In this document: piece by piece, positions 1 through 64,000 of the stretch
Layout: every line of letters starts with the position of its first letter
How positions within the stretch are numbered: the stretch's first letter is position 1
Origin: Undibacterium sp. 5I1
GTDB lineage: Bacteria > Pseudomonadota > Gammaproteobacteria > Burkholderiales > Burkholderiaceae_D
Assembly (NCBI RefSeq): GCF_034314085.1
Contig: NZ_JAVIWI010000001.1
Location: forward strand, 1,612,001 to 1,676,000
Reading direction: 5' to 3'
DNA length: 64,000 nucleotides
Position numbers and translations under genes: made by a program
Notes under the pieces: model-generated
The model's database searches: none
What the model was told of the DNA's origin: nothing
What the model saw: only the letters and a program-made list of their open reading frames with translations

Positions 1-644
1 GTGTCAAGAATACGCAGAGGATTGCTATGCAAGCGTCGCTGCGCCTCGGCATCTAAAATATCTTTATGATGTTCAAAGTAGGCAATCAATGCTACACGAT
101 GCTGAATACGCTCTTCTGCGTCACCAATCGAATTTAGTTCAAGACGTACGTCTTGCAAACCTAAATCATCCCAAAGACGCTGACACATAATGATTAATTC
201 TGCATCGATATCAGGGCCACTAAAGCCTAAAGCCTCAGCCCCTACTTGATGGAATTGACGATAGCGTCCACGTTGCGGCTTTTCATGCCTAAACATGGGT
301 CCGTTGTACCAAAGACGTCGCGGACCTTCGTAAGTCAAATTATGCTCTAGTGCTGCACGCACAACGCCGGCCGTGTTCTCTGGACGCAGGGTTAATTTAT
401 CCCCATTCATTGCATCTTCAAAGGAGTACATTTCCTTCTCAACGATATCAGTAACTTCACCAAGACCGCGAGCAAATAAGGCCGTAGGCTCAACGATAGG
501 CGTACGAATTTGTTGAAAGCCATAACTCTTCAAAACAGACTGCACCGTATTTTCAAACAATTCCCATAAGGGAGAATCGGTTGGAAGAAGGTCATTCATC
601 CCCTTCACACCAACAATTTTTTCTATTTTTTTATTTTCAGACAT
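1..644 (-). CDS. hisS: Histidyl-tRNA synthetase, N-terminal part (cut by window edge)
   Basis: Class II aminoacyl-tRNA synthetase that charges tRNA-His in the cytoplasm. The translation starts [20 protein letters not shown] and runs open to the window edge, giving about 214 N-terminal residues. The class II motif 2 is visible as [20 protein letters not shown], preceded by the [13 protein letters not shown] segment that is typical of HisS. The catalytic C-terminal half and the anticodon-binding domain lie outside the window. It follows ispG by 38 bp on the same strand and is the last visible gene of the ndk-rlmN-pilW-rodZ-ispG-hisS run. That order is common in Burkholderiales. Confidence 0.96.
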
Positions 645-682
645 ACTTTACAACCTAATTATTTATTAGCCGCATACGTTGG

Positions 683-1948
683 TTACACATTAGAGGGAGT
701 GTAATGATTCTTCACATAATCCAATACGATAGCTTGGAATTCTTCTGAGATATTATCGCCTCGCAAAGTGAGCGCCTTTGCTCCATCAATAAAAACGGGT
801 GCGGCAGGAGACTCGCCGGTACCAGGCAAGCTAATCCCAATATTGGCATGTTTGGATTCTCCGGGACCATTTACGATACAGCCCATCACCGCAACATTCA
901 TGCTTTCCACGCCGGGATATTGTTTTTTCCAAACAGGCATCTGATCGCGTAAAAAGGTTTGAATACTATCTGCCAATTCTTGGAATACAGTAGAAGTAGT
1001 ACGCCCGCATCCTGGGCAAGCAATCACCATAGGAGTGAATTTTCTTAAACCCATCGTCTGTAAAATTTCTTGCCCAACTACGACTTCCTTACAACGATCA
1101 CCGCCTGGCTCAGGAGTAAGAGAAATACGAATCGTATCGCCAATCCCCTCTTGCAACAACACAGATAGTGCGGCTGTCGATGCCACAATACCTTTGCTGC
1201 CCATACCTGCTTCTGTCAAGCCTAAATGCAAAGGAAAGTCACAGCGCTGCGCAAGTTCTCGATACACAGCAATTAAATCCTGCACTCCTGAAACCTTGCA
1301 AGACAGAATAATCTTATCGCCAGCTAAACCTAGCTCTTCAGCTCGTTGTGCATTTTCTATTGCAGATGTAATCAACGCCTCATACATCACCGTTTGCGCA
1401 CTCCACGGCTCTGCACGCTGTGCGTTTTCATCCATAATACGCGCGAGTAAAGCTTGATCGAGACTCCCCCAGTTCACTCCGATACGAACAGGCTTATCGT
1501 AGAAACATGCCATCTCTATCATCTGTGCAAACTGAGTATCGCGTTTTGCGCCCTGCCCTACATTGCCTGGATTGATACGATACTTGGATAAAGCCCGGGC
1601 ACAATCAGGAAAGTCTTTTAGCAACGTATGTCCGTTGTAATGAAAATCCCCAACCAAGGGAACATCTATTTCCATCTTATCCAATTGCGCACGAATCGCT
1701 GGCACTGCTGCCGCAGCTTCCGCATTATTAACAGTCAACCTAACAAGTTCAGAACCAGCTCTTGCTAACTCTTTAATTTGAATGGCAGTACCGATTACAT
1801 CAGCGGTATCCGTGTTTGTCATCGACTGAACCACAACTGGCGCAGAACCACCAACGATAACTTGACGCGAGCCATATACAATTTTTGTACTCCGGCTCAA
1901 GCGGCGTATAAATGGTCCAGATGCTATGCCAGAAAAAGAAGATGTCAT
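683..1948 (-). CDS. ispG: 4-hydroxy-3-methylbut-2-en-1-yl diphosphate synthase (GcpE)
   Basis: Penultimate enzyme of the MEP isoprenoid pathway. It reductively converts MEcPP to HMBPP using a [4Fe-4S] cluster. The 421-residue protein has the family N-terminal segment [14 protein letters not shown] and the C-terminal cluster-ligand motifs ACPGCGR and GCIVNGPGE, so all three expected cysteine ligands are present. The length is that of the proteobacterial two-domain type, without the plant/Chlamydia insert. The start lies 2 bp after the rodZ stop codon, which indicates translational coupling. Confidence 0.97.
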
Positions 1949-1950
1949 AC

Positions 1951-2970
1951 TTACTTCACACTTAGGTTAAAAACGTTGCTTTCTTTTGTCGGCGCAATAT
2001 TTAGAGAAACGCCACGTAATGTCCCATCAACACCAGCTGCATTGCCAATTTTTATCTGCAAAACTTCTTTTACATCAAAACTCTCTTCTGTTCCGGCCTT
2101 TGCCATGTGGGACGTTAATACGCTACCGTTTTCACGCTTTAGTAGTATCCAAGAATCTTGCCGAAATTTAAATTTTATTAAATTATTTGGTGAATTAACT
2201 ACCGCAGGCAGGGTAGATTGAGCGGAAATAGTTGCTTGCTGATCAGACACGTTAGTATTTAAAGGTGGCACTGGAGAGACATCCGCAACTGTGCCTTGAT
2301 CAGACTGCGCAACCTTAGCCCGCGCCGTATCAGAAGACGGGATTTGAAGTTGTCCATCTGAGCTCTTTTGAGTGGTTAGAGTGTCTAAGGCAACGGGGGG
2401 CGCCAAATCTGACGGGATCGCGATCCTGGTCGTTGTCCCCAAACTGGATGAGGATTTAGAAGATATTAAATTTTGAATAAAACTGATGCGTTCATATTTT
2501 TGCATCACAAAAAAACTAATCGCCAACACAGCAAGAACAATGGCTCCCCACACGTATTTTTTGTTATTTGCGTCCTGACGTCCCATTAAAGGCAATCTGG
2601 ATTCAAGAAACGGAGTTGTCAGTGCAGGTCTCAAATACGCGGACTGAACTGGAGGTTCCAAATTTTTCGGCAACAATGCCAAAATTGGTTCTCCGTCTAT
2701 TTTAAGTAACTTAGCATAAGACCGTATAAAACCTCGAACTATTACCATTTTTGGCAAAGCATCAAATTGATCAGCTTCTAATGCAATTATCTGCCTTGCA
2801 GAAAGCTTTAACTGATCCGCTATTTGCTGGACAGTAAAGTCTTTTTGTTGCCTCATCAATGCAAGAAAAGCTCCTGCAGACTTGATTGTAGATGTGTCAA
2901 TTACTACATCATCGGCAACTATAGATAAATTTAATTGATCTTCAGGCAAACTCACACCAGCATCATTCAT
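1951..2970 (-). CDS. rodZ: RodZ-like HTH / DUF4115 membrane protein
   Basis: Bitopic membrane protein of the RodZ/YfgA family, which in other bacteria links MreB to the cell wall elongation complex. An N-terminal Cro/XRE-type helix-turn-helix (about residues 28-95, with [17 protein letters not shown]) is followed by a transmembrane segment ([20 protein letters not shown]). A low-complexity periplasmic linker comes next, then a C-terminal DUF4115 domain (from [12 protein letters not shown]). I chose the ATG at 2970, giving [12 protein letters not shown], because an AGGGAG ribosome site lies just upstream and the longer frame has no such signal. The start overlaps the end of pilW by 8 bp. Confidence 0.88.
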
Positions 2971-3763
2971 TAAAAGCTCCCTGCTGAAACAGAGCGTATT
3001 CTTTAGAATTGGCGTAACGTCGCCGCAATTGCACGCCCAAACCGTTGACAGCCGACTGATCACCCAGTTTATTTTCTATTTTAATAGCCAACCAAAGGAC
3101 ATCTGCAGCAAATACATCCGCTTTGAGTACACGGTTTATATAAAACTTGGCTTTCTCGTACTCACCCCGATCAAAGTAAATTTTTGCAAGATTTGCATTT
3201 ATGGTTGGACTAGATGGGTCAGCCCGAAATGCCTGCATAAAATATCCCTCTGCTTTGGCAGTATCTTTTAGCCGCAAACTACAAACACCAGCGTTGTTAA
3301 GCACCTTAATCGGATTCGAGTACGTAGGATCTTTCAATGCCTTATCGAAGTAAGTCATTGCCTGTTTTTCTTTTCCATTTTGGCACAAGAACCAACCGTA
3401 GTTATTTGCTATATCCGAATTATTGGGAGTCAATTTTAAAGCACGTTGAAAATCATCTTCCGCCAGCTGCTTCTCACCAGTATCCATGTATATCAAAGCT
3501 CTGACGCTATAGGCATCAACTAAATCAGGGGACATGATCAACGCCTGCCTAATTTCATCCAGTGCGACTTTATATTGTCCTTGCTGATAATAGCCAATCG
3601 CCAATTCCATGCGAATAGCTGCTCTCTTTTGCAAATCGACGCTTTCAGCTGGCGGGTTACTCTCAGGCTTAAACCCCTCAGGTTTTTTGCTTGCACATGC
3701 GGACAACATCAGCGCCAGTACGACGCCGGATAAAAAACGATAGTGCAATCCAAAAATTTTCAC
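2963..3763 (-). CDS. pilW: Type IV pilus biogenesis/stability lipoprotein PilW (PilF)
   Basis: Outer-membrane TPR lipoprotein (266 residues) needed in other bacteria for assembly of the PilQ secretin. The N-terminus [20 protein letters not shown] is followed by the lipobox LSAC, giving a predicted lipidated Cys22. The rest is tandem TPR motifs, for example [20 protein letters not shown] and [20 protein letters not shown]. Its ATG overlaps the rlmN stop by 4 bp, and its end overlaps rodZ. The rlmN-pilW-rodZ-ispG-hisS order is the classic proteobacterial arrangement for this gene. Confidence 0.92.
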
Positions 3764-4917
3764 TGAGTGATCTCCACGATCTTGCCAAAATTTTTACCGA
3801 ACTTGGTTTGATATTCCGCCATTTTTTGCATACGTTCTTGCACTCGTGTTCGGTCCTGGACCTCACCTGCTAACTGCCCACAGGCGGCATCAATATCATC
3901 GCCTCGCGTCTTACGTATGGTTGTCACTAATCCCGCATCCATCAGCACTTGGGCAAAAGCCTTTATACGAGGATTGGCCGAACGTTTTAAACCCGACTCC
4001 GGAAAAGGGTTAAACGGGATCAAGTTAAACTTACAGGGAACATTTTTAACTAATTGCACCAGCTCACGAGCATGTTGATCGGTATCATTTACGCCATCCA
4101 ACATGCAGTATTCAAATGTCACGAAATCACGTGGAGCATAATCCAAATACCGCTTGCAAGCCGCCATTAATTCATGCAACGGGTGTTTTTTATTTAATGG
4201 TATTAAGCTGTCGCGCAGAGTGTCGTTTGAGGCATGTAAAGACACTGCCAACGCCACTGCACACTCTTGGGACAACTTATCAATCATCGGCACCACACCG
4301 CTGGTAGACAACGTAACACGACGACGTGATAAACCATAGGCATTATCATCTAACATCAGACGCAAAGCGGTGACCGTTGGCTCAAAATTCAATAAAGGTT
4401 CGCCCATCCCCATCATTACTACGTTAGTAATTTGACGTTCGCCTTTTGGTCCCGGCGCTATACCTTTAGTTTTACGTAATAAAAACTCAGCCATCCAAAG
4501 TTGACCAATAATTTCACCAACGCTTAAATTACGATTAAATCCTTGCTTACCCGTTGAGCAAAAGCGGCAATTGACTGCACAACCGGCCTGGGTGGAGATA
4601 CACAAGGTTCCACGATTCTCTTCGGGGATAAATACTGCTTCTACAGCATTGCCCTGTCCCACATCCAACAACCATTTGCGCGTCCCGTCTGTTGACGTAT
4701 GGTCGCTAATGATCGCAGGAGCGGCAATAAAGGCTCGCGTAGATAATTTTTCTCTTAGCGATTTTGCGAGATCGCTCATCTCTTCGAAACTACTGGCACC
4801 GAACTGGTGTATCCAGCGCTGCAATTGCTTGGCGCGAAACGGCTTCTCACCCAACTCACCGCAATAAGCGACGAGTTGCAAGGGATCTAGGTCCAACAAA
4901 TTGGTGAGAGCCGTCAT
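3760..4917 (-). CDS. rlmN: Dual-specificity 23S rRNA/tRNA (adenine C2)-methyltransferase RlmN
   Basis: Radical-SAM enzyme that methylates C2 of A2503 in 23S rRNA and of A37 in some tRNAs. The radical-SAM CxxxCxxC motif appears as [11 protein letters not shown]. The SAM-binding segment [13 protein letters not shown] and a C-terminal cysteine in the CGQLAGE segment (family methyl-carrier position) are also visible. Length is normal at about 385 residues. A strong AAGGAGG sits directly against an upstream ATG at 4923 but 7 nt from the ATG at 4917, so the latter ([12 protein letters not shown]) is preferred. It lies 65 bp after ndk. Confidence 0.95.
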
Positions 4918-4982
4918 ATGCATCCTCCTTCACATCCTGCTTAAGTATCACTATCAAAACAAGACGATATTACAAACTGTGA

Positions 4983-5408
4983 TTAACGTGAGTACACGTT
5001 CAACGCTGGGAAGAAGTAAGCGATTTCGATGGCGGCTGTTTCAGCTGCATCGGAACCGTGTACTGCATTTGCGTCGATTGATTCTGCGAAATCTGCACGA
5101 ATTGTGCCTTTTTCTGCTTTCTTTGGATCTGTTGCACCCATCAGATCACGATTTTTCAAAATCGCGCCTTCGCCTTCTAATGCTTGAACAAAAACTGGGC
5201 CAGAAATCATGAAATCAACCAGATCTTTGAAGAATGGGCGTGCAGCGTGAACTGCATAAAAACCTTCTGCTTCAGCGCGGGACAATTGCGTCAAGCGGGC
5301 AGCGACTACTTTCAAGCCAGCAGCTTCAAAGCGGCTAACAATTTGACCGATAACGTTTTTTGCAACTGCGTCAGGCTTAATAATAGACAATGTACGTTCG
5401 ATAGCCAT
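4983..5408 (-). CDS. ndk: Nucleoside diphosphate kinase
   Basis: Transfers the gamma phosphate between nucleoside di- and triphosphates through a phosphohistidine. The 141-residue protein begins [18 protein letters not shown] and carries the catalytic-histidine segment NAVHGSDA, in agreement with the family. It is the first gene of the minus-strand run leading to hisS. Its 5' leader holds a strong inverted repeat (5431-5467). Confidence 0.97.
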
Positions 5409-5430
5409 CTAAAAACTCCAATAAAATGAA

Positions 5431-5467
5431 AGGGTTAAGACAAAATTTCAAGAATTCGTCTAACCCT
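5431..5467 (-). promoter_or_regulatory. Inverted repeat in the ndk 5' leader
   Basis: AGGGTTAAGAC at 5431-5441 faces GTCTAACCCT at 5458-5467, an almost perfect 10-bp stem with a loop of about 16 nt. It lies 23-59 bp upstream of the ndk start. There is no T-run, so it is not an intrinsic terminator. It could be an mRNA-stabilising hairpin or a protein site. Confidence 0.4.
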
Positions 5468-5681
5468 CTATTTTATCATAAAAGCGACCAATCTGAGGTA
5501 AGTTGCCAATAAAGACAATTACTTGCAAGAATTATTTTTAAATAAGTACTTGGTCGCCGAAAGCACCAATCAGATCAGTTGTTTATCTCCAAACGCGAGT
5601 GTAAAAACTGCAAAATGGTATATGCGACGATCAGCCCGGTTAACTAAATCAACATTTAATCTAGAAATTTTTCTGAATTAC

Positions 5682-5756
5682 GGGGAGTATATGCATAATT
5701 AGCCGTATTATCCAGCATTTCTATGGATAATTTTAAATACACCCGCCCAGTATTAA
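5682..5756 (+). repeat. Dispersed element family, copy A (divergent)
   Basis: The spacer between rlmD and ndk (5409-5757) holds GGGGAGTATAT at 5682-5692. It is followed by an internal segment that aligns with other copies: GCC, TATTATCCAGCA, CTATGGATAATTTTAAATAC and a CCCAGTATTAAA end. The left arm is unlike the other copies, so this is a diverged or rearranged member. It ends just before the rlmD stop. I see no gene in this 350-bp gap. Confidence 0.45.
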
Positions 5757-5757
5757 A

Positions 5758-7092
5758 CTAATCCAAATCAAAAACTGCCATCGATTCTACGTGAGAAGTA
5801 TGTGGGAACATATTGACGACGCCAGCAAAACTCAAGCGATAGCCGGCCTGATTGACCAACATGCCAGCATCACGTGCTAGCGTGGATGGACTACATGACA
5901 CATACACAATACGCTTAGGCTTCAACTCTGGCGCTAAGCTGCCCAAATCGATCAGGGCTTGGCAAACTGCCATCGCACCATCGCGTGGGGGATCGACCAA
6001 AAAACGATCAAACTTACCCAAGGCAACGAAATCTTGCGCAGTAACTTCAAACAAATTACGCGTACCAAATGAAGTCGTCGCCTCTAATCCGTTGGCACGA
6101 GCATTCTCCATTGCCCGCTCTGTCAACGTGGAGCTACCCTCGATCCCCACAACTTCTTTTGCTAAAGTTGCAATCGGCAGCGTGAAATTGCCTAAACCGC
6201 AGAACAAGTCGGCAATGCGTTCGTCTTTTTGCACATCCAGCAAACGCAGAGCACGCTCGACCAGAACTCGATTGATATGATGATTAACCTGAGTAAAATC
6301 AGTCGGCTTAAATGGCATTTTTATACCAAACTCGGGCAATAAATAATGCAATTCACTTTGCTCTGGATAAAACGGGGTGGCTGTTTCTGGCCCTTTGGTT
6401 TGCAACCACCATTGGACTTGATATTGATCTGCAAAAGCCTTCAGCTTTACTTCATCCTCGGCAGTCAGTGCCTCCATGATGCGTAATACCATTGCGGTTA
6501 CGTCCTCGCCTATCGCTAGCTCGATTTGTGGTAACGCCTCAATAATCGATAAAGACGAAATCAGATCACGCAATGGCATGAGCATTGCAGACACATGCGG
6601 CGGTAAAATCTCGCAGGTTTCCATATTGGCGACATAGCGAGATTTTTTCTCATGAAAACCGACTAAGACTATGCCTTTTTTATGTACATTACGCACAGAA
6701 AGCCGGGCGCGATAACGGTAGCCCCAAGTCGGACCATAAATCGGTCGCAACATCGTCTCTGCTTTCACCTTGCTAATATGCCAGAGATTATCTTCCAGCA
6801 CGCGCTGCTTCATCGCCACTTGTGCATTTGACTCCAGGTGCTGCATAGAGCAACCGCCGCATACGCCAAAAAATTCACATTTAGGCTTAACCCGTTGTGA
6901 CGACTCGCGCACCAAGTGCGTCATATTGGCAGCTTCCCAGGTCGCCTTCTTTTTGAATGTACTGAAGCCAACTACCTCACCTGGCAAAGCTCCTTCAACA
7001 AAAACAACTTTTCCTGGAGTGCCATCTTCATTTTCCAGATGACCAACGCCACGTGCGTCCATGTCGAAAGAACGGATATTAATAGTATTCAT
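5758..7092 (-). CDS. rlmD: 23S rRNA (uracil-1939 C5)-methyltransferase RlmD
   Basis: SAM-dependent methyltransferase of the TrmA/RumA family that makes m5U1939 in 23S rRNA. An N-terminal TRAM-like domain is followed by the [4Fe-4S] cysteines in [16 protein letters not shown]. The SAM-binding segment [14 protein letters not shown], the VDPPRDGA loop and the catalytic cysteine in [12 protein letters not shown] come next. The start at 7092 ([15 protein letters not shown]) is preferred over the GTG at 7113, because the GTG falls inside an 8-bp inverted repeat. About 445 residues, normal for the family. Confidence 0.94.
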
Positions 7093-7101
7093 AATAATTG
7101 C

Positions 7102-7123
7102 GGCGTGATGCACAGATCACGCC
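7102..7123 (-). promoter_or_regulatory. Perfect inverted repeat directly upstream of rlmD
   Basis: GGCGTGAT (7102-7109) and ATCACGCC (7116-7123) form a perfect 8-bp inverted repeat with a 6-nt spacer, 10 bp before the chosen rlmD start. It could occlude the ribosome site as an RNA hairpin or be a regulator site. No T-run follows. Confidence 0.35.
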
Positions 7124-7257
7124 GATCAGGTTTAATTCAGAAAACGGGATTATAGGAGAAACTACGGAGAAAGCGCGTAGAAACTTGGGAGCAGGCTCAC
7201 AACCAGCTAGAAATTACCTTACTTACAGTGCAGCCCAAAGCACATCAGTCAGGTAAA

Positions 7258-8307
7258 TCACAGTAGTGCATCACGTTCTACGCCGCGCGACGAGAAGGAT
7301 CGCTTGAGCTTAATCAGCGCCTCTTGCTGGATTTGTCGCACACGTTCACGCGTGATACCCATTTCATCCGCCAAGGTCTCTAGCGTTGCGGGATCATCAT
7401 TATCAAGGCCAAACCTACGCACGATGACGATACGTTGCTTGTCCGGCAGCTTAGACAACCAATCTCTGACCAAAATAGTCATCTCATGCTGCTCTGCACG
7501 AATATCCGGTGTGTCATCGCTATCACCTGGCAGCATGTCCATCAAACTAGATTGCGGATCATTATCCAGAGGCGTATCGAGCGATGTTGCATGCTCAGAC
7601 AAAGCAAGAATATCTTGCACCTCATCCAGCGGTCTGTCGACCAAATGGGCGATATCTTCTAGCGCAGCATCACGACCATCATGCTGCTGTGATTCCAGAT
7701 GATATTTGGCACGTAAAATCTGGTTCAGTTCACGCACCATGTGCACAGGCAAACGGATAGTGCGCGCTTGGTTCATGATGGCGCGCTCAATACTCTGGCG
7801 TATCCACCATGTGGCGTAAGTCGAAAAACGGAAGCCGCGCTCAGGCTCGAACTTATCAATCGCATGCATCAACCCCAGATTACCCTCCTCTATCATATCG
7901 AGCAAGGCGACGCCGCGATTGATGTAATGCTTAGCGATGGAAACGACGAGCCGCAAATTGTGCTCGATCATTTTTTGGCGTGCTTCAAAATTACCTTGCT
8001 TGGCCAAAGTTGCATAGTGCAATTCTTCTGCGACAGAGAACAATGGGCGAGTGCCGATTTGATTCAGATAATGCTGCGTCGTATCGGTCGACAACTCAGC
8101 GGCTAATACTGTTTTCAGCTCATCAATCGGAGCAACGATTAAAGAAATCGGATTATCGTTTTGCCCATCCTCAGCCTCTTCAACCTCATCTTCAGAAAAA
8201 TCTGATGAGTTGGATCGTTCAGCGTTGGCATCAACCAGACCATCTTGATCTTGATCGTCGTCCGTTTCAGGCGATTGCAGTTGATGTTTAGTTGAAGTAT
8301 TGGGCAT
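7258..8307 (-). CDS. rpoS: RNA polymerase sigma factor RpoS (sigma-38)
   Basis: Stationary-phase and general stress sigma factor, 349 residues. Region 2 is clear ([20 protein letters not shown], then [20 protein letters not shown]). Region 3 follows ([11 protein letters not shown]), and region 4 ends in the helix-turn-helix around [20 protein letters not shown]. The N-terminus carries an acidic stretch of about 45 residues rich in Asp and Glu, longer than in E. coli RpoS. It sits 126 bp downstream of nlpD, and in related bacteria the main rpoS promoter lies inside nlpD. I did not identify that promoter here. Confidence 0.96.
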
Positions 8308-8433
8308 AGTGTGAGTTAAACGACTTATCCTATTTTGAACTTACTGACTAATTATTTTCTAACCAAAATTAAATAATGATTGCTCTTGATTCTAGCGTTG
8401 GCTCTAGCATTGTTTCTAGTAACCGATTACTAA

Positions 8434-9417
8434 TTACTGATGCGGCAAAAATTTAGACGGATCAACTGGCTTGCCTTGCTGCCTGATTTCAAAATGCAAC
8501 TTCACAGTATCACTATCAGAATCACCCATCTCGGCAATTCTCTGCCCTTTTGCAATAGTCTGTCCTTCAGTGACCAAAATGGTTTTGTTGTGAGCATATG
8601 CAGAGAGCAAGGTGCTTGTATGCTTGATGATCACAAGATTACCATATCCACGAATACCGTTACCGGCATACATTACTTTGCCAGCGCCAGCAGCCATGAC
8701 ACTCTGTCCCAGTTTGCCTGAAATATCGAGGCCCTTATTTTTTGCATCATCAAATCCGGCGATTACTTTCCCCTCTGCTGGCCAGATCCAATCCACCACA
8801 TCGCTGTCTGGAGTTGCAGCGTCAATTGGTTTATCTCGCTTAGGAACAGCAACTACCGCAGCCGGAGGCACGACATCTGATTTAGCAACAACCGGAGTGG
8901 CAGGACTCACTGCACCAGTCGAATCAAGCTTTTGTAGCTCAGCTAAATTGGCGTCTGAATATGGACGCTTATCACCGCGTGGACTGGTCTTATTGGTTGA
9001 TGGATTTATTGGTGCCGCCGTAAGCGATCTCACTTCTACGCCACTGGTGTTGACACTGCCTGTTTGCACAGAGGCGGTTCCATCTGGCGGCGCTACGCGC
9101 AAAACTTGATCTACTTTAATGTCATTAGGATTTTTTAAGTTATTCCATGCGACCAGATCGCTATAACTTTGCCCATTGTCTAACGCAATTCTGAATAAAG
9201 TATCACCACGCTTAACAACATAAGTCCCGCGAGTATCGGCTGGTTTTGGCGCGACTTTTGATACGTCCGTAACACCTTTGGAGTCTGCTTTTATGCTGTC
9301 ACTTCCGCGATCAATCACCGGGGCATTATTGGGCGTGGTACTACACGCAGTGATAACACCTGATAGAGCAACTGCGGGGACTAATGTGATTAATAACTTT
9401 AATTTCTTCATACTCAT
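8434..9417 (-). CDS. nlpD: NlpD-like LysM/M23 lipoprotein (amidase activator)
   Basis: Envelope lipoprotein of the NlpD/EnvC type, which activates cell-division amidases instead of cutting peptidoglycan itself. It has a signal peptide with a lipobox-like ITAC (Cys25), a LysM domain (YVVKRGDTLFRIALDNGQSY) and a Pro/Ala/Thr-rich linker. The C-terminal M23 fold runs from WIWPAEGKVIAG. The first metal-binding His of M23 enzymes is missing: the segment reads KNKGLDISG where active enzymes have a His. HFEI is retained. This is the expected degenerate state for NlpD. Gene order surE-pcm-nlpD-rpoS supports the call. Confidence 0.92.
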   Translation of the reverse strand: MSMKKLKLLITLVPAVALSGVITACSTTPNNAPVIDRGSDSIKADSKGVTDVSKVAPKPADTRGTYVVKRGDTLFRIALDNGQSYSDLVAWNNLKNPNDIKVDQVLRVAPPDGTASVQTGSVNTSGVEVRSLTAAPINPSTNKTSPRGDKRPYSDANLAELQKLDSTGAVSPATPVVAKSDVVPPAAVVAVPKRDKPIDAATPDSDVVDWIWPAEGKVIAGFDDAKNKGLDISGKLGQSVMAAGAGKVMYAGNGIRGYGNLVIIKHTSTLLSAYAHNKTILVTEGQTIAKGQRIAEMGDSDSDTVKLHFEIRQQGKPVDPSKFLPHQ

Positions 9418-9454
9418 TGCAGATTCAATTAATTAAATAATGGATTCATCAAAT

Positions 9455-10342
9455 TTAGATGACGCCTTGATGTAAAGGGACGAAATGACATTGCTCAAGT
9501 ATCGAACTTTGCCACTCATGTTTTGCGGTACGCTGAATTAATTGTAAAACTTGTTTAGCGCCACCCACTGGTGCGATCAGGCGGCCACCAATTGCTAGCT
9601 GCTCCAATAATGCCTTTGGCACTTCCATACCTGCGGCAGCCAAGATGATACCGTCAAATGGCGCAACTTGAGGCAAGCCCAACATACCATCGCCATAATG
9701 CAATCGAATATTCGCAATTCGCATGGGGCGCAGGTTGTTTTTAGCGAGTTCGTGCAGCGCTTTAATCCGTTCAATCGAATACACCTCTTTTGCCACCAAG
9801 GACAATACGGAAGCCTGATAGCCGCAGCCAGTTCCGATTTCTAAAACACGATTGAGTTTGCCATCATTACGCATAATTTCTATCATGCGCGCCACGATAT
9901 AAGGCTGTGAAATCGTTTGGTGATGCCCAATAGGAAGCGAAGCATCAACATAGGCCTGACTTGACATACCAGGCTCAATAAAAAGATGGCGTGGAATTGC
10001 CTCCAGCGCAGCTAATACTAAGCGATCTTTAACACCTTGCTGAGCAACACGTGCCACCATTGCACGCCGCACACCGTCCGAGACTAAAGGACGAGAGCTC
10101 ACTACGCTGGACGATGTCTGATCAGATTTTGTCGTTGGATTAGGATTAAGCGACGATGACCGGAGCGAATTTTTTGCGGCATTTTGTTTAGTGGCTCCAT
10201 GTTTGGCGGCATTTTGCGTCGCGGTCTGGGGTGTCGCCGTTTTTACCAAATGCGCTGAAGTAGATTGACGATGCGTTTGCTGCTTAGCGCTATCCATCAC
10301 GGAAGACAATTGCAAGGGAAAACGTTTTTCATTTTTGGTCAT
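9455..10342 (-). CDS. pcm: Protein-L-isoaspartate O-methyltransferase
   Basis: Repairs isoaspartyl residues in aged proteins by SAM-dependent methylation. The conserved domain starts at about residue 85 ([20 protein letters not shown]). It shows the family substrate segment [19 protein letters not shown] and the SAM motif [16 protein letters not shown]. The first 80 residues or so are a low-complexity Ala/Asn/Gln/Ser/Thr/Lys tail absent from E. coli Pcm. The start overlaps the surE stop by 4 bp (ATGA). A later internal start is possible but no better one is obvious. Confidence 0.93.
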
Positions 10343-11088
10343 GCTTCACCCACACCAAAATCGTCTTGCAATTGCGATAGTTGTTTTGTATTGGTCAGAT
10401 CAATTTGCAAAGGCGTGACCGATACATAGCCTTGCGCTGTCACAAAAAAATCTGTGCCTTCGCCTGCCTCTTTTGCTTTACCTGGTGGGCCTATCCAATA
10501 AATAACACGACCATGTGGATCTTGCGCTTTAATCACAGGCTCGGACATATGGCGCTTGCCCAGGCGCGCAGCACGGATCCCTTTAATATCCGGCATAGGC
10601 AAATTAGGGATATTCACATTCAACAAATAGGGTATGGGCAGCGCGGTAAAACCTTGCTTGACCATGTTCAGTGCTATTTTTGCCGCATCCTCAAGATGTG
10701 ACCATCCTTTATCGACTTGCGAAAAAGCGATGGCGGGTATGCCAAATAAATATCCCTCAGTCGCGGCGGCTACCGTACCGGAATACAAAGTATCGTCCCC
10801 CATATTCTGTCCCTGATTAATACCAGAAACGATCAAATCAGGCTTCTCCTGCATGATTGATGTCAGCGCAATGTGCACGCAATCAGAGGGAGTGCCATTC
10901 ACAAAATAAAAACCGTTCGACGCGCGCTGAGCTGACAAGGGTCGATCCAATGTCAAGGCGTTAGAACTACCGGAGCGATTGCTGTCAGGCGCGACCACGA
11001 CAATGTCGGCAATAGATGCTAAAGCATCGGCCAAAGCGACAATGCCAGGAGCGAGGTAACCATCGTCATTACTGATCAGGATTTTCAT
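10339..11088 (-). CDS. surE: 5'/3'-nucleotidase SurE
   Basis: Metal-dependent nucleotidase/exopolyphosphatase, a survival protein of stationary phase. The family N-terminus [15 protein letters not shown] carries the metal-binding DD pair. The motifs [15 protein letters not shown] and [21 protein letters not shown] are intact. The start at 11088 is chosen because it gives this canonical N-terminus; an upstream in-frame start at 11097 would add three residues. It is coupled to pcm by a 4-bp overlap and diverges from the quinone oxidoreductase gene. Confidence 0.95.
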
Positions 11089-11196
11089 AAGAAACATTTT
11101 AACCGATGCAACATTGTAATTTGAGACAAGCGTCGGATTTTTGCGGCATAATCACAAAATCAAACGGTCGTACTATTTTAAAGAGGAGACAAATAC

Positions 11197-12177
11197 ATGA
11201 AAGCCGTACTTTGCAAAGCATGGGGTTTACCAGATACCTTGGTCGTAGAAGAGTTGCCAGATCTTGTTGCAAGCGCTGGACAAGTGGTGATTGATGTAAA
11301 AGCCGCCGGGGTTAACTTCCCAGATGTTCTGATCATCCAAAACAAATATCAATTTAAACCAGAATTGCCTTTCACCCCGGGCAGCGAATTGTCTGGAGTG
11401 GTGAGGGCCGTCGGTGATGGAGTCAGCAATATCAAGGTCGGCGATAAAGTAATTGCCTTCATCGGTCACAGCGCATTCGCACAGCAGGTCGTAGCACCTG
11501 CGCAAGCGGTGATGCCTATGCCACTTGGAATGGATTTCGATACTGCAGCAGCGATTACTCTCACCTATGGCACATCGCATCACGCGGTAGTCGATCGTGC
11601 TCAGTTAAAAGCCGGAGAAACGATGTTGGTGCTAGGCGCTGCCGGTGGCGTTGGCCTGGCAGCGATTGAAATCGGCAAAGCATTAGGGGCACGCGTAATC
11701 GCCGCGGCCTCGTCCGATGAGAAGCTCGCTATTTGCAAAGAACATGGCGCCGATCTGACGATCAACTACAGTACACAAGACCTGCGTGAGGCAATCAAAG
11801 CGGCAACAGATGGTAAAGGGCCAGATGTTATTTACGATCCGGTTGGTGGCATCTATGCAGAACCTGCATTCCGCTCCATTGCTTGGCGCGGACGTTATCT
11901 GGTCGTGGGATTTGCAAATGGTGAAATCCCGAAATTGCCATTAAACTTAACGCTGCTCAAAGGTGCTTCTTTAGTCGGTGTGTTTTGGGGAGAATTTGCC
12001 AAACGCGAACCTAAAGCAAATCTGGCAGCAATGCGCGAATTAATTGGCTGGTTAGCTGAAGGCAAAATCAAACCACGAATTTCTGGGCGCTATGCATTAA
12101 AAGATACGGCGATTGCGTTGAACGATATAGCCGCTCGCAAAGTTACCGGCAAAGTTGTTATACAGCCAGAGAAGTAA
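11197..12177 (+). CDS. NADPH:quinone oxidoreductase family protein (zinc-independent MDR)
   Basis: Medium-chain dehydrogenase/reductase of the quinone reductase type, 326 residues. The GroES-like N-terminal half (GVNFPDVLIIQNKYQ, FTPGSELSGVV) lacks the zinc-binding cysteines of alcohol dehydrogenases. The Rossmann motif is LVLGAAGGVGLAAIE. A strong GAGGAGA ribosome site lies 8 nt before the ATG. It stands alone, divergent from surE. The substrate cannot be read from the sequence. Confidence 0.88.
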   Translation: MKAVLCKAWGLPDTLVVEELPDLVASAGQVVIDVKAAGVNFPDVLIIQNKYQFKPELPFTPGSELSGVVRAVGDGVSNIKVGDKVIAFIGHSAFAQQVVAPAQAVMPMPLGMDFDTAAAITLTYGTSHHAVVDRAQLKAGETMLVLGAAGGVGLAAIEIGKALGARVIAAASSDEKLAICKEHGADLTINYSTQDLREAIKAATDGKGPDVIYDPVGGIYAEPAFRSIAWRGRYLVVGFANGEIPKLPLNLTLLKGASLVGVFWGEFAKREPKANLAAMRELIGWLAEGKIKPRISGRYALKDTAIALNDIAARKVTGKVVIQPEK

Positions 12178-12197
12178 TTTTCAGTTTTTTGCATGCA

Positions 12198-12288
12198 TAA
12201 GACTTACGCAAAGCCGCCCAGCTTCTTGCAGCACTAAAGTAATTTCTTCGTTGCTGCGCTTTACTGGGACAATTTTGTGTAAGTCTTA
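12198..12288. repeat. Small hairpin element, family 2, copy 1
   Basis: A 91-bp near-palindrome downstream of the quinone oxidoreductase gene. Its ends are TAAGACTTACGCAAA (12198-12212) and TTTTGTGTAAGTCTTA (12273-12288). Inner arms also pair (CCAG with CTGG, GCAGCA with TGCTGC). A second element with related ends is at 32884-33019. It looks like a MITE or REP-like structured repeat, and could also act as a terminator for the convergent genes. Confidence 0.6.
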
Positions 12289-12390
12289 ATTAAAGATATC
12301 GACGCAGAACTTGTGCAAAACTCATCCATCATAAAAGAGACGGATAAGATTCCCCGCTTAATCTAGCGCAAGTTCAATACGCCGAAAATC

Positions 12391-12480
12391 AATATACTCC
12401 CCAATATTTTTAAAAAATATGCCTTATTGCCCAGTTAATCTCTGGACGACTAAAATATACTCATCATGAGTATTATATTT
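12391..12480 (+). repeat. Dispersed element family, copy B
   Basis: Begins AATATACTCCCC (12391-12402), continues with a T/A-rich arm and ATGCC, and has the inner inverted repeat CCCAG...CTGGAC. It ends in AAATATACTCATCATGAGTA and ATATTT. It lies between the convergent quinone oxidoreductase and HD-GYP genes. Together with the family 2 hairpin it accounts for most of the 12178-12571 spacer, where I see no gene. Confidence 0.7.
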
Positions 12481-12571
12481 ACCTTGAATAGCAATCCAAA
12501 TAAAAAAGCAATCAAAATGAGTGCTTATTCATGTCGCAACAACCATTAAGAATCGTCTTTTCAAATGCCAA

Positions 12572-13840
12572 TCAAGCAGTGGGGGAAGTCGCATCACCAA
12601 GCCAATAACGACTTATGTCTTTTAAACCCCACTTACTAGCATCCTCACGGCCTACAATTTTATCTTGTGAACCAGCCCGGGCTAAATCAATCAATTCCGG
12701 CACAATATAACCTAGAGATTTGATGGAGAAAAAAACGCGCACTTTAGGTAACAACAAAGACTTACCGACTTGCTGCTCGACCACCACGCCAAGCCGTCCA
12801 GACTCCAGCCGGATTAATGTTCCGACTGGGAAGATGCCAATACTTTTTACGAAAGCCTGGAATATTTTTTCGTCAAAATGACCTTTGCTCCACTCCGCCA
12901 TTTTCCGCAACGATTCCGCCGGGCACCAGCCCTGTTTATAGGGGCGATTAGATGTGATGGCATCATAGACATCGCACACAGCGCCCATACGCGCAAACAA
13001 GCTAATCTGCTCACCCGATAAACGATCGGGATAACCACTGCCGTCCATTTTTTCGTGATGATGCAGACAAACATCCAAAGCAACGTCGCTAATTCCCTTT
13101 ACCTCTAACAACATTTTATAACCAGCTGCCGGATGTTCCTTCACCGATATAAATTCATCGTCTGTCAATTTGCCTGGCTTGTTTAAAATATCAGACGAAA
13201 CCATCATCTTGCCGATATCGTGTAATAAACCGGCCAGACCAGCATCGCGTATTTCGGCATCACTCAACCCGAGTTGCTTAGATAACGCGATCATCAATGC
13301 ACACACCGCGATGGAATGCATGTAGGTGTAATCGTCTTTTGTTTTGAGGCGAACCAAGCCGATTAAAGCACCAGAATTACGCATGACTGAAGAGGCAATT
13401 TCCTCAACTAATGGCAAGGCATTCTCGACATCAACAGCATTGCCCATGCGTGCCTCGTGGAACATCGAAAAAACAGCTTGCTTCGATTTGCTAACAATTT
13501 TTGCTGCACGTCCTAGCTCTTCATCCATTGAGACACTTCGTATCTCTTTAAACGACTGCATCTGGACGGCTTCAGCCGGCTCAACTGGTTTAGCAACTGT
13601 TGGTTCTGCAACAATTTCTTCAGGCTCTTCATCGCTATCTTCCGCGGGATGAAAAACATCAAGTCCTTTTATCGTATCAATCCAAGCTTCTTTGATCTTT
13701 GTGCTGAGTACCTTATTTAATACATTTTGATCTTCTAGCAAAAAAGATTTTTGCCAAAATGGAGTGTCCATCCAGGAACTGCATAACTCCTGCACGTACA
13801 TTCCGACTCGCAGTTGATTAGTTTCTATTTTTTTCAGCAT
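12572..13840 (-). CDS. HD-GYP domain protein with N-terminal DUF3391 (putative c-di-GMP phosphodiesterase)
   Basis: Cytoplasmic 422-residue protein. Residues 1 to about 130 match the DUF3391 type (MLKKIETNQLRVGMYVQEL), a domain often placed before HD-GYP. The HD-GYP part has LLHDIGKMMV, the following KEHP and HHHEKMDGSGYP, so the HD pair and the DGSGYP variant of the GYP motif are intact. A family role in hydrolysing c-di-GMP, affecting motility, biofilm or secretion, is expected but not proven. The gene is monocistronic, with about 210 bp before it. Confidence 0.88.
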   Translation of the reverse strand: MLKKIETNQLRVGMYVQELCSSWMDTPFWQKSFLLEDQNVLNKVLSTKIKEAWIDTIKGLDVFHPAEDSDEEPEEIVAEPTVAKPVEPAEAVQMQSFKEIRSVSMDEELGRAAKIVSKSKQAVFSMFHEARMGNAVDVENALPLVEEIASSVMRNSGALIGLVRLKTKDDYTYMHSIAVCALMIALSKQLGLSDAEIRDAGLAGLLHDIGKMMVSSDILNKPGKLTDDEFISVKEHPAAGYKMLLEVKGISDVALDVCLHHHEKMDGSGYPDRLSGEQISLFARMGAVCDVYDAITSNRPYKQGWCPAESLRKMAEWSKGHFDEKIFQAFVKSIGIFPVGTLIRLESGRLGVVVEQQVGKSLLLPKVRVFFSIKSLGYIVPELIDLARAGSQDKIVGREDASKWGLKDISRYWLGDATSPTA

Positions 13841-14051
13841 GTTTGATCTTAGTTACACTGATTATCTCGACTGGCGATGACCTTATCTTCGGTAGCTTAG
13901 ACTGAAGCAATTTTATGCGATACAAAGCAACAAATTTTCAGTTCTTAGTTTATTCCACAATTGAAGATTTGAATCAGTATCCTAAGTATTTTTATTACGG
14001 TTATTTATCGTAATGGTAAATCTAGCTAACGATCAGAATGAGTAGAGGTAT

Positions 14052-14849
14052 TTATGCAAGACGTTTATGCAACAAGTTCATCGGGGCAAAAAAATCTTGC
14101 ATATTTTTATTCCCAATAAATGACAAGTTGTACGGATGCTCAGCAATCTGTTGTTGAAATAAAGATACCACTGACATCTGCTGTAACTGTTCAGCAATTT
14201 TGCCCCATAAGACCAGAATGGTGGGCTTTACTGTCGTTTGCTGTTGATCGTTCAATGCCAAAAAAATGGATTGAAGAAATGGCAGCCAGGCTTTTGCATC
14301 TTTGGCAGGTGCAACATCGGATCGAAACACCAATGACGCATTCAATAACAAAAATCCTTGTGCGAGCAAATTATCTTGCAACTCTGGCAGAGATTGAATG
14401 AAGACAGAATCAGTCGCTCTCGCTTTGCTTGCGACCTCAGCAACCGCAGAAATAGAAGTGTTTTCTAGCGTCAAATAGCCGCCCGTAACCAATAACATTT
14501 TGATGAAATTACGTAGCGATGTTGCACGATTCACTTTTTTGGATAAGCCGCCGCCAGTCTCTTGCGACCATAAATCTGTGACGGCACCATCCATAAAACA
14601 AAATCCGGTAGCACTGTCTTCCCGAGGATAAGGACCCTCACCTACCAGCACATAACGTACCGCATCAATAGGTATGGCAAATGCAGCAAATAAACGTCCC
14701 GCGGTAGGTAAAAAATGGGAGCCTGACAGATTACTCAAATACTCTGGATCTGCCGCTTTTACTGCGGCCAAACCTTGGTGCAAAGCTGGATGCCAGGATG
14801 GATGAGCCTGAGCCAAGGCATCTTGTAAAAATTGAGGAAGTGTATTCAC
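14052..14849 (-). CDS. Uracil-DNA glycosylase-fold protein with degenerate catalytic motif
   Basis: A 265-residue protein that aligns by eye with family 1 uracil-DNA glycosylase (Ung). The Ung water-activating motif GQDPYH is replaced by GEGPYP (residues 70-75), so the catalytic Asp and the following His are absent. The uracil-recognition Asn (LLLNAS, residues 167-172) and the late His loop (EHPYNLSF, from residue 237) are retained. ILVLWGKIAEQL matches the Ung LLWG segment. It could be an inactive DNA-binding relative, a repurposed enzyme or a decaying copy. It lies 65 bp downstream of gspC on the same strand. The fold is fairly clear; the function is unknown. Confidence 0.75.
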   Translation of the reverse strand: MNTLPQFLQDALAQAHPSWHPALHQGLAAVKAADPEYLSNLSGSHFLPTAGRLFAAFAIPIDAVRYVLVGEGPYPREDSATGFCFMDGAVTDLWSQETGGGLSKKVNRATSLRNFIKMLLVTGGYLTLENTSISAVAEVASKARATDSVFIQSLPELQDNLLAQGFLLLNASLVFRSDVAPAKDAKAWLPFLQSIFLALNDQQQTTVKPTILVLWGKIAEQLQQMSVVSLFQQQIAEHPYNLSFIGNKNMQDFFAPMNLLHKRLA

Positions 14850-14914
14850 TAATAGGCTTAATAGACTTAGAAGACTTACCGGCCTGATTGAGCCGTATTG
14901 AGACTAATCTTCAG

Positions 14915-15499
14915 TTATTGCTGATTATCTGGAGGCGTTGGTGTAGAGGCTGGTTGCGGCGTTAAAACAGGTACGCCACCACTAATAGAAATACCAGGAT
15001 TATTTCCACTAAAAACCTGACGACTGTTTGATGGGAACGCAATTGGATTTGGCGGAGCCATGGTAGCAGCACCATTTGGACTGATCGGTGCGCTGGTAAT
15101 AGTTGCTGATGGTGGCAGCTCAACTCGCTTGGAAATACCGTTTTCAGAAATCAAAATATATTGATCATAAACGGCCTTCAGCGTGACCCCTGGAGATAAC
15201 TCTTGATCAATCCCAACAGCTTGAGCTGGCCTGCCATTGGCGCTGATGATGGCGACACTTTCTATTTGTCGAACAGCGAGTATCACGCCTTTTAATTGAT
15301 AATTACTAGCCGCTTGTGCTACTTGACTTTGACCAAATACACTACCCCACTGGCCAGCACCTGGCTCAAATGCAGCAGACTGCATCGGTACGGCTACAGC
15401 ACGTGCTTGCGGTTTAAATAGATGGATACCCCAAAAACTAAGGGACATACATAAGGCAATAAACATCAAAAAACTGACTATTAATGGGGCACGCTTCAT
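14915..15499 (-). CDS. gspC: Type II secretion system inner-membrane protein GspC (short, no PDZ)
   Basis: A 194-residue bitopic protein with one N-terminal transmembrane segment (PLIVSFLMFIALCMSLSFWG). A periplasmic homology region follows (YQLKGVILAVRQIESVAIIS through SKRVELPPSA), which in GspC contacts the secretin GspD. The tail is Pro/Thr/Asn-rich and no C-terminal PDZ domain is present. It is the last gene of the T2SS operon, 138 bp after gspF, an unusual place because gspC often leads such operons. Confidence 0.8.
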   Translation of the reverse strand: MKRAPLIVSFLMFIALCMSLSFWGIHLFKPQARAVAVPMQSAAFEPGAGQWGSVFGQSQVAQAASNYQLKGVILAVRQIESVAIISANGRPAQAVGIDQELSPGVTLKAVYDQYILISENGISKRVELPPSATITSAPISPNGAATMAPPNPIAFPSNSRQVFSGNNPGISISGGVPVLTPQPASTPTPPDNQQ

Positions 15500-15637
15500 T
15501 TCATTCCTTGCTTATGGCAGATAACTCAACTTAGTTAATCATCTAAGTTAATCGCCTTGATTAATCTACCCAATAAATTGGCCTGATTAGTCAGGATCAA
15601 TAGCTTGGTAGTGTTTGCAATATTGGTGATTAAGTTG

Positions 15638-16858
15638 TCAGCGAACCAGTTGATTAATTTCAATAATTGGCATCAACACGGCAAGTACAATCAGTAGCAC
15701 AACTACACCCATTGCCAGAATTAATGCGGGTTCCAGCAGACCTGCCATCGTCAATGCACGGCGCTCTAAATCCTGTTCTTGTGCATTAGATGCACGCTCC
15801 AGCATCGCTGGCAGCTCACCGGTGACTTCGCCTGCACGTATCATATGAATTAACATAGGAGGAAAGTGCTTATGTGCTGACAACGCGCGCGCTAAGCCCA
15901 CACCTTCACGTACGCTGGCGGTCGCATCTTCCACTTGCTGGCGCATTGCGACATTAGACAAGGTCTCCCGACTGGTTTGCAAAGCACGCAAAATAGGTAC
16001 GCCAGAGCCAGTAGTAATCGCCAGAGTGCTGGCAAAGCGTGAGGTATTCAAACTACGTTCAAACTTGCCATATAAGGGTGCCGTTAACAACCAGGTATGC
16101 CAGCGCATTTTGACATCTGGATTCTTAAGCGCCATGCGCCAGCTCCAGAACGCAACTGCAATCACGATTCCGACGAACAATCCATAGCTACGCACAAAAT
16201 CAGATATCGCCAACATCATCACGGTTAAGAAAGGTAATTTTTGTTTTGTATTGGCAAAAACAGAGACGATCTGCGGCACCACATAGGTCAACAAAAATAT
16301 CACAATCGCAAACGCAACGACCGTGACAATGGCCGGGTAAGTAAAGGCTAATTTGACTTTTTGCACCAAGGCATTGCGGCGCTCAATATAATCTGCCAAG
16401 CGCGATAATACACGCGACAAATGACCGATTTGCTCGCCGGAAGCAACCAGTGCGCAATAGATATCGGCAAAGTCATTTGGATGCTGTTTCAGACCATCAG
16501 ACAGAGACGCGCCGGCCATCACTTCTGAGCGAATAGATGCAATCAAATCACGGATATAACTGCGTTCTGATTGCTCTAACAAGGCTGACAACGATTGCTC
16601 TAAGGGTAAGCCTGCTTCTAACAAGCTCGCTAACTGTCTGGTAAATAGCGCAAGTTCTACTGTAGATAAATGCTCGCCAAAAATACTGCGTCGCTTCTTA
16701 CCTTCCGCATCGAGTTGATTGGCAATCAGTTCAACAGTGATGGGTAAAAAATTCTGGCTACGCAAATCGGCACGCGCTGCGCGCGCACTATCTGCGTTGA
16801 CCACACCTTTTTTGCTTAGTCCATCTGGATCAATGGCTTCATATCTGAATGCTGGCAC
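15638..16858 (-). CDS. gspF: Type II secretion inner-membrane platform protein GspF
   Basis: Polytopic platform protein of the secretion machine, 406 residues, the usual length. The family start MPAFRYEAIDPDGLSKKGVV is present. Two repeated GspF domains (LALFTRQLASLLEAGLPLEQ and ASTLAITTGSGVPILRAL) are each followed by transmembrane helices, with a final C-terminal helix (LILAMGVVVLLIVLAVLMPI). It follows gspE by 6 bp. Confidence 0.95.
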   Translation of the reverse strand: MPAFRYEAIDPDGLSKKGVVNADSARAARADLRSQNFLPITVELIANQLDAEGKKRRSIFGEHLSTVELALFTRQLASLLEAGLPLEQSLSALLEQSERSYIRDLIASIRSEVMAGASLSDGLKQHPNDFADIYCALVASGEQIGHLSRVLSRLADYIERRNALVQKVKLAFTYPAIVTVVAFAIVIFLLTYVVPQIVSVFANTKQKLPFLTVMMLAISDFVRSYGLFVGIVIAVAFWSWRMALKNPDVKMRWHTWLLTAPLYGKFERSLNTSRFASTLAITTGSGVPILRALQTSRETLSNVAMRQQVEDATASVREGVGLARALSAHKHFPPMLIHMIRAGEVTGELPAMLERASNAQEQDLERRALTMAGLLEPALILAMGVVVLLIVLAVLMPIIEINQLVR

Positions 16859-16864
16859 GATGGT

Positions 16865-18295
16865 TTACTCTTTCGTTACTCGCAATAATTCTTCCCGGGT
16901 GGTAACGCCTGCCGTCAACCAACGATCGCCATCTTCACGCATCGTTTTCATGCCATCACGCTGCGCTACCGTGCGGACTTCTGCCTCGGAAGCCTGATGA
17001 TGAATTTGCGAGCGAATTTCTTCTGTCGTCAGCAACAATTCATAAACCCCTACTCGTCCTTGATACCCGGTATGACCACAATGCTCACAGCCGACTGAAT
17101 GCCAGTCCTGACCATCAAAACGTTTGCAACGGGTGCAGAGCTTACGCACTAATCGTTGTGCGATAACACCGAGTAAAGACGATGACAGCAAGAACGGTTC
17201 TATGCCCATATCAAGCAAGCGAGTGACTGCTGCCGCAGAGTCATTCGTATGCAAAGTCGCTAACACCAAATGCCCAGTCAACGACGCTTGCACCGCGATT
17301 TGCGCTGTCTCTAAATCGCGAATCTCGCCGATCATGATGACGTCGGGATCTTGTCGCAAGATAGCGCGAAGTGCCTTGGCAAACGTCATATCAATACGCG
17401 CATTAACCTGAGTTTGTCCCACGCCAGCAAGTTCGTATTCAATCGGATCTTCTACTGTCAGGATATTGGTCTTACCCGCATTTAAACGTGACAATGCCGC
17501 ATACAGCGTAGTCGTTTTACCTGAGCCAGTAGGCCCGGTGACCAGCACGATACCGTGTGGCTGCGCGATCAATTTATCAAACTGTGGCAGCACATCGGGG
17601 CTCATCCCTAAGGTACTCAGATCTAACCGACCTGCCTCTTTATCAAGCAGACGTAATACTGCGCGTTCGCCATGCCCTGTTGGTAAGGTGGAGACGCGGA
17701 CATCAACCGGTTTACCACCAATACGCAAAGTAATACGTCCATCTTGTGGTAATCGCTTTTCGGCAATATCTAGCTGCGCCATGATTTTAATTCGCGATAC
17801 TAATGAGGCATGAATCGCTTTTTTCGGACGCACTACATCACGCAATGAACCATCAATACGAAAACGCACTATCGAAATTTGCTCAAACGGCTCAATATGA
17901 ATATCTGATGCACCGTCCCGCAATGCTTGCGTCAGCAGAGCGTTAATCATTCGAATGACTGGTGCATCATCGGCAGACTCCAGCAAATCCTCAATCGCTG
18001 GCATATCCAGCATCAGCTTCGCCAAATCTAGATCAGACTCTACTTCACCAACTACGTCAGCAGCATCACCGCCAGATCCTGCATAGGTTCTGGCGATCAT
18101 TTCCAGCAAGTCTGCATGCGGCATCACGTTTAATTTAACGCGGCCAAAACGGCGCCCTACTTCAGCAATAGCGGCAGGTTTAGTTTCGGTGGATACAGCT
18201 AGTTCTACACATGCCGCTGAATCGTTCAAATCACGACAAGCAAGTACTGAAAAGTCACGGGCATACGCATACGACAATAATCGGTTCTCTAGCAT
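16865..18295 (-). CDS. gspE: Type II secretion ATPase GspE
   Basis: Cytoplasmic AAA-like ATPase that powers pseudopilus assembly. Walker A is GPTGSGKTTTLYAAL (residues 254 onward from the chosen start). The Asp box and Walker B lie in DPDVIMIGEIRDLETA, and the His box is in ATLHTNDSAAAV. The zinc tetracysteine CTRCKRF...CEHCGHTGY is intact. The start at 18295 (MLENRLLSYAYARDF) is chosen because the longer frame would overlap gspD by about 40 bp; with it the gap to gspD is 4 bp. Confidence 0.95.
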   Translation of the reverse strand: MLENRLLSYAYARDFSVLACRDLNDSAACVELAVSTETKPAAIAEVGRRFGRVKLNVMPHADLLEMIARTYAGSGGDAADVVGEVESDLDLAKLMLDMPAIEDLLESADDAPVIRMINALLTQALRDGASDIHIEPFEQISIVRFRIDGSLRDVVRPKKAIHASLVSRIKIMAQLDIAEKRLPQDGRITLRIGGKPVDVRVSTLPTGHGERAVLRLLDKEAGRLDLSTLGMSPDVLPQFDKLIAQPHGIVLVTGPTGSGKTTTLYAALSRLNAGKTNILTVEDPIEYELAGVGQTQVNARIDMTFAKALRAILRQDPDVIMIGEIRDLETAQIAVQASLTGHLVLATLHTNDSAAAVTRLLDMGIEPFLLSSSLLGVIAQRLVRKLCTRCKRFDGQDWHSVGCEHCGHTGYQGRVGVYELLLTTEEIRSQIHHQASEAEVRTVAQRDGMKTMREDGDRWLTAGVTTREELLRVTKE

Positions 18296-18299
18296 GCTG

Positions 18300-20486
18300 T
18301 TATTTACTCTCTTTGCTTTCCGTCGCAGATTTATCACCCGGATTTACAACAGGCGTTTTAAATAACTTACCTTTTTCAATTTCCGGCAACAGACTATTCA
18401 TATCAGTTCCTTTTACCGGGGCAATCTGCGTACGCATATAGTCGTAGCGATCCAAGGATACATTGCCGCTTTGTTCTGCATTACGAATCACGACTGGCCG
18501 TATAAAAATCATCAGACTTGTTTTACCGCGGGTCTTAGTTTGATATTTGAATAAATTACCTAGTACAGGAATATTACTTAGCAGAGGTACGCCCTCGCTA
18601 GAATCTTCGATCGAGTCTTTCATCAAACCACCAAGTGCGATAATTTGTCCATCATCGACCAACACATTAGATTCGATCACGCTCTTGTTTGTGATTAGAC
18701 CTGCACTATTCGTCGTCGTGTTGTCTACGCTTGATACTTCCTGATAAATCGACATTCTGATTGAGCCACCATCAGATATTTGTGGTTTGACTTTTAAAGA
18801 CAAACCCACATCTTTACGCTCCACCGTAGTGAATGGATTTACGCCAGCACTACCGCCAGCAGAAGCAGATGTCGCATATTGACCAGTAATGAAGGGAACG
18901 TTTTGACCAACGATAATTTTCGCTTCTTCATTATCAAGAGTAATCAAAGTTGGAATTGAGAGAACATTCCCATTGCCATTGGATTCAAGAGCATGCGCCA
19001 GCGCACCTAAGCCAAGCTGGCCATTTACCTGTTTAAACAATCCCAAGGTCAAACCAGCGCCAGGCAGTGCCGATCCATTGCCTGCGATTAGCGCACCAAT
19101 GTTATTGCTCGTGGTAGTTTGAAATGACGTACCGCCGCCAACGCGATAATCGCTATTGCTATTACCAGATAATCCCAACCATTGAATACCAAAATCGTTC
19201 TCTTTACTCGCTTTAATTTCAACGATTAAAGCCTCAACATATACTTGGGCACGGCGTGCATCTAACTGGTCAATAATCGTTCTCAAATTTCGATAAACGG
19301 TCTCACTTGCAGTAATAATCAAAGTATTAGTTGCTGCATCTGCCTGAATAAAACCACCTGCACCACCACTCGACAAGCTACTTTGAGAAGAGCTAGCAGT
19401 GGACGATCCAGAGGATAAGCCACTCGTCGATGACCCGCCAAGGCTAGCATTAGAGTTAGTGCTGCTACCCAAAGAACTCGCGCCGTTACTACTTGAAGAT
19501 AGAGAAGAATTTCCGCTGGACGGCAATGAGCTGTCTTGAGTAATAATCGAACGCAAGGTTTGAGCTAACTTCACTGCCTCTGCGTTCTTCAGATAAACCA
19601 CATGCACGTTACCTGGCAAAGTAGTCGGCTGATCCAATTTAGCGATTAAGGATTTGATTAAATTGGCTCGCGCTGCTGAAGGCGCTTTAATCATAATGGA
19701 GTTAGTACGCGAATCTGCCAACAGAACAGCTTTTCCACCTTCAGCAGATGCGCCACCACTTTCAGTTAAACGAGTGACCATCGTTGCGATATCACTAGCA
19801 ATTGCATTTTTAACTGGAATGACGTCGACATCATTTGATGCGGGCACATCTAATGCGCCAATTATTTTTGTAAGACGCTTTAAATTATCAGCGTAATCTG
19901 TAATAACTACGGAATTGTTCCCAGGGTTGGCATTGATCGTGTTATTGGGTGAAATCAATGGACGCAGAACAGTAACGATATTATTTGCCGACTCATAATT
20001 TAAGCGGTAAATCTGAGTAGCAATCTGATCACCTTTTAGCGATTCAGCTTGTATTGGTCCCGCTTGCAACTTGGCATCTGACTCAGGAACCACTTTTGTA
20101 TAACCGTCCCCGGTGACTACCGAATATCCCTGCAAGCGCAAACTAGAAGTCAGTAGTTTGAACGCCTGATCCTTACTTAAAGGCTTTTCGGAGACTAAGT
20201 TAATTTGTCCCTTTACTCGTGGATCGATAATAAATGTCACACCAGTATAGTGACCAATTGCCTTGATCACAGACTCAATATCTGCGCCGACAAAATTAAG
20301 CGCAGCAGTATTTTGCGATGGATCTTGCGCATACGCGGGACACAAACTTAGCGTAAAACAGGCGGCCGTTATGAATGCGGCTATCGGCAATCGCTTCAAA
20401 TTAGTTTGCCGACTCTGTTGGGGATGCAACACATTCTGTACTGATACGCTCATGGCAGATCTTACTTTCAATAGATTTTTTCTCAT
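18300..20486 (-). CDS. gspD: Type II secretion outer-membrane secretin GspD
   Basis: Secretin that forms the outer-membrane channel, 728 residues. A signal peptide (IAAFITAACFTLSLCPAYA) ends near residue 53. N0-N3 domains follow (FVGADIESVIKAIGHYTGVT and later repeats), then the C-terminal beta-barrel with [16 protein letters not shown]. The N3 domain is interrupted by about 60 residues made almost wholly of Ser, Gly, Asn, Ala, Leu and Thr (319-378). The start overlaps the gspN stop by 4 bp (ATGA). An internal ATG at 20453 would also precede the signal peptide. Confidence 0.95.
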   Translation of the reverse strand: MRKNLLKVRSAMSVSVQNVLHPQQSRQTNLKRLPIAAFITAACFTLSLCPAYAQDPSQNTAALNFVGADIESVIKAIGHYTGVTFIIDPRVKGQINLVSEKPLSKDQAFKLLTSSLRLQGYSVVTGDGYTKVVPESDAKLQAGPIQAESLKGDQIATQIYRLNYESANNIVTVLRPLISPNNTINANPGNNSVVITDYADNLKRLTKIIGALDVPASNDVDVIPVKNAIASDIATMVTRLTESGGASAEGGKAVLLADSRTNSIMIKAPSAARANLIKSLIAKLDQPTTLPGNVHVVYLKNAEAVKLAQTLRSIITQDSSLPSSGNSSLSSSSNGASSLGSSTNSNASLGGSSTSGLSSGSSTASSSQSSLSSGGAGGFIQADAATNTLIITASETVYRNLRTIIDQLDARRAQVYVEALIVEIKASKENDFGIQWLGLSGNSNSDYRVGGGTSFQTTTSNNIGALIAGNGSALPGAGLTLGLFKQVNGQLGLGALAHALESNGNGNVLSIPTLITLDNEEAKIIVGQNVPFITGQYATSASAGGSAGVNPFTTVERKDVGLSLKVKPQISDGGSIRMSIYQEVSSVDNTTTNSAGLITNKSVIESNVLVDDGQIIALGGLMKDSIEDSSEGVPLLSNIPVLGNLFKYQTKTRGKTSLMIFIRPVVIRNAEQSGNVSLDRYDYMRTQIAPVKGTDMNSLLPEIEKGKLFKTPVVNPGDKSATESKESK

Positions 20487-21262
20487 TTGAACTCTAACGC
20501 TATCACATCTTTATTGCCGTCCCTACGGCGCTGTCCAAGCAAATTCAATAAATTTGCCAACCTGTCTTCTTGCCCTGCCTCTGCCATTGCCCGCCCAGAA
20601 AATTGCATATGTCCATCATGCAAATTCCCCGCTCCACTTAGCAACATTGGTCCCTTGATACTGGTCAATGTAATGTTCGCTGTAGAGCCTTTCCAATCCA
20701 TCGTCAGCAAATAACTACCTAATGGTTTTATGGGTGATAAACGCGACGCCATTTCATTCATTTCTAAACGCATGGTGCCAATAATATCCAATTTCACGCC
20801 CTGTCTTATGAACTGCAAACTATTCCAAGACAAACGCAATTGACCGGACGGACCTATCGTATTTAACGGAGCTCCCAGCCCCTCCAACCGCTCCGGCGGC
20901 ACAATCAAACTTGAACCACTAACGCTCCATTGACCCAGATTACCTTCTAATTTTATAGCTTGAGATAAAGATGTCGGATTATCCAAATTTATATCAAGCT
21001 GCCCCAATATTATTGAGGGTGAAATACGCCAGGTAAAACGTCCTGGAAGCAAGGGAGTTAGCGGAGCATTTCCATTCGGAGCCCCTCCAATAAATGCAGA
21101 GCCGCGCCAAAAACTACCTTGGGCATCCCCTAAACTAATACGTCCCATCGTTTGCTTCTCAACCAACAGAGCTAACCAACTTGCCGGCAAAAAAATTAAC
21201 ACTGTAAATACCATGCTGAGAATAGCTGCAAAAACCCAAAGCAATCGACTAATCTTAAACAT
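20483..21262 (-). CDS. gspN: Type II secretion protein GspN
   Basis: A 259-residue accessory T2SS protein with one N-terminal transmembrane anchor (LLWVFAAILSMVFTVLIFLP) and a periplasmic body. The segment GRISLGDAQGSFWRGSAFIG is typical of the T2SSN family. Its role in the machine is poorly defined. It lies between gspM (1 bp upstream) and gspD (4-bp overlap). Confidence 0.85.
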   Translation of the reverse strand: MFKISRLLWVFAAILSMVFTVLIFLPASWLALLVEKQTMGRISLGDAQGSFWRGSAFIGGAPNGNAPLTPLLPGRFTWRISPSIILGQLDINLDNPTSLSQAIKLEGNLGQWSVSGSSLIVPPERLEGLGAPLNTIGPSGQLRLSWNSLQFIRQGVKLDIIGTMRLEMNEMASRLSPIKPLGSYLLTMDWKGSTANITLTSIKGPMLLSGAGNLHDGHMQFSGRAMAEAGQEDRLANLLNLLGQRRRDGNKDVIALEFK

Positions 21263-21263
21263 A

Positions 21264-21767
21264 TCAGAGATTATTCTTTTGCTGCTTTAAGGTGATCGTT
21301 ACACTGACCTGACCACTCTCTGGCAACGCTGCTAACTTCGCTTCTTCGACCGTTAATCTCGTTGATTTTTGCGCTTCGAGTAACCATTCCATCAAATTGG
21401 CATAGGCAACGGTAGCAATCTGAAATCTGACAACATCGTCATTCACAGATAAATTTTGCGCTTTAATGCTACGGCGAGCCAAAGATGTCTCAATCGATTC
21501 ACGCGACACAGTATCTATATTTTCAGACATAGCGTTGCCGAGTTGCGCGCTTTGCTTACTCATTAAATCCATTTCTGCAACTTGCTGTCTTAATTGCGGT
21601 ATGGCTTTTTGTAAACTCTGCTTACCTGATAAAGCGGGATTAATGCCAATCACATAAATTAAAGCACAAACTATCGCAAGCAAGGCTAACGACAACATCC
21701 AGCGCTCCCGCGGCACACGCTGCTGCCAAAACAAAGATAAGCTTTCTACCAGCATCGAGTTTTTCAT
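21264..21767 (-). CDS. gspM: Type II secretion protein GspM
   Basis: A 167-residue bitopic inner-membrane protein. A short cytoplasmic head (LFWQQRVPRERWML) leads into one transmembrane segment (LALLAIVCALIYVIGINPAL) and a periplasmic ferredoxin-like domain. In T2SS it partners GspL in the platform. Its ATG overlaps the gspL stop by 4 bp. Confidence 0.87.
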   Translation of the reverse strand: MKNSMLVESLSLFWQQRVPRERWMLSLALLAIVCALIYVIGINPALSGKQSLQKAIPQLRQQVAEMDLMSKQSAQLGNAMSENIDTVSRESIETSLARRSIKAQNLSVNDDVVRFQIATVAYANLMEWLLEAQKSTRLTVEEAKLAALPESGQVSVTITLKQQKNNL

Positions 21768-23101
21768 TTCAAGCCCCCTGAGTTTGCGGCAGTATTGTTT
21801 TTAGCATCAAGACTAAGACCAGTCTTGACCTGTAACAAACCATCTTTAGAGGATACTAAAGTCAAAGATTGCTCTTGTAACGCAGCTTTAAGCTGATCCT
21901 GCTGATTAAACGAGCGTGTTTTTATAAACAAACTATGTTCGCGGTATTCCATACTGAGCACGCTAGCTCCTGGGGAAGCACCACTGATTCTGTCCCATAT
22001 TTGAGAGAACTGGGCAGCGAGAACAACAAAATCGTCTGGCACCGATTGTCCAGCTAGTTTTTTAGATAAACTGATTTTTTGCTGCATTTGCGCTAGCGGA
22101 TCAATGATGACGGTTTCTTTAGGATAAGCGGCACGATAAGATTGCACTAGTGACGAACTCAGTTGCTGAGCCTCGCGCTTGAGCGAAAACCACTCAAAAT
22201 TTATGCCAATCAAATTGATGATTAGAACCGCAGCAGCTAAACCTATTGGCCAACGCCATGCAAACAAATCAATCGCCGACGGATTTGCCAAAGCTACGCC
22301 GGCCATCAGATCTGGGCTGGCCGGAGTCAGACCAGCAATCCGGTTTTTCCATTGAATTGGCTGCAAGGTAATTCTCTGGGCAAGCTCTATATCTTTTTGT
22401 ATGGCTTGTTGATAAGCCTCTATTTTTTTAGGCTCAAGATAAACAACAACACTATCTTCTGACAGAAATAACTTCAAAGTCTGTAAAACCGTGTTTAGCT
22501 CAACGTCCAATTTCTCATTCACATCAGAGCGCTGAGCTATCTCGTCAACACTCAAACCTAAACCTAAAAAATTACCGTCAAGGCAGCAGGCTGCAAACTC
22601 CAGCATATTGCCATCTTGTTCGTACATGACGGTGGCACTATCGTTGTTGTGCTCCATCGCCATTTGCACGGGGTATGCAGAGATTTTTTTTGCACCAAGT
22701 TGCAGCATACTTTTGGCAAGTGACTCCATCCAACTTTTGTCAACCACAGCAACTGAGCACATGCCATTAATGACCATAGTCGATTGCAGAATTACATCTG
22801 AAGCATCGGTTGCCAACTGATCTTCTAATAAATTTGGTAAAGACTGGCGCAGTTTTGCGGCTGACATTGGTGGCACTTTAGCTTGCAACACACTTACGTC
22901 GCTAGCGGCCAACAACAATATGACTTGGCGCGCCATGCTAATCATAGTTTTTAATTGAACTAGCGTTTGATGGCCTTGTTGCTCTATTGTGCCATTATTA
23001 GAAACCAATGCAAATGGACGAGCTTGAGTCGTCCAATCGTTACCATTTTGGACAGTGATTTTTGACGGTGATAGTATATATAGTGTACTTGCCATATTCA
23101 A
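21764..23101 (-). CDS. gspL: Type II secretion protein GspL
   Basis: A 445-residue protein that links the GspE ATPase to the membrane platform. The cytoplasmic actin-like half includes KVPPMSAAKLRQSLPNLLED, characteristic of GspL. One transmembrane segment (WPIGLAAAVLIINLIGINF, about residues 279-297) leads to a periplasmic coiled-coil and ferredoxin-like domain. It lies 44 bp after gspK, the largest gap between consecutive genes from gspG to gspF. Confidence 0.9.
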   Translation of the reverse strand: MNMASTLYILSPSKITVQNGNDWTTQARPFALVSNNGTIEQQGHQTLVQLKTMISMARQVILLLAASDVSVLQAKVPPMSAAKLRQSLPNLLEDQLATDASDVILQSTMVINGMCSVAVVDKSWMESLAKSMLQLGAKKISAYPVQMAMEHNNDSATVMYEQDGNMLEFAACCLDGNFLGLGLSVDEIAQRSDVNEKLDVELNTVLQTLKLFLSEDSVVVYLEPKKIEAYQQAIQKDIELAQRITLQPIQWKNRIAGLTPASPDLMAGVALANPSAIDLFAWRWPIGLAAAVLIINLIGINFEWFSLKREAQQLSSSLVQSYRAAYPKETVIIDPLAQMQQKISLSKKLAGQSVPDDFVVLAAQFSQIWDRISGASPGASVLSMEYREHSLFIKTRSFNQQDQLKAALQEQSLTLVSSKDGLLQVKTGLSLDAKNNTAANSGGLK

Positions 23102-23145
23102 TTTTCTATTTTAGTGCGATACAAAATTTACCTGTATGACGACTA

Positions 23146-24207
23146 TCAAAGCTCTCTTATCCAGATAATTTTTGTCACTATATCGATTCGCTCGATCAAA
23201 GCACTAAAATTCAGTGTTGATCTTCCTAATTTTATTTTACCTGCCGCAATAAAGTAGTCAGTTGCAACCGATACGTCGTTAGCAGAGATATCCGTTAATT
23301 TATCAGGGAAGCGCTGCTTAAAATCAGCTATATCCAAAAACTCTGCCCGGTCACGACTGGCAATAATTGCGGCTGCATCTGACAAAGAGAGCGCAGTAAT
23401 TCTTGCCGATAGTACTTCTGCCGATGCAGTATTCACGTTGATGGGCGTGGCATGCGGAAGCACCGTCACAAAGTCCCTCAGCTTTAACAACATATCTGAA
23501 GTAAATCCTGGCACCGACAACACATCGTCGATCTGAGTAAAGCGCAGGAATTGTACTTCAGGAATTGTGTCAGTTGACGCCTGATTCGCATTGCTCGTAC
23601 TTTTTGAAGCATCTGTTGTATTGGGTACAGTCGGAATAGACGCATCCGTAGCATTAGAACCGCTTACCGCACCGATCACAGTGGCAGGCCCGCTTGCATT
23701 AGCAGAGACTTTTTTTGTTTGAGAATTAGCAACGGCTGTGGCTGTCGCAGCAGCGAGAGAGGGATCTAACTTTACATTGGTCAGCAAGCGCTCAAACGCG
23801 AGTACCTCTTTCGGGTTGACGATACCGTTCGTAGCCAAATTATTTATATTGAAACGCGACTGGGCATCCGTAATTTGGCCGGATAAAGTCGCGTCAGAAG
23901 CCTCTGTATCCGCACGACCGTTCTCTACATATTCGTCAAGTCTAGTTTCTGCCAAAGGCGTCGCCCAAGCCTCTTTAAGATGATCAACTTTACGTCCACG
24001 ACCGTCCTCGCGCAAAATCAGACGAGCCCAATCCAATGCGCCACGAAGCACCCATTTTTTTTGCAGTTGAAGTCGTTGATTTTCAATTGAGCGAACCTGA
24101 ACTTGCTGTTGCCAAAATAAACTAGCAACAATCGTAATAGCAAGCGTCGTTAGCAATAGCGCGGTCACAACGGCGACGCCAGATTGATGCTGTGGCAGTT
24201 TTTTCAC
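23146..24207 (-). CDS. gspK: Type II secretion minor pseudopilin GspK
   Basis: A 353-residue minor pseudopilin that, with GspI and GspJ, is thought to cap the pseudopilus tip. The prepilin cleavage site is G|VAVVTALLLTTLAITIVAS, lacking Glu at position 5, which is normal for GspK. The periplasmic part has the helical insert domain of the family (SRFNINNLATNG, INVNTASAEVLSARI), with an extra Ala/Ser/Thr/Asn-rich stretch near residues 160-210. It overlaps gspJ by 4 bp. Confidence 0.92.
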   Translation of the reverse strand: MKKLPQHQSGVAVVTALLLTTLAITIVASLFWQQQVQVRSIENQRLQLQKKWVLRGALDWARLILREDGRGRKVDHLKEAWATPLAETRLDEYVENGRADTEASDATLSGQITDAQSRFNINNLATNGIVNPKEVLAFERLLTNVKLDPSLAAATATAVANSQTKKVSANASGPATVIGAVSGSNATDASIPTVPNTTDASKSTSNANQASTDTIPEVQFLRFTQIDDVLSVPGFTSDMLLKLRDFVTVLPHATPINVNTASAEVLSARITALSLSDAAAIIASRDRAEFLDIADFKQRFPDKLTDISANDVSVATDYFIAAGKIKLGRSTLNFSALIERIDIVTKIIWIREL

Positions 24208-24908
24208 GCCGCCCCCAGCAAGAATACTTTTAAGATGACATTCTCGCGCCCCAATAGCTGGAGTGACACCTCAAGCCCACTTTTTAGAGGAATAGGCTTA
24301 CTTGCAGAACCCGTTTTGGCATTTTGTGATGTATCAATATCAGTGCCTGCCACCCGCCAAGTATTCTCGTCCTTAGTCCAGGTACGCATAGAAATGGATG
24401 CGACCTCCGTTTGGAGTACAACGATGGGCATACTGTCGGTCTCGTTAAGAGCATTTTGCCAATCAGCGTCAATCGTTTTTAGGTCTCGAGTAGCGATAGA
24501 TTCCCGGCGACTCAAAATGCCTTCTTTCAGGCGATAGGCGACGATTTGCAAGCGCAAAGGTTGGTTATCATCAAACACTGTACGTATCATGTACAGGCCT
24601 TGAGGTGATGCTCGCAGACTCTCATGGGTAGCAAGCAAATCCGTCCCTGCAAGATGAGCACTGTCGTTTTCTAGCTGAGCAAAACTAATCTGCGTACCGC
24701 GAGATTGCTCTAGCTCGTTGGTCAAAGTAATACGCGCCCTGACGATACTGTCTAGACCACGCCAGCCCAGAACAGCGACAATCGCCAAAATAGTAATTGC
24801 AACGAGTAGTTCAACCAAAGTAAAACCAACTATTGTCTTTACTTGTTTTGGTCTGCCATTAGTAGCAATGTTGGTCGAAATTTTGAAGCGATTTTTATTA
24901 GATGGCAT
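24204..24908 (-). CDS. gspJ: Type II secretion minor pseudopilin GspJ
   Basis: A 234-residue pseudopilin with cleavage site VG|FTLVELLVAITILAIVAV, including the conserved Glu5. The segment RGTQISFAQLENDSAHLAG matches GspJ proteins. It overlaps gspI by 11 bp and gspK by 4 bp, so translation is probably coupled. Confidence 0.9.
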   Translation of the reverse strand: MPSNKNRFKISTNIATNGRPKQVKTIVGFTLVELLVAITILAIVAVLGWRGLDSIVRARITLTNELEQSRGTQISFAQLENDSAHLAGTDLLATHESLRASPQGLYMIRTVFDDNQPLRLQIVAYRLKEGILSRRESIATRDLKTIDADWQNALNETDSMPIVVLQTEVASISMRTWTKDENTWRVAGTDIDTSQNAKTGSASKPIPLKSGLEVSLQLLGRENVILKVFLLGAA

Positions 24909-25302
24909 TGGGCACCACCTGCGTTAATTTAACAATCCTTCGTTCTGGATGATTGGCATCAAATACATACACTTCCACTCGTCTAAACAAAGGATTTGGC
25001 GTTGCCAATACGTGCTCTTCGCAAACCAGATTCAATTCACCCTGAGGGCAAGGGAAAGAACGTTCACCAACTGCAGGCCATTCAGAACCAAGCCGGATTT
25101 GCGCCAATCGGTTTTCTGCTGACCAGCTAGCCATCATTGCAGCCCGTAAATCATTGCTATTTTGAGTCAGGCTTCCTATCGCACGCAAACTTGCGCCCAA
25201 TGCAGTCCCGACAATCACTAGCGCAACCAGAACCTCAAGCAAAGTAAAGCCTGAAGTTTTTTTCAATTGATATGGCGTCGCGCAATACGTACTCAACTTC
25301 AT
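24898..25302 (-). CDS. gspI: Type II secretion minor pseudopilin GspI
   Basis: A 134-residue pseudopilin. The prepilin site is SG|FTLLEVLVALVIVGTAL. The downstream W-S-A-E-N-R-L-A-Q-I-R segment (after MMAS) and the C-terminal RRVEVYVFDANHPERRIVKL fit GspI. It lies 2 bp after gspH. Confidence 0.9.
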   Translation of the reverse strand: MKLSTYCATPYQLKKTSGFTLLEVLVALVIVGTALGASLRAIGSLTQNSNDLRAAMMASWSAENRLAQIRLGSEWPAVGERSFPCPQGELNLVCEEHVLATPNPLFRRVEVYVFDANHPERRIVKLTQVVPNAI

Positions 25303-25304
25303 AC

Positions 25305-25799
25305 CTACTCCACCACAAAATGGCCAATGCCATCTGCACGTATAACTATCTTGTCTTCCCCGACAATCATGCTCAGGACAAATGGCTTATCGACTGGTTC
25401 GCGACCAAATACAATGCGCAGGTCGGTCGTGCTGGCGAGTGATACTGGATCGATAGCTAGCTGGACTGGACTCATGGCGAACTCGCGTTCGCGCAACATA
25501 TCAACATCAAGGATTGGTTCCCATGTCAGATCGTTGCGCACTAAAAAATGGTACCGATTTTGATCTGCCTCGAATGCAATAGGACGGTTTCGGACAATTG
25601 CTTCTTCCCGGGCTAATTGCAATAGCAAAGCAATACGTTGTGCGTCTGTTTGCAACCGCTGACGGCTACTTTGCATCGCATTAAATGACACGGCACCTAA
25701 CATAATGCCAGCGATCACTAGCACCACCAGCAACTCTAGTAGACTAAAACCAGAGTTGTAGCGAGAAGAGCGCGACACAGAAAAACTTACAGATCCCAC
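25305..25799 (-). CDS. gspH: Type II secretion minor pseudopilin GspH
   Basis: A 164-residue pseudopilin with prepilin site SG|FSLLELLVVLVIAGIML and a C-terminal domain of the GspH/FimT type (LQLAREEAIVRNRPIAFEAD). It overlaps the gspG end by 13 bp. Confidence 0.9.
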   Translation of the reverse strand: MGSVSFSVSRSSRYNSGFSLLELLVVLVIAGIMLGAVSFNAMQSSRQRLQTDAQRIALLLQLAREEAIVRNRPIAFEADQNRYHFLVRNDLTWEPILDVDMLREREFAMSPVQLAIDPVSLASTTDLRIVFGREPVDKPFVLSMIVGEDKIVIRADGIGHFVVE

Positions 25800-26266
25800 G
25801 AACCGATATCTGCATCGTTACCTGTACCGTTAGGCTGACCATCTGCACCTAAGGAAAAGATATCGACTTCCCCTCTAATGCCGGGCGATAGATATTGGTA
25901 AGGATTACCCCAAGGATCTTTCGGGAGTTTATCGATGTAACCACCGGTTTTCCAGCCGTTGGCAGCGGGGCCGGAAGTTGGTTTTACGATTAAAGCCTGC
26001 AAGCCCTGCTCAGTGGTTGGGTAACGTTGGTTATCAAGGCGATATAGTTTGAGGGCTTGCATTAAGGTCGAAATATCTTGCTTGGCAGCTGCAATGCGAG
26101 CGTCATCTGTACGTCCCATTAATTTAGGTACTACTAAAGCTGCCAAGATCCCCATGATGACAACAACAACCATGATTTCAATCAGCGTAAAGCCTCGCAC
26201 AATGACTTTACGAACTTGACTAGTTTGGCGAATTTGAACTTGTTGGGACGAAGATGAATAGCTCAT
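25787..26266 (-). CDS. gspG: Type II secretion major pseudopilin GspG
   Basis: Main subunit of the pseudopilus, first gene of the T2SS operon. The prepilin site is RG|FTLIEIMVVVVIMGILAAL. The calcium-loop and family segments QRYPTTEQGLQALIVKP, DPWGNPYQYLSPG and GNDADIGSWDL are present. The start at 26266 (MSYSSSSQQVQ) is a compromise: the longer frame adds a hydrophobic stretch that is not needed, but no strong ribosome site marks either start. No GspO prepilin peptidase lies in the window, so a PilD encoded elsewhere is presumably shared. Confidence 0.94.
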   Translation of the reverse strand: MSYSSSSQQVQIRQTSQVRKVIVRGFTLIEIMVVVVIMGILAALVVPKLMGRTDDARIAAAKQDISTLMQALKLYRLDNQRYPTTEQGLQALIVKPTSGPAANGWKTGGYIDKLPKDPWGNPYQYLSPGIRGEVDIFSLGADGQPNGTGNDADIGSWDL

Positions 26267-26634
26267 GTTAGATAAAGATAACTCATTTCTACTTGCTAAT
26301 GCTTTAGCGCATTGGCAATAAATTAAATCGATCAAAATTTTGAGAGCAATCAATACTGCTGATTACTGCCAAGACTAATTTCAAAAATACATTATGCGTC
26401 ACGAAAATCAATGCACCTAGATTTGTCACATTTATTTACGCGAATTTACTGTACCTCAAAAGTATTGCATATTACGTCAAATATATTTCAAAAGAATAAC
26501 AATTTAGAGCTAATGGAGCAAATATTAGCAGGACAAGCAACGTAAGCAGCCATCTACTCAGAACACTCTAAATTAGATTGAGCGTATCAAATGAATATAT
26601 CAACATCTCCTCACAGCCTCATTCATCAACGACT

Positions 26635-26668
26635 AAAAAAAATTCCCTCTCTAAATAGAGCGGGAATC
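26635..26668 (-). terminator. Rho-independent terminator of the M4 protease gene
   Basis: On the minus strand GATTCCCGCTCT pairs with AGAGAGGGAAT, followed by TTTTTTTT. It lies 47 bp after the protease stop codon and before gspG, so the protease and T2SS genes are probably separate transcripts. The rest of the spacer 26267-26714 shows no gene and should hold the T2SS promoter, which I cannot place. Confidence 0.8.
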
Positions 26669-26714
26669 TAGAGCACTTGAATACCTAATCAGTACAAATT
26701 AAGTATTACCAGCT

Positions 26715-29219
<2,505 letters not shown>

Positions 29220-29303
29220 AATACTCCCCACTGGTTTTTTTAACTCCCAATACGAAACCTAGACAACAGGTGAATTTTATTAAAAACAAAGGGGAGTATA
29301 TTT
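29220..29303 (-). repeat. Dispersed element family, copy C (next to IS30 copy 1)
   Basis: Bounded by AATACTCCCC (29220-29229) and GGGGAGTATATTT (29291-29303). The 84-bp interior is more diverged than in other copies but keeps the T/A-rich arms. The right end lies 34 bp from the left end of the first IS30 element. Confidence 0.65.
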
Positions 29304-29335
29304 AAATTTCCAGCACCAAGCCTACATAAATAAAG

Positions 29336-30437
29336 GGCGGATTCAGCTACGAAGAGCAACGGGAGGTAAGTTTTAGGGGGAGTATATCCAAATTATAAAA
29401 AACCTCAAACGGCGTTCGATAGCCGAGGCATTTCCTAGGGCGATGATTGAGTTGATTGACTGCCCGTTGCAACTGGGCTTGAGTGATTTCCTTGAAGTTG
29501 GTGTTCTTTGGAAAGTAGTATCGTAATAAGCCGTTCGTGTTCTCGTTGAGCCCCCGCTCCCAGGAATGATACGGATGAGCGAAGTACACTTGGGCTTGCA
29601 GATGTGCTGCGATGGACTCATGCCCTGCAAACTCCCTGCCATTATCGAACGTGATGGTATGGCAGTGCTGCTGATGTGGCGTGAGCAGTTGCTCGATGCT
29701 GGCAGCAACTCCTTGCGCGTGTTTGCTATGATGTTGCCGGGCTAAGGTAAAACGAGAGACACGATCGACCCGCGTAATGACGATACCTTGCTGTTTCTTG
29801 CCAATGATCGTATCGCCCTCCCAGTCGCCTAAGCAGATTTTTTGATCCACGATCGCGGGTCGTTGGTCAATGCTGATACGGTTCTTGAGCATGCCCCGGC
29901 GCTGTTGACCACTACCGTAGCGTTTGCGGTAGGGCTTCTGACCCCGCAGATGCTTGAAGAGAGTGCCGCCCGCTCTGCGGTCAGCGTAGATGCGCAGATA
30001 GACGGTTTCATGACTGCTCTTCATTTTTTCCTGCCGTTCCAGGCTTAACCGTTCGATTGCTTGCTGCGGCGATAAGTCCATGCGCAGGTAGGTCGAGACG
30101 GCGAGCCAGTCGTTGTCATCAATACGTCGTGCGTTACGACTATTCTTTTGTCGTTCGTCGGCTATTTTTTTCGCTTGTAAGGGGCGCCACCCGCTTCCTC
30201 CGGTATTGCGCTTGAGTTCCCTGTGGATGCTGGACTTATGACGATGGAGTGCGGCAGCAATCTCGCTGACTGTCTTTTTTTCTAACCGCAGTGCGTAAAT
30301 TTGGTATCGTTCGTCTTGGGTTAGGTGTGTGTAGCGCATATTCGGCAACTTTCGACTGGCTGGTCAAAAGGCAGAATGCTATCGCATCTGACCCTTTGAC
30401 TTTTTATTCAACGTTGCTCTTCGTGCTTGAATCCACC
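29336..30437 (-). mobile_element. IS30-family insertion sequence, copy 1 (1102 bp, intact)
   Basis: Left end GGCGGATTCAGC and right end (read inward) GGTGGATTCAAG begin imperfect terminal repeats of about 26 bp that share ACGAAGAGCAACG. The element is flanked by a 3-bp direct repeat AAG (29333-29335 and 30438-30440), typical of IS30-family target duplications. It carries one transposase gene. The second copy at 40346-41447 has the same length. Confidence 0.92.
29347..30348 (-). CDS. IS30-family transposase (copy 1)
   Basis: A 333-residue DDE transposase. The N-terminal helix-turn-helix (YTHLTQDERYQIYALRLEKK, then VSEIAAALHRHKSSIHREL) is the IS30 signature. Catalytic residues are in DWEGDTIIGK, TITFDNGREFAGH and the NENTNGLLRYYFPK segment. 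The stop codon lies within the left terminal repeat, so the C-terminus is encoded by the IS end. The last 20 codons or so include NLDILP, whose DNA contains the 11-bp TATACTCCCCC also found at the ends of the dispersed repeat family. Confidence 0.95.
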   Translation of the reverse strand: MPNMRYTHLTQDERYQIYALRLEKKTVSEIAAALHRHKSSIHRELKRNTGGSGWRPLQAKKIADERQKNSRNARRIDDNDWLAVSTYLRMDLSPQQAIERLSLERQEKMKSSHETVYLRIYADRRAGGTLFKHLRGQKPYRKRYGSGQQRRGMLKNRISIDQRPAIVDQKICLGDWEGDTIIGKKQQGIVITRVDRVSRFTLARQHHSKHAQGVAASIEQLLTPHQQHCHTITFDNGREFAGHESIAAHLQAQVYFAHPYHSWERGLNENTNGLLRYYFPKNTNFKEITQAQLQRAVNQLNHRPRKCLGYRTPFEVFYNLDILPLKLTSRCSS

Positions 30438-30530
30438 AAGCAATATAGTTCTTTACTTAACCAGGCAGAATTTTTTATACGGGTCCATTAGCTTAAGCCA
30501 GATCGCGTGGAAAGCTAGTCAGAATAATAT

Positions 30531-32849
30531 TTAGGTGATATCCAAATGCAGAGGCAAGCTACGAAGACGCTTACCTGTCAGTGCAAATAAGGCATTAGCG
30601 ACTGCCGGGGCAATCGGTGGAGTTCCTGGCTCGCCAATACCTTCTGGCGGATTGGCACTTTTGATAATAATTACCTGGATGTCTGGAGTGTCATTTATCC
30701 GTAAAACAGGATAATCGTGGAAATTGGTTTGCTCCACCTGTCCGTTCTTAATCGTAATATCGCCGTACAAAGCTGCTGACAAACCAAAAATAATTGCCGA
30801 CTCCATCTGCTGCGTAATGATATTTGGGTTAACAGCGATCCCGCAATCCACGGCGCAAGTGACTTTGTGTACGCGAAGCTGATTATTCTCAACCGAGACC
30901 TCAGCCACTTGCGCAACGATAGAACCAAATGATTGATGCAATGCCACGCCATGCGCCCGTCCATCTGGAGCAGCACCAGCCTTGCTCACTGCCGCCTCCA
31001 ATACGGCTAGATGTCTGGGATGTTGAGTCAACAATTCACGTCGAAAATTCACTGGAGTTTTGCCAGCAGCGTGCGCCAACTCATCAATAAAACTCTCTTT
31101 AAAGAACGCATTGTGAGAATGTCCTACAGAGCGCCAATAGCCTAATGGTACTGGCGTCGGCACAATCACATGAGCGATCTTTTGGTGCGGAAATTCATAC
31201 GGCATATCGAACTCACCTTCTGCCGTTGTTTTATCAGGACCACCTGCAGGCAAGCCAAATGTGCGTTGCATCACTTGATGTGTGACAGAACCAGAAGCAG
31301 ATTTATTGTCATAGGCGGTAATTTTTCCACTTCCATCAACGACCGCTGCAAAGCGTGCAATTGCGGCCGGACGATACATATCGTGGGTAGTATCTTCCTC
31401 GCGGCTCCAGATCAATTGAACTGGCGCGCCTTTAGTTTCTAAGGCGATTTTTACGGCTTGGATCACCATATCAACTTCTAGCCGGCGTCCAAAACCGCCA
31501 CCCAAATAGGTCATATGCAGATCAACATTATCGGGAGAAATATTCGCGATCTTGGCTGCAACGCCAACGGCAATACTTGGAACCTGAGTCGATGCCCAGA
31601 TTATTAATTTTCCGTCCTTAAACTGGGCGGTGCAATTCATCGGCTCCATCGTGGCATGCGCTAAAAACGGTGCACGATACTCTGCCTTAATCAACTGATC
31701 TTTGGCTGTCGCAGCAGCAAACCCAGACGCGGGATCGCCAACTTTATAATAAGTAAAACCAGATTCGGTATCCAATTGATTACTAAGTTCTTTAAATATG
31801 CCAGCACTAGACAAACCTGCATGTGCACCGGGAAGCCACTCTACCGGCAATGCCAGCAAGGCTTTTTTTGCCGACCAGTAATTTTTAGCCACCACCGCAA
31901 TGCCAGCGACGATATGCTCTTGACCAGGACTGGACAAGTCCACAACATGCATCACTCCAGGCATAGATTTCACCGCATCGGCATTGAAGTTTTTAATACT
32001 GCCACCAATGGTCGGACTCATCTTTAGCGCGGCATAAAGCAAACCCGGCGGTCTGACATCAAGACCGAATACCGCACTACCATTGACCTTAGACGCTGCA
32101 TCGGTGCGCGCTTGCGGCGTTCCTATTACCTTAAAGTCTTGTGGATTTTTTAAGCGTATTTCGCCAGGCTCAGTTTGAGATGCCTTCTGCGCTAAATCGC
32201 CATAAGCGAGGCTTTTGCCTGAGGAATGGATTACTTTGCCATCGGAGGTGTGACATTGCTCTGGTGGCACGGCCCATTCTTTTGCTGCTGCCGCTACAAG
32301 CATCGCGCGTGCGGTGGCACCCGCTTCACGCAATGGCCCCCAAGAATCTTTGACACTCGATGATCCGCCTGTTAATTGCAAACCCAGCTCGCGCGCAAAT
32401 TTACCTGTCATCCATACCGCTGTCCGCTTTAACACCCCTGTGTCATCGGGATGAAATGGCAAACCATCAGCCATGACGACAACATTCCCATAAATTTTAT
32501 CGATGGGAGCGTACATCGTTTTGATGCTATGCATGCCGACATCAAGTTCCTCTGCAATTAACATCTGCAAAGCGGTATGTATGCCCTGCCCCATCTCACT
32601 CTTATGCAGGGCAACCGTAACCGTGCCATCTTTAGCAATCTTGATCCAACCAGTCAAGCTTACTTCGTCATTCATCACAGGCAAAGCAGTACCACCGTTT
32701 TGACGTTGCCGTGGCGGCATCACACCCCAACCAACCACAAGCGCACCAGTAACGCCCAAGCCGCCCAGGACAAAACGACGACGCGACTTATTTTTGGGTG
32801 CTGCTGCAGTTATTACTTTGGATGTTGATTCCAGCTCAGGCTTTGTCAT
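30531..32849 (-). CDS. Molybdopterin-binding oxidoreductase large subunit (isoquinoline/aldehyde oxidoreductase beta-type)
   Basis: A 772-residue protein of the xanthine dehydrogenase superfamily, IorB/membrane-bound aldehyde dehydrogenase branch. A twin-arginine signal (SRRRFVLGG, residues 22-30) and a following hydrophobic stretch indicate folded export to the periplasm. Family cofactor segments are LHKSEMGQGIHTALQMLIAE, TYLGGGFGRRLEVDM and the C-terminal GIGEPGTPPIAPAVANALF, which holds the expected catalytic Glu. These enzymes need a [2Fe-2S] small subunit (IorA), normally just upstream. None is present here, so this is an orphan large subunit. The substrate is unknown. Confidence 0.88.
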   Translation of the reverse strand: MTKPELESTSKVITAAAPKNKSRRRFVLGGLGVTGALVVGWGVMPPRQRQNGGTALPVMNDEVSLTGWIKIAKDGTVTVALHKSEMGQGIHTALQMLIAEELDVGMHSIKTMYAPIDKIYGNVVVMADGLPFHPDDTGVLKRTAVWMTGKFARELGLQLTGGSSSVKDSWGPLREAGATARAMLVAAAAKEWAVPPEQCHTSDGKVIHSSGKSLAYGDLAQKASQTEPGEIRLKNPQDFKVIGTPQARTDAASKVNGSAVFGLDVRPPGLLYAALKMSPTIGGSIKNFNADAVKSMPGVMHVVDLSSPGQEHIVAGIAVVAKNYWSAKKALLALPVEWLPGAHAGLSSAGIFKELSNQLDTESGFTYYKVGDPASGFAAATAKDQLIKAEYRAPFLAHATMEPMNCTAQFKDGKLIIWASTQVPSIAVGVAAKIANISPDNVDLHMTYLGGGFGRRLEVDMVIQAVKIALETKGAPVQLIWSREEDTTHDMYRPAAIARFAAVVDGSGKITAYDNKSASGSVTHQVMQRTFGLPAGGPDKTTAEGEFDMPYEFPHQKIAHVIVPTPVPLGYWRSVGHSHNAFFKESFIDELAHAAGKTPVNFRRELLTQHPRHLAVLEAAVSKAGAAPDGRAHGVALHQSFGSIVAQVAEVSVENNQLRVHKVTCAVDCGIAVNPNIITQQMESAIIFGLSAALYGDITIKNGQVEQTNFHDYPVLRINDTPDIQVIIIKSANPPEGIGEPGTPPIAPAVANALFALTGKRLRSLPLHLDIT

Positions 32850-32883
32850 CGCTATGTCTCCATAATTTGATTATGTTTTTTTG

Positions 32884-33019
32884 GAACTTACGCAAAATTA
32901 TCCAAGCTGCGTTGCAGTTCGTGTATTGAGGTACTAAGTGAAGTCCCAAGTGAAGTACTAAGAACTAAATTACTGCCCTCGTCACCACTCCTTGCTGAGG
33001 TGGTTTTTCGTAAGTTTTA
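32884..33019. repeat. Small inverted-repeat element, family 2, copy 2
   Basis: Ends AACTTACGCAAAA (32885-32897) and TTTTTCGTAAGTTTT (33004-33018) enclose about 136 bp. The ends match those of the element at 12198-12288 (core ACTTACGCAAA), while the interior differs and contains a direct repeat of AAGTGAAGT. It lies upstream of the molybdopterin oxidoreductase gene, where a small-subunit gene would be expected. Confidence 0.55.
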
Positions 33020-33055
33020 TTGTTAATTAAAGTTAGCATAGATAAAACACAGTGG

Positions 33056-33244
33056 TTATTTGTTCCGCCGCGGATACCCCTCAGACAATATGCGGCTCCA
33101 TACAATTTCTTTTTGCTCTTGTGACATGAAAACCCACTCAGCAACCTCCGCCAATGTGCGACCACAACCGCGACATACATCGTCAAATGTAGTGGAACAT
33201 ACTGCAACGCAAGGGGTATCAGGTCGTTCTTTATTTTCAAACAT
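33056..33244 (-). CDS. DUF1289 small cysteine-rich protein
   Basis: A 62-residue protein from the ATG at 33244. It has the DUF1289 pattern TPCVAVCSTTFDDVCRGCGR followed by TLAEVAEWVFMSQEQK. The four cysteines could bind a metal. The function of the family is not established. An upstream start at 33256 would add four residues. Confidence 0.8.
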   Translation of the reverse strand: MFENKERPDTPCVAVCSTTFDDVCRGCGRTLAEVAEWVFMSQEQKEIVWSRILSEGYPRRNK

Positions 33245-33479
33245 AATTATTGCCATTCAAAGTCAAACTTAGTGATTTTAGTCCGTCTACATATACAAGC
33301 ATCATCCAACGGGACATTTACCAGCAAGGACACAACAGTCAGAGCGTAATGTAAAGACCCGGTACTCGTTATTTATGACGAATAATAACGCGCTTTCTAA
33401 AATTGTCTTGTAGCACCTCGTCAATTCACTTACGATGCCTTACAGTCCATAGAACACCATCAAAGCACGCTAAAAAATT

Positions 33480-34082
33480 ATGACCAAAGACTTTTTTCAA
33501 TCTTTTATTTTACTGATACTGGTCACTGATCCGTTCGGTAACGTCCCAATTTTTGTCAGCGCACTGTCACATGTTTCGCCAGAGCGTCGCTGGCGTGTCG
33601 TGGTCAGAGAATGTGCGATTGCCTTTGCCCTGTTATTACTATTTATGTTTTTTGGTAAGCATTTTTTAACAGCGATGCAACTCTCGGATGTATCACTGCG
33701 CATCGGTGGCGGCGTAATTTTATTCTTGATCGCATTGCGTATGGTGTTTCCGCAAGAAGGCGGTATTTTTGGCGATGTGGAAGACGATCACGAACCCTTT
33801 ATTGTGCCGTTGGCTATTCCTGCATTAGCAGGTCCCTCTGCTTTAGCAACCGTATTATTATTTTCGTCCGATAGCAAAATGGATGTCGCCGTACATCTAG
33901 CGGCACTCACCGCAGTAGCCATAGTCTGGCTCATTGTTTTACTCAGCGCAGAACAGATGCAACGGGTATTAGGCAAGCGTGTAATGACAGCGTTTGAACG
34001 TTTGATGGGATTGATATTGACAGCAATGTCAGTAGAGATGCTGCTAGCAGGAATACGCGATTATCTGAAAACTTTATCTTGA
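33480..34082 (+). CDS. MarC family integral membrane protein
   Basis: A 200-residue polytopic protein of the MarC/UPF0056 family with about six transmembrane segments. The family N-terminal pattern is clear: LILVTDPFGNVPIFVSAL. The mid-protein segment FIVPLAIPALAGPSALATVL is also typical. No transport function is proven for the family. A weak inverted repeat (CTTGACG...CGTCAAG) lies just after the stop. Confidence 0.88.
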   Translation: MTKDFFQSFILLILVTDPFGNVPIFVSALSHVSPERRWRVVVRECAIAFALLLLFMFFGKHFLTAMQLSDVSLRIGGGVILFLIALRMVFPQEGGIFGDVEDDHEPFIVPLAIPALAGPSALATVLLFSSDSKMDVAVHLAALTAVAIVWLIVLLSAEQMQRVLGKRVMTAFERLMGLILTAMSVEMLLAGIRDYLKTLS

Positions 34083-34155
34083 CGCACAAGATTCAACGTC
34101 AAGATTAAAGGCAGAGATGAACGTGGAAATTAAACGTAAAATAAAATCCGACAAC

Positions 34156-34344
34156 TCAAAATACAAACTCAGCAGATGAAGGTATCAGAGCTAAATTGTG
34201 TGCAGAATAGCGCAATTGCAACTCTGCATTTTGCGCGAGACCTTGCTCTACATTTTGCGCAAATAACTTATTATTAAAAGTAAAGTAACCGAGCAAAAAC
34301 AGCAGCAAAGCGATAGCGAATTGTTTGAAAAATCGTCGATTCAT
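34156..34344 (-). CDS. Small hypothetical membrane or secreted protein
   Basis: A 62-residue frame with a good ribosome site (AAGGAT, 7 nt before ATG). The N-terminus has basic residues then a single hydrophobic helix (FAIALLLFLLGYFTF), followed by a polar tail. It could be a membrane-anchored miniprotein or have a cleaved signal, since FAQN resembles a cleavage site. I do not recognise a family. Confidence 0.45.
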   Translation of the reverse strand: MNRRFFKQFAIALLLFLLGYFTFNNKLFAQNVEQGLAQNAELQLRYSAHNLALIPSSAEFVF

Positions 34345-34457
34345 ATTGTCATCCTTACCTACTCAGTTAACTACCTACTTGGTTACCTAGTATCTAAAAT
34401 CATTATGCATCTACCGGGTATTGATGCATAAATTGATGCCTGCTAATCCGTACTACA

Positions 34458-35054
34458 TTATGTGGCGCGACGATCCAACATTGCCCTTGCAATCGTCCCG
34501 GCATCTACATATTCAAGCTCACCACCAACTGGCACTCCTCGGGCAAGACGGCTAGCTTTTAATCCACGTGATTTTAAAGTCTCGCCAATATAATGCGCAG
34601 TTGCCTCGCCCTCATTGGTGAAGTTGGTCGCTAACACGACCTCAACCACAATGCCATCTGTCGCACGGACGATCAGTTTTTCCAGATGAATATCTTTCGG
34701 CCCGACACCATCCAGCGGAGACAAACGCCCCATTAATACAAAGTACATGCCTTTGTATGTCATGGTCTGCTCAATCATCATTTGATCTGACGGCGTTTCT
34801 ACTACGCAAAGTAAAGAGGCATCGCGCTCAGGATCAAGACAAGTCTCGCAAACATCACTCTCGGTAAAGGTATTACAAAGCTGGCAGTATTTAATTTTCT
34901 CTACAGCCTGCATCAATGCCCTACCCAATTGCGACGCACCGTCCCTGTCGTGTTGCAGCAAGTGATATGCCATACGTTGTGCAGACTTAGGGCCGACTCC
35001 GGGCAAGCGACGCAAAGCTTCTGCAAGAAATTCAAGACTGGTATGGGGTTTCAC
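34458..35054 (-). CDS. recR: Recombination mediator RecR
   Basis: DNA-binding partner of RecO/RecF in gap repair, 198 residues. The helix-hairpin-helix ([20 protein letters not shown]), the zinc finger [16 protein letters not shown] and the Toprim segment [17 protein letters not shown] are all intact. It is the third gene in the classic dnaX-ybaB-recR cluster, with 158 bp after ybaB. Confidence 0.96.
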
Positions 35055-35179
35055 TTAGGGGGAATAGACCGTTAATAAATAAAAAACAGATAAAAAGCGT
35101 AGCGCGAAAAAGCGAAGAGACGAATTTTCTGCATGAGGACGAATAAAAATACGGAGGCAAGATACCAAAACTTAACATT

Positions 35180-35202
35180 GCAGAGGGCTTTATACCCTCT
35201 GC
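35180..35202 (-). terminator. Hairpin after ybaB
   Basis: GCAGAGGG and CCCTCTGC form a perfect 8-bp stem with a 7-nt loop, 10 bp after the ybaB stop. On the minus strand the following bases are AATGTTAAGTTTT, a poor U-tract, so it may be a partial terminator or an RNA-processing site between ybaB and recR. Confidence 0.45.
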
Positions 35203-35212
35203 AAAAACGTAC

Positions 35213-35539
35213 TTAGAACGGCAGTTTAAAGCCTGGTGGCAATGGCATGCCAGATGTCAACGCAGACATTTTTTCAGCCGATGTGGCTTCTGCCTTGCGT
35301 ACTGCGTCGTTAAAAGCTGCTGCAACCAAGTCTTCTAACATATCTTTATCGTCGGCCAGCAAAGACGGATCAATCGTGACGCGTTTTACGTCATTTTTGC
35401 ATGTCATCACTACTTTGACTAAACCTGCACCAGATTGCCCTTCTACCTCAACTAGCGCCAATTGGTCTTGCGCTTTTTTCATGTTGTCTTGCATGGCTTG
35501 CGCTTGCTTCATCAAGCCTGCGATTTGGTTTTTCATCAT
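35213..35539 (-). CDS. YbaB/EbfC family nucleoid-associated protein
   Basis: A 108-residue dimeric DNA-binding protein. Family features are the N-terminal helix [20 protein letters not shown] and the core [19 protein letters not shown]. An AGGAGA ribosome site lies 6 nt before the ATG. Its place between dnaX and recR is conserved across bacteria. Confidence 0.94.
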
Positions 35540-35621
35540 AAAAATCTCCTAAAACTTGTTCAATGGTGTTGATAAATGCTTAATTAATTTGTAGCTATTG
35601 GCCGAATCATTTTGTAAGAAA

Positions 35622-38048
35622 TCAAACAGGTTTAATACTGCCAGTCACGATAGACGCGCCGAATTCTCGCATTAAAGACTGAATGAAGGAATCACTTTGT
35701 ATCGATTTTTCTGCAAGCTGCTGACGCTCTGCGCGCTCAGCAACTGCCTGGGCGTTAGCGGTTTGCTCGACGGCACCGATTTTAGTCTCGACCTTAACTG
35801 TCTTTGCAAAACGCTCTGACAAAGCGAGCTCTAATTTTTCAACGCTGCCAGATGATAATAATGTTTGCAAAGGTACGCGCAAACTAAATACGAATGTATT
35901 ACCGTTGATCTGGCAATCAATTAACTCACTTTGCTGCACTAATTGCTGTGCCACGCCACGCATCGGCAAACTGCTTGCCAGATTAGGCCAATGTCCATCC
36001 CAATTTAATTCTTGTATTGGTTTAATTTCTGTAACGCGCAATGCTATTTGTGGCGACTCCCCAAATGCTACAGAGTCAGTTGGCGCTTCACAAGCATTTA
36101 TAGTTTGCGCCGAAATTGATATGGTCGGCTGAGGAGGGTTAACGGGAGGTGCTGGGTTTTCTGACTTCACTTGCACGGGAACAATCGCAGCCTGATCAAA
36201 CTGATCATCAAAAGCAGCGGACTGAAAATGTGGCGGTAACTCATTAGAAGAGCTCGCTTCCATCATATCTTCGTCCCAAGGCGGCATGTCATCCATCCCG
36301 GCTGGCGCCGCTATTTTTGTCTGGCTTACGGTTGATGTGTGCCGCTCTTTTGTCGGAGAAACAACTTGCGTAGCGTTGGCAAATGACTCAACTGGGGCAG
36401 TTGGCCTAGCTGGTGCCGAGCTTAAGACTGGCACCGTAACAGGTGCCGCCATCGGACGTGTTGCAGATATTTCGGCAACTGCTGCACGACTGGCAACCGA
36501 AGGCTTACGTAAACCAGCAGCAGCTAACGCAGCATCACGAGGCGATAAAACAGGGACTGCCACCGTTGCTGGTAGAACTACCTGCGCTGCGATTGGAAGC
36601 GCTTCTGGTATTACTTCTGGAAGTATTTCCCCCACCTGCTGAGCAGTCGAAACAAGTTCAGCCACACGAGCTACCTGATTATCTTGAGCAGAAGATTCAA
36701 CAGCCGGCACAGCCATAACTGGCGCAACGGGCGGTATCGCTACAGACATTGTTGGCGAGACTATTGCAGCGGAGCTTAAAGGTGGGCTGGATGCTAGCTG
36801 CCCACTAATTGAACTAGCTGAATTTACCGATCTGACTGAATTTACTGGGCTTACTACACTCGGCATAATTGGACGTTGAGGAACGCGGCCAGACGGCGCA
36901 GATCCACCCGAGCCACCAGCGCCATTACCTGCAATTGCCGCGCCACTATCAGACGGACGGAAGGCTAGCAAGCGCAGTAGCGTCATACTAAAACCAGCGT
37001 ATTCATCCGGTGCTAACACCAACTCATTACGACCATGTACCGCGATCTGGTAAAACAGTTGAATCTCTTCTTTACCGAATAAAGCAGCGAGGCGAATAAC
37101 ATCATCGCGCTCTGGCATGTCCTCAGGCACAGCATCCGGCACCATTTGTGCGATGGCAATCTGATGCAGCAAACTACCTAAATCTTGTAGAGCGGATTTA
37201 TAAGACAAGCTACGTGCCGCCATTTCGTCAGCGACATCTAGCAAAGCTTTGCCCTCTTTCACAGCCAAGGCATCGAGCAAGCGGATCAGATACGACTGAT
37301 CTAATGCACCCAACATACCTTGCACTGCCTCTAAGGTCACTTTGCCAGCTGCATACGCAATTGATTGATCTGTCAGCGACAAGGCATCGCGCATAGAGCC
37401 ATGCGCACCTTGTGCCAGCAAGCGAAGTGCCGGGACTTCAAATTCGATCTGCTCTTGGCCGAGAATATTTTCCAGGTGCGAAACAATATGACCAGGTGGC
37501 ATCTGCTTCAAATTAAATTGCAGACAGCGCGACAATACCGTCACTGGAATTTTTTGTGGATCGGTGGTGGCGAGGATAAATTTGACATGCTCAGGCGGCT
37601 CTTCCAGCGTCTTTAACATGGAGTTAAACGCATGGTTAGTCAGCATGTGCACCTCATCGATCATATAGACCTTGAAGCGTGCATTCGATGGTGCGTAGAC
37701 CGCTTGCTCTAGCAGCGCTGCCATCTCATCCACCCCGCGATTAGACGCCGCATCCATCTCGATATAATCAACAAAGCGTCCGGCATCAATCGCCACGCAG
37801 GCTTCGCACACACCACAAGGGTGCGAGGTGATGCCGCCGTTACCATTGGCACCGATGCAATTAAAGGATTTAGCGAGTATGCGTGAGAGCGTCGTTTTAC
37901 CGACACCACGAGTCCCTGTGAATAAATACGCGTGATGCAGCCGTTGCTGCTCCAGCGCATGCGATAAGGCACGAACCACGTGCTCCTGCCCAACCAGCGT
38001 TTCAAAGCTTTTGGGACGATATTTTCTGGCGAGAACTTGATATGACAT
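35622..38048 (-). CDS. dnaX: DNA polymerase III subunits gamma/tau
   Basis: Clamp-loader ATPase of the replisome, 808 residues. Walker A is GTRGVGKT (residues 45-52), zinc cysteines are C64, C78, C81 and C84, and Walker B with the sensor region is YMIDEVHMLTNHAFNSMLKT. Residues 370-640 or so are a Pro/Ala/Ser/Val-rich linker, and the C-terminal part (from about 670) is the tau domain that contacts the polymerase. I saw no clear A-run frameshift site that would produce a separate gamma form. Confidence 0.96.
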   Translation of the reverse strand: MSYQVLARKYRPKSFETLVGQEHVVRALSHALEQQRLHHAYLFTGTRGVGKTTLSRILAKSFNCIGANGNGGITSHPCGVCEACVAIDAGRFVDYIEMDAASNRGVDEMAALLEQAVYAPSNARFKVYMIDEVHMLTNHAFNSMLKTLEEPPEHVKFILATTDPQKIPVTVLSRCLQFNLKQMPPGHIVSHLENILGQEQIEFEVPALRLLAQGAHGSMRDALSLTDQSIAYAAGKVTLEAVQGMLGALDQSYLIRLLDALAVKEGKALLDVADEMAARSLSYKSALQDLGSLLHQIAIAQMVPDAVPEDMPERDDVIRLAALFGKEEIQLFYQIAVHGRNELVLAPDEYAGFSMTLLRLLAFRPSDSGAAIAGNGAGGSGGSAPSGRVPQRPIMPSVVSPVNSVRSVNSASSISGQLASSPPLSSAAIVSPTMSVAIPPVAPVMAVPAVESSAQDNQVARVAELVSTAQQVGEILPEVIPEALPIAAQVVLPATVAVPVLSPRDAALAAAGLRKPSVASRAAVAEISATRPMAAPVTVPVLSSAPARPTAPVESFANATQVVSPTKERHTSTVSQTKIAAPAGMDDMPPWDEDMMEASSSNELPPHFQSAAFDDQFDQAAIVPVQVKSENPAPPVNPPQPTISISAQTINACEAPTDSVAFGESPQIALRVTEIKPIQELNWDGHWPNLASSLPMRGVAQQLVQQSELIDCQINGNTFVFSLRVPLQTLLSSGSVEKLELALSERFAKTVKVETKIGAVEQTANAQAVAERAERQQLAEKSIQSDSFIQSLMREFGASIVTGSIKPV

Positions 38049-38292
38049 GACAGGATTTTACCTTATCCGACTCTGTTTTGACGTAGTGCAGACAAAGATC
38101 ATTGATTAAAAATAATGGAGGTAGCAAACGGTTAATTCTCTGCCGTCAAGAAGGTGAAATATCTAAAAACACTGATTAGACTACTCAGGGCGATCCGGCA
38201 GCTTTTCAGATATGTCTTACAAACATTTGCTTAAGCCTAATAATTGTACTATAACGATAACATTTCAAAATAGATAACAAATGAAAGCCTGC

Positions 38293-38311
38293 CAGTCATG
38301 ATGCATGACTG
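38293..38311. promoter_or_regulatory. Perfect inverted repeat between dnaX and the hydrolase gene
   Basis: CAGTCATG (38293-38300), ATG, then CATGACTG (38304-38311). This 19-bp dyad lies in the 342-bp divergent spacer 38049-38390, 80 bp upstream of the hydrolase gene. It could be a regulator site. I see no gene in the spacer. Confidence 0.3.
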
Positions 38312-38390
38312 ACTTCACCGATGTTCGTTAGAAAAATACGTCAACGTTCTCACAAATTACGCAGAGGCGTTACCAAAAACTAAGGATGGT

Positions 38391-39980
38391 ATGAGCAATC
38401 CAAACGCCCCTTTTTACCCGATCATCTATGTGCGTGGCTATGCGATGACGCCTGCGGAAATCGATGAAACTAGCGCCGACCCGTTTTGCGGCTTTAATCT
38501 TGGCTCCACCGTATATCGTGCAGTGCCGGACAAAACGCGACAACCGCGTAAATATATTTTTGAATCACCCGTGATCCGGCTCGCCTCCGATTTTGACTAT
38601 AGCGACGTGTACGAAGATGGTTATGACATCCTCGATCCTGAATGGGTCGCCGACCCAGACAATAAGCTAAGTAACCGCTCCATCATTATCTATCGTTATT
38701 ACGACGAGGCCTCCCGCTTGCTGGGCATCGGAGAGACACCTAGCATCGAAGTATTCTCACAAAAATTAGCGGAACTCATTTTGCGTCTGCGAGATTTGGC
38801 CTGCGCTAATCCAGACAATCAAATCACGCCAGAAGATTTCCGCTGCTATTTAGTTGCTCACTCTATGGGTGGGCTGGTCTGTCGCGGCCTGTTACAAAAT
38901 CCTGCAAATGACCCGAATAACGCCAAACAATATGTCGATAAATTCTTCACCTATGCTACACCCCATAACGGAATAGACATATTGGGAGCGAACATTCCCT
39001 CATGGCTAAGTGCATCGGACATGAACAATTTCAACCGCGAAAAAATGGCGGGCTATCTGGATTTGCAAGACACTTATGCCACAACTGGCCGCGTCGATTG
39101 GTTGCCGGAAGATCGCTTTCCATCCGACAAAGTATTTTGTATGGTCGGTAGTAACCGCACCGATTACGAAGTAGCGATGGGCTTATCCCGCACCTTTGCG
39201 GGTCATGGCAGCGATGGCTTAGTCCGTATTGATAATGCAATACTCCATGGCATCCATCAAGATGGCAGCGCCAGCACACCATGTGCAAAAGGCTTTGCCT
39301 ATCGCTCACATTCTGGATATTTTGGCATCGTTAATAGCGAAGAGTCGTATCAAAATTTAACCCGATTTTTGTTTGGCGATGTGCGGGTAGATATCTGGGT
39401 TGATGTAGAAGAAATCCGCTTACCTGATGAAGTACAAAAAGCGGTAGACGATGGCCGCAACATCAACGCTTTATATCAATTTGAAATTCTGGCATCCCCT
39501 CGCGGCAAACTCTGGTATCTGACACGCCGCACCAGCGAAGAAGATTCTGTTGCCTGTATGAGCCAAGACGAATGGCGTACCGATCCAGTCAAAAACGGTC
39601 CTCAATACTTGTCCACCGTTTTCCTCGCCAACCGCTCCCGCGTCAACAAACAGCGCCGCTCCTTAGCGTATAGCGTCGCGCTGGGTGTAAGGGTACCGGA
39701 CTACGAAATCGACCGTAAATTATGGATTAATGAACATTACGAAGGTGGTTACTTATTCCGTAACGCTATCTTGTTAGAAATGGTGCCGCCTGCCACTGAT
39801 GGCGAAACATGGAAAATCCATTACGCATGGCAAAATAATGGTAGCGCTGCGGCCAATCAAGAAATAGAAACTGAAGGATTATGCGAGGGCAAAATTGATG
39901 TCAGCATCCCGTTCGATAGCGACACCACACCGGGAATTAGCGGCACATTGAGATTTGTTATTACCTGCTGGAATACATAG
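38391..39980 (+). CDS. Alpha/beta hydrolase (lipase/esterase-like) with unknown C-terminal domain
   Basis: A 529-residue protein without an obvious signal peptide. The N-terminal part starts FYPIIYVRGYAMTP, typical of PGAP1/lipase-like hydrolases. The nucleophile elbow is YLVAHSMGGLVCRGLL (AHSMGG, nucleophile Ser at about residue 166). GHGSDGLVRIDNA may carry the acid and FAYRSHSGYFGI the catalytic His. The C-terminal 190 residues or so (from VDIWVDVEEIRL) form a separate beta-rich region I do not recognise. AAGGATG lies just before the ATG. The substrate is unknown. Confidence 0.75.
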   Translation: MSNPNAPFYPIIYVRGYAMTPAEIDETSADPFCGFNLGSTVYRAVPDKTRQPRKYIFESPVIRLASDFDYSDVYEDGYDILDPEWVADPDNKLSNRSIIIYRYYDEASRLLGIGETPSIEVFSQKLAELILRLRDLACANPDNQITPEDFRCYLVAHSMGGLVCRGLLQNPANDPNNAKQYVDKFFTYATPHNGIDILGANIPSWLSASDMNNFNREKMAGYLDLQDTYATTGRVDWLPEDRFPSDKVFCMVGSNRTDYEVAMGLSRTFAGHGSDGLVRIDNAILHGIHQDGSASTPCAKGFAYRSHSGYFGIVNSEESYQNLTRFLFGDVRVDIWVDVEEIRLPDEVQKAVDDGRNINALYQFEILASPRGKLWYLTRRTSEEDSVACMSQDEWRTDPVKNGPQYLSTVFLANRSRVNKQRRSLAYSVALGVRVPDYEIDRKLWINEHYEGGYLFRNAILLEMVPPATDGETWKIHYAWQNNGSAAANQEIETEGLCEGKIDVSIPFDSDTTPGISGTLRFVITCWNT

Positions 39981-40145
39981 GCAGGACAGACCGCTTAATC
40001 AAACAAATAGATTGACAATATCCAAATATGTGCAGAAGTTAAAAAAACAAATCAAAAATAATTTTCGGCGTATTTTCAAGACAAATAGATAAAGAGTAAT
40101 TCTGGGGAATTAGTTTTCTTGGTTTTGCTGCAATCCAGAGAAGAG

Positions 40146-40183
40146 AAAAATAAAGCCACCCCGCTCAGAGTGACTTTATTTTT
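40146..40183 (+). terminator. Intrinsic terminator downstream of the hydrolase
   Basis: AAAAATAAAGCCAC and GTGACTTTATTTTT form a long near-perfect stem with a U-rich end on both strands. It lies 166 bp after the hydrolase stop. It can work in both directions. Confidence 0.75.
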
Positions 40184-40227
40184 GGCGATTTTTCGAATTT
40201 ACTAACAACGCCGCATACATTGCATTT

Positions 40228-40312
40228 AATATCCTCCCAACATTTTTATTAAAAATACCCTACTATCCAATGATTAAATGGACAATTAAATATACATACT
40301 GGGAGTATATAA
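40228..40312 (+). repeat. Dispersed element family, copy D (next to IS30 copy 2)
   Basis: Begins AATATCCTCCCAAC (40228), with arm TTTTTATTAAAAATACCC, inner repeat TATCCAATG...ATGGACAATTAA, and end TACTGGGAGTATATAA. About 85 bp. The right end lies 35 bp from the left end of the second IS30 element, as with copy C. The rest of the spacer 39981-40345 holds only the terminator. Confidence 0.75.
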
Positions 40313-40345
40313 TTTACATCCACCGTATTTTAGAATAAGGAAGAG

Positions 40346-41447
40346 GGCGGATTCAGCTACGAAGAGCAACGGGAGGTAAGTTTTAGGGGGAGTATATCCA
40401 AATTATAAAAAACCTCAAACGGCGTTCGATAGCCGAGGCATTTCCTAGGGCGATGATTGAGTTGATTGACTGCCCGTTGCAACTGGGCTTGAGTGATTTC
40501 CTTGAAGTTGGTGTTCTTTGGAAAGTAGTATCGTAATAAGCCGTTCGTGTTCTCGTTGAGCCCCCGCTCCCAGGAATGATACGGATGAGCGAAGTACACT
40601 TGGGCTTGCAGATGTGCTGCGATGGACTCATGCCCTGCAAACTCCCTGCCATTATCGAACGTGATGGTATGGCAGTGCTGCTGATGTGGCGTGAGCAGTT
40701 GCTCGATGCTGGCAGCAACTCCTTGCGCGTGTTTGCTATGATGTTGCCGGGCTAAGGTAAAACGAGAGACACGATCGACCCGCGTAATGACGATACCTTG
40801 CTGTTTCTTGCCAATGATCGTATCGCCCTCCCAGTCGCCTAAGCAGATTTTTTGATCCACGATCGCGGGTCGTTGGTCAATGCTGATACGGTTCTTGAGC
40901 ATGCCCCGGCGCTGTTGACCACTACCGTAGCGTTTGCGGTAGGGCTTCTGACCCCGCAGATGCTTGAAGAGAGTGCCGCCCGCTCTGCGGTCAGCGTAGA
41001 TGCGCAGATAGACGGTTTCATGACTGATCTTCATTTTTTCCTGCCGTTCCAGGCTTAACCGTTCGATTGCTTGCTGCGGCGATAAGTCCATGCGCAGGTA
41101 GGTCGAGACGGCGAGCCAGTCGTTGTCATCAATACGTCGTGCGTTACGACTATTCTTTTGTCGTTCGTCGGCTATTTTTTTCGCTTGTAAGGGGCGCCAT
41201 CCGCTTCCTCCGGTATTGCGCTTGAGTTCCCTGTGGATGCTGGACTTATGACGATGGAGTGCGGCAGCAATCTCGCTGACTGTCTTTTTTTCTAACCGCA
41301 GTGCGTAAATTTGGTATCGTTCGTCTTGGGTTAGGTGTGTGTAGCGCATATTCGGCAACTTTCGACTGGCTGGTCAAAAGGCAGAATGCTATCGCATCTG
41401 ACCCTTTGACTTTTTATTCAACGTTGCTCTTCGTACTTGAATCCACC
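40346..41447 (-). mobile_element. IS30-family insertion sequence, copy 2 (1102 bp, intact)
   Basis: Same length, ends and gene as the copy at 29336-30437. It is flanked by its own 3-bp direct repeat GAG (40343-40345 and 41448-41450). I noticed only three base differences between copies (in the transposase Ser/Ile codon, a silent position, and the right end), so the two separated recently. It inserted 8 bp past the stop codon of the neighbouring Cache-domain gene without breaking it. Confidence 0.92.
40357..41358 (-). CDS. IS30-family transposase (copy 2)
   Basis: A 333-residue DDE transposase identical to copy 1 apart from an Ile where copy 1 has Ser (KMKISHETVYLRIYADRR). All catalytic segments (DWEGDTIIGK, TFDNGREFAGH and NENTNGLLRYYFPK) are intact, so both copies should be functional. 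Confidence 0.95.
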   Translation of the reverse strand: MPNMRYTHLTQDERYQIYALRLEKKTVSEIAAALHRHKSSIHRELKRNTGGSGWRPLQAKKIADERQKNSRNARRIDDNDWLAVSTYLRMDLSPQQAIERLSLERQEKMKISHETVYLRIYADRRAGGTLFKHLRGQKPYRKRYGSGQQRRGMLKNRISIDQRPAIVDQKICLGDWEGDTIIGKKQQGIVITRVDRVSRFTLARQHHSKHAQGVAASIEQLLTPHQQHCHTITFDNGREFAGHESIAAHLQAQVYFAHPYHSWERGLNENTNGLLRYYFPKNTNFKEITQAQLQRAVNQLNHRPRKCLGYRTPFEVFYNLDILPLKLTSRCSS

Positions 41448-41458
41448 GAGTTAATTCG

Positions 41459-41923
41459 TTATTGCTTATAGATTCCGCAGCCAATAAAAAAATCGTCCAC
41501 TTTTTCAACGTAGGTCGATTTATTCTCCAATGCCTTGGTCAATGGATTTGGCCATTGATAATCAACCCAGCCGCTACCTTTGCTCTTGATGATGGAAACC
41601 ATTTCTTTGCCAACATAAACGTTACCGGCTTTTAGTTCTATTAAATTTTTACCGACCATTCTTGGGTTGTTACCATGCGCTAAATTGACCGCATTCATGT
41701 CGTAAGCAATCAAATACAGATCGCGGTCATGAAACTCTTTATTCGCCGGATTACTAAAATCGGCAAATGCTTTTTCTTTACCTTGCGCTTTAATTGCTGC
41801 AATACCTTTTTTTACCATCGCGATGGCCTGATCTGCTGTATCGTGATCATCGGCCGCAAAAGCTACTGGCAAAAAGCTGATACTTAGTAGACATGCGATC
41901 AAAAGTTTATTAAACAATTTCAT
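41459..41923 (-). CDS. Secreted single-Cache-domain protein, paralogue 1
   Basis: A 154-residue periplasmic protein. A signal peptide (KLLIACLLSISFLPVAFAAD) is followed by a Cache_2-type domain (AIAMVKKGIAAIKAQGKEKA, HDRDLYLIAYDMNAVNLAHG, GSGWVDYQWPNP) and a C-terminal GCGIYKQ. Free-standing Cache domains may bind small carboxylates or amines, but no partner is visible. The start at 41923 has a GAGGAG site 8 nt upstream. It is about 80 percent identical by eye to the next gene upstream, a tandem duplicate. Confidence 0.85.
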   Translation of the reverse strand: MKLFNKLLIACLLSISFLPVAFAADDHDTADQAIAMVKKGIAAIKAQGKEKAFADFSNPANKEFHDRDLYLIAYDMNAVNLAHGNNPRMVGKNLIELKAGNVYVGKEMVSIIKSKGSGWVDYQWPNPLTKALENKSTYVEKVDDFFIGCGIYKQ

Positions 41924-42045
41924 TATGAATCTCCTCAATTGTTGCCGTTAAAATTCTTGAAACACGAATACACGATAAAAAAAGTAGAACTTAAGTAATG
42001 ATTAAATAGCGATCAACTAAACTATGAATCAACAAATCTGGAAAC

Positions 42046-42078
42046 CAAAAAAGCCACTCTGATTTGAGTGGCTTTTTA
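42046..42078 (-). terminator. Intrinsic terminator between the Cache-domain paralogues
   Basis: AAAAAAGCCACTC and GAGTGGCTTTTT pair with a short loop (TGATTT), giving U-runs on both strands. It lies 10 bp after the stop of paralogue 2, so the two copies are largely separate transcripts. Confidence 0.85.
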
Positions 42079-42087
42079 ATATTAACG

Positions 42088-42549
42088 CTATTTGTAGATA
42101 CCACATCCAACAAAATAATCGTCAACTTTTTCTACATAAGTCGATTTAGTTTCTAAGACTTTAGTCACCGGATTTGGCCATTGATAATCGATCCAACCGC
42201 TCCCCTTCGATTTGATAATGGCAATCATTTCCTTAACTACAAATTTATCGCCCGCTTTTAACTCAATCAGATTTTTGCCCATCATCTTAGGATTATTCCC
42301 ATGCGACAAATTAATACCGTTTAAATCATAGGCGATTAGATATAAATCACGATCATGGAAATCTTTGTTTGCTGTATTGGCAAATTCAGCAAACGCTTTT
42401 TCTTTTCCTTGTGACTTAATCGCTGCAATACCCTTTTTTACCATCGCTATCGCCTGATCTGTAGTGCCACGATCTTCTGCAGCAAACGCTACAGGCAGAA
42501 AGCTCAGACTCAACACGCATGACATTAGAAATTTACTAAAAACGTTCAT
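42088..42549 (-). CDS. Secreted single-Cache-domain protein, paralogue 2
   Basis: A 153-residue periplasmic protein with signal peptide (FLMSCVLSLSFLPVAFAAE) and the same Cache domain as paralogue 1 (HDRDLYLIAYDLNGINLSHG, GSGWIDYQWPNP, GCGIYK). A GAGGAG ribosome site precedes the ATG. The conserved single C-terminal Cys near the end is shared by both copies and could make a disulfide or bind a ligand. The function is unknown. Confidence 0.85.
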   Translation of the reverse strand: MNVFSKFLMSCVLSLSFLPVAFAAEDRGTTDQAIAMVKKGIAAIKSQGKEKAFAEFANTANKDFHDRDLYLIAYDLNGINLSHGNNPKMMGKNLIELKAGDKFVVKEMIAIIKSKGSGWIDYQWPNPVTKVLETKSTYVEKVDDYFVGCGIYK

Positions 42550-42829
42550 TATTTATCTCCTCAATAGATCGATTGGGACGAATCAACAACTCTTGAAATG
42601 CAATTTTTAAAGCCTGTCGATAATTGATTTACACGCAGCGCGCAAAACTAAACAGATTTTTAAATCAGTTTTCAACATGCTGTTACCTAGAATAAATACA
42701 AAGCTGTGCTAACGCAAGCAGATAAAGCGTGAATAATTTGGGAGGAATTTGTTTATCAGCGCATTTGAAGAAAATTCAAATACAGACATTGATGAAGCGA
42801 TAAATCTTGGAAGGGGAAGTTCTTCGGAA

Positions 42830-42930
42830 GGAGGCGAGCCTGATCTGCGGCACTTACGGGAAATGACTGTGGCTGCTTCGTTCCCGACCTGACCAGATTG
42901 GCCACGCCGCAATGCGCAGGGGCCCGCCAG
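42830..42930 (-). ncRNA. ffs: Signal recognition particle RNA (4.5S type)
   Basis: The minus strand carries the conserved SRP tetraloop domain GGTCAGGTCGGGAACGAAGC followed by AGCCACAG, as in bacterial 4.5S RNA. The outer stem is closed by GGCGGGCC (42928-42921) and GGCTCGCC (42840-42833) with one G-U pair, giving an RNA of about 100 nt. A TATAAT -10 box lies at 42935-42940, 6-7 bp before the 5' end; no good -35 is visible. Short reading frames over this region are shadows. Confidence 0.93.
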
Positions 42931-42934
42931 CACA

Positions 42935-42940
42935 CATTAT
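42935..42940 (-). promoter_or_regulatory. -10 box of the SRP RNA gene
   Basis: TATAAT on the minus strand, 6 bp before the first base of the outer SRP stem. The -35 region is weak. Confidence 0.6.
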
Positions 42941-43404
42941 AGCGTATGACCACTGGCTCGTGCTGGCATTTTTATCTGGAAAATTAATCCTGCCAAAATT
43001 AATCTATACCTGATCTAAGCCTACTCTATTCAGGTTTGGATTCAGGTTTGGATTGGGCGTTTGTGCCGTATGGGCTCTGTATTAATCAATTCGTGACCCA
43101 CTCACCCATCCTGAGTTTTAGCATGCTCTTCATCAAACACCTGCTTATTCCATCCCCATAAATTCTGTTTTCATCTTCACTCAGAGCTATTTCGTCGCTT
43201 TTTGATGGAATGCAATGACCAAGTCTTTTATTGTGCAAACTGCAAAAAATATAGCTCAGTGACGACATTAATAAAGGCATCAATAAAAAATTGATCGATG
43301 CAAAACATATTGTAATTTTGAAAATTACTGATCACAATTCAACAGCTTGCTTTTTTTGCACTGCGCCGTATAAAACATCAGCACTTTAAAACACTTTTTA
43401 GGGA
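42941..43404. other. Spacer between SRP RNA and the ABC operon
   Basis: About 460 bp, no credible gene on either strand. It should contain the ABC operon promoter, but I cannot place a clear -35/-10 pair. Confidence 0.4.
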
Positions 43405-43410
43405 ATGGTC

Positions 43411-44340
43411 ATGGAACTACGCATACAGAATTTATCCAAGCAATATAGCAATGGTGTACAGGCACTTAATCATATTTCTTTGACGATTCCGGCTGGCATG
43501 TTTGGCTTGCTGGGCCCCAACGGTGCGGGCAAATCTACTTTGATGCGCACCTTGGCAACATTGCAGGATGCTGATTCTGGTACTGCGCAGTTAGACACAA
43601 TGGATATTAAGACGCATAAAGATGACGTGCGTCGCGTACTCGGCTATTTGCCACAAGACTTTGGCTTGTATCCTAAAGTCAGCGCCTATGATTTATTGGA
43701 TCATTTTGCGGTACTCAAAGGACTTTCTAACGGTAAGCAACGCAAAGAAGTCGTAGAAGGTTTGCTACATCAAACGAATTTATTCGACGTAAAAAATAAA
43801 CATGTCGGTGGTTTTTCTGGCGGTATGCGCCAACGTTTCGGGATTGCGCAAGCGCTACTGGGTAATCCAAAACTGATTATCGTCGATGAGCCAACGGCTG
43901 GCCTTGATCCAGAAGAACGCGTGCGTTTTCACAATCTGTTATCTGACATCGGCAGTGACAAAATCGTTATTCTCTCTACCCATATCGTGGAAGACGTAGC
44001 AGATTTATGTAATCACATGGCCGTCATTAACAAAGGCGCTGTTATTTTGACGGGTCAGCCATTGCAATTGATTGATCAGATTCAAGGCAAAATTTGGAAA
44101 CGTTTTATCGAGAAGAGCGAGCTGGCGCACTTCCAACAACAATATCAGGTGATTTCTAGTCGCCTGACATCCGGCCGCACGCTCGTGCATGTGTATGCAG
44201 ATAGCAATCCTGGCGATAGTTTTACCCAAGCGCAAGGTAATTTAGAAGACGTCTATTTCTCTGCCATGGCAAATCTCTTGCCGCAGCAGTTGCCGCTAGG
44301 GCTGCAACAACATTCAGCATCTGCTGTGCAAGCCGCTTAA
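43411..44340 (+). CDS. ABC transporter ATP-binding protein
   Basis: A 309-residue ATPase of the multidrug/CcmA-like class. Walker A is GPNGAGKST, the signature is GGFSGGMRQRF, and Walker B is LIIVDEPTAGLDPEE. A C-terminal region of about 90 residues follows the nucleotide-binding domain. The start at 43411 (MELRIQNLSKQYSNG) is preferred because AGGGA lies 6 nt before it, whereas it abuts the ATG at 43405. The gene ends 9 bp before the permease-peptidase fusion and surely works with it. Confidence 0.93.
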   Translation: MELRIQNLSKQYSNGVQALNHISLTIPAGMFGLLGPNGAGKSTLMRTLATLQDADSGTAQLDTMDIKTHKDDVRRVLGYLPQDFGLYPKVSAYDLLDHFAVLKGLSNGKQRKEVVEGLLHQTNLFDVKNKHVGGFSGGMRQRFGIAQALLGNPKLIIVDEPTAGLDPEERVRFHNLLSDIGSDKIVILSTHIVEDVADLCNHMAVINKGAVILTGQPLQLIDQIQGKIWKRFIEKSELAHFQQQYQVISSRLTSGRTLVHVYADSNPGDSFTQAQGNLEDVYFSAMANLLPQQLPLGLQQHSASAVQAA

Positions 44341-44349
44341 GGGAAAAAT

Positions 44350-47300
44350 ATGCTTCCTATTATCCTCTTTGAGCTACGGCAAAAATCCCGCAGCATCTCT
44401 ACCTACGTGTATTTCCTGATGTTTTTCTCACTGGCGATGTTGTGGATTGCAGCAGCCGGCGGTGTGTTTGATGGCGCAGTGATCGACTTCGGTGGCAAGG
44501 TACACATCAACTCGCCAGTGGCGATTTCGCAGACCGTGACTTTCCTCGGTTATTTTGGTGTTGTGATTGTTGCGGCCATGATGGGCCGGGCGATACAACA
44601 AGATACTGAACACAATATCTGGCACTTTTTCTATAGCTCACCGATCAGCAAATTTCAGTATTTAGGTGGTCGTTATGTTGGTGCGCTACTCACTCTGATT
44701 CTGATTTTTTCTAGTATCAGTCTGGGCGCATGGTTAGGTTGTTATTTACCGGGCCTGAGTAAAAACTTCCTTGGCCCTATGATTCCCGCGGCCTATGTTG
44801 CGCCCTATCTGACTTCATTAATCCCAAATCTGATGATCTTCGGCGCCTTGTTTTTTACGCTGGGTGCGCTGTATCGTCGTATGTTGCCGGTGTATGTTTG
44901 TAGCGTCGTTTTACTCATCGGTTATCTGGTTGCTGGCACTTTAGCGCGCGACGTTGATGACAGAACATTAGCCGCTCTGCTCGATCCGTTTGGGTCGCGT
45001 GCAATCAGTCGTGTGACTGAATACTGGAGCATTACGGATAAGAACACCCGTATTGTGCCTATGCAAGGCCTGCTGTTATATAACCGCTTGATCTGGGGTG
45101 CCGTCGGATTATTAGCACTGGTGCTTTGTTATTGGCGTTTTGATTTTGCGGCAATCACCGCTGGTGGCAAACAAAAAAAAGAAACGACTAAAAAAGTTGC
45201 GCCAGCAGTAGTTAACATTCCACTGGTAACGCCCAACTACAGCAGCTCAAATATCTTCTCTTTGTTTATCCGCCAATGCTGGCTTAACCTGCGCGAAACC
45301 GTTAAAAACGTTTATTTCATCGTCATTGCGTTAACCGGTGTGATGTTCATGTTTTCGCTCTCCGGCGCGCTGAGCAAAATGTATGGCACAACGACCTATC
45401 CGGTCACCTATGCAGTACTGGATTTACTCGGTGGCAGTTTTAGTCTATTCATGCTGATCATTACTACCTTCTACGCAGGCGAGCTGGTATGGCGCGAACG
45501 TGATGCCAGAATTGCGCAATTGCTGGATGCGTTACCAATACCGAATTGGGTACCATTGATGGCGAAGCTAGTTGCCTTAATCAGCCTGCAAGGCATCTTG
45601 TTATTCGTTTTAATGTTGTGCGGGATTGTGATTCAAACCTTTAAGGGATATACCCATTACGAGCTTGGTCAATATCTGCAACATCTGTTTCTAATGCAAT
45701 GGCCCGGTTACGCCTTAATCGCCGTTCTGGCAATCTCTATCCAAGTGATATTAAATAACAAATACGTCGGTTATTTCGTCATGATCGCGTATTACATCGC
45801 CACGATCGCATTACCTGCGCTGGGTCTTGAGCATCCTATGATCATGTACGCCGGTGGGCCGACACCACGTTATTCCGACATGAATGGCTACGGACATAAC
45901 TTGCCGCAAGTGTTCTGGTATCAACTGTATTGGACTGGTGCCGCGCTGGTGCTCTTGGGTTTGTCGATGTTGATGTCGGTACGCGGTACGGCTGGCGAAT
46001 GGCGTCATCGCCTGGGTCAGACGCGATTGAGTATGACGCCTGCGATCAGGTCTACCCTGATCGTCGGATGTCTAATGTTTGTTAGTGTCGGCGGCCTGTT
46101 GCTCTACTACACCAATATCGTCAATCATTACGAGAACAGTTTTGACCGGGAAGAAGACCGAGCTGAGTATGAAAAGCACTATAAAAAATACGAGGCAATG
46201 CCGCAGCCACGGATTACCGATATCAAAGTGGCAGTAGATATCTTCCCCGAGACACGCACTGCCCATGCCAAAGCCAGCTATCAACTCGTCAATAAAGGGA
46301 CGACACCAATCAGCGAAATCTTTATCACACAAAATAAAGATATTCGAATGGATCAAGTCCATTTTGATCGTAACGCTGTATTAGCGATCCAAGACAAGAC
46401 AGGTTTCTATAGCTATAAACTCACGCCCGCCTTAGACGCTGGCGACAAACTCAATCTTGATTTTGAACTGGAGTTTGCACCAAAAGGTGTGGCAGGCATG
46501 GGTAGCGAAAGCCAAATCCTGAACAACGGTAGCTTCTTTAACAGTAGCGCTTTTCCACATCTCGGGTACCAATCTGTAACAGAACTCAGTGATGACAAAC
46601 AGCGTAAGAAACATGGCTTAACTGAGAAAGAAAGAATGCGCGAACGCGACGACCCCAAAGGTCTGACCAATAGCTATTTAGCTAACGACGCCGACTGGAT
46701 ACGCTTTGACGCAACCGTGTCTACCAGCGCAGATCAGATTGGCATTGCGCCGGGGCGACTAGATAAAGAATGGACAGAAAACGACAGGCATTATTTCCAC
46801 TACGCGCCGGATAAACCTATTCTGAATTTCTTCGCATTTTTATCAGCACGTTACAGCGTTAAGAAAGCGCAATGGAATGATGTCGCGATTGAAATCGACT
46901 ACCAAAAAGGTCATGAATACAATCTGGATCGCATGATCAAAGGTGTGCAAGAGTCGCTGACGTATTACACCAAGAACTTCGGCCCTTATCAACATAAAAT
47001 GGTTCGCATTGTCGAGTTCCCGCGTTATGCAAGCTTCGCGCAAGCCTTCCCGAATACGATTCCATTTTCGGAAAGTATCGGCTTTATTGCCAAAGTAGAT
47101 GACAAAGATCCCAAAGACCTGGACTATCCGTTTTATGTTACGGCACATGAAGTAGCACATCAATGGTGGGGACATCAGGTGGTGTCGGGCAATACCAAAG
47201 GTGCGACGATACTGGTAGAAACCTTAGCGCAATATTCTGCCCTGATGGTCATGGAAAAAACCTACGGTAAAGACAAAATGCGTAAGTTCCTCAAATACGA

Positions 47301-47931
47301 ACTGGATCAGTATTTATTCGGTCGCGGACAAGAGCGTAAGAAGGAACTGCCAATTGCCTTTAACGAAAATCAAGGTTATATCCATTACTCAAAAGGTAGT
47401 CTGGTGATGTACTTGCTACAAAGCCAGATTGGTCAGGACAAAGTCAATGCTGCTTTACGCGATGTGCTAGCGCAATATGCCAACAAAGGCGCGCCCTACC
47501 CTAGTAGTAAAGTACTGGTCGATGCACTGCGCAAGGTGACGCCAGAGGACAAACAAGCACTGATCACTGACCTGTTTGAATCCATCATCCTATTTGAGAA
47601 TCGCGCCTTGTCCGCCAGCGCCAAAGCAGTTGGCAACGGTCAGCATGAGGTCACGCTCAAAGCCAGTATGAATAAACTCAAAGCTGATGAACTTGGCGCA
47701 GAAAAAGAAGTCCCGCTGCACGAATGGATAGATATCGGCGTCGACGACAAAGATGGCAATCCCTTGCTGCGTGAACGTAAATTCATTGATCGTAAAGAGA
47801 TGACATTTACGATGTTAGTCAAAGGTGAGCCAGCTAAGGCAGGGGTTGATCCAGACAATTTATATATTGACCGCAAACCTGACGACAACTTGATTAAGGT
47901 GGAAATGGCGCGAAGTAATATCGAAAGATAA
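44350..47931 (+). CDS. ABC transporter permease fused to an M1-family aminopeptidase domain
   Basis: A 1193-residue inner-membrane protein. The N-terminal 590 residues hold about a dozen hydrophobic helices in two blocks (for example QTVTFLGYFGVVIVAAMMG and FIVIALTGVMFMFSLSGALS). The rest is a periplasmic-side gluzincin of the M1 type with HEVAHQWWGHQ (zinc His933 and His937) and a downstream Glu in ETLAQYSALMVME. The GAMEN exopeptidase loop is replaced by FAQAFPNTIPFSESIG, as in other fusions of this type. It is likely an ABC exporter or importer whose permease carries its own peptidase. The substrate is unknown. Confidence 0.9.
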   Translation: MLPIILFELRQKSRSISTYVYFLMFFSLAMLWIAAAGGVFDGAVIDFGGKVHINSPVAISQTVTFLGYFGVVIVAAMMGRAIQQDTEHNIWHFFYSSPISKFQYLGGRYVGALLTLILIFSSISLGAWLGCYLPGLSKNFLGPMIPAAYVAPYLTSLIPNLMIFGALFFTLGALYRRMLPVYVCSVVLLIGYLVAGTLARDVDDRTLAALLDPFGSRAISRVTEYWSITDKNTRIVPMQGLLLYNRLIWGAVGLLALVLCYWRFDFAAITAGGKQKKETTKKVAPAVVNIPLVTPNYSSSNIFSLFIRQCWLNLRETVKNVYFIVIALTGVMFMFSLSGALSKMYGTTTYPVTYAVLDLLGGSFSLFMLIITTFYAGELVWRERDARIAQLLDALPIPNWVPLMAKLVALISLQGILLFVLMLCGIVIQTFKGYTHYELGQYLQHLFLMQWPGYALIAVLAISIQVILNNKYVGYFVMIAYYIATIALPALGLEHPMIMYAGGPTPRYSDMNGYGHNLPQVFWYQLYWTGAALVLLGLSMLMSVRGTAGEWRHRLGQTRLSMTPAIRSTLIVGCLMFVSVGGLLLYYTNIVNHYENSFDREEDRAEYEKHYKKYEAMPQPRITDIKVAVDIFPETRTAHAKASYQLVNKGTTPISEIFITQNKDIRMDQVHFDRNAVLAIQDKTGFYSYKLTPALDAGDKLNLDFELEFAPKGVAGMGSESQILNNGSFFNSSAFPHLGYQSVTELSDDKQRKKHGLTEKERMRERDDPKGLTNSYLANDADWIRFDATVSTSADQIGIAPGRLDKEWTENDRHYFHYAPDKPILNFFAFLSARYSVKKAQWNDVAIEIDYQKGHEYNLDRMIKGVQESLTYYTKNFGPYQHKMVRIVEFPRYASFAQAFPNTIPFSESIGFIAKVDDKDPKDLDYPFYVTAHEVAHQWWGHQVVSGNTKGATILVETLAQYSALMVMEKTYGKDKMRKFLKYELDQYLFGRGQERKKELPIAFNENQGYIHYSKGSLVMYLLQSQIGQDKVNAALRDVLAQYANKGAPYPSSKVLVDALRKVTPEDKQALITDLFESIILFENRALSASAKAVGNGQHEVTLKASMNKLKADELGAEKEVPLHEWIDIGVDDKDGNPLLRERKFIDRKEMTFTMLVKGEPAKAGVDPDNLYIDRKPDDNLIKVEMARSNIER

Positions 47932-47965
47932 AGCACCGCGCCAGTAGAGTAGTAATGATCAGGGC

Positions 47966-48003
47966 GAACATGGCAAGCACTTGCTGTGTTCTCTTTTTTA
48001 TTT
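47966..48003 (+). terminator. Intrinsic terminator of the ABC/M1 operon
   Basis: GAACA...GCAAG, CA, CTTGC...TGTTC followed by TCTTTTTTATTT on the plus strand, 35 bp after the stop codon. Confidence 0.75.
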
Positions 48004-48112
48004 GAGCTGAATGAAGTTTTCGCCACTGCAGCGTTGTTACGGGATATAACAGATGTAAGTAATCATGCCTAAAAAAATTGCAGAAAATTTAAATAAAATA
48101 AATCAGAAAATT

Positions 48113-48200
48113 AATATACTCCCTCTATTTTTAAATAAATATGCCTCAAAGCCCAATTAATATATGGACAATTTAATATACAGCCAACCAGTATATTAAA
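48113..48200 (+). repeat. Dispersed element family, copy E
   Basis: Begins AATATACTCCCTC (48113), arm ATTTTTAAATAAATATGCC, inner repeat GCCCAATTAA...TATGGACAATTT, then AATATACAGCC and an ACCAGTATATTAAA end. 88 bp, between the ABC/M1 operon and the glutathione transferase gene. Only a doubtful 67-codon frame follows it. Confidence 0.75.
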
Positions 48201-48202
48201 TA

Positions 48203-48406
48203 ATGTCAATTGTTTGCCATAACGAGGTTACGGCGCAAGCAGCGATGTTATTTGATCTGCTTGATTATTTTTCTGGCGCCACGGGACTCTGGCTCAATCA
48301 CAATCCACGCACAGGCTTATGGCTGGATCATAGTGCCGAGATTATTTTTGCCGGATTGGGATTGCAGTTAATTGTGGGTCGCGAAGCAAGCTTGGCACAT
48401 CACTAA
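48203..48406 (+). CDS. Doubtful small reading frame after element copy E
   Basis: A 67-codon frame that starts 2 bp after the repeat element and ends overlapping the stop codon of the convergent glutathione transferase gene. It has an internal near-repeat (TGLWLNHNPR and TGLWLDHSAE) and no clear ribosome site. It may be the remnant 3' end of a gene cut by the element, or chance. I do not recognise it. Confidence 0.2.
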   Translation: MSIVCHNEVTAQAAMLFDLLDYFSGATGLWLNHNPRTGLWLDHSAEIIFAGLGLQLIVGREASLAHH

Positions 48407-49053
48407 AGCAAATCACTAATCGACACCACAGGCACTTTCGCCATTACAGCAATAAACAAATCCGATTGTAAGAATCCCTCCAGCCAGGCAATGAGATGTT
48501 TGTACCGGCTGGAGTAAAACCAATCTGCATCTACCAGCGCACATTGGCGTACAAACGGCAAAATCGCCAGATCGGCCATACTTAGCCGCTCGCCGCTTAA
48601 ATATTGGTGTTGTTGCAGGCGGCTATTTAGTATTGCCAGGAATACTTCGGCTCTTTCTCTATATGTTGTTGCGCTGTGCTCTGGAAAACGCTCAGCATAC
48701 TTATATCGATCCAGAGCCTGCTTAAACGTGCTGTCATTTTGACTAATCAAGTTTTGCACTTCGGTTGGCAATGCGCCGTCGGGCATCAAACATAATGCAG
48801 CGTCGTTTTGGTGATGTTGCGCCAGCGCCCAACACATGATGTCCAGGCTCTGGTCGATTACCCGTCCATCCGTCAATACCAACACAGGCACCGTGCCTTT
48901 GCGAGAAAGGTCAAGCATCTCTTGCGGTTTGTTACGCAAACTGACTTCTTGTATGTCAACATCGATACCACTGAGCTTGATCGCCAGTCGAGCACGCATG
49001 GCGTAAGGGCAGCGGCGAAAACTATATAACAAAGGTCTGGCAGTGGTGCTCAT
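48403..49053 (-). CDS. Glutathione S-transferase family protein
   Basis: A 216-residue protein with a thioredoxin-fold N-terminal domain (LLYSFRRCPYAMRARLAIKL, glutaredoxin-like CPYA at about residues 15-18) and an all-helical C-terminal domain (LSGERLSMADLAILPFVRQ). The thiol start is like that of beta/omega-type transferases. Substrate unknown. Monocistronic, convergent with the ABC/M1 operon. Confidence 0.88.
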   Translation of the reverse strand: MSTTARPLLYSFRRCPYAMRARLAIKLSGIDVDIQEVSLRNKPQEMLDLSRKGTVPVLVLTDGRVIDQSLDIMCWALAQHHQNDAALCLMPDGALPTEVQNLISQNDSTFKQALDRYKYAERFPEHSATTYRERAEVFLAILNSRLQQHQYLSGERLSMADLAILPFVRQCALVDADWFYSSRYKHLIAWLEGFLQSDLFIAVMAKVPVVSISDLL

Positions 49054-49172
49054 AAGGACTGGGTTTGATGACGGACTATAAATGATCGCTTAAGTATTAT
49101 TCTCTTCCGACAAATACGTAACCAACCAACAAGCTCAGCTCCGCATTTGATTCTGGATATATAAAGTCGAAT

Positions 49173-50657
49173 CTACAACCCCAACTCCTGCCAAATCAAA
49201 TCGACCTTCGCTTTCACTTCAGGCGACATCTGTATTGTGGTGCCCCACTCCCTACTAGTTTCGCCTGGCCATTTATTCGTGGCATCCAATCCCATTTTGC
49301 TACCTAGTCCGCTGACGGGTGAGGCAAAATCAAGATAATCGATCGGTGTGTTATCGACCAGAGTCGTATCACGCAGTGGATCAACTCTGGTGGTAATCGC
49401 CCAGATCACTTCTTTCCAGTCGCGGATATTCACATCCTCATCCACCACAATGATGAACTTGGTATACATAAACTGGCGCAGAAAACTCCAGACACCAAAC
49501 ATCACTCGTTTGGCATGGCCTGCATAGGCTTTTTTTATCTGCACTACGGCCATGCGGTAGCTGCAACCTTCAGGTGGCAGGTAGAAATCCGTGATTTCAC
49601 TAAACTGCTTTTGTAATAAAGGAATGAACACTTCATTGAGTGCTACTCCCAGGATCGCAGGCTCATCTGGCGGCTTGCCTGTATAAGTTGAGTGATAAAT
49701 AGGATCACGGCGCATCGTAATGCGGTCAATGGTAAAGACGGGAAAACTGTCTTGCTCATTGTAGTAACCAGTGTGATCTCCATAAGGTCCTTCAAGCGCA
49801 TGCTCGTAGCCGGTAGGGTGTGATTCATCTGGGTAAATATGCCCTTCCAGCACGATCTCGGCACTGGCAGGGACGCGCAACTCACTACCCATCGCTTTAA
49901 CCAGCTCGGTGCGACTGCCACGCAAGAGTCCTGCGAATTGGTACTCGGACAAGCTATCAGGCACTGGAGTGACCGCACCAAGGATGGTCGCGGGATCTGC
50001 ACCAAGTGCAACGGCAATCGGATAAGGCTGACCTTTATTGACAATACCATGCTCACGGAAATCCAAAGCGCCACCACGATGCGCAAGCCAGCGCATGATA
50101 ACTTTGTTGCGACCTAGAACCTGCTGCCTATATATACCCAGATTTTGGCGCTTCTTATAGGGGCCTTTGGTAATCACCAGACCCCAGGTAATTAAAGGAG
50201 CGACATCGCCGGGCCAGCAATGCTGGATCGGCAATTTCGCCAGATCGACATCGTTACCCTCCCAGACTATCTCCTGACATTTGGCGCCGCGTACTTCTTT
50301 GGGCGCCATATCCCATACCGCTTTCACCAGCGATCCGAGACCCAGAATATCTTTAAATGCCTTCGGAGGCTCTGGCTCTTTCAGCGATGAGAGAACGTGG
50401 CCGATTTTACGTAAGTCACTGATACTATCTGCGCCCATTCCCATCGCGACACGATGCGGTGTACCGAATAAATTACCCAGTACCGGAATGCTATGCCCCT
50501 TTGGCTTAGTAAATAAGAGCGCAGGACCTTCGGCACGCAAAGTACGATCGCAGATTTCTGTCATCTCCAAATAGGGTGAAACAGGTGTAACTATTTGTTT
50601 TAATTCATTTTGTTGTTGAAGCTGAGAAATAAAATCTCTCAAATCCGAATATTTCAT
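49173..50657 (-). CDS. ubiD: 4-hydroxy-3-polyprenylbenzoate decarboxylase UbiD
   Basis: Prenylated-FMN-dependent decarboxylase of ubiquinone biosynthesis, 494 residues, the usual length. Typical segments are [70 protein letters not shown] and the C-terminal [11 protein letters not shown]. Its prFMN supplier UbiX is not in the window. Confidence 0.95.
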
Positions 50658-50788
50658 GTTTTTAGCTTTTTATGAGTTTGAACTAAGTAAAGTAAAGAAA
50701 TCTGCTAAGTACTTGATTTGACACAGATTTGCTGCGATGCAGCATGAATTTTAAGATTTAAAAGTAATAAAGATTAACTTCTATAGTA

Positions 50789-50817
50789 TTGACTTGATAT
50801 AAAACCGACCCTACAAT
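50789..50817 (+). promoter_or_regulatory. Sigma-70 promoter of the 6S RNA candidate
   Basis: TTGACT (50789-50794), a 17-bp spacer, and TACAAT (50812-50817). Both boxes are near consensus. Predicted transcription start is near 50824. Confidence 0.7.
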
Positions 50818-50823
50818 TCGCCC

Positions 50824-51005
50824 AACTTGATGAAGAGGGTAAACTCGTTGCTCTTAGTTGCCGTCTAACGACGATGGCAAATCCAAACGGTAACATCATT
50901 CACGGGGATCGGGCCCCACATACAACATTGTAAGGATTGTTTTCAAAAGGCGTCTGCCTTGACCCGAAAAAAGTTGTTTGTCATTGGAGAGACTGCGAGT
51001 CGCCC
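50824..51005 (+). ncRNA. ssrS: Candidate 6S RNA
   Basis: The 5' strand GGGTAAACTCGTTGCTCT (50837 on) pairs with the 3' strand GAGAGACTGCGAGTCGCCC (ending 51005) as GGGU/GCCC, ACUCG/CGAGU and CUCU/AGAG with small internal loops. This makes the long closing stem expected of 6S RNA. Length from the predicted start is about 182 nt, as in E. coli 6S. The interior includes GCCTTGACCCG and GGGGATCGGGCCCC, which could form the central bubble and terminal stem. 6S RNA sequesters sigma-70 RNA polymerase in stationary phase. No database model was run. The rest of the spacer 50658-51159 shows no gene. Confidence 0.6.
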
Positions 51006-51038
51006 ATATATGTATATATAACTGACAAATAATTCCGG

Positions 51039-51068
51039 CGTCTTCCGGTCGCGCCTGCGACGAAGGCG
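51039..51068 (+). promoter_or_regulatory. Strong hairpin between the 6S candidate and the transglycosylase gene
   Basis: CGTCTTC (51039-51045) pairs with GAAGGCG (51062-51068) and GTCGC with GCGAC around a GCCT loop, 12 bp with a 2-nt bulge. No U-run follows. It lies 92 bp upstream of the start codon and could mark RNA processing of a 6S-mRNA precursor or act as a leader element. Confidence 0.4.
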
Positions 51069-51159
51069 ATGTTTCTGATTCGTAGCTAGTCCGCTATACA
51101 GCAAACCAGCATTAACGCTGCATAGCAAGGGCATAGATTACGAAGGTTCAGGAGGTAAT

Positions 51160-52128
51160 ATGATACAAAGTTCTAACGTAGTACTACAAAAAAGTAATTT
51201 GCAAAGCAACTCTTTATTTGTTAGCAAGGCTAACACCCTACTCATCGCGGCACGCGATGCCCGTAGCGGTTTTATTACAACTATGCACCACCTGCTGATG
51301 ATCTTTGGCATTGGCGCGATCGTCCTGCTTGGGATGATGTTTATCAAGCCCGATTTGCTTGAAAAATTTAAACAGCTTTCACCGTTTACCGTCGCCGGGC
51401 AGGATGCCGAGGAAGATACTGCCCCGCCTAGTCTGGCAATGCTGATGGCAACCCCAGAACAAGTTGCACAGTCCGATCAGGCAACCGCTAAGCCAACAGA
51501 ACTAACTGAAGAAGACCGGAAAATGCTAGGCAATCAACGCCAGCAACAATGGGTCACCAACTGGCTGGCTAAGCGATATCGCATTGCCAGCGATGCGACC
51601 AATATGCTAGTTTCTGCCAGCTACTTAACTGCAAAAGAAATCAAACTCGATCCTTTGTTAATCTTGTCTGTGATGGCAATTGAGTCCGGCCTGAATCCTT
51701 TTGCCGAAAGTCCGGTTGGTGCGCAAGGTTTGATGCAAGTCATGTCCAAATTACATCATGAAAAGTTTCAGGAAATGGGCGGCATTAAAGCGGCGCTGAA
51801 TCCAGTTGCCAACATCAAAGTCGGTGCCCTGATCTTAAAAGATTACGTCTCACGTGGTGGCTCGGTTGAGGCAGGTTTAAAACTGTATGTTGGCGCGGCT
51901 GCGTTTGAAAATGATGCCGGTTATGGTTCGCGCGTTTTGGCTGAATATCGCCGTTTAAAAGATGTTGCTAACGGCAAAAATATTCCTACTTTTAATGCAC
52001 CGGCACCGATCCCAGTGGCACCACCAGCACGTCATATAGAAAATATCGCGACTAAAGTTGATGCCGTTACAGAGACTAAAGCTGCCGAGCAAAAGCCAGC
52101 GCATCCAGAGCAAATAGCAAAACTGTAA
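51160..52128 (+). CDS. Lytic transglycosylase, SLT domain, membrane-anchored
   Basis: A 322-residue peptidoglycan lytic transglycosylase. An internal hydrophobic segment (LLMIFGIGAIVLLGMMFI, residues 45-62) anchors it. The SLT domain has the catalytic Glu in MAIESGLNPFAES and the following GAQGLMQVMSKLH. The family NPVANIKVGALIL and LYVGAAAFENDAGYGSRVL follow. The C-terminal tail is Pro/Ala/Lys-rich. The ribosome site AGGAGGT is excellent and fixes the start. Confidence 0.92.
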   Translation: MIQSSNVVLQKSNLQSNSLFVSKANTLLIAARDARSGFITTMHHLLMIFGIGAIVLLGMMFIKPDLLEKFKQLSPFTVAGQDAEEDTAPPSLAMLMATPEQVAQSDQATAKPTELTEEDRKMLGNQRQQQWVTNWLAKRYRIASDATNMLVSASYLTAKEIKLDPLLILSVMAIESGLNPFAESPVGAQGLMQVMSKLHHEKFQEMGGIKAALNPVANIKVGALILKDYVSRGGSVEAGLKLYVGAAAFENDAGYGSRVLAEYRRLKDVANGKNIPTFNAPAPIPVAPPARHIENIATKVDAVTETKAAEQKPAHPEQIAKL

Positions 52129-52157
52129 CAATGTAATTAAAAACTTCATCAAGTCGT

Positions 52158-52198
52158 AAAAAAGCCACCTCCACTAAAAAAGTCAGGTGGCTTTTTTA
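52158..52198. terminator. Bidirectional terminator between the transglycosylase and LysR genes
   Basis: AAAAAAGCCACCT (52158 on) and AGGTGGCTTTTTT (to 52197), with a 14-nt loop and U-runs on both strands. It overlaps the last codons of the convergent LysR gene. Confidence 0.88.
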
Positions 52199-53104
52199 CG
52201 CATCAAAGCCAAAATCGTAGTCCTTTGCTACATCCAGAGCCAGCTCGCGGAAATCATGCATTAACTCTGACCGTTTGCCACCACTTGGGTATGCCAGGAC
52301 ATATTGGTGACGAATATCGCTGGCAAACGGTCGCACAATCACCCCGTTAGAGCGCCACACCTTGGCACCAAAAGGTTCAACAATTGAGATACCCAAACCA
52401 TTCGCAACCATCGCATAACGTGTATGCGAGGTTTGGGTCTTAACCCGATGGCGCGGACGAGTGCCGGTCTCGTCCAGACGAATCTTTTCCAGCTCATAAC
52501 TTTGCGAAATAATCGGTAAGAAACCGATGATATTTTCCCCATCCAAGTCCATGGGGTCGATCATCTCTTTTTCAGCCAGGCGATGCCCTTCTGGCAAGCC
52601 ACACATGACACTGACTTCTTTAATAGTTTCTTGCTCCATACCGGCTAACGGCGGAAACGCCATGCAAATAGCGATATCCACTTTAAGATTTTGCAATCGC
52701 ATTAAAATCTCTGGCGTGTTGCAACTATCTACAGTCACTGGCACATCGGGATGATGTTTAAAAAATTGACGCAAAATCAGCGGCAAAATCGTCGTAGACA
52801 AGACGGGTAGACAAGCGATCGTAATGCCTTCCGGCGCTTCATTACGAATGTTGCTGGCGACCTGAGTCAAGCGTTCCAGTCCCAAAAAATTCTCTTCCAC
52901 CGCGCTATAAAACCGCACACCAGCTAAAGTAGGCTCTAAACGTCCTTTGTCGCGGTTAAACAACCTAAACCCGAGAGCACTCTCTAAATCAGCAATAAGA
53001 CGGCTAATGGCTGGCTGAGTAATATTCATTTTCCGAGCGGCGCCAACACTGGTTCCGGCGATCATCAAACACCGGAATGCCTCAATTTGCCTGAATTGAA
53101 TCAT
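52196..53104 (-). CDS. LysR-family transcriptional regulator
   Basis: A 302-residue regulator. The N-terminal winged helix-turn-helix (QIEAFRCLMIAGTSVGAARK, MNITQPAISRLIADLESALG) and the C-terminal periplasmic-binding-like effector domain (LPVLSTTILPLILRQFFKHH) are typical. Effector and target are unknown. No enzyme gene diverges directly from it: the next plus-strand gene is about 640 bp away. Confidence 0.92.
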   Translation of the reverse strand: MIQFRQIEAFRCLMIAGTSVGAARKMNITQPAISRLIADLESALGFRLFNRDKGRLEPTLAGVRFYSAVEENFLGLERLTQVASNIRNEAPEGITIACLPVLSTTILPLILRQFFKHHPDVPVTVDSCNTPEILMRLQNLKVDIAICMAFPPLAGMEQETIKEVSVMCGLPEGHRLAEKEMIDPMDLDGENIIGFLPIISQSYELEKIRLDETGTRPRHRVKTQTSHTRYAMVANGLGISIVEPFGAKVWRSNGVIVRPFASDIRHQYVLAYPSGGKRSELMHDFRELALDVAKDYDFGFDA

Positions 53105-53143
53105 AGAGTTTCTTATCCCACATCGAAAAATAAACAGGAAAAA

Positions 53144-53229
53144 AATATACTCCCTCCATGTATTATTTAATAGTCCATATAAAATATTGACAATAACGCG
53201 TATTTTTAAATAATTATGGGGAGTATTTA
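53144..53229 (-). repeat. Dispersed element family, copy F
   Basis: Begins AATATACTCCCTCC (53144), and ends TTATGGGGAGTATTT (53229). Inner parts TAGTCCATATAAAATA and TTGACAATAAC match the reverse orientation of the family. 86 bp, 39 bp upstream of the LysR gene. Confidence 0.72.
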
Positions 53230-53746
53230 TTTTTCATCTTAAAAATCAAGATCAACATAGCTTTGTTAGCGTTTTATCCAATTACTCAACTTTCTGGATA
53301 AAACAATATAACTAGACGCTTGTCACATAACGAATTCACATTAAGTATGCGAATTTGTGAGTGGACATGATATGGCAATATTGTGATAATTTGTTACACT
53401 TTGTTAAAATTAGTTCACAAAGACAACCAAACAGTCTGTGCAAATTACTTTTAGCATCGTCGTAAGCTGCTCTGCTATTCAAAATCCAAGGCCAATATAG
53501 CGGCTTGTTGGTAAGCCCAGCATATTGCATTACAGCATCAAGGTAATACCCACAAGGTGAAACATCGACGCGCTTCCATCTCCCATAAGTAGATAGAGTT
53601 GCGTCGACTACTTATTTTTATCATCGTCATCAACGCATTCCAACCAAGACCTGGTGCGGAATTTAGCGCTTTAGCTTTTTAGCTAAAGCACTTGATGACA
53701 TAGTAAAGACACTATTTGTCTGTTGTTTAACAACATGAGGGAGAAT
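53230..53746. other. Non-coding spacer upstream of the DUF3224 gene
   Basis: About 500 bp without a credible gene. A 64-codon minus-strand frame here lacks a ribosome site and family features. The spacer presumably contains the promoters of the DUF3224 gene and of the LysR gene. Confidence 0.4.
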
Positions 53747-54133
53747 ATGCTTGCCGTAGGAACTGTCAAATTGAATGGGATGGATGAAAAATTCAACCAG
53801 CACACGGGGATGATGCAATCCAAGGTGAAGCACCACTATGCGGGTGACATCGAAGCTGAGTCTTGTTTTGAATGTCTTAGTTTTTCCGCCAACGCCAATT
53901 CCGGAAATTTTGTCGGACTAGAATATCTGACGGGTCGCATCGGCAATCGCCGGGGCGGATTTATTCTGCAACACGTAGGATCAATCAAATCGGGTAAATC
54001 TGAAAGCACATTAAATGTGTTAACCGGCTCAGGCACAGGAGAACTGGCTGGCATCAAGGGTTACGGACGTTGTACCTGGAGCGATATTGGTGGTCAGGTT
54101 TCTCAGGTTTTACTTGAATATCATTTTGACTAG
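53747..54133 (+). CDS. DUF3224 domain protein
   Basis: A 128-residue beta-barrel-like protein of the DUF3224 type. Features are the WDEK-like start (LNGMDEKFNQHTGMMQSKVK), SGNFVGLEYLTGRIGNRRGG, FILQHVGSIKSGKSESTLNV and GSGTGELAGIKGYGR. It resembles the allene-oxide-cyclase-like fold. No function is known. The start at 53747 is chosen because GAGGGAGA lies directly before it. Confidence 0.82.
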   Translation: MLAVGTVKLNGMDEKFNQHTGMMQSKVKHHYAGDIEAESCFECLSFSANANSGNFVGLEYLTGRIGNRRGGFILQHVGSIKSGKSESTLNVLTGSGTGELAGIKGYGRCTWSDIGGQVSQVLLEYHFD

Positions 54134-54254
54134 GCATCAACGCTAAAGTCAATAAACCAAACTAACGATTTCGATGAGAAGTACTCGAAGTGCTACTCGA
54201 CTTCTTAAGCGATTAACTTCAACTCTGTTGTAAGCCCTATCGTTAGACCGATCT

Positions 54255-55418
54255 TTAGCCCTGCAAATAGTGCGCGATTCTCTTCACTGCTTCTTTTAAA
54301 TTATCCATCGAAGTCGCATAAGAAATCCGCACATAACGCTGTGCGCCGGATGGACCAAAATCCAAGCCCGGCACAATCACCACACCTGCCTTTTGCAACA
54401 AAGACCGTGTAAATTCGTCCGCGTCGTCTGAGAAGCGCGAACAATCTGCATACACATAAAAAGCGCCGTCTGGCATCACCGGCACATCAAAACCTAAAGC
54501 GATCAGCGCAGGCACGATGTAATCGCGACGACGTTTAAACTCCGCTTTACATTCTTCATAAATTGCCAGAGCCTCGGACGAAAAACAGGCAATCGCCGCA
54601 TATTGCGCGACCGACGAGGGGCAAATGAATAAATTCTGTGCCAATTTTTCGAGCTGAGGCACGATGCGCTCTGGCACCACCAGCCAACCCAAGCGCCAAC
54701 CCGTCATATTGAAATACTTACTAAAGCTATTGATAATCACCACATCATCATCCAGCGACAACGCAGAAAAAGGCGCAGCGTCATAGGATAAACCTTGGTA
54801 AATTTCATCCACAATCGTAAAACCGCCATGACTTTTGACCGTGGCAATAATCTTTGCCAGCTCATCAACAGCAATTGAGGTGCCAGTTGGATTAGAGGGC
54901 GATGCGAGTAATACGCCTTTAGTCGCGGCACCCCAATGCTGACCTACCATCTGATCAGATAGCTGAAAACGCTCGGCTGGCCCGCTCTCGACCAATACCG
55001 CCTTGCCTTCAAACGCAGCGACAAAATGCCGATTGCACGGGTAACAAGGATCTGGCATCAAAACTTCTGCCCCGGGTTCCACCAATGCAGCGCATGCCAG
55101 TAACAATGCAGCCGAAGCACCTGCGGTAACAATGATGCGACTGGCCGGAATCGCCAAACCATAAGTACGTAAATAATGCTGGGCAATCGCCTTACGTAAG
55201 GCAGGCACGCCCAGTGCTGAAGTGTATTGCAAACGACCGTCGGCCATCGCTTTGCTGGCAGCATCAATCACTACTTGCGGCGCAGTAAAGTCTGGCTCAC
55301 CTATTCCCATATGGATAATATGCCGCCCCTGCGCCTCCAGATCTGCCGCCATTTTGGCTAGCTCCATGACATGAAAAGGCGCGATATTATTTAAACGGGT
55401 GGCGAGATTGTGGTCCAT
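54255..55418 (-). CDS. PLP-dependent aminotransferase, class I/II
   Basis: A 387-residue fold-type I aminotransferase. It has the family start LAKMAADLEAQGRHIIHMGIG and EPDFTAPQVV. SPSNPTGTSI and the PLP lysine in NSFSKYFNMTGWRLGW follow. The Arg near the C-terminus (RYVRISYATS) should bind the substrate carboxylate. The start at 55418 (MDHNLATRLNN) is chosen over the upstream start at 55445. Exact substrate is not evident. It is separated from nusB by a terminator. Confidence 0.9.
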   Translation of the reverse strand: MDHNLATRLNNIAPFHVMELAKMAADLEAQGRHIIHMGIGEPDFTAPQVVIDAASKAMADGRLQYTSALGVPALRKAIAQHYLRTYGLAIPASRIIVTAGASAALLLACAALVEPGAEVLMPDPCYPCNRHFVAAFEGKAVLVESGPAERFQLSDQMVGQHWGAATKGVLLASPSNPTGTSIAVDELAKIIATVKSHGGFTIVDEIYQGLSYDAAPFSALSLDDDVVIINSFSKYFNMTGWRLGWLVVPERIVPQLEKLAQNLFICPSSVAQYAAIACFSSEALAIYEECKAEFKRRRDYIVPALIALGFDVPVMPDGAFYVYADCSRFSDDADEFTRSLLQKAGVVIVPGLDFGPSGAQRYVRISYATSMDNLKEAVKRIAHYLQG

Positions 55419-55469
55419 AGAAGTCTCAATAAGAATCAATTTCAAATCAATTGCGGAGATAATACGGCT

Positions 55470-55508
55470 AAAAAAAACCGCCTTACTTCAGAGCAGAAAT
55501 AAGACGGC
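55470..55508 (-). terminator. Intrinsic terminator after nusB
   Basis: On the minus strand GCCGTCTTATTT pairs with AAGTAAGGCGG, followed by TTTTTTTT. It lies about 50 bp past the nusB stop and ends the ribBA-ribH-nusB transcript. Confidence 0.85.
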
Positions 55509-55559
55509 TTTCGTAAAATTATGTTGATTGCTACTTTCGGGTAAAAACCTGACTCAGAT

Positions 55560-56024
55560 TTACTTCCCTGCGCTGATCTCAGTAGCACGCAATCTGGCAG
55601 CTAATTTATCCAAAACGCCATTCACATATTTATGACCATCCAAACCGCCAAACGACTTGGTCAGTTCTACCGCCTCGTTGATGACGACGCGATAAGGGAT
55701 TTCTATATGGTGCTTTAATTCGTAAGCACCGATCAGCAAGGCAGCATGCTCAATTGGCGACAATTCAGCAATGGTGCGATCAATCAAAGGTGCGATCTCT
55801 TCGCGCAATTGGATCGATTGTTTGATTGCGCCATGCAAGAGCGCGTCAAAATGCTCACGGTCCGCTTTGTCAAAGCCATGCGCCTGACGGATATGGGCAT
55901 CAATCACGCCAGAATCTTCATTGTTCAATAACCATTGATACAATCCTTGCAAAGCGAATTCGCGGGCGCGATGTCTTGGCGAACGGCTTTTACTCGGGTT
56001 GGCGTGGATTTGTTTGCTTGTCAT
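55560..56024 (-). CDS. nusB: Transcription antitermination factor NusB
   Basis: A 154-residue all-helical RNA-binding protein that works with NusE in rRNA antitermination. Typical segments are [36 protein letters not shown] and [19 protein letters not shown] with [14 protein letters not shown]. The start at 56024 has AAGAG 7 nt upstream. It follows ribH in the usual ribBA-ribH-nusB order. Confidence 0.95.
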
Positions 56025-56118
56025 ATTTTTCTCTTGCAAATGTATTTTGATTGCGCTCTGTTTGATTTTTTACGCAATTTATTTTAACTCTGTACTATGA
56101 ATATTGGTCACTCAATGA

Positions 56119-56616
56119 TCAAGCATCAAAATCAGCATCGTCAGTAGCTTCTGCCAATTCTTCCAATGCCAGCGTCAGATTGGCCATTTCAACTGCGACG
56201 CGGGCAGCATCAGTGCCCTTTTCTACCATGCGCGCTTCTGCTTGTTCGTCGTTTTCAGTCGTCAAAATCGCATTTGCAATCGGAATGCCACTATCCAGGC
56301 CAACACGCGTAATCCCTGCGCCAGATTCATTCGACACCAGTTCAAAATGATAAGTCTCACCGCGGATCACTGCACCTAGCGCAATTAAAGCATCAAACTG
56401 ATGGGTTTCAGTCAATTTAAGCAAAGCCAGCGGTACTTCTAAAGCACCCGGTACGGTGACATGCAAAATATCTTCATCCAAGACACCAAGGCGGGATAAT
56501 TCGGCCAGGCAAGAAGAGAGCAAACCATTGCCAACTTTTTCGTTAAAGCGCGCTTGCACGATACCAATGCGCACGCCAGCGCCATCCAAATTTGAGTCGT
56601 AATGTCCAACGGTCAT
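56119..56616 (-). CDS. ribH: 6,7-dimethyl-8-ribityllumazine synthase
   Basis: Penultimate enzyme of riboflavin synthesis, 165 residues. It has the family segments [55 protein letters not shown] and [15 protein letters not shown]. The start at 56616 ([15 protein letters not shown]) is fixed by AAGGGAAA 7 nt upstream; a longer frame begins in a low-quality region. It lies 95 bp after ribBA. Confidence 0.96.
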
Positions 56617-56711
56617 GATGTTTCCCTTTTGCGCCTTGGCGCTGCAATAAAAAAAGTAAAGAATGGATCTCAACAAGAATAGGTTATTTTCTCCTACTCA
56701 AATAATTTTCT

Positions 56712-57821
56712 TCAAACAGGTTTGTCCAGATAGCCAACTACTTCCAGATCAAAGCCTATCATTGACGGCATTTTTCTTGGATTGGCGAGTAACTTCATAC
56801 GGCTGACACCGACATCCTTCAATATCTGGGCACCGATACCGTAGGTACGCAAATCCATGCTGGCAGCGCGTCCTTGCGGTTTAGTTTTAGGTGTCGTCAA
56901 TGCTTTGAATTGATCAAACATCTGCTCGGCTGTTTCTTCGCAATTCAACAATACCAGCACACCGCATGGTGAGGCCTGCACTGCCGCCATTGCGGTGGCG
57001 ACATTCCAAGAATGCGTAGTGATTTTGCTCTCTAACAGATCAAGAATCGAGACCGGTTGATGCACACGCACCAAGGCGACCTCTTCCGATTTAATGTCGC
57101 CATGTACCAAAGCTAAATGGGCAGAGCCACTTGGTTTGTCGCGATAGACGATGGCGTTAAACGTGCCATGCACTGTTTGCATTTCGCGCTCGGCCACACG
57201 TTCGACGATACTTTCGTTCTGACTACGATAATGGATCAGGTCAGCAATCGTGCCAATTTTCAAACCATGTTCTTTAGCGAATTCCATCAAGTCCGGCAGA
57301 CGCGCCATGGTACCGTCGTCTTTCATGATTTCGCAAATGACCGCGGCTGGCGTCAAGCCTGCCAAATCCGCCAGATCGCAACCGGCCTCAGTATGGCCAG
57401 CACGCATTAAGACGCCGCCTTTTTGTGCTTTGAGTGGGAAAATATGACCCGGCTGCACTATGTCGTTCGCGGTCATTTTTTTATCAACGGCTACTTGTAT
57501 TGTACGCGCACGGTCTGCAGCAGAAATCCCCGTAGTCACTCCCTCAGCGGCTTCGATCGAGACTGTAAAATTAGTGCCATAAGCGGTACCGTTACGACTG
57601 GACATCATCGCCAGGTTCAACTCATCACAGCGCTCTTCTGTTAGTGTAAGGCAGATTAATCCGCGACCAAATTTGGCCATAAAATTAATCGCCTCTGGCG
57701 TCACAAACTCTGCTGCCATCAACAAATCGCCTTCGTTTTCGCGATCTTCTTCATCAACCAAAATGACCATACGACCAGCGCGCAATTCGGCAACAATCTC
57801 TAAGGTATTCGACATGTTCAT
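56712..57821 (-). CDS. ribBA: Bifunctional-type 3,4-dihydroxy-2-butanone 4-phosphate synthase / GTP cyclohydrolase II-like (RibBA)
   Basis: Riboflavin pathway protein, 369 residues. The RibB domain (residues 1-205 or so) has the metal-binding [19 protein letters not shown] and [20 protein letters not shown]. The RibA domain is shortened and lacks the zinc triad CXXXDXXC..C, since the region after [16 protein letters not shown] has no such cysteines. It may therefore give only the RibB activity, as in many Burkholderiales, with a separate RibA elsewhere. It is the first gene of the ribBA-ribH-nusB run. Confidence 0.93.
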
Positions 57822-57910
57822 GGGGGGAGTCCTGGAGTTTTTGTGTTGTGCTTCAGTTGGAATTGCGAGTACTTCGTGCGCTTAGACTTAAATACAAGAC
57901 CGCACAAATA

Positions 57911-57940
57911 AAAAAAGCCGCTAAAAAGCGGCAATTTTTT
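57911..57940 (-). terminator. Terminator-like hairpin in the ribBA leader
   Basis: GCCGCT and AGCGGC pair around a 4-nt loop with T-runs on both sides (AAAAAAAGCC... and ...GCAATTTTTT on the plus strand). It sits inside the predicted ribBA leader, about 25 nt after the promoter start and 90 bp before the start codon. It could act as an attenuator. Confidence 0.6.
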
Positions 57941-57969
57941 CTCAAAACCAGACTGCTTTAGTAGGCCGC

Positions 57970-57997
57970 ATTATACAACTTAGTCAGACTGACGCAA
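57970..57997 (-). promoter_or_regulatory. Candidate ribBA promoter
   Basis: On the minus strand TTGCGT (57997-57992), a 16-bp spacer, and TATAAT (57975-57970). The transcript would begin near 57963 and run into the hairpin at 57911-57940. Confidence 0.55.
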
Positions 57998-58133
57998 AAT
58001 CAGGGGCAACTTCGATATACAACGTCTAAACATAGTTAGCGGGGAGTTATATAAAAATCAGACCTGAATGCTGCCTTCCCCAAATGCTCTCGCAAGATTT
58101 TAGATAATCTGATTAAAAATCCACTCGCAATAT

Positions 58134-58221
58134 AAATATACTCCCATCAGGTATATTTAAGCCGTCCAAATAACTATTGGAAAATTGACCAATTTTCAAA
58201 AAAATAATGGGGAGTATATTA
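58134..58221 (-). repeat. Dispersed element family, copy G
   Basis: Bounded by AAATATACTCCCATCAGG (58134 on) and AATGGGGAGTATATT (to 58220). Reverse-complemented it aligns with copy H over the whole 88 bp. A possible solo end GGGGAGTTATATAA lies 90 bp away at 58041-58054. It accounts for part of the 57822-58392 spacer. Confidence 0.78.
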
Positions 58222-58230
58222 AATTTTACT

Positions 58231-58285
58231 CTAACTAAGTTCTAACTAAGTCCTAACTAAGTTCTAAATGAGTTCTAAATAAGCC
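58231..58285. repeat. 11-bp tandem repeat, five units
   Basis: Units CTAACTAAGTT, CTAACTAAGTC, CTAACTAAGTT, CTAAATGAGTT and CTAAATAAGCC run head to tail directly after copy G. The last two are diverged. No gene is in the spacer. Confidence 0.75.
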
Positions 58286-58392
58286 ATTACTAAACGTTAA
58301 CTGGTTCCAAACAAAATTAAAACAAAATGCAGAAATCTGGATTCCACTTTCAGTCTCTGCATTCATGCGATCTACTCATTGATCACAAAGGA

Positions 58393-61300
58393 CTATCCTG
58401 GTCCGTCACCATCGCCGTGTCCACGGGTTTCTACCGGGACCGCACCGCCATTTTTACCTTCGAAGAAGAAAGGCTTTCTGGCTTTAGACGTACCACCCAC
58501 TTCGTTCATCGTGTTGACATCGTACAAACGGCCGTTCAGCATCACATTGGTAATTTTGTCGGAGTTTTGGATGTTCGCCAAAATGTCGCCGTTGATGATA
58601 ACCAGATCGGCCAGTTTGCCGGTCTCTAATGACCCGACATCTTTTTCCATACCAAGATATTTAGCACCGTTCAGCGTTGCGACACGGATCGCTTCTAGCG
58701 GTGTCATGCCACCACGACCGAGTGTCCACATTTCCCAATGGGCGCCCAAACCTTCACGCTGACCGTGTGCACCCAGATTGACCGGGACGCCAGCGCGTTG
58801 CAATTCGGTTGCTGTGCGGGCGATGTTGAAGACGTTGTAATCCTCTTCTGGTGCAGTCTCCACCCGCACACTACGTGCTTGCAACACCGTCGCGGGTACA
58901 TAACGCGACAAAATCGGATGACGCCATACATCCGTGTGTGCATACCAATAATGCTCGCCATCCAGTCCGCCATAACCAACGATCAGGGTTGGTGTGTAGC
59001 CCACTTTGGTTTGCGACCATAATTGTTTCACGTCGTCATAGGCATTGGCGACCGGGATTGCATGTTCGATGCCCGTATGCCCATCAACGACCATCGTCAT
59101 ATTATGCTCAAACAGTGAACCACCTTCTGGCACCACCATCATGCCGGTCTCACGCGCCGCTTCCAAAATTTGCTGACGCTGATCGCGACGTGGCTGGTTA
59201 TAACTCTTGACTGAGATGGCTCCGCCCGCTTTCAGGCGTTTTAAATGCGTGAGTGCGTCATCCAAATTATTGACGATGGCGCTCATGTTGGCCTTTGCAC
59301 CGTACAAAATCGTCCCGGTAGAAAAAATCCGCGGCCCCACCACTTTGCCCGCCCGTTGCAGTTCGCTCTGGCTAAAAATCTCAGCCGTGTCGTTGGATGG
59401 ATCATGGATCGTCGTCACACCAAAGGCAAGTGAGGCATAGTTGATCCAGCTTTGCTGTGGAATGATTTCATCCTCACCCATACCGCCGTGCCAATGCACA
59501 TCGACGATGCCAGGAATAATCGTTTTACCAGCAGCATCGATTTGCATCGCACCAGCCGGGATTGCGACGTCTGCGGCCTTACCAATGGCGACGATGCGAT
59601 TATCTATAATCACAATGCGTCCATTCTCGATGACTTCATCCCCGCGCATGGTCACAATACGCGCACCAGAAATTACCTTGGTGCCGACGGGCTTATTCGC
59701 GGCTTCCTGGAAACCAATTTTCAACCCCGCCTCGGTTGGTTTAGCGACTTCTTTAGGAGAACCCGGCAAAAACGTGAACGCATTTTTTAATTCGCTACTA
59801 AACAGTTCATCACCCAGCGAGAAAAAAATCTTGCTGCTATCGCCCGACCAATGCGTATAGTCACCCGCATTAACATCAAGCTGCTTGACGGGCAACGCAT
59901 CCATTTTTGGCCCTACGGTCACAGGCTTACCCGCGATCGGCAGCGGTGTGACATAGGTATGGAAGCGCTCGGTAAATGCCAGCCAGTTGCCGTCTGGCGA
60001 CAAGGCAAAGTCACTCACAAATTCGCCTTTAGCCACGGCTTGCTCTTCCCCTTTGTTTAAATCAATGCGGACAAGCGATGTCGTCCAATCTACTTCACCG
60101 GCGCGTTTCATGCGGGACACATACAACTGATCATTATCTTTGCCAAACTGTGGCGCGCTGCCCTCATCAGTGACTAAGCGCGGAGTCGCTTTACCATCCG
60201 CACTCGTCACAAAAATACCGGTATCCAAACCAAACCAGGGTGTCGTCAAATAACCGCCATGCATTTTTTCAAAAGCGATTTGTTTGCCATCGGGAGAAAA
60301 TTGAGGATTCACATATTTACCAGGACTCTTGGTGATAATCGTTTCTGAGCCGCCACGCACATCAATGGTACGCACCGATCCCAGTTTTTCATCATCCCAG
60401 GTGGTGAATACGATGCTGCGACCATCACGAGAAAATCGTGGGAAAAATTCAAAATGGTCTTGTTGTTTGGTCAAACGCTGCGGCGTGCCATTTGGCAAAT
60501 CGCGTACATACAATTGCCCTAAAGCCGAGTACACCACTTTATTACCTTGTGGCGAAACATTCACCCAGCGCAGTTGATGCACATCAAATTTATCTGGCGC
60601 GACGGGCGTTTCAAAACGGACGGCAGCACGGATTTCTCTGGTGTCTTTGACGTGAAAAGCGATTTCTTTTGCGGTATGCGCAAATGGATCAACACGCCAA
60701 ATTTTACCTTTGGCCCACAGCACCATTTGTTTGCTGCCCGGCAGCCAACTCATCGACGGATACACGCCATGCACAGCCCAGGTTTCTTGCATATCGCGCT
60801 CTAGGTCACTCCATGCAACTTTCTCTTCACCGGTCTCTAAGTCTTTCAAAAATAAAGTACTTTGGTTGCGCACGCGACGCACAAACGCCAAGTATTTACC
60901 ATCAGGCGAAGGCGTTGGACGTACCGCACCACCAGCGCCGCTGACAAACGCTTTGGTCTTACCGTCTTTTAAATCTTTACGGAAAATCTGATAAATCTGG
61001 GCATTCCCATTTTTATTGTATTCAAATGAATTCCCCGGTGTCGTGTCCTGGGAGTAGTAAACATAACGACCATCAGGAGAAAAAGCAGGCTCGCCCAAAT
61101 CTTTTTGCCAATTTGGTTTCTCATTCAATTGCACACCCGCGCCACCGCCAATGGAGTACAACCAAATCTCGCCAGACCCCAATGAACGCGTACCAGTAAA
61201 GTGCTTACGGGCAGCAATATACTGACCATTCGGATGCCAGACAGGATTATTCAATAAGCGGAAATCTTCTTTGGTCAAGGCGTGTGCGTTGCTGCCATCC

Positions 61301-61680
61301 ACATCCATCACCCAAATATTGTCGCCACCACCGGCATCTGACATGTAGGTTAATTGCTTACCATCTGGCGAAAAGCGCGCCTGCATTTCCCACGCGATGC
61401 TATGTGTCAGTGCTTTAGCCTCGCCACCTTCAACTGGCATCAAATACAAATCGCCCAGCAAATCAAACACAATTTGCTTACCGTCAGGGCTGACGTCAAC
61501 ACTCATCCAGGTACCGGTTTTGGTATCGACAGCCACCGTGCTCGCCACACCTGGCGGCGCATTCACGTCCCATTTTTTCTTGGCATCAGCGGCGTCTTTG
61601 GGGGTTTCTGCACTGATGGCGACGGTACTACACAAGCTGAGTAGTAAGGCGCACCAATGTGCTTTTGTGATGAATTGCAT
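58393..61680 (-). CDS. TolB-type propeller / amidohydrolase fusion protein (secreted)
   Basis: A 1095-residue protein with an N-terminal signal peptide (CALLLSLCSTVAISAE). Residues 40-660 or so contain many TolB/PD40 beta-propeller repeats with the SPDGK motif (for example RFSPDGKQLTYMSDAGGG and PQFSPDGKQIAFEKM). The C-terminal 430 residues form an amidohydrolase-superfamily domain with the metal-binding DVHWHGGMG and later SKSYNQ- and GHTGIEH-like segments, then KYLGMEKDVGSLETGKLADL. It is probably a periplasmic hydrolase of a peptide- or amide-like substrate. The tail ends in a Gly/Asp-rich stretch. Not obviously linked to its neighbours. Confidence 0.85.
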   Translation of the reverse strand: MQFITKAHWCALLLSLCSTVAISAETPKDAADAKKKWDVNAPPGVASTVAVDTKTGTWMSVDVSPDGKQIVFDLLGDLYLMPVEGGEAKALTHSIAWEMQARFSPDGKQLTYMSDAGGGDNIWVMDVDGSNAHALTKEDFRLLNNPVWHPNGQYIAARKHFTGTRSLGSGEIWLYSIGGGAGVQLNEKPNWQKDLGEPAFSPDGRYVYYSQDTTPGNSFEYNKNGNAQIYQIFRKDLKDGKTKAFVSGAGGAVRPTPSPDGKYLAFVRRVRNQSTLFLKDLETGEEKVAWSDLERDMQETWAVHGVYPSMSWLPGSKQMVLWAKGKIWRVDPFAHTAKEIAFHVKDTREIRAAVRFETPVAPDKFDVHQLRWVNVSPQGNKVVYSALGQLYVRDLPNGTPQRLTKQQDHFEFFPRFSRDGRSIVFTTWDDEKLGSVRTIDVRGGSETIITKSPGKYVNPQFSPDGKQIAFEKMHGGYLTTPWFGLDTGIFVTSADGKATPRLVTDEGSAPQFGKDNDQLYVSRMKRAGEVDWTTSLVRIDLNKGEEQAVAKGEFVSDFALSPDGNWLAFTERFHTYVTPLPIAGKPVTVGPKMDALPVKQLDVNAGDYTHWSGDSSKIFFSLGDELFSSELKNAFTFLPGSPKEVAKPTEAGLKIGFQEAANKPVGTKVISGARIVTMRGDEVIENGRIVIIDNRIVAIGKAADVAIPAGAMQIDAAGKTIIPGIVDVHWHGGMGEDEIIPQQSWINYASLAFGVTTIHDPSNDTAEIFSQSELQRAGKVVGPRIFSTGTILYGAKANMSAIVNNLDDALTHLKRLKAGGAISVKSYNQPRRDQRQQILEAARETGMMVVPEGGSLFEHNMTMVVDGHTGIEHAIPVANAYDDVKQLWSQTKVGYTPTLIVGYGGLDGEHYWYAHTDVWRHPILSRYVPATVLQARSVRVETAPEEDYNVFNIARTATELQRAGVPVNLGAHGQREGLGAHWEMWTLGRGGMTPLEAIRVATLNGAKYLGMEKDVGSLETGKLADLVIINGDILANIQNSDKITNVMLNGRLYDVNTMNEVGGTSKARKPFFFEGKNGGAVPVETRGHGDGDGPG

Positions 61681-62109
61681 CTTGTCTCCAGTGGGTATTG
61701 AATCAGCAGGATCAGCGTTAGGAAAATTTGGATAAATTAAACCAACAGCACGGCGATTAAACTCAGCGATTGCTTAGCGATTGAATTACGCTGCTGATAT
61801 TGTAAAAGAACATTGCCAGATTGAATTAAGTTGTCTGATTTAATTATGTGTTACTTGATTATGTATCAGCACAATCTCGCATGTTGATCGCTATTAAATG
61901 GATGCCCAAAGGAGTTAAGGCGTCATTCCCGCATGGTTTTAGCCGAAATCCAGCGACGTTTGTTGCGCCGCACGTCTGAATTGATAGCGACAATACTATT
62001 TATCAGGCTAACGACACGGGATACCGTTTAAAAACATGCCAGAATGGCATGAAAAATCCATCATCCATAAAAATCTGCCCACATTCAAACTATATGCCAA
62101 CAAGAAATC
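61681..62109. other. Non-coding spacer upstream of the amidohydrolase gene
   Basis: About 430 bp with no credible gene. A stretch at 61921-61957 reads CGTCATTCCCGC, then ATCCAGCGAC, resembling a widespread class of bacterial intergenic repeats with those words. A small hairpin TGCCAGAATGGCA is at about 62037. Confidence 0.35.
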
Positions 62110-62197
62110 AATATACTCCCCATTATTTATAAAAAAATTACCCTATCGTCCAGACTTTATATGGACAATTAAAATATACTTACCAGGTGTATATAAA
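62110..62197 (+). repeat. Dispersed element family, copy H
   Basis: Begins AATATACTCCCCATTATT (62110), arm AAAAAAATTACCC, inner repeat CGTCCAGAC...TATGGACAATTAA, then AATATACTTACC and AGGTGTATATAAA. 88 bp, the best reference copy for the left end. It lies between the clpB end and the amidohydrolase start. Confidence 0.78.
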
Positions 62198-62265
62198 AAT
62201 TTAAACTAGCGAGTAGACGTACTGCAGATCAAAAACAAATCCAATCTAAAGAGATCGGTCAACAA

Positions 62266-62290
62266 CCCTTACTGCATTGCGCAGTAAGGG
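62266..62290 (-). terminator. Hairpin downstream of clpB
   Basis: CCCTTACTGC (62266-62275) and GCAGTAAGGG (62281-62290) form a perfect 10-bp stem. On the minus strand the bases after it are TTGTTGACC, a weak U-tract. It lies 41 bp after the clpB stop. Confidence 0.55.
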
Positions 62291-62331
62291 CTCGGGGCTC
62301 ACTTCACCTAACTTCGATTACTTCACTTACT

Positions 62332-64000
62332 TTAGTTAAACACCAACACCCCATTATCAACATCAACCTTAATCACATCCTTAGGTCCAAACTTACCTTG
62401 CAACAGTAACTTGGATAATGGATTTTCGATCTCTTGCTGAATCGCGCGTTTGAGTGGTCGTGCGCCGTACACCGGGTCGAAACCTGCTTCTGCGATTTTC
62501 TGCAATGCCGCTTCGCTGATGTGCAAACCCATATCCATTTGTGTCAGACGTTTTTCTAAATCATGTAACTGGATCTTAGCGATGGCGCCGATGTTTTTGG
62601 CGTCAAGCGCGTGGAATACGACGATATCGTCAATCCGGTTAATAAACTCTGGGCGGAAATGCATTTTTACTTCGCCCATGACCGCCATTTTTATCACTGC
62701 CGGATCACTGCCTTCCATTGCCTGAATCTGATGCGAGCCAAGGTTGGACGTCATCACGATGACCGTATTTTTAAAATCCACCGTGCGACCTTGCCCATCG
62801 GTCAGACGACCGTCATCCAGCACTTGCAGAAGCACATTAAAGACATCCTGGTGCGCTTTCTCTACCTCGTCTAACAGAATAACGCTATACGGCTTGCGAC
62901 GCACTGCCTCGGTCAGATAACCGCCCTCTTCATAACCTACATAGCCAGGAGGCGCGCCGATTAAACGCGAGACAGAATGCTTCTCCATAAATTCGCTCAT
63001 GTCGATACGGATCAGAGAATCTTCTGTATCAAACATAAAGCCTGCGAGGGCTTTGCAAAGCTCGGTTTTACCAACGCCCGTTGGGCCCAAAAATAAGAAA
63101 GAACCGTAAGGCCGGTTGGGGTCACCCAAGCCAGCGCGGGAGCGGCGGATGGCATCAGATACCGCGCCAATAGCCTCGTCCTGCCCGACCACGCGCTTAT
63201 GCAAAACCTCTTCCATTTGCAGCAACTTCTCGCGCTCGCCTTGCATCATGCGCGAGACTGGGATACCGGTCGCACGCGAGACAATCTCGGCAATTTCTTC
63301 CGCACCGACTTGGGTGCGCAGCAACTTGTGCTTGCCTTGATTGCCCGCCTGAGTTGCGTCTGCTTGCTTCAGCTGCGCCTCTAGTTCTGGCATACGGCCA
63401 TACTGCAACTCGGACATGGTTTGCCAGTCACCGCGACGTTTGGCATCTTCCATTTGCAGTCGGATTTTTTCTATCTCTTCTTTGATATGGGTGCTGCCTT
63501 GGACAGTAGCTTTTTCTGACTTCCAGATTTCTTCCAGATCGGCGTATTCCAGCGAGAGTTTGGCGATTTCTTCTTCGATTAACACCATCCGTTTTTTAGA
63601 ACCTTCGTCTTTCTCACGCTTGACTGCCTCGCGCTCGATTTTAAGTTGGATCAGACGACGATCCAGCTTATCCATGACCTCCGGTTTAGAATCAATTTCA
63701 ATCTTGATTTTAGCCGCTGCCTCATCAATCAAATCAATCGCTTTATCGGGTAAAAACCGATCAGTAATATACCGGTGCGACAATTCTGCCGCTGCGATAA
63801 TCGCAGGGTCAGTGATGTCTACACCGTGATGAACTTCGTACTTTTCTTGCAGTCCACGCAGGATGGCAATGGTTGCCTCGACGCTAGGTTCATCGACGAT
63901 AATTTTTTGGAAGCGGCGTTCCAGCGCTGCATCTTTCTCTATATATTTGCGATATTCGTCCAGCGTCGTGGCTCCGACGCAATGTAATTCGCCGCGTGCC
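62332..64000 (-). CDS. clpB: ATP-dependent chaperone ClpB, C-terminal part (cut by window edge)
   Basis: Hexameric disaggregase that rescues aggregated proteins with DnaK. The 556 visible residues begin inside the first AAA domain ([20 protein letters not shown]). They continue through the middle coiled coil and the second AAA domain: Walker [15 protein letters not shown], Walker [12 protein letters not shown], the aromatic pore loop [13 protein letters not shown], and [13 protein letters not shown] sensor 2 as ARPLKRAIQ. The N-terminal part is outside the window. Confidence 0.96.

Follow-up and report, generated by a model that had tools for sequence, protein, structure and literature searches.

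The window, the whole 64,000-nucleotide stretch analysed here, covers positions 1612001-1676000 of contig C1 of Undibacterium sp. 5I1 (G000), whose 4.88 Mb genome consists of contigs C1 (4.709 Mb) and C2 (171 kb). It contains seven clear copies of an 86–88 bp repeat, a degenerate remnant of an eighth near position 5682, and two insertion sequences of the IS30 family. We built a covariance model, R1, from a 16-copy alignment with all seven window copies among its rows. The features are listed below with their R1 scores and their counterparts in G056, a sister species about 93% identical.

5688..5758, + strand: degenerate element remnant, 5′ end replaced (R1 E 0.23; nhmmer columns 24–84)
12391..12478, + strand: element copy, full length (R1 91.9 bits; ortholog in G056 C171)
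29216..29302, − strand: element copy, full length (R1 74.4 bits; ortholog at G056 C225:2269-2356)
29336..30437, − strand: IS30-family insertion sequence (transposase ORF 29347-30348; NF033563 285.8 bits)
40228..40313, + strand: element copy, full length (R1 80.7 bits; ortholog at G056 C225:12085-12172)
40346..41447, − strand: second, identical IS30-family copy (ORF 40357-41358)
48113..48199, + strand: element copy, full length (R1 78.6 bits; G056 ortholog not resolvable, one flank only)
53142..53229, − strand: element copy, full length (R1 match; same junction occupied in G056 and G011)
58133..58220, − strand: element copy, full length (R1 89.0 bits; ortholog in G056)
62110..62197, + strand: element copy, full length (R1 97.6 bits; ortholog in G056)

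The window also encodes a bacterial small SRP RNA (RF00169, 42830-42928, minus strand). An 11-bp tandem array (TCTAACTAAGT) occupies 58230-58293 beside the element at 58133, and G056 is 22 bp shorter there.

A high-copy repeat family

A preliminary description of this DNA had listed eight copies, seven clear and one divergent, and that observation was right. The seven intact copies match R1 at E 9.1e-9 or better. The copy near 5682 also exists, in degenerate form (E 0.23): only model columns 24–84 are recognisable, at about 5695-5754, and its G056 counterpart is equally degenerate. The window E-values are not independent because these seven copies sat in the 16 rows of R1; the genome-wide matches are. 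In a search of G000 with R1, the best 150 of 2961 candidates were scored and all match, every one over model positions 1–88 and on C1. The family is larger than first reported. Element length is near-constant (86–88 bp; all 150 scored genome matches span the full model). A strict pattern of the element ends occurs once in the window and never in 100 shuffled versions, and TATACTCCCC words occur 51 times in 704 kb against ∼1.3 expected, 47 of them in elements and three in IS30 copies. The repeat is thus far beyond chance.

The two IS30-family copies in the window each begin close to an element: one starts 33 bp past the GGGGAGTATATT end of the copy at 29216..29302, and the other about 33 bp past the GGGAGTATAT end of the copy at 40228..40313. 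Eight full copies of this insertion sequence are present in the genome (L194-L201). Three of the eight interrupt an element near model columns 31–34; the one at C1:2181751 is flanked by a duplicated target CCA, and its target element is intact in G056. The two window copies are about 33 bp away from an element, and the remaining three are located elsewhere. The repeat is a landing site for the IS30-family element, which is itself no part of it. The ends of both window copies are unrelated to the element ends, in keeping with the earlier statement that no transposase with matching ends is in the window; none was seen. A TATACTCCCC word also occurs near one end of the insertion sequence.

Sequence plan and structure

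The consensus of 161 copies reads AATATACTCCCC, an A/T arm (ATTTTTATAAAAAAT), a spacer, a hairpin (ATTGTCCA-N9-TGGACAAT), TAAAATATAC, six variable bases and GGAGTATATT. This bears out the plan first proposed, in which AATATACTCCCC and an A/T arm lead through a TGTCCA...TGGACA hairpin to a GGGGAGTATATT inverted end. The terminal inverted repeats pair columns 2–10 with 77–85; end pairs 4-83 to 8-79 form in 54–57 of 57 copies and the outer and inner pairs in fewer, and about 10 bp is all that the two ends have in common.

The suggestion of a structured repeat holds for the central hairpin. Among 57 copies from ten genomes, its covariation score is 0.267, against 0.134 ± 0.015 in shuffles, with 33 double-changed cells against 12.1; covariation also exceeds that of slid controls. 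The strongest mutual-information pair among all columns (41-55) is a change from C-G to G-C. In other species the ends are kept and the hairpin arms are often different (e.g., GCGCA...TGCGC), and at the 53142 junction of G011 the arms are replaced yet still pair. The suggestion does not extend to the outer stem and A/T arm, which show no covariation and are conserved in sequence instead.

Wobble pairs reveal no preferred strand in the central stem: the 161 copies have 78 GT and 82 AC cells there. The outer stem has 97 AC cells against 14 GT, mostly C-A where the 3′ side varies. We put this excess down to G-to-A changes on that side; it is still an asymmetry.

Copy number and position along the chromosome

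We sampled C1 at even intervals in 15 stretches of 20 kb (300 kb); these contain 26 copies at E < 1e-5, which scales to about 408 chromosomal copies. A second estimate, from 57 near-full-length copies in 604 kb, gives about 440. Five 20-kb stretches of C2 (100 kb of 171 kb) contain none. Within the sampled stretches, only the chromosome carries the element.

Positions relative to genes were counted with a simple hexamer caller (498 genes, coding fraction 0.79) for 55 of the 57 copies, leaving out two that had no called neighbour. All lie between genes, as first described, with 0 of 55 in a predicted ORF. Fifty-three follow at least one gene 3′ end (17 in convergent and 36 in tandem gaps); divergent gaps account for 23.5 of the 106.6 kb between genes, yet hold just two copies. 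Copies have a median distance of 99 bp from a gene 3′ end and 190 bp from a gene start, and 70 of 327 scanned G000 gene 3′ ends carry an element. Both orientations occur, again as described: window copies lie on either strand, and the copies in tandem gaps, 17 sense and 19 antisense, have no orientation preference.

A position behind genes could mean that the element acts as RNA, folding in the transcript as a bidirectional terminator or as a stabiliser of mRNA 3′ ends. The earlier mention of a terminator or RNA structure rested on this position, which stands; a covarying hairpin fits it as well, and a near-palindromic element could act on either strand. We nonetheless consider an RNA-level role unlikely. 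A strand-specific RNA is unsupported by orientation (17/19) or by central-stem wobble (78/82), and in the window the repeat matches no Rfam family at gathering score. An intrinsic terminator fares no better: the terminator score is reached in nine of 114 element strands, and a terminator-like site precedes the element at 10 of 70 element-bearing gene ends. This was a simple scanner: it called a site at 19 of the 70 gene ends that carry an element and at 52 of the 257 that lack one, so the scan reads as uninformative to negative. Together, the even GT and AC cells and the random orientation favour a role at the DNA level; RNA made from both strands is still compatible with them.

Regular spacing, or an orientation specific to each half of the chromosome, would have favoured a chromosome-organising site, and their absence counts against one: the 150 top matches are uniformly placed along C1 (KS p 0.66), their spacing is not significantly regular (p 0.08–0.17), and orientation is not biased between C1 halves, with the terminus assumed mid-contig and the GC skew of the samples not clearly supporting that assumption.

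Stability and apparent selection between sister species

To compare individual sites, three G000 blocks (324 kb) were set against five G056 contigs. The blocks contain 33 intact copies, of which 27 could be placed by both flanks (for two of these, neighbours of IS30, this worked only from G056 to G000) and one, C33628, from a single flank together with gene order; the other five were not placeable. All 28 placeable copies are occupied in G056. One further G000 copy is split by IS30 and is intact in G056. Conversely, all 29 intact G056 copies on the compared contigs have G000 counterparts, 28 intact and one split. The element is stable between G000 and G056 in the blocks compared.

With no empty site among these 28 loci, no target duplication can be read. 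Empty sites are visible by this comparison, as another repeat illustrates: a repeat of about 121 bp at G056:C188 (L189:12667-12788) is absent at the syntenic G000 place. The 121-bp repeat is also found at G000:C1 3973272, 2809600, 4535341 and 2019791, and is a candidate mobile MITE. The preliminary description had held that copies in the same places, with no empty sites, would speak against a non-autonomous mobile element, and for this species pair that is what was found. As an origin, mobility is plausible, given the dispersed copies, the inverted ends and the variable occupancy of the 53142 junction (see below); for the present, the mobile-element reading is unsupported.

The same pairs suggest that the copies are constrained where they are. 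Across the 28 G000/G056 pairs, the 46 element columns conserved among 109 copies have changed in 67 of 1279 cells; the count is 189 of 1155 for the remaining 42 columns and 455 of 3207 for the 60-bp flanks. Because the 109 copies include some of those tested, we redefined the columns from 18 copies of other species. Conserved columns then differ in 53 of 997 cells and other columns in 203 of 1437 (p 5.5e-13): the rate of change in the conserved columns is lower by a factor of 2.7 than in the rest of the element (bootstrap 95% CI of the rate ratio 0.27–0.50), where it is about that of the flanks. The conserved-column rate is the lower one in 27 of the 28 pairs, and seven pairs have no conserved-column change at all. 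Gap columns number eight in the elements and 196 in the 60-bp flanks. The parts that change more slowly at orthologous sites are the ends, the A/T arm, the central hairpin and an inner ATATAC box.

That the variable columns change at the flank rate argues against gene conversion between copies, under which orthologs would differ in those columns as much as paralogs. The most diverged pairs are those of the two window copies beside IS30 and of B107163. In the 26 pairs that remain when the two beside IS30 are left out, ortholog stem changes kept the pair in 15 cases, left it paired in one genome in 17 and in neither in eight, and so by themselves give no clear compensation. From this one species pair, the copies look like they are under selection at their sites.

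Distribution in the genus and beyond

A multi-species model, R2, was run with the best 103 candidates scored per genome. It matches in 22 of 43 Undibacterium genomes, 15 with at least 16 copies and seven with one, and has no match in the other 21; detected copy number therefore ranges from 0 or 1 to several hundred. Six of the seven single copies (L225-L230) lie at one orthologous junction and are 80–92% identical. By eye, this junction is between a sugar-isomerase-like and a sugar-binding-protein-like gene. Among 300 genomes of the order, searched with stricter filters and the best 14 candidates scored per genome, settings that divergent relatives may escape, only three match, all of the same genus, and the other 297 do not. 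In named genomes the end pattern is found in at least 120 stretches, and all 80 among the matches listed are from Undibacterium or a ‘Burkholderiales bacterium’ MAG. Viral contigs contain no strict-pattern site, and PLSDB plasmids and INPHARED phages gave no match with one copy as query. Among the genomes searched, the element has been seen only in Undibacterium.

Copy-rich species are scattered over a tree of RAYT (REP-associated tyrosine transposase) proteins from 30 genus members (at least four changes), a tree of one gene with weak deep forks. Such scatter fits an old family with several losses. At the 53142 junction, the element is present in G056 and the more distant G011, with no match in G021, G057 and G015, where the gene gap is 55–64 bp against about 220; G014, G006 and G020 are not comparable there. 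To judge from this occupancy, the single junction followed does show turnover among distant relatives. For the other three elements in the 44–64 kb part of the window, no counterpart was found in the scanned syntenic loci of relatives, and several of those junctions lie at synteny breaks. The missing copies at the 53142 junction, with 21 of 43 genomes lacking a match and seven having one, suggest that any function would be dispensable or replaceable.

RAYT and the question of a transposase

Another explanation is that the elements form a REPIN-like population, rarely moved by the genome’s RAYT acting on a single-stranded hairpin. G000 has one RAYT-like gene (PF01797 42.1 bits; NCBIfam REP_Tyr_transpos 60 bits, below the cut-off of 80), and 42 of the 43 genus genomes have a RAYT match, 40 strong and two weak. 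An element lies about 128 bp behind RAYT in G000, with a counterpart in G056, and another lies behind RAYT in G020. The element also has REP-like traits, namely its hairpin, extragenic position, orientation neutrality and targeting by insertion sequences. As the mover, however, RAYT is unsupported when followed through the 43 genomes. An element is present at three of the 30 loci examined (of 40 strong), with R1 and R2 alike; these three belong to the 15 loci from copy-rich genomes, and 70 of 327 gene 3′ ends in G000 carry an element anyway. At 24 of the 30 loci, a different motif pair, ACTATGTCCC and ACACTGACCC with variants, lies behind the gene, 48–49 bp apart. By eye this pair resembles the GGGGWSAS inverted repeats given in PMC3733652, and its words are no commoner than chance in 704 kb of G000. 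RAYT also occurs in genomes without a detected element, and the element lacks a GTAG or CGTC tag and has ends that share only about 10 bp. We therefore give a RAYT-driven population little credence. The RAYT-like genes (L089-L118, that of G000 being L090) lie mostly just upstream of an apparent gltB, by eye.

An ordinary MITE family, old and decaying, its transposase now lost and without host function, would account for the inverted ends, for dispersed copies in both orientations and for the 53142 junction without an element in G021, G057 and G015, but it is a very improbable reading: no empty site separates the sisters, though the 121-bp repeat appears to show one at G056:C188, the conserved columns change more slowly in place, element length is near-constant, and no pair of element halves surrounds a gene in the 604 kb sampled, save one split by IS30.

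A candidate structure at transcription-unit ends

The reading that we tentatively prefer, at a little under an even chance, is that of an old REP/BIME-like 88-bp chromosomal family that once spread and is now kept by selection as a DNA structure at transcription-unit ends. Early in the genus Undibacterium, the element may have spread as a non-autonomous mobile element by way of a putative transposase. Today it would work as double-stranded or extruded-hairpin DNA, read alike in either orientation. A putative protein would bind the 10–12 bp ends and the inner box, and the bound element may mark or insulate the boundary of the transcription unit, one possibility being a topological or supercoiling boundary. 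Such a role has been proposed for the BIMEs of E. coli. The copies apparently do not move now and their key bases are fixed in place, and so they resemble functional components of the chromosome.

A bolder version of this conjecture is that the ∼400 copies of this ex-mobile repeat are each kept by selection, every one at its own place, as dedicated binding sites for a putative Undibacterium protein that marks or insulates transcription-unit ends, and so form a functional set of sites across the genome. We regard it as rather doubtful, if worth stating. It is an old question whether REP-like repeats are selfish, of use to the host or neutral. Here an untagged family, one not consistently linked to RAYT, can be followed copy by copy through two sister species of a genus of water bacteria, and the importance of individual copies to the host becomes directly testable. 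The analysis supplies a covariance model and a genus with widely varying copy number.

Comparison with known repeat families

The earlier remark that no named family has these ends stands: no description was found in the literature, in a search covering few subscription journals, and the window gave no Rfam match to the repeat. MITEs of the ERIC and Correia type are intergenic, about 100 bp long, with inverted ends and a hairpin. The element resembles these descriptions in its intergenic position, similar length, inverted ends and hairpin. It differs in being stable between sister species and apparently selected in place, with no target duplication or empty site seen. Of the usual MITE features it thus has the terminal inverted repeats, while target-site duplication and empty sites were not found. 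An autonomous element with matching ends was looked for in the 604 kb sampled and did not turn up there.

REPINs, as PMC3116915 describes them, likewise have inverted conserved ends around a less conserved, hairpin-capable middle. Their 16-bp invariant ends, described there for one strain, contrast with the about 10 bp shared by the ends of the element; in addition, the demonstrated hairpin of the element is central, and RAYT is adjacent in just three of the 30 loci examined.

The REPs and BIMEs of enterobacteria and pseudomonads are the closest comparison, albeit with clear differences. REPs of the GTAG and CGTC superfamilies, as PMC3733652 defines them, carry one of these tags unpaired at the foot of the palindrome; by eye, neither tag is present in the 161-copy consensus on either strand. 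The near-constant 88-bp unit, in place of 20–40 bp, the inner ATATAC box and the lack of a consistent RAYT link also set the element apart. The insertion of IS30 into the repeat finds a parallel in insertion sequences of five other families that target REPs, as reported in PMC1525189; both serve as landing sites. Finally, the element shares with REPs and BIMEs, as PMC3733652 presents them, an extragenic, high-copy and hairpin-forming character and a position mostly downstream of genes, between tandem or convergent ones.
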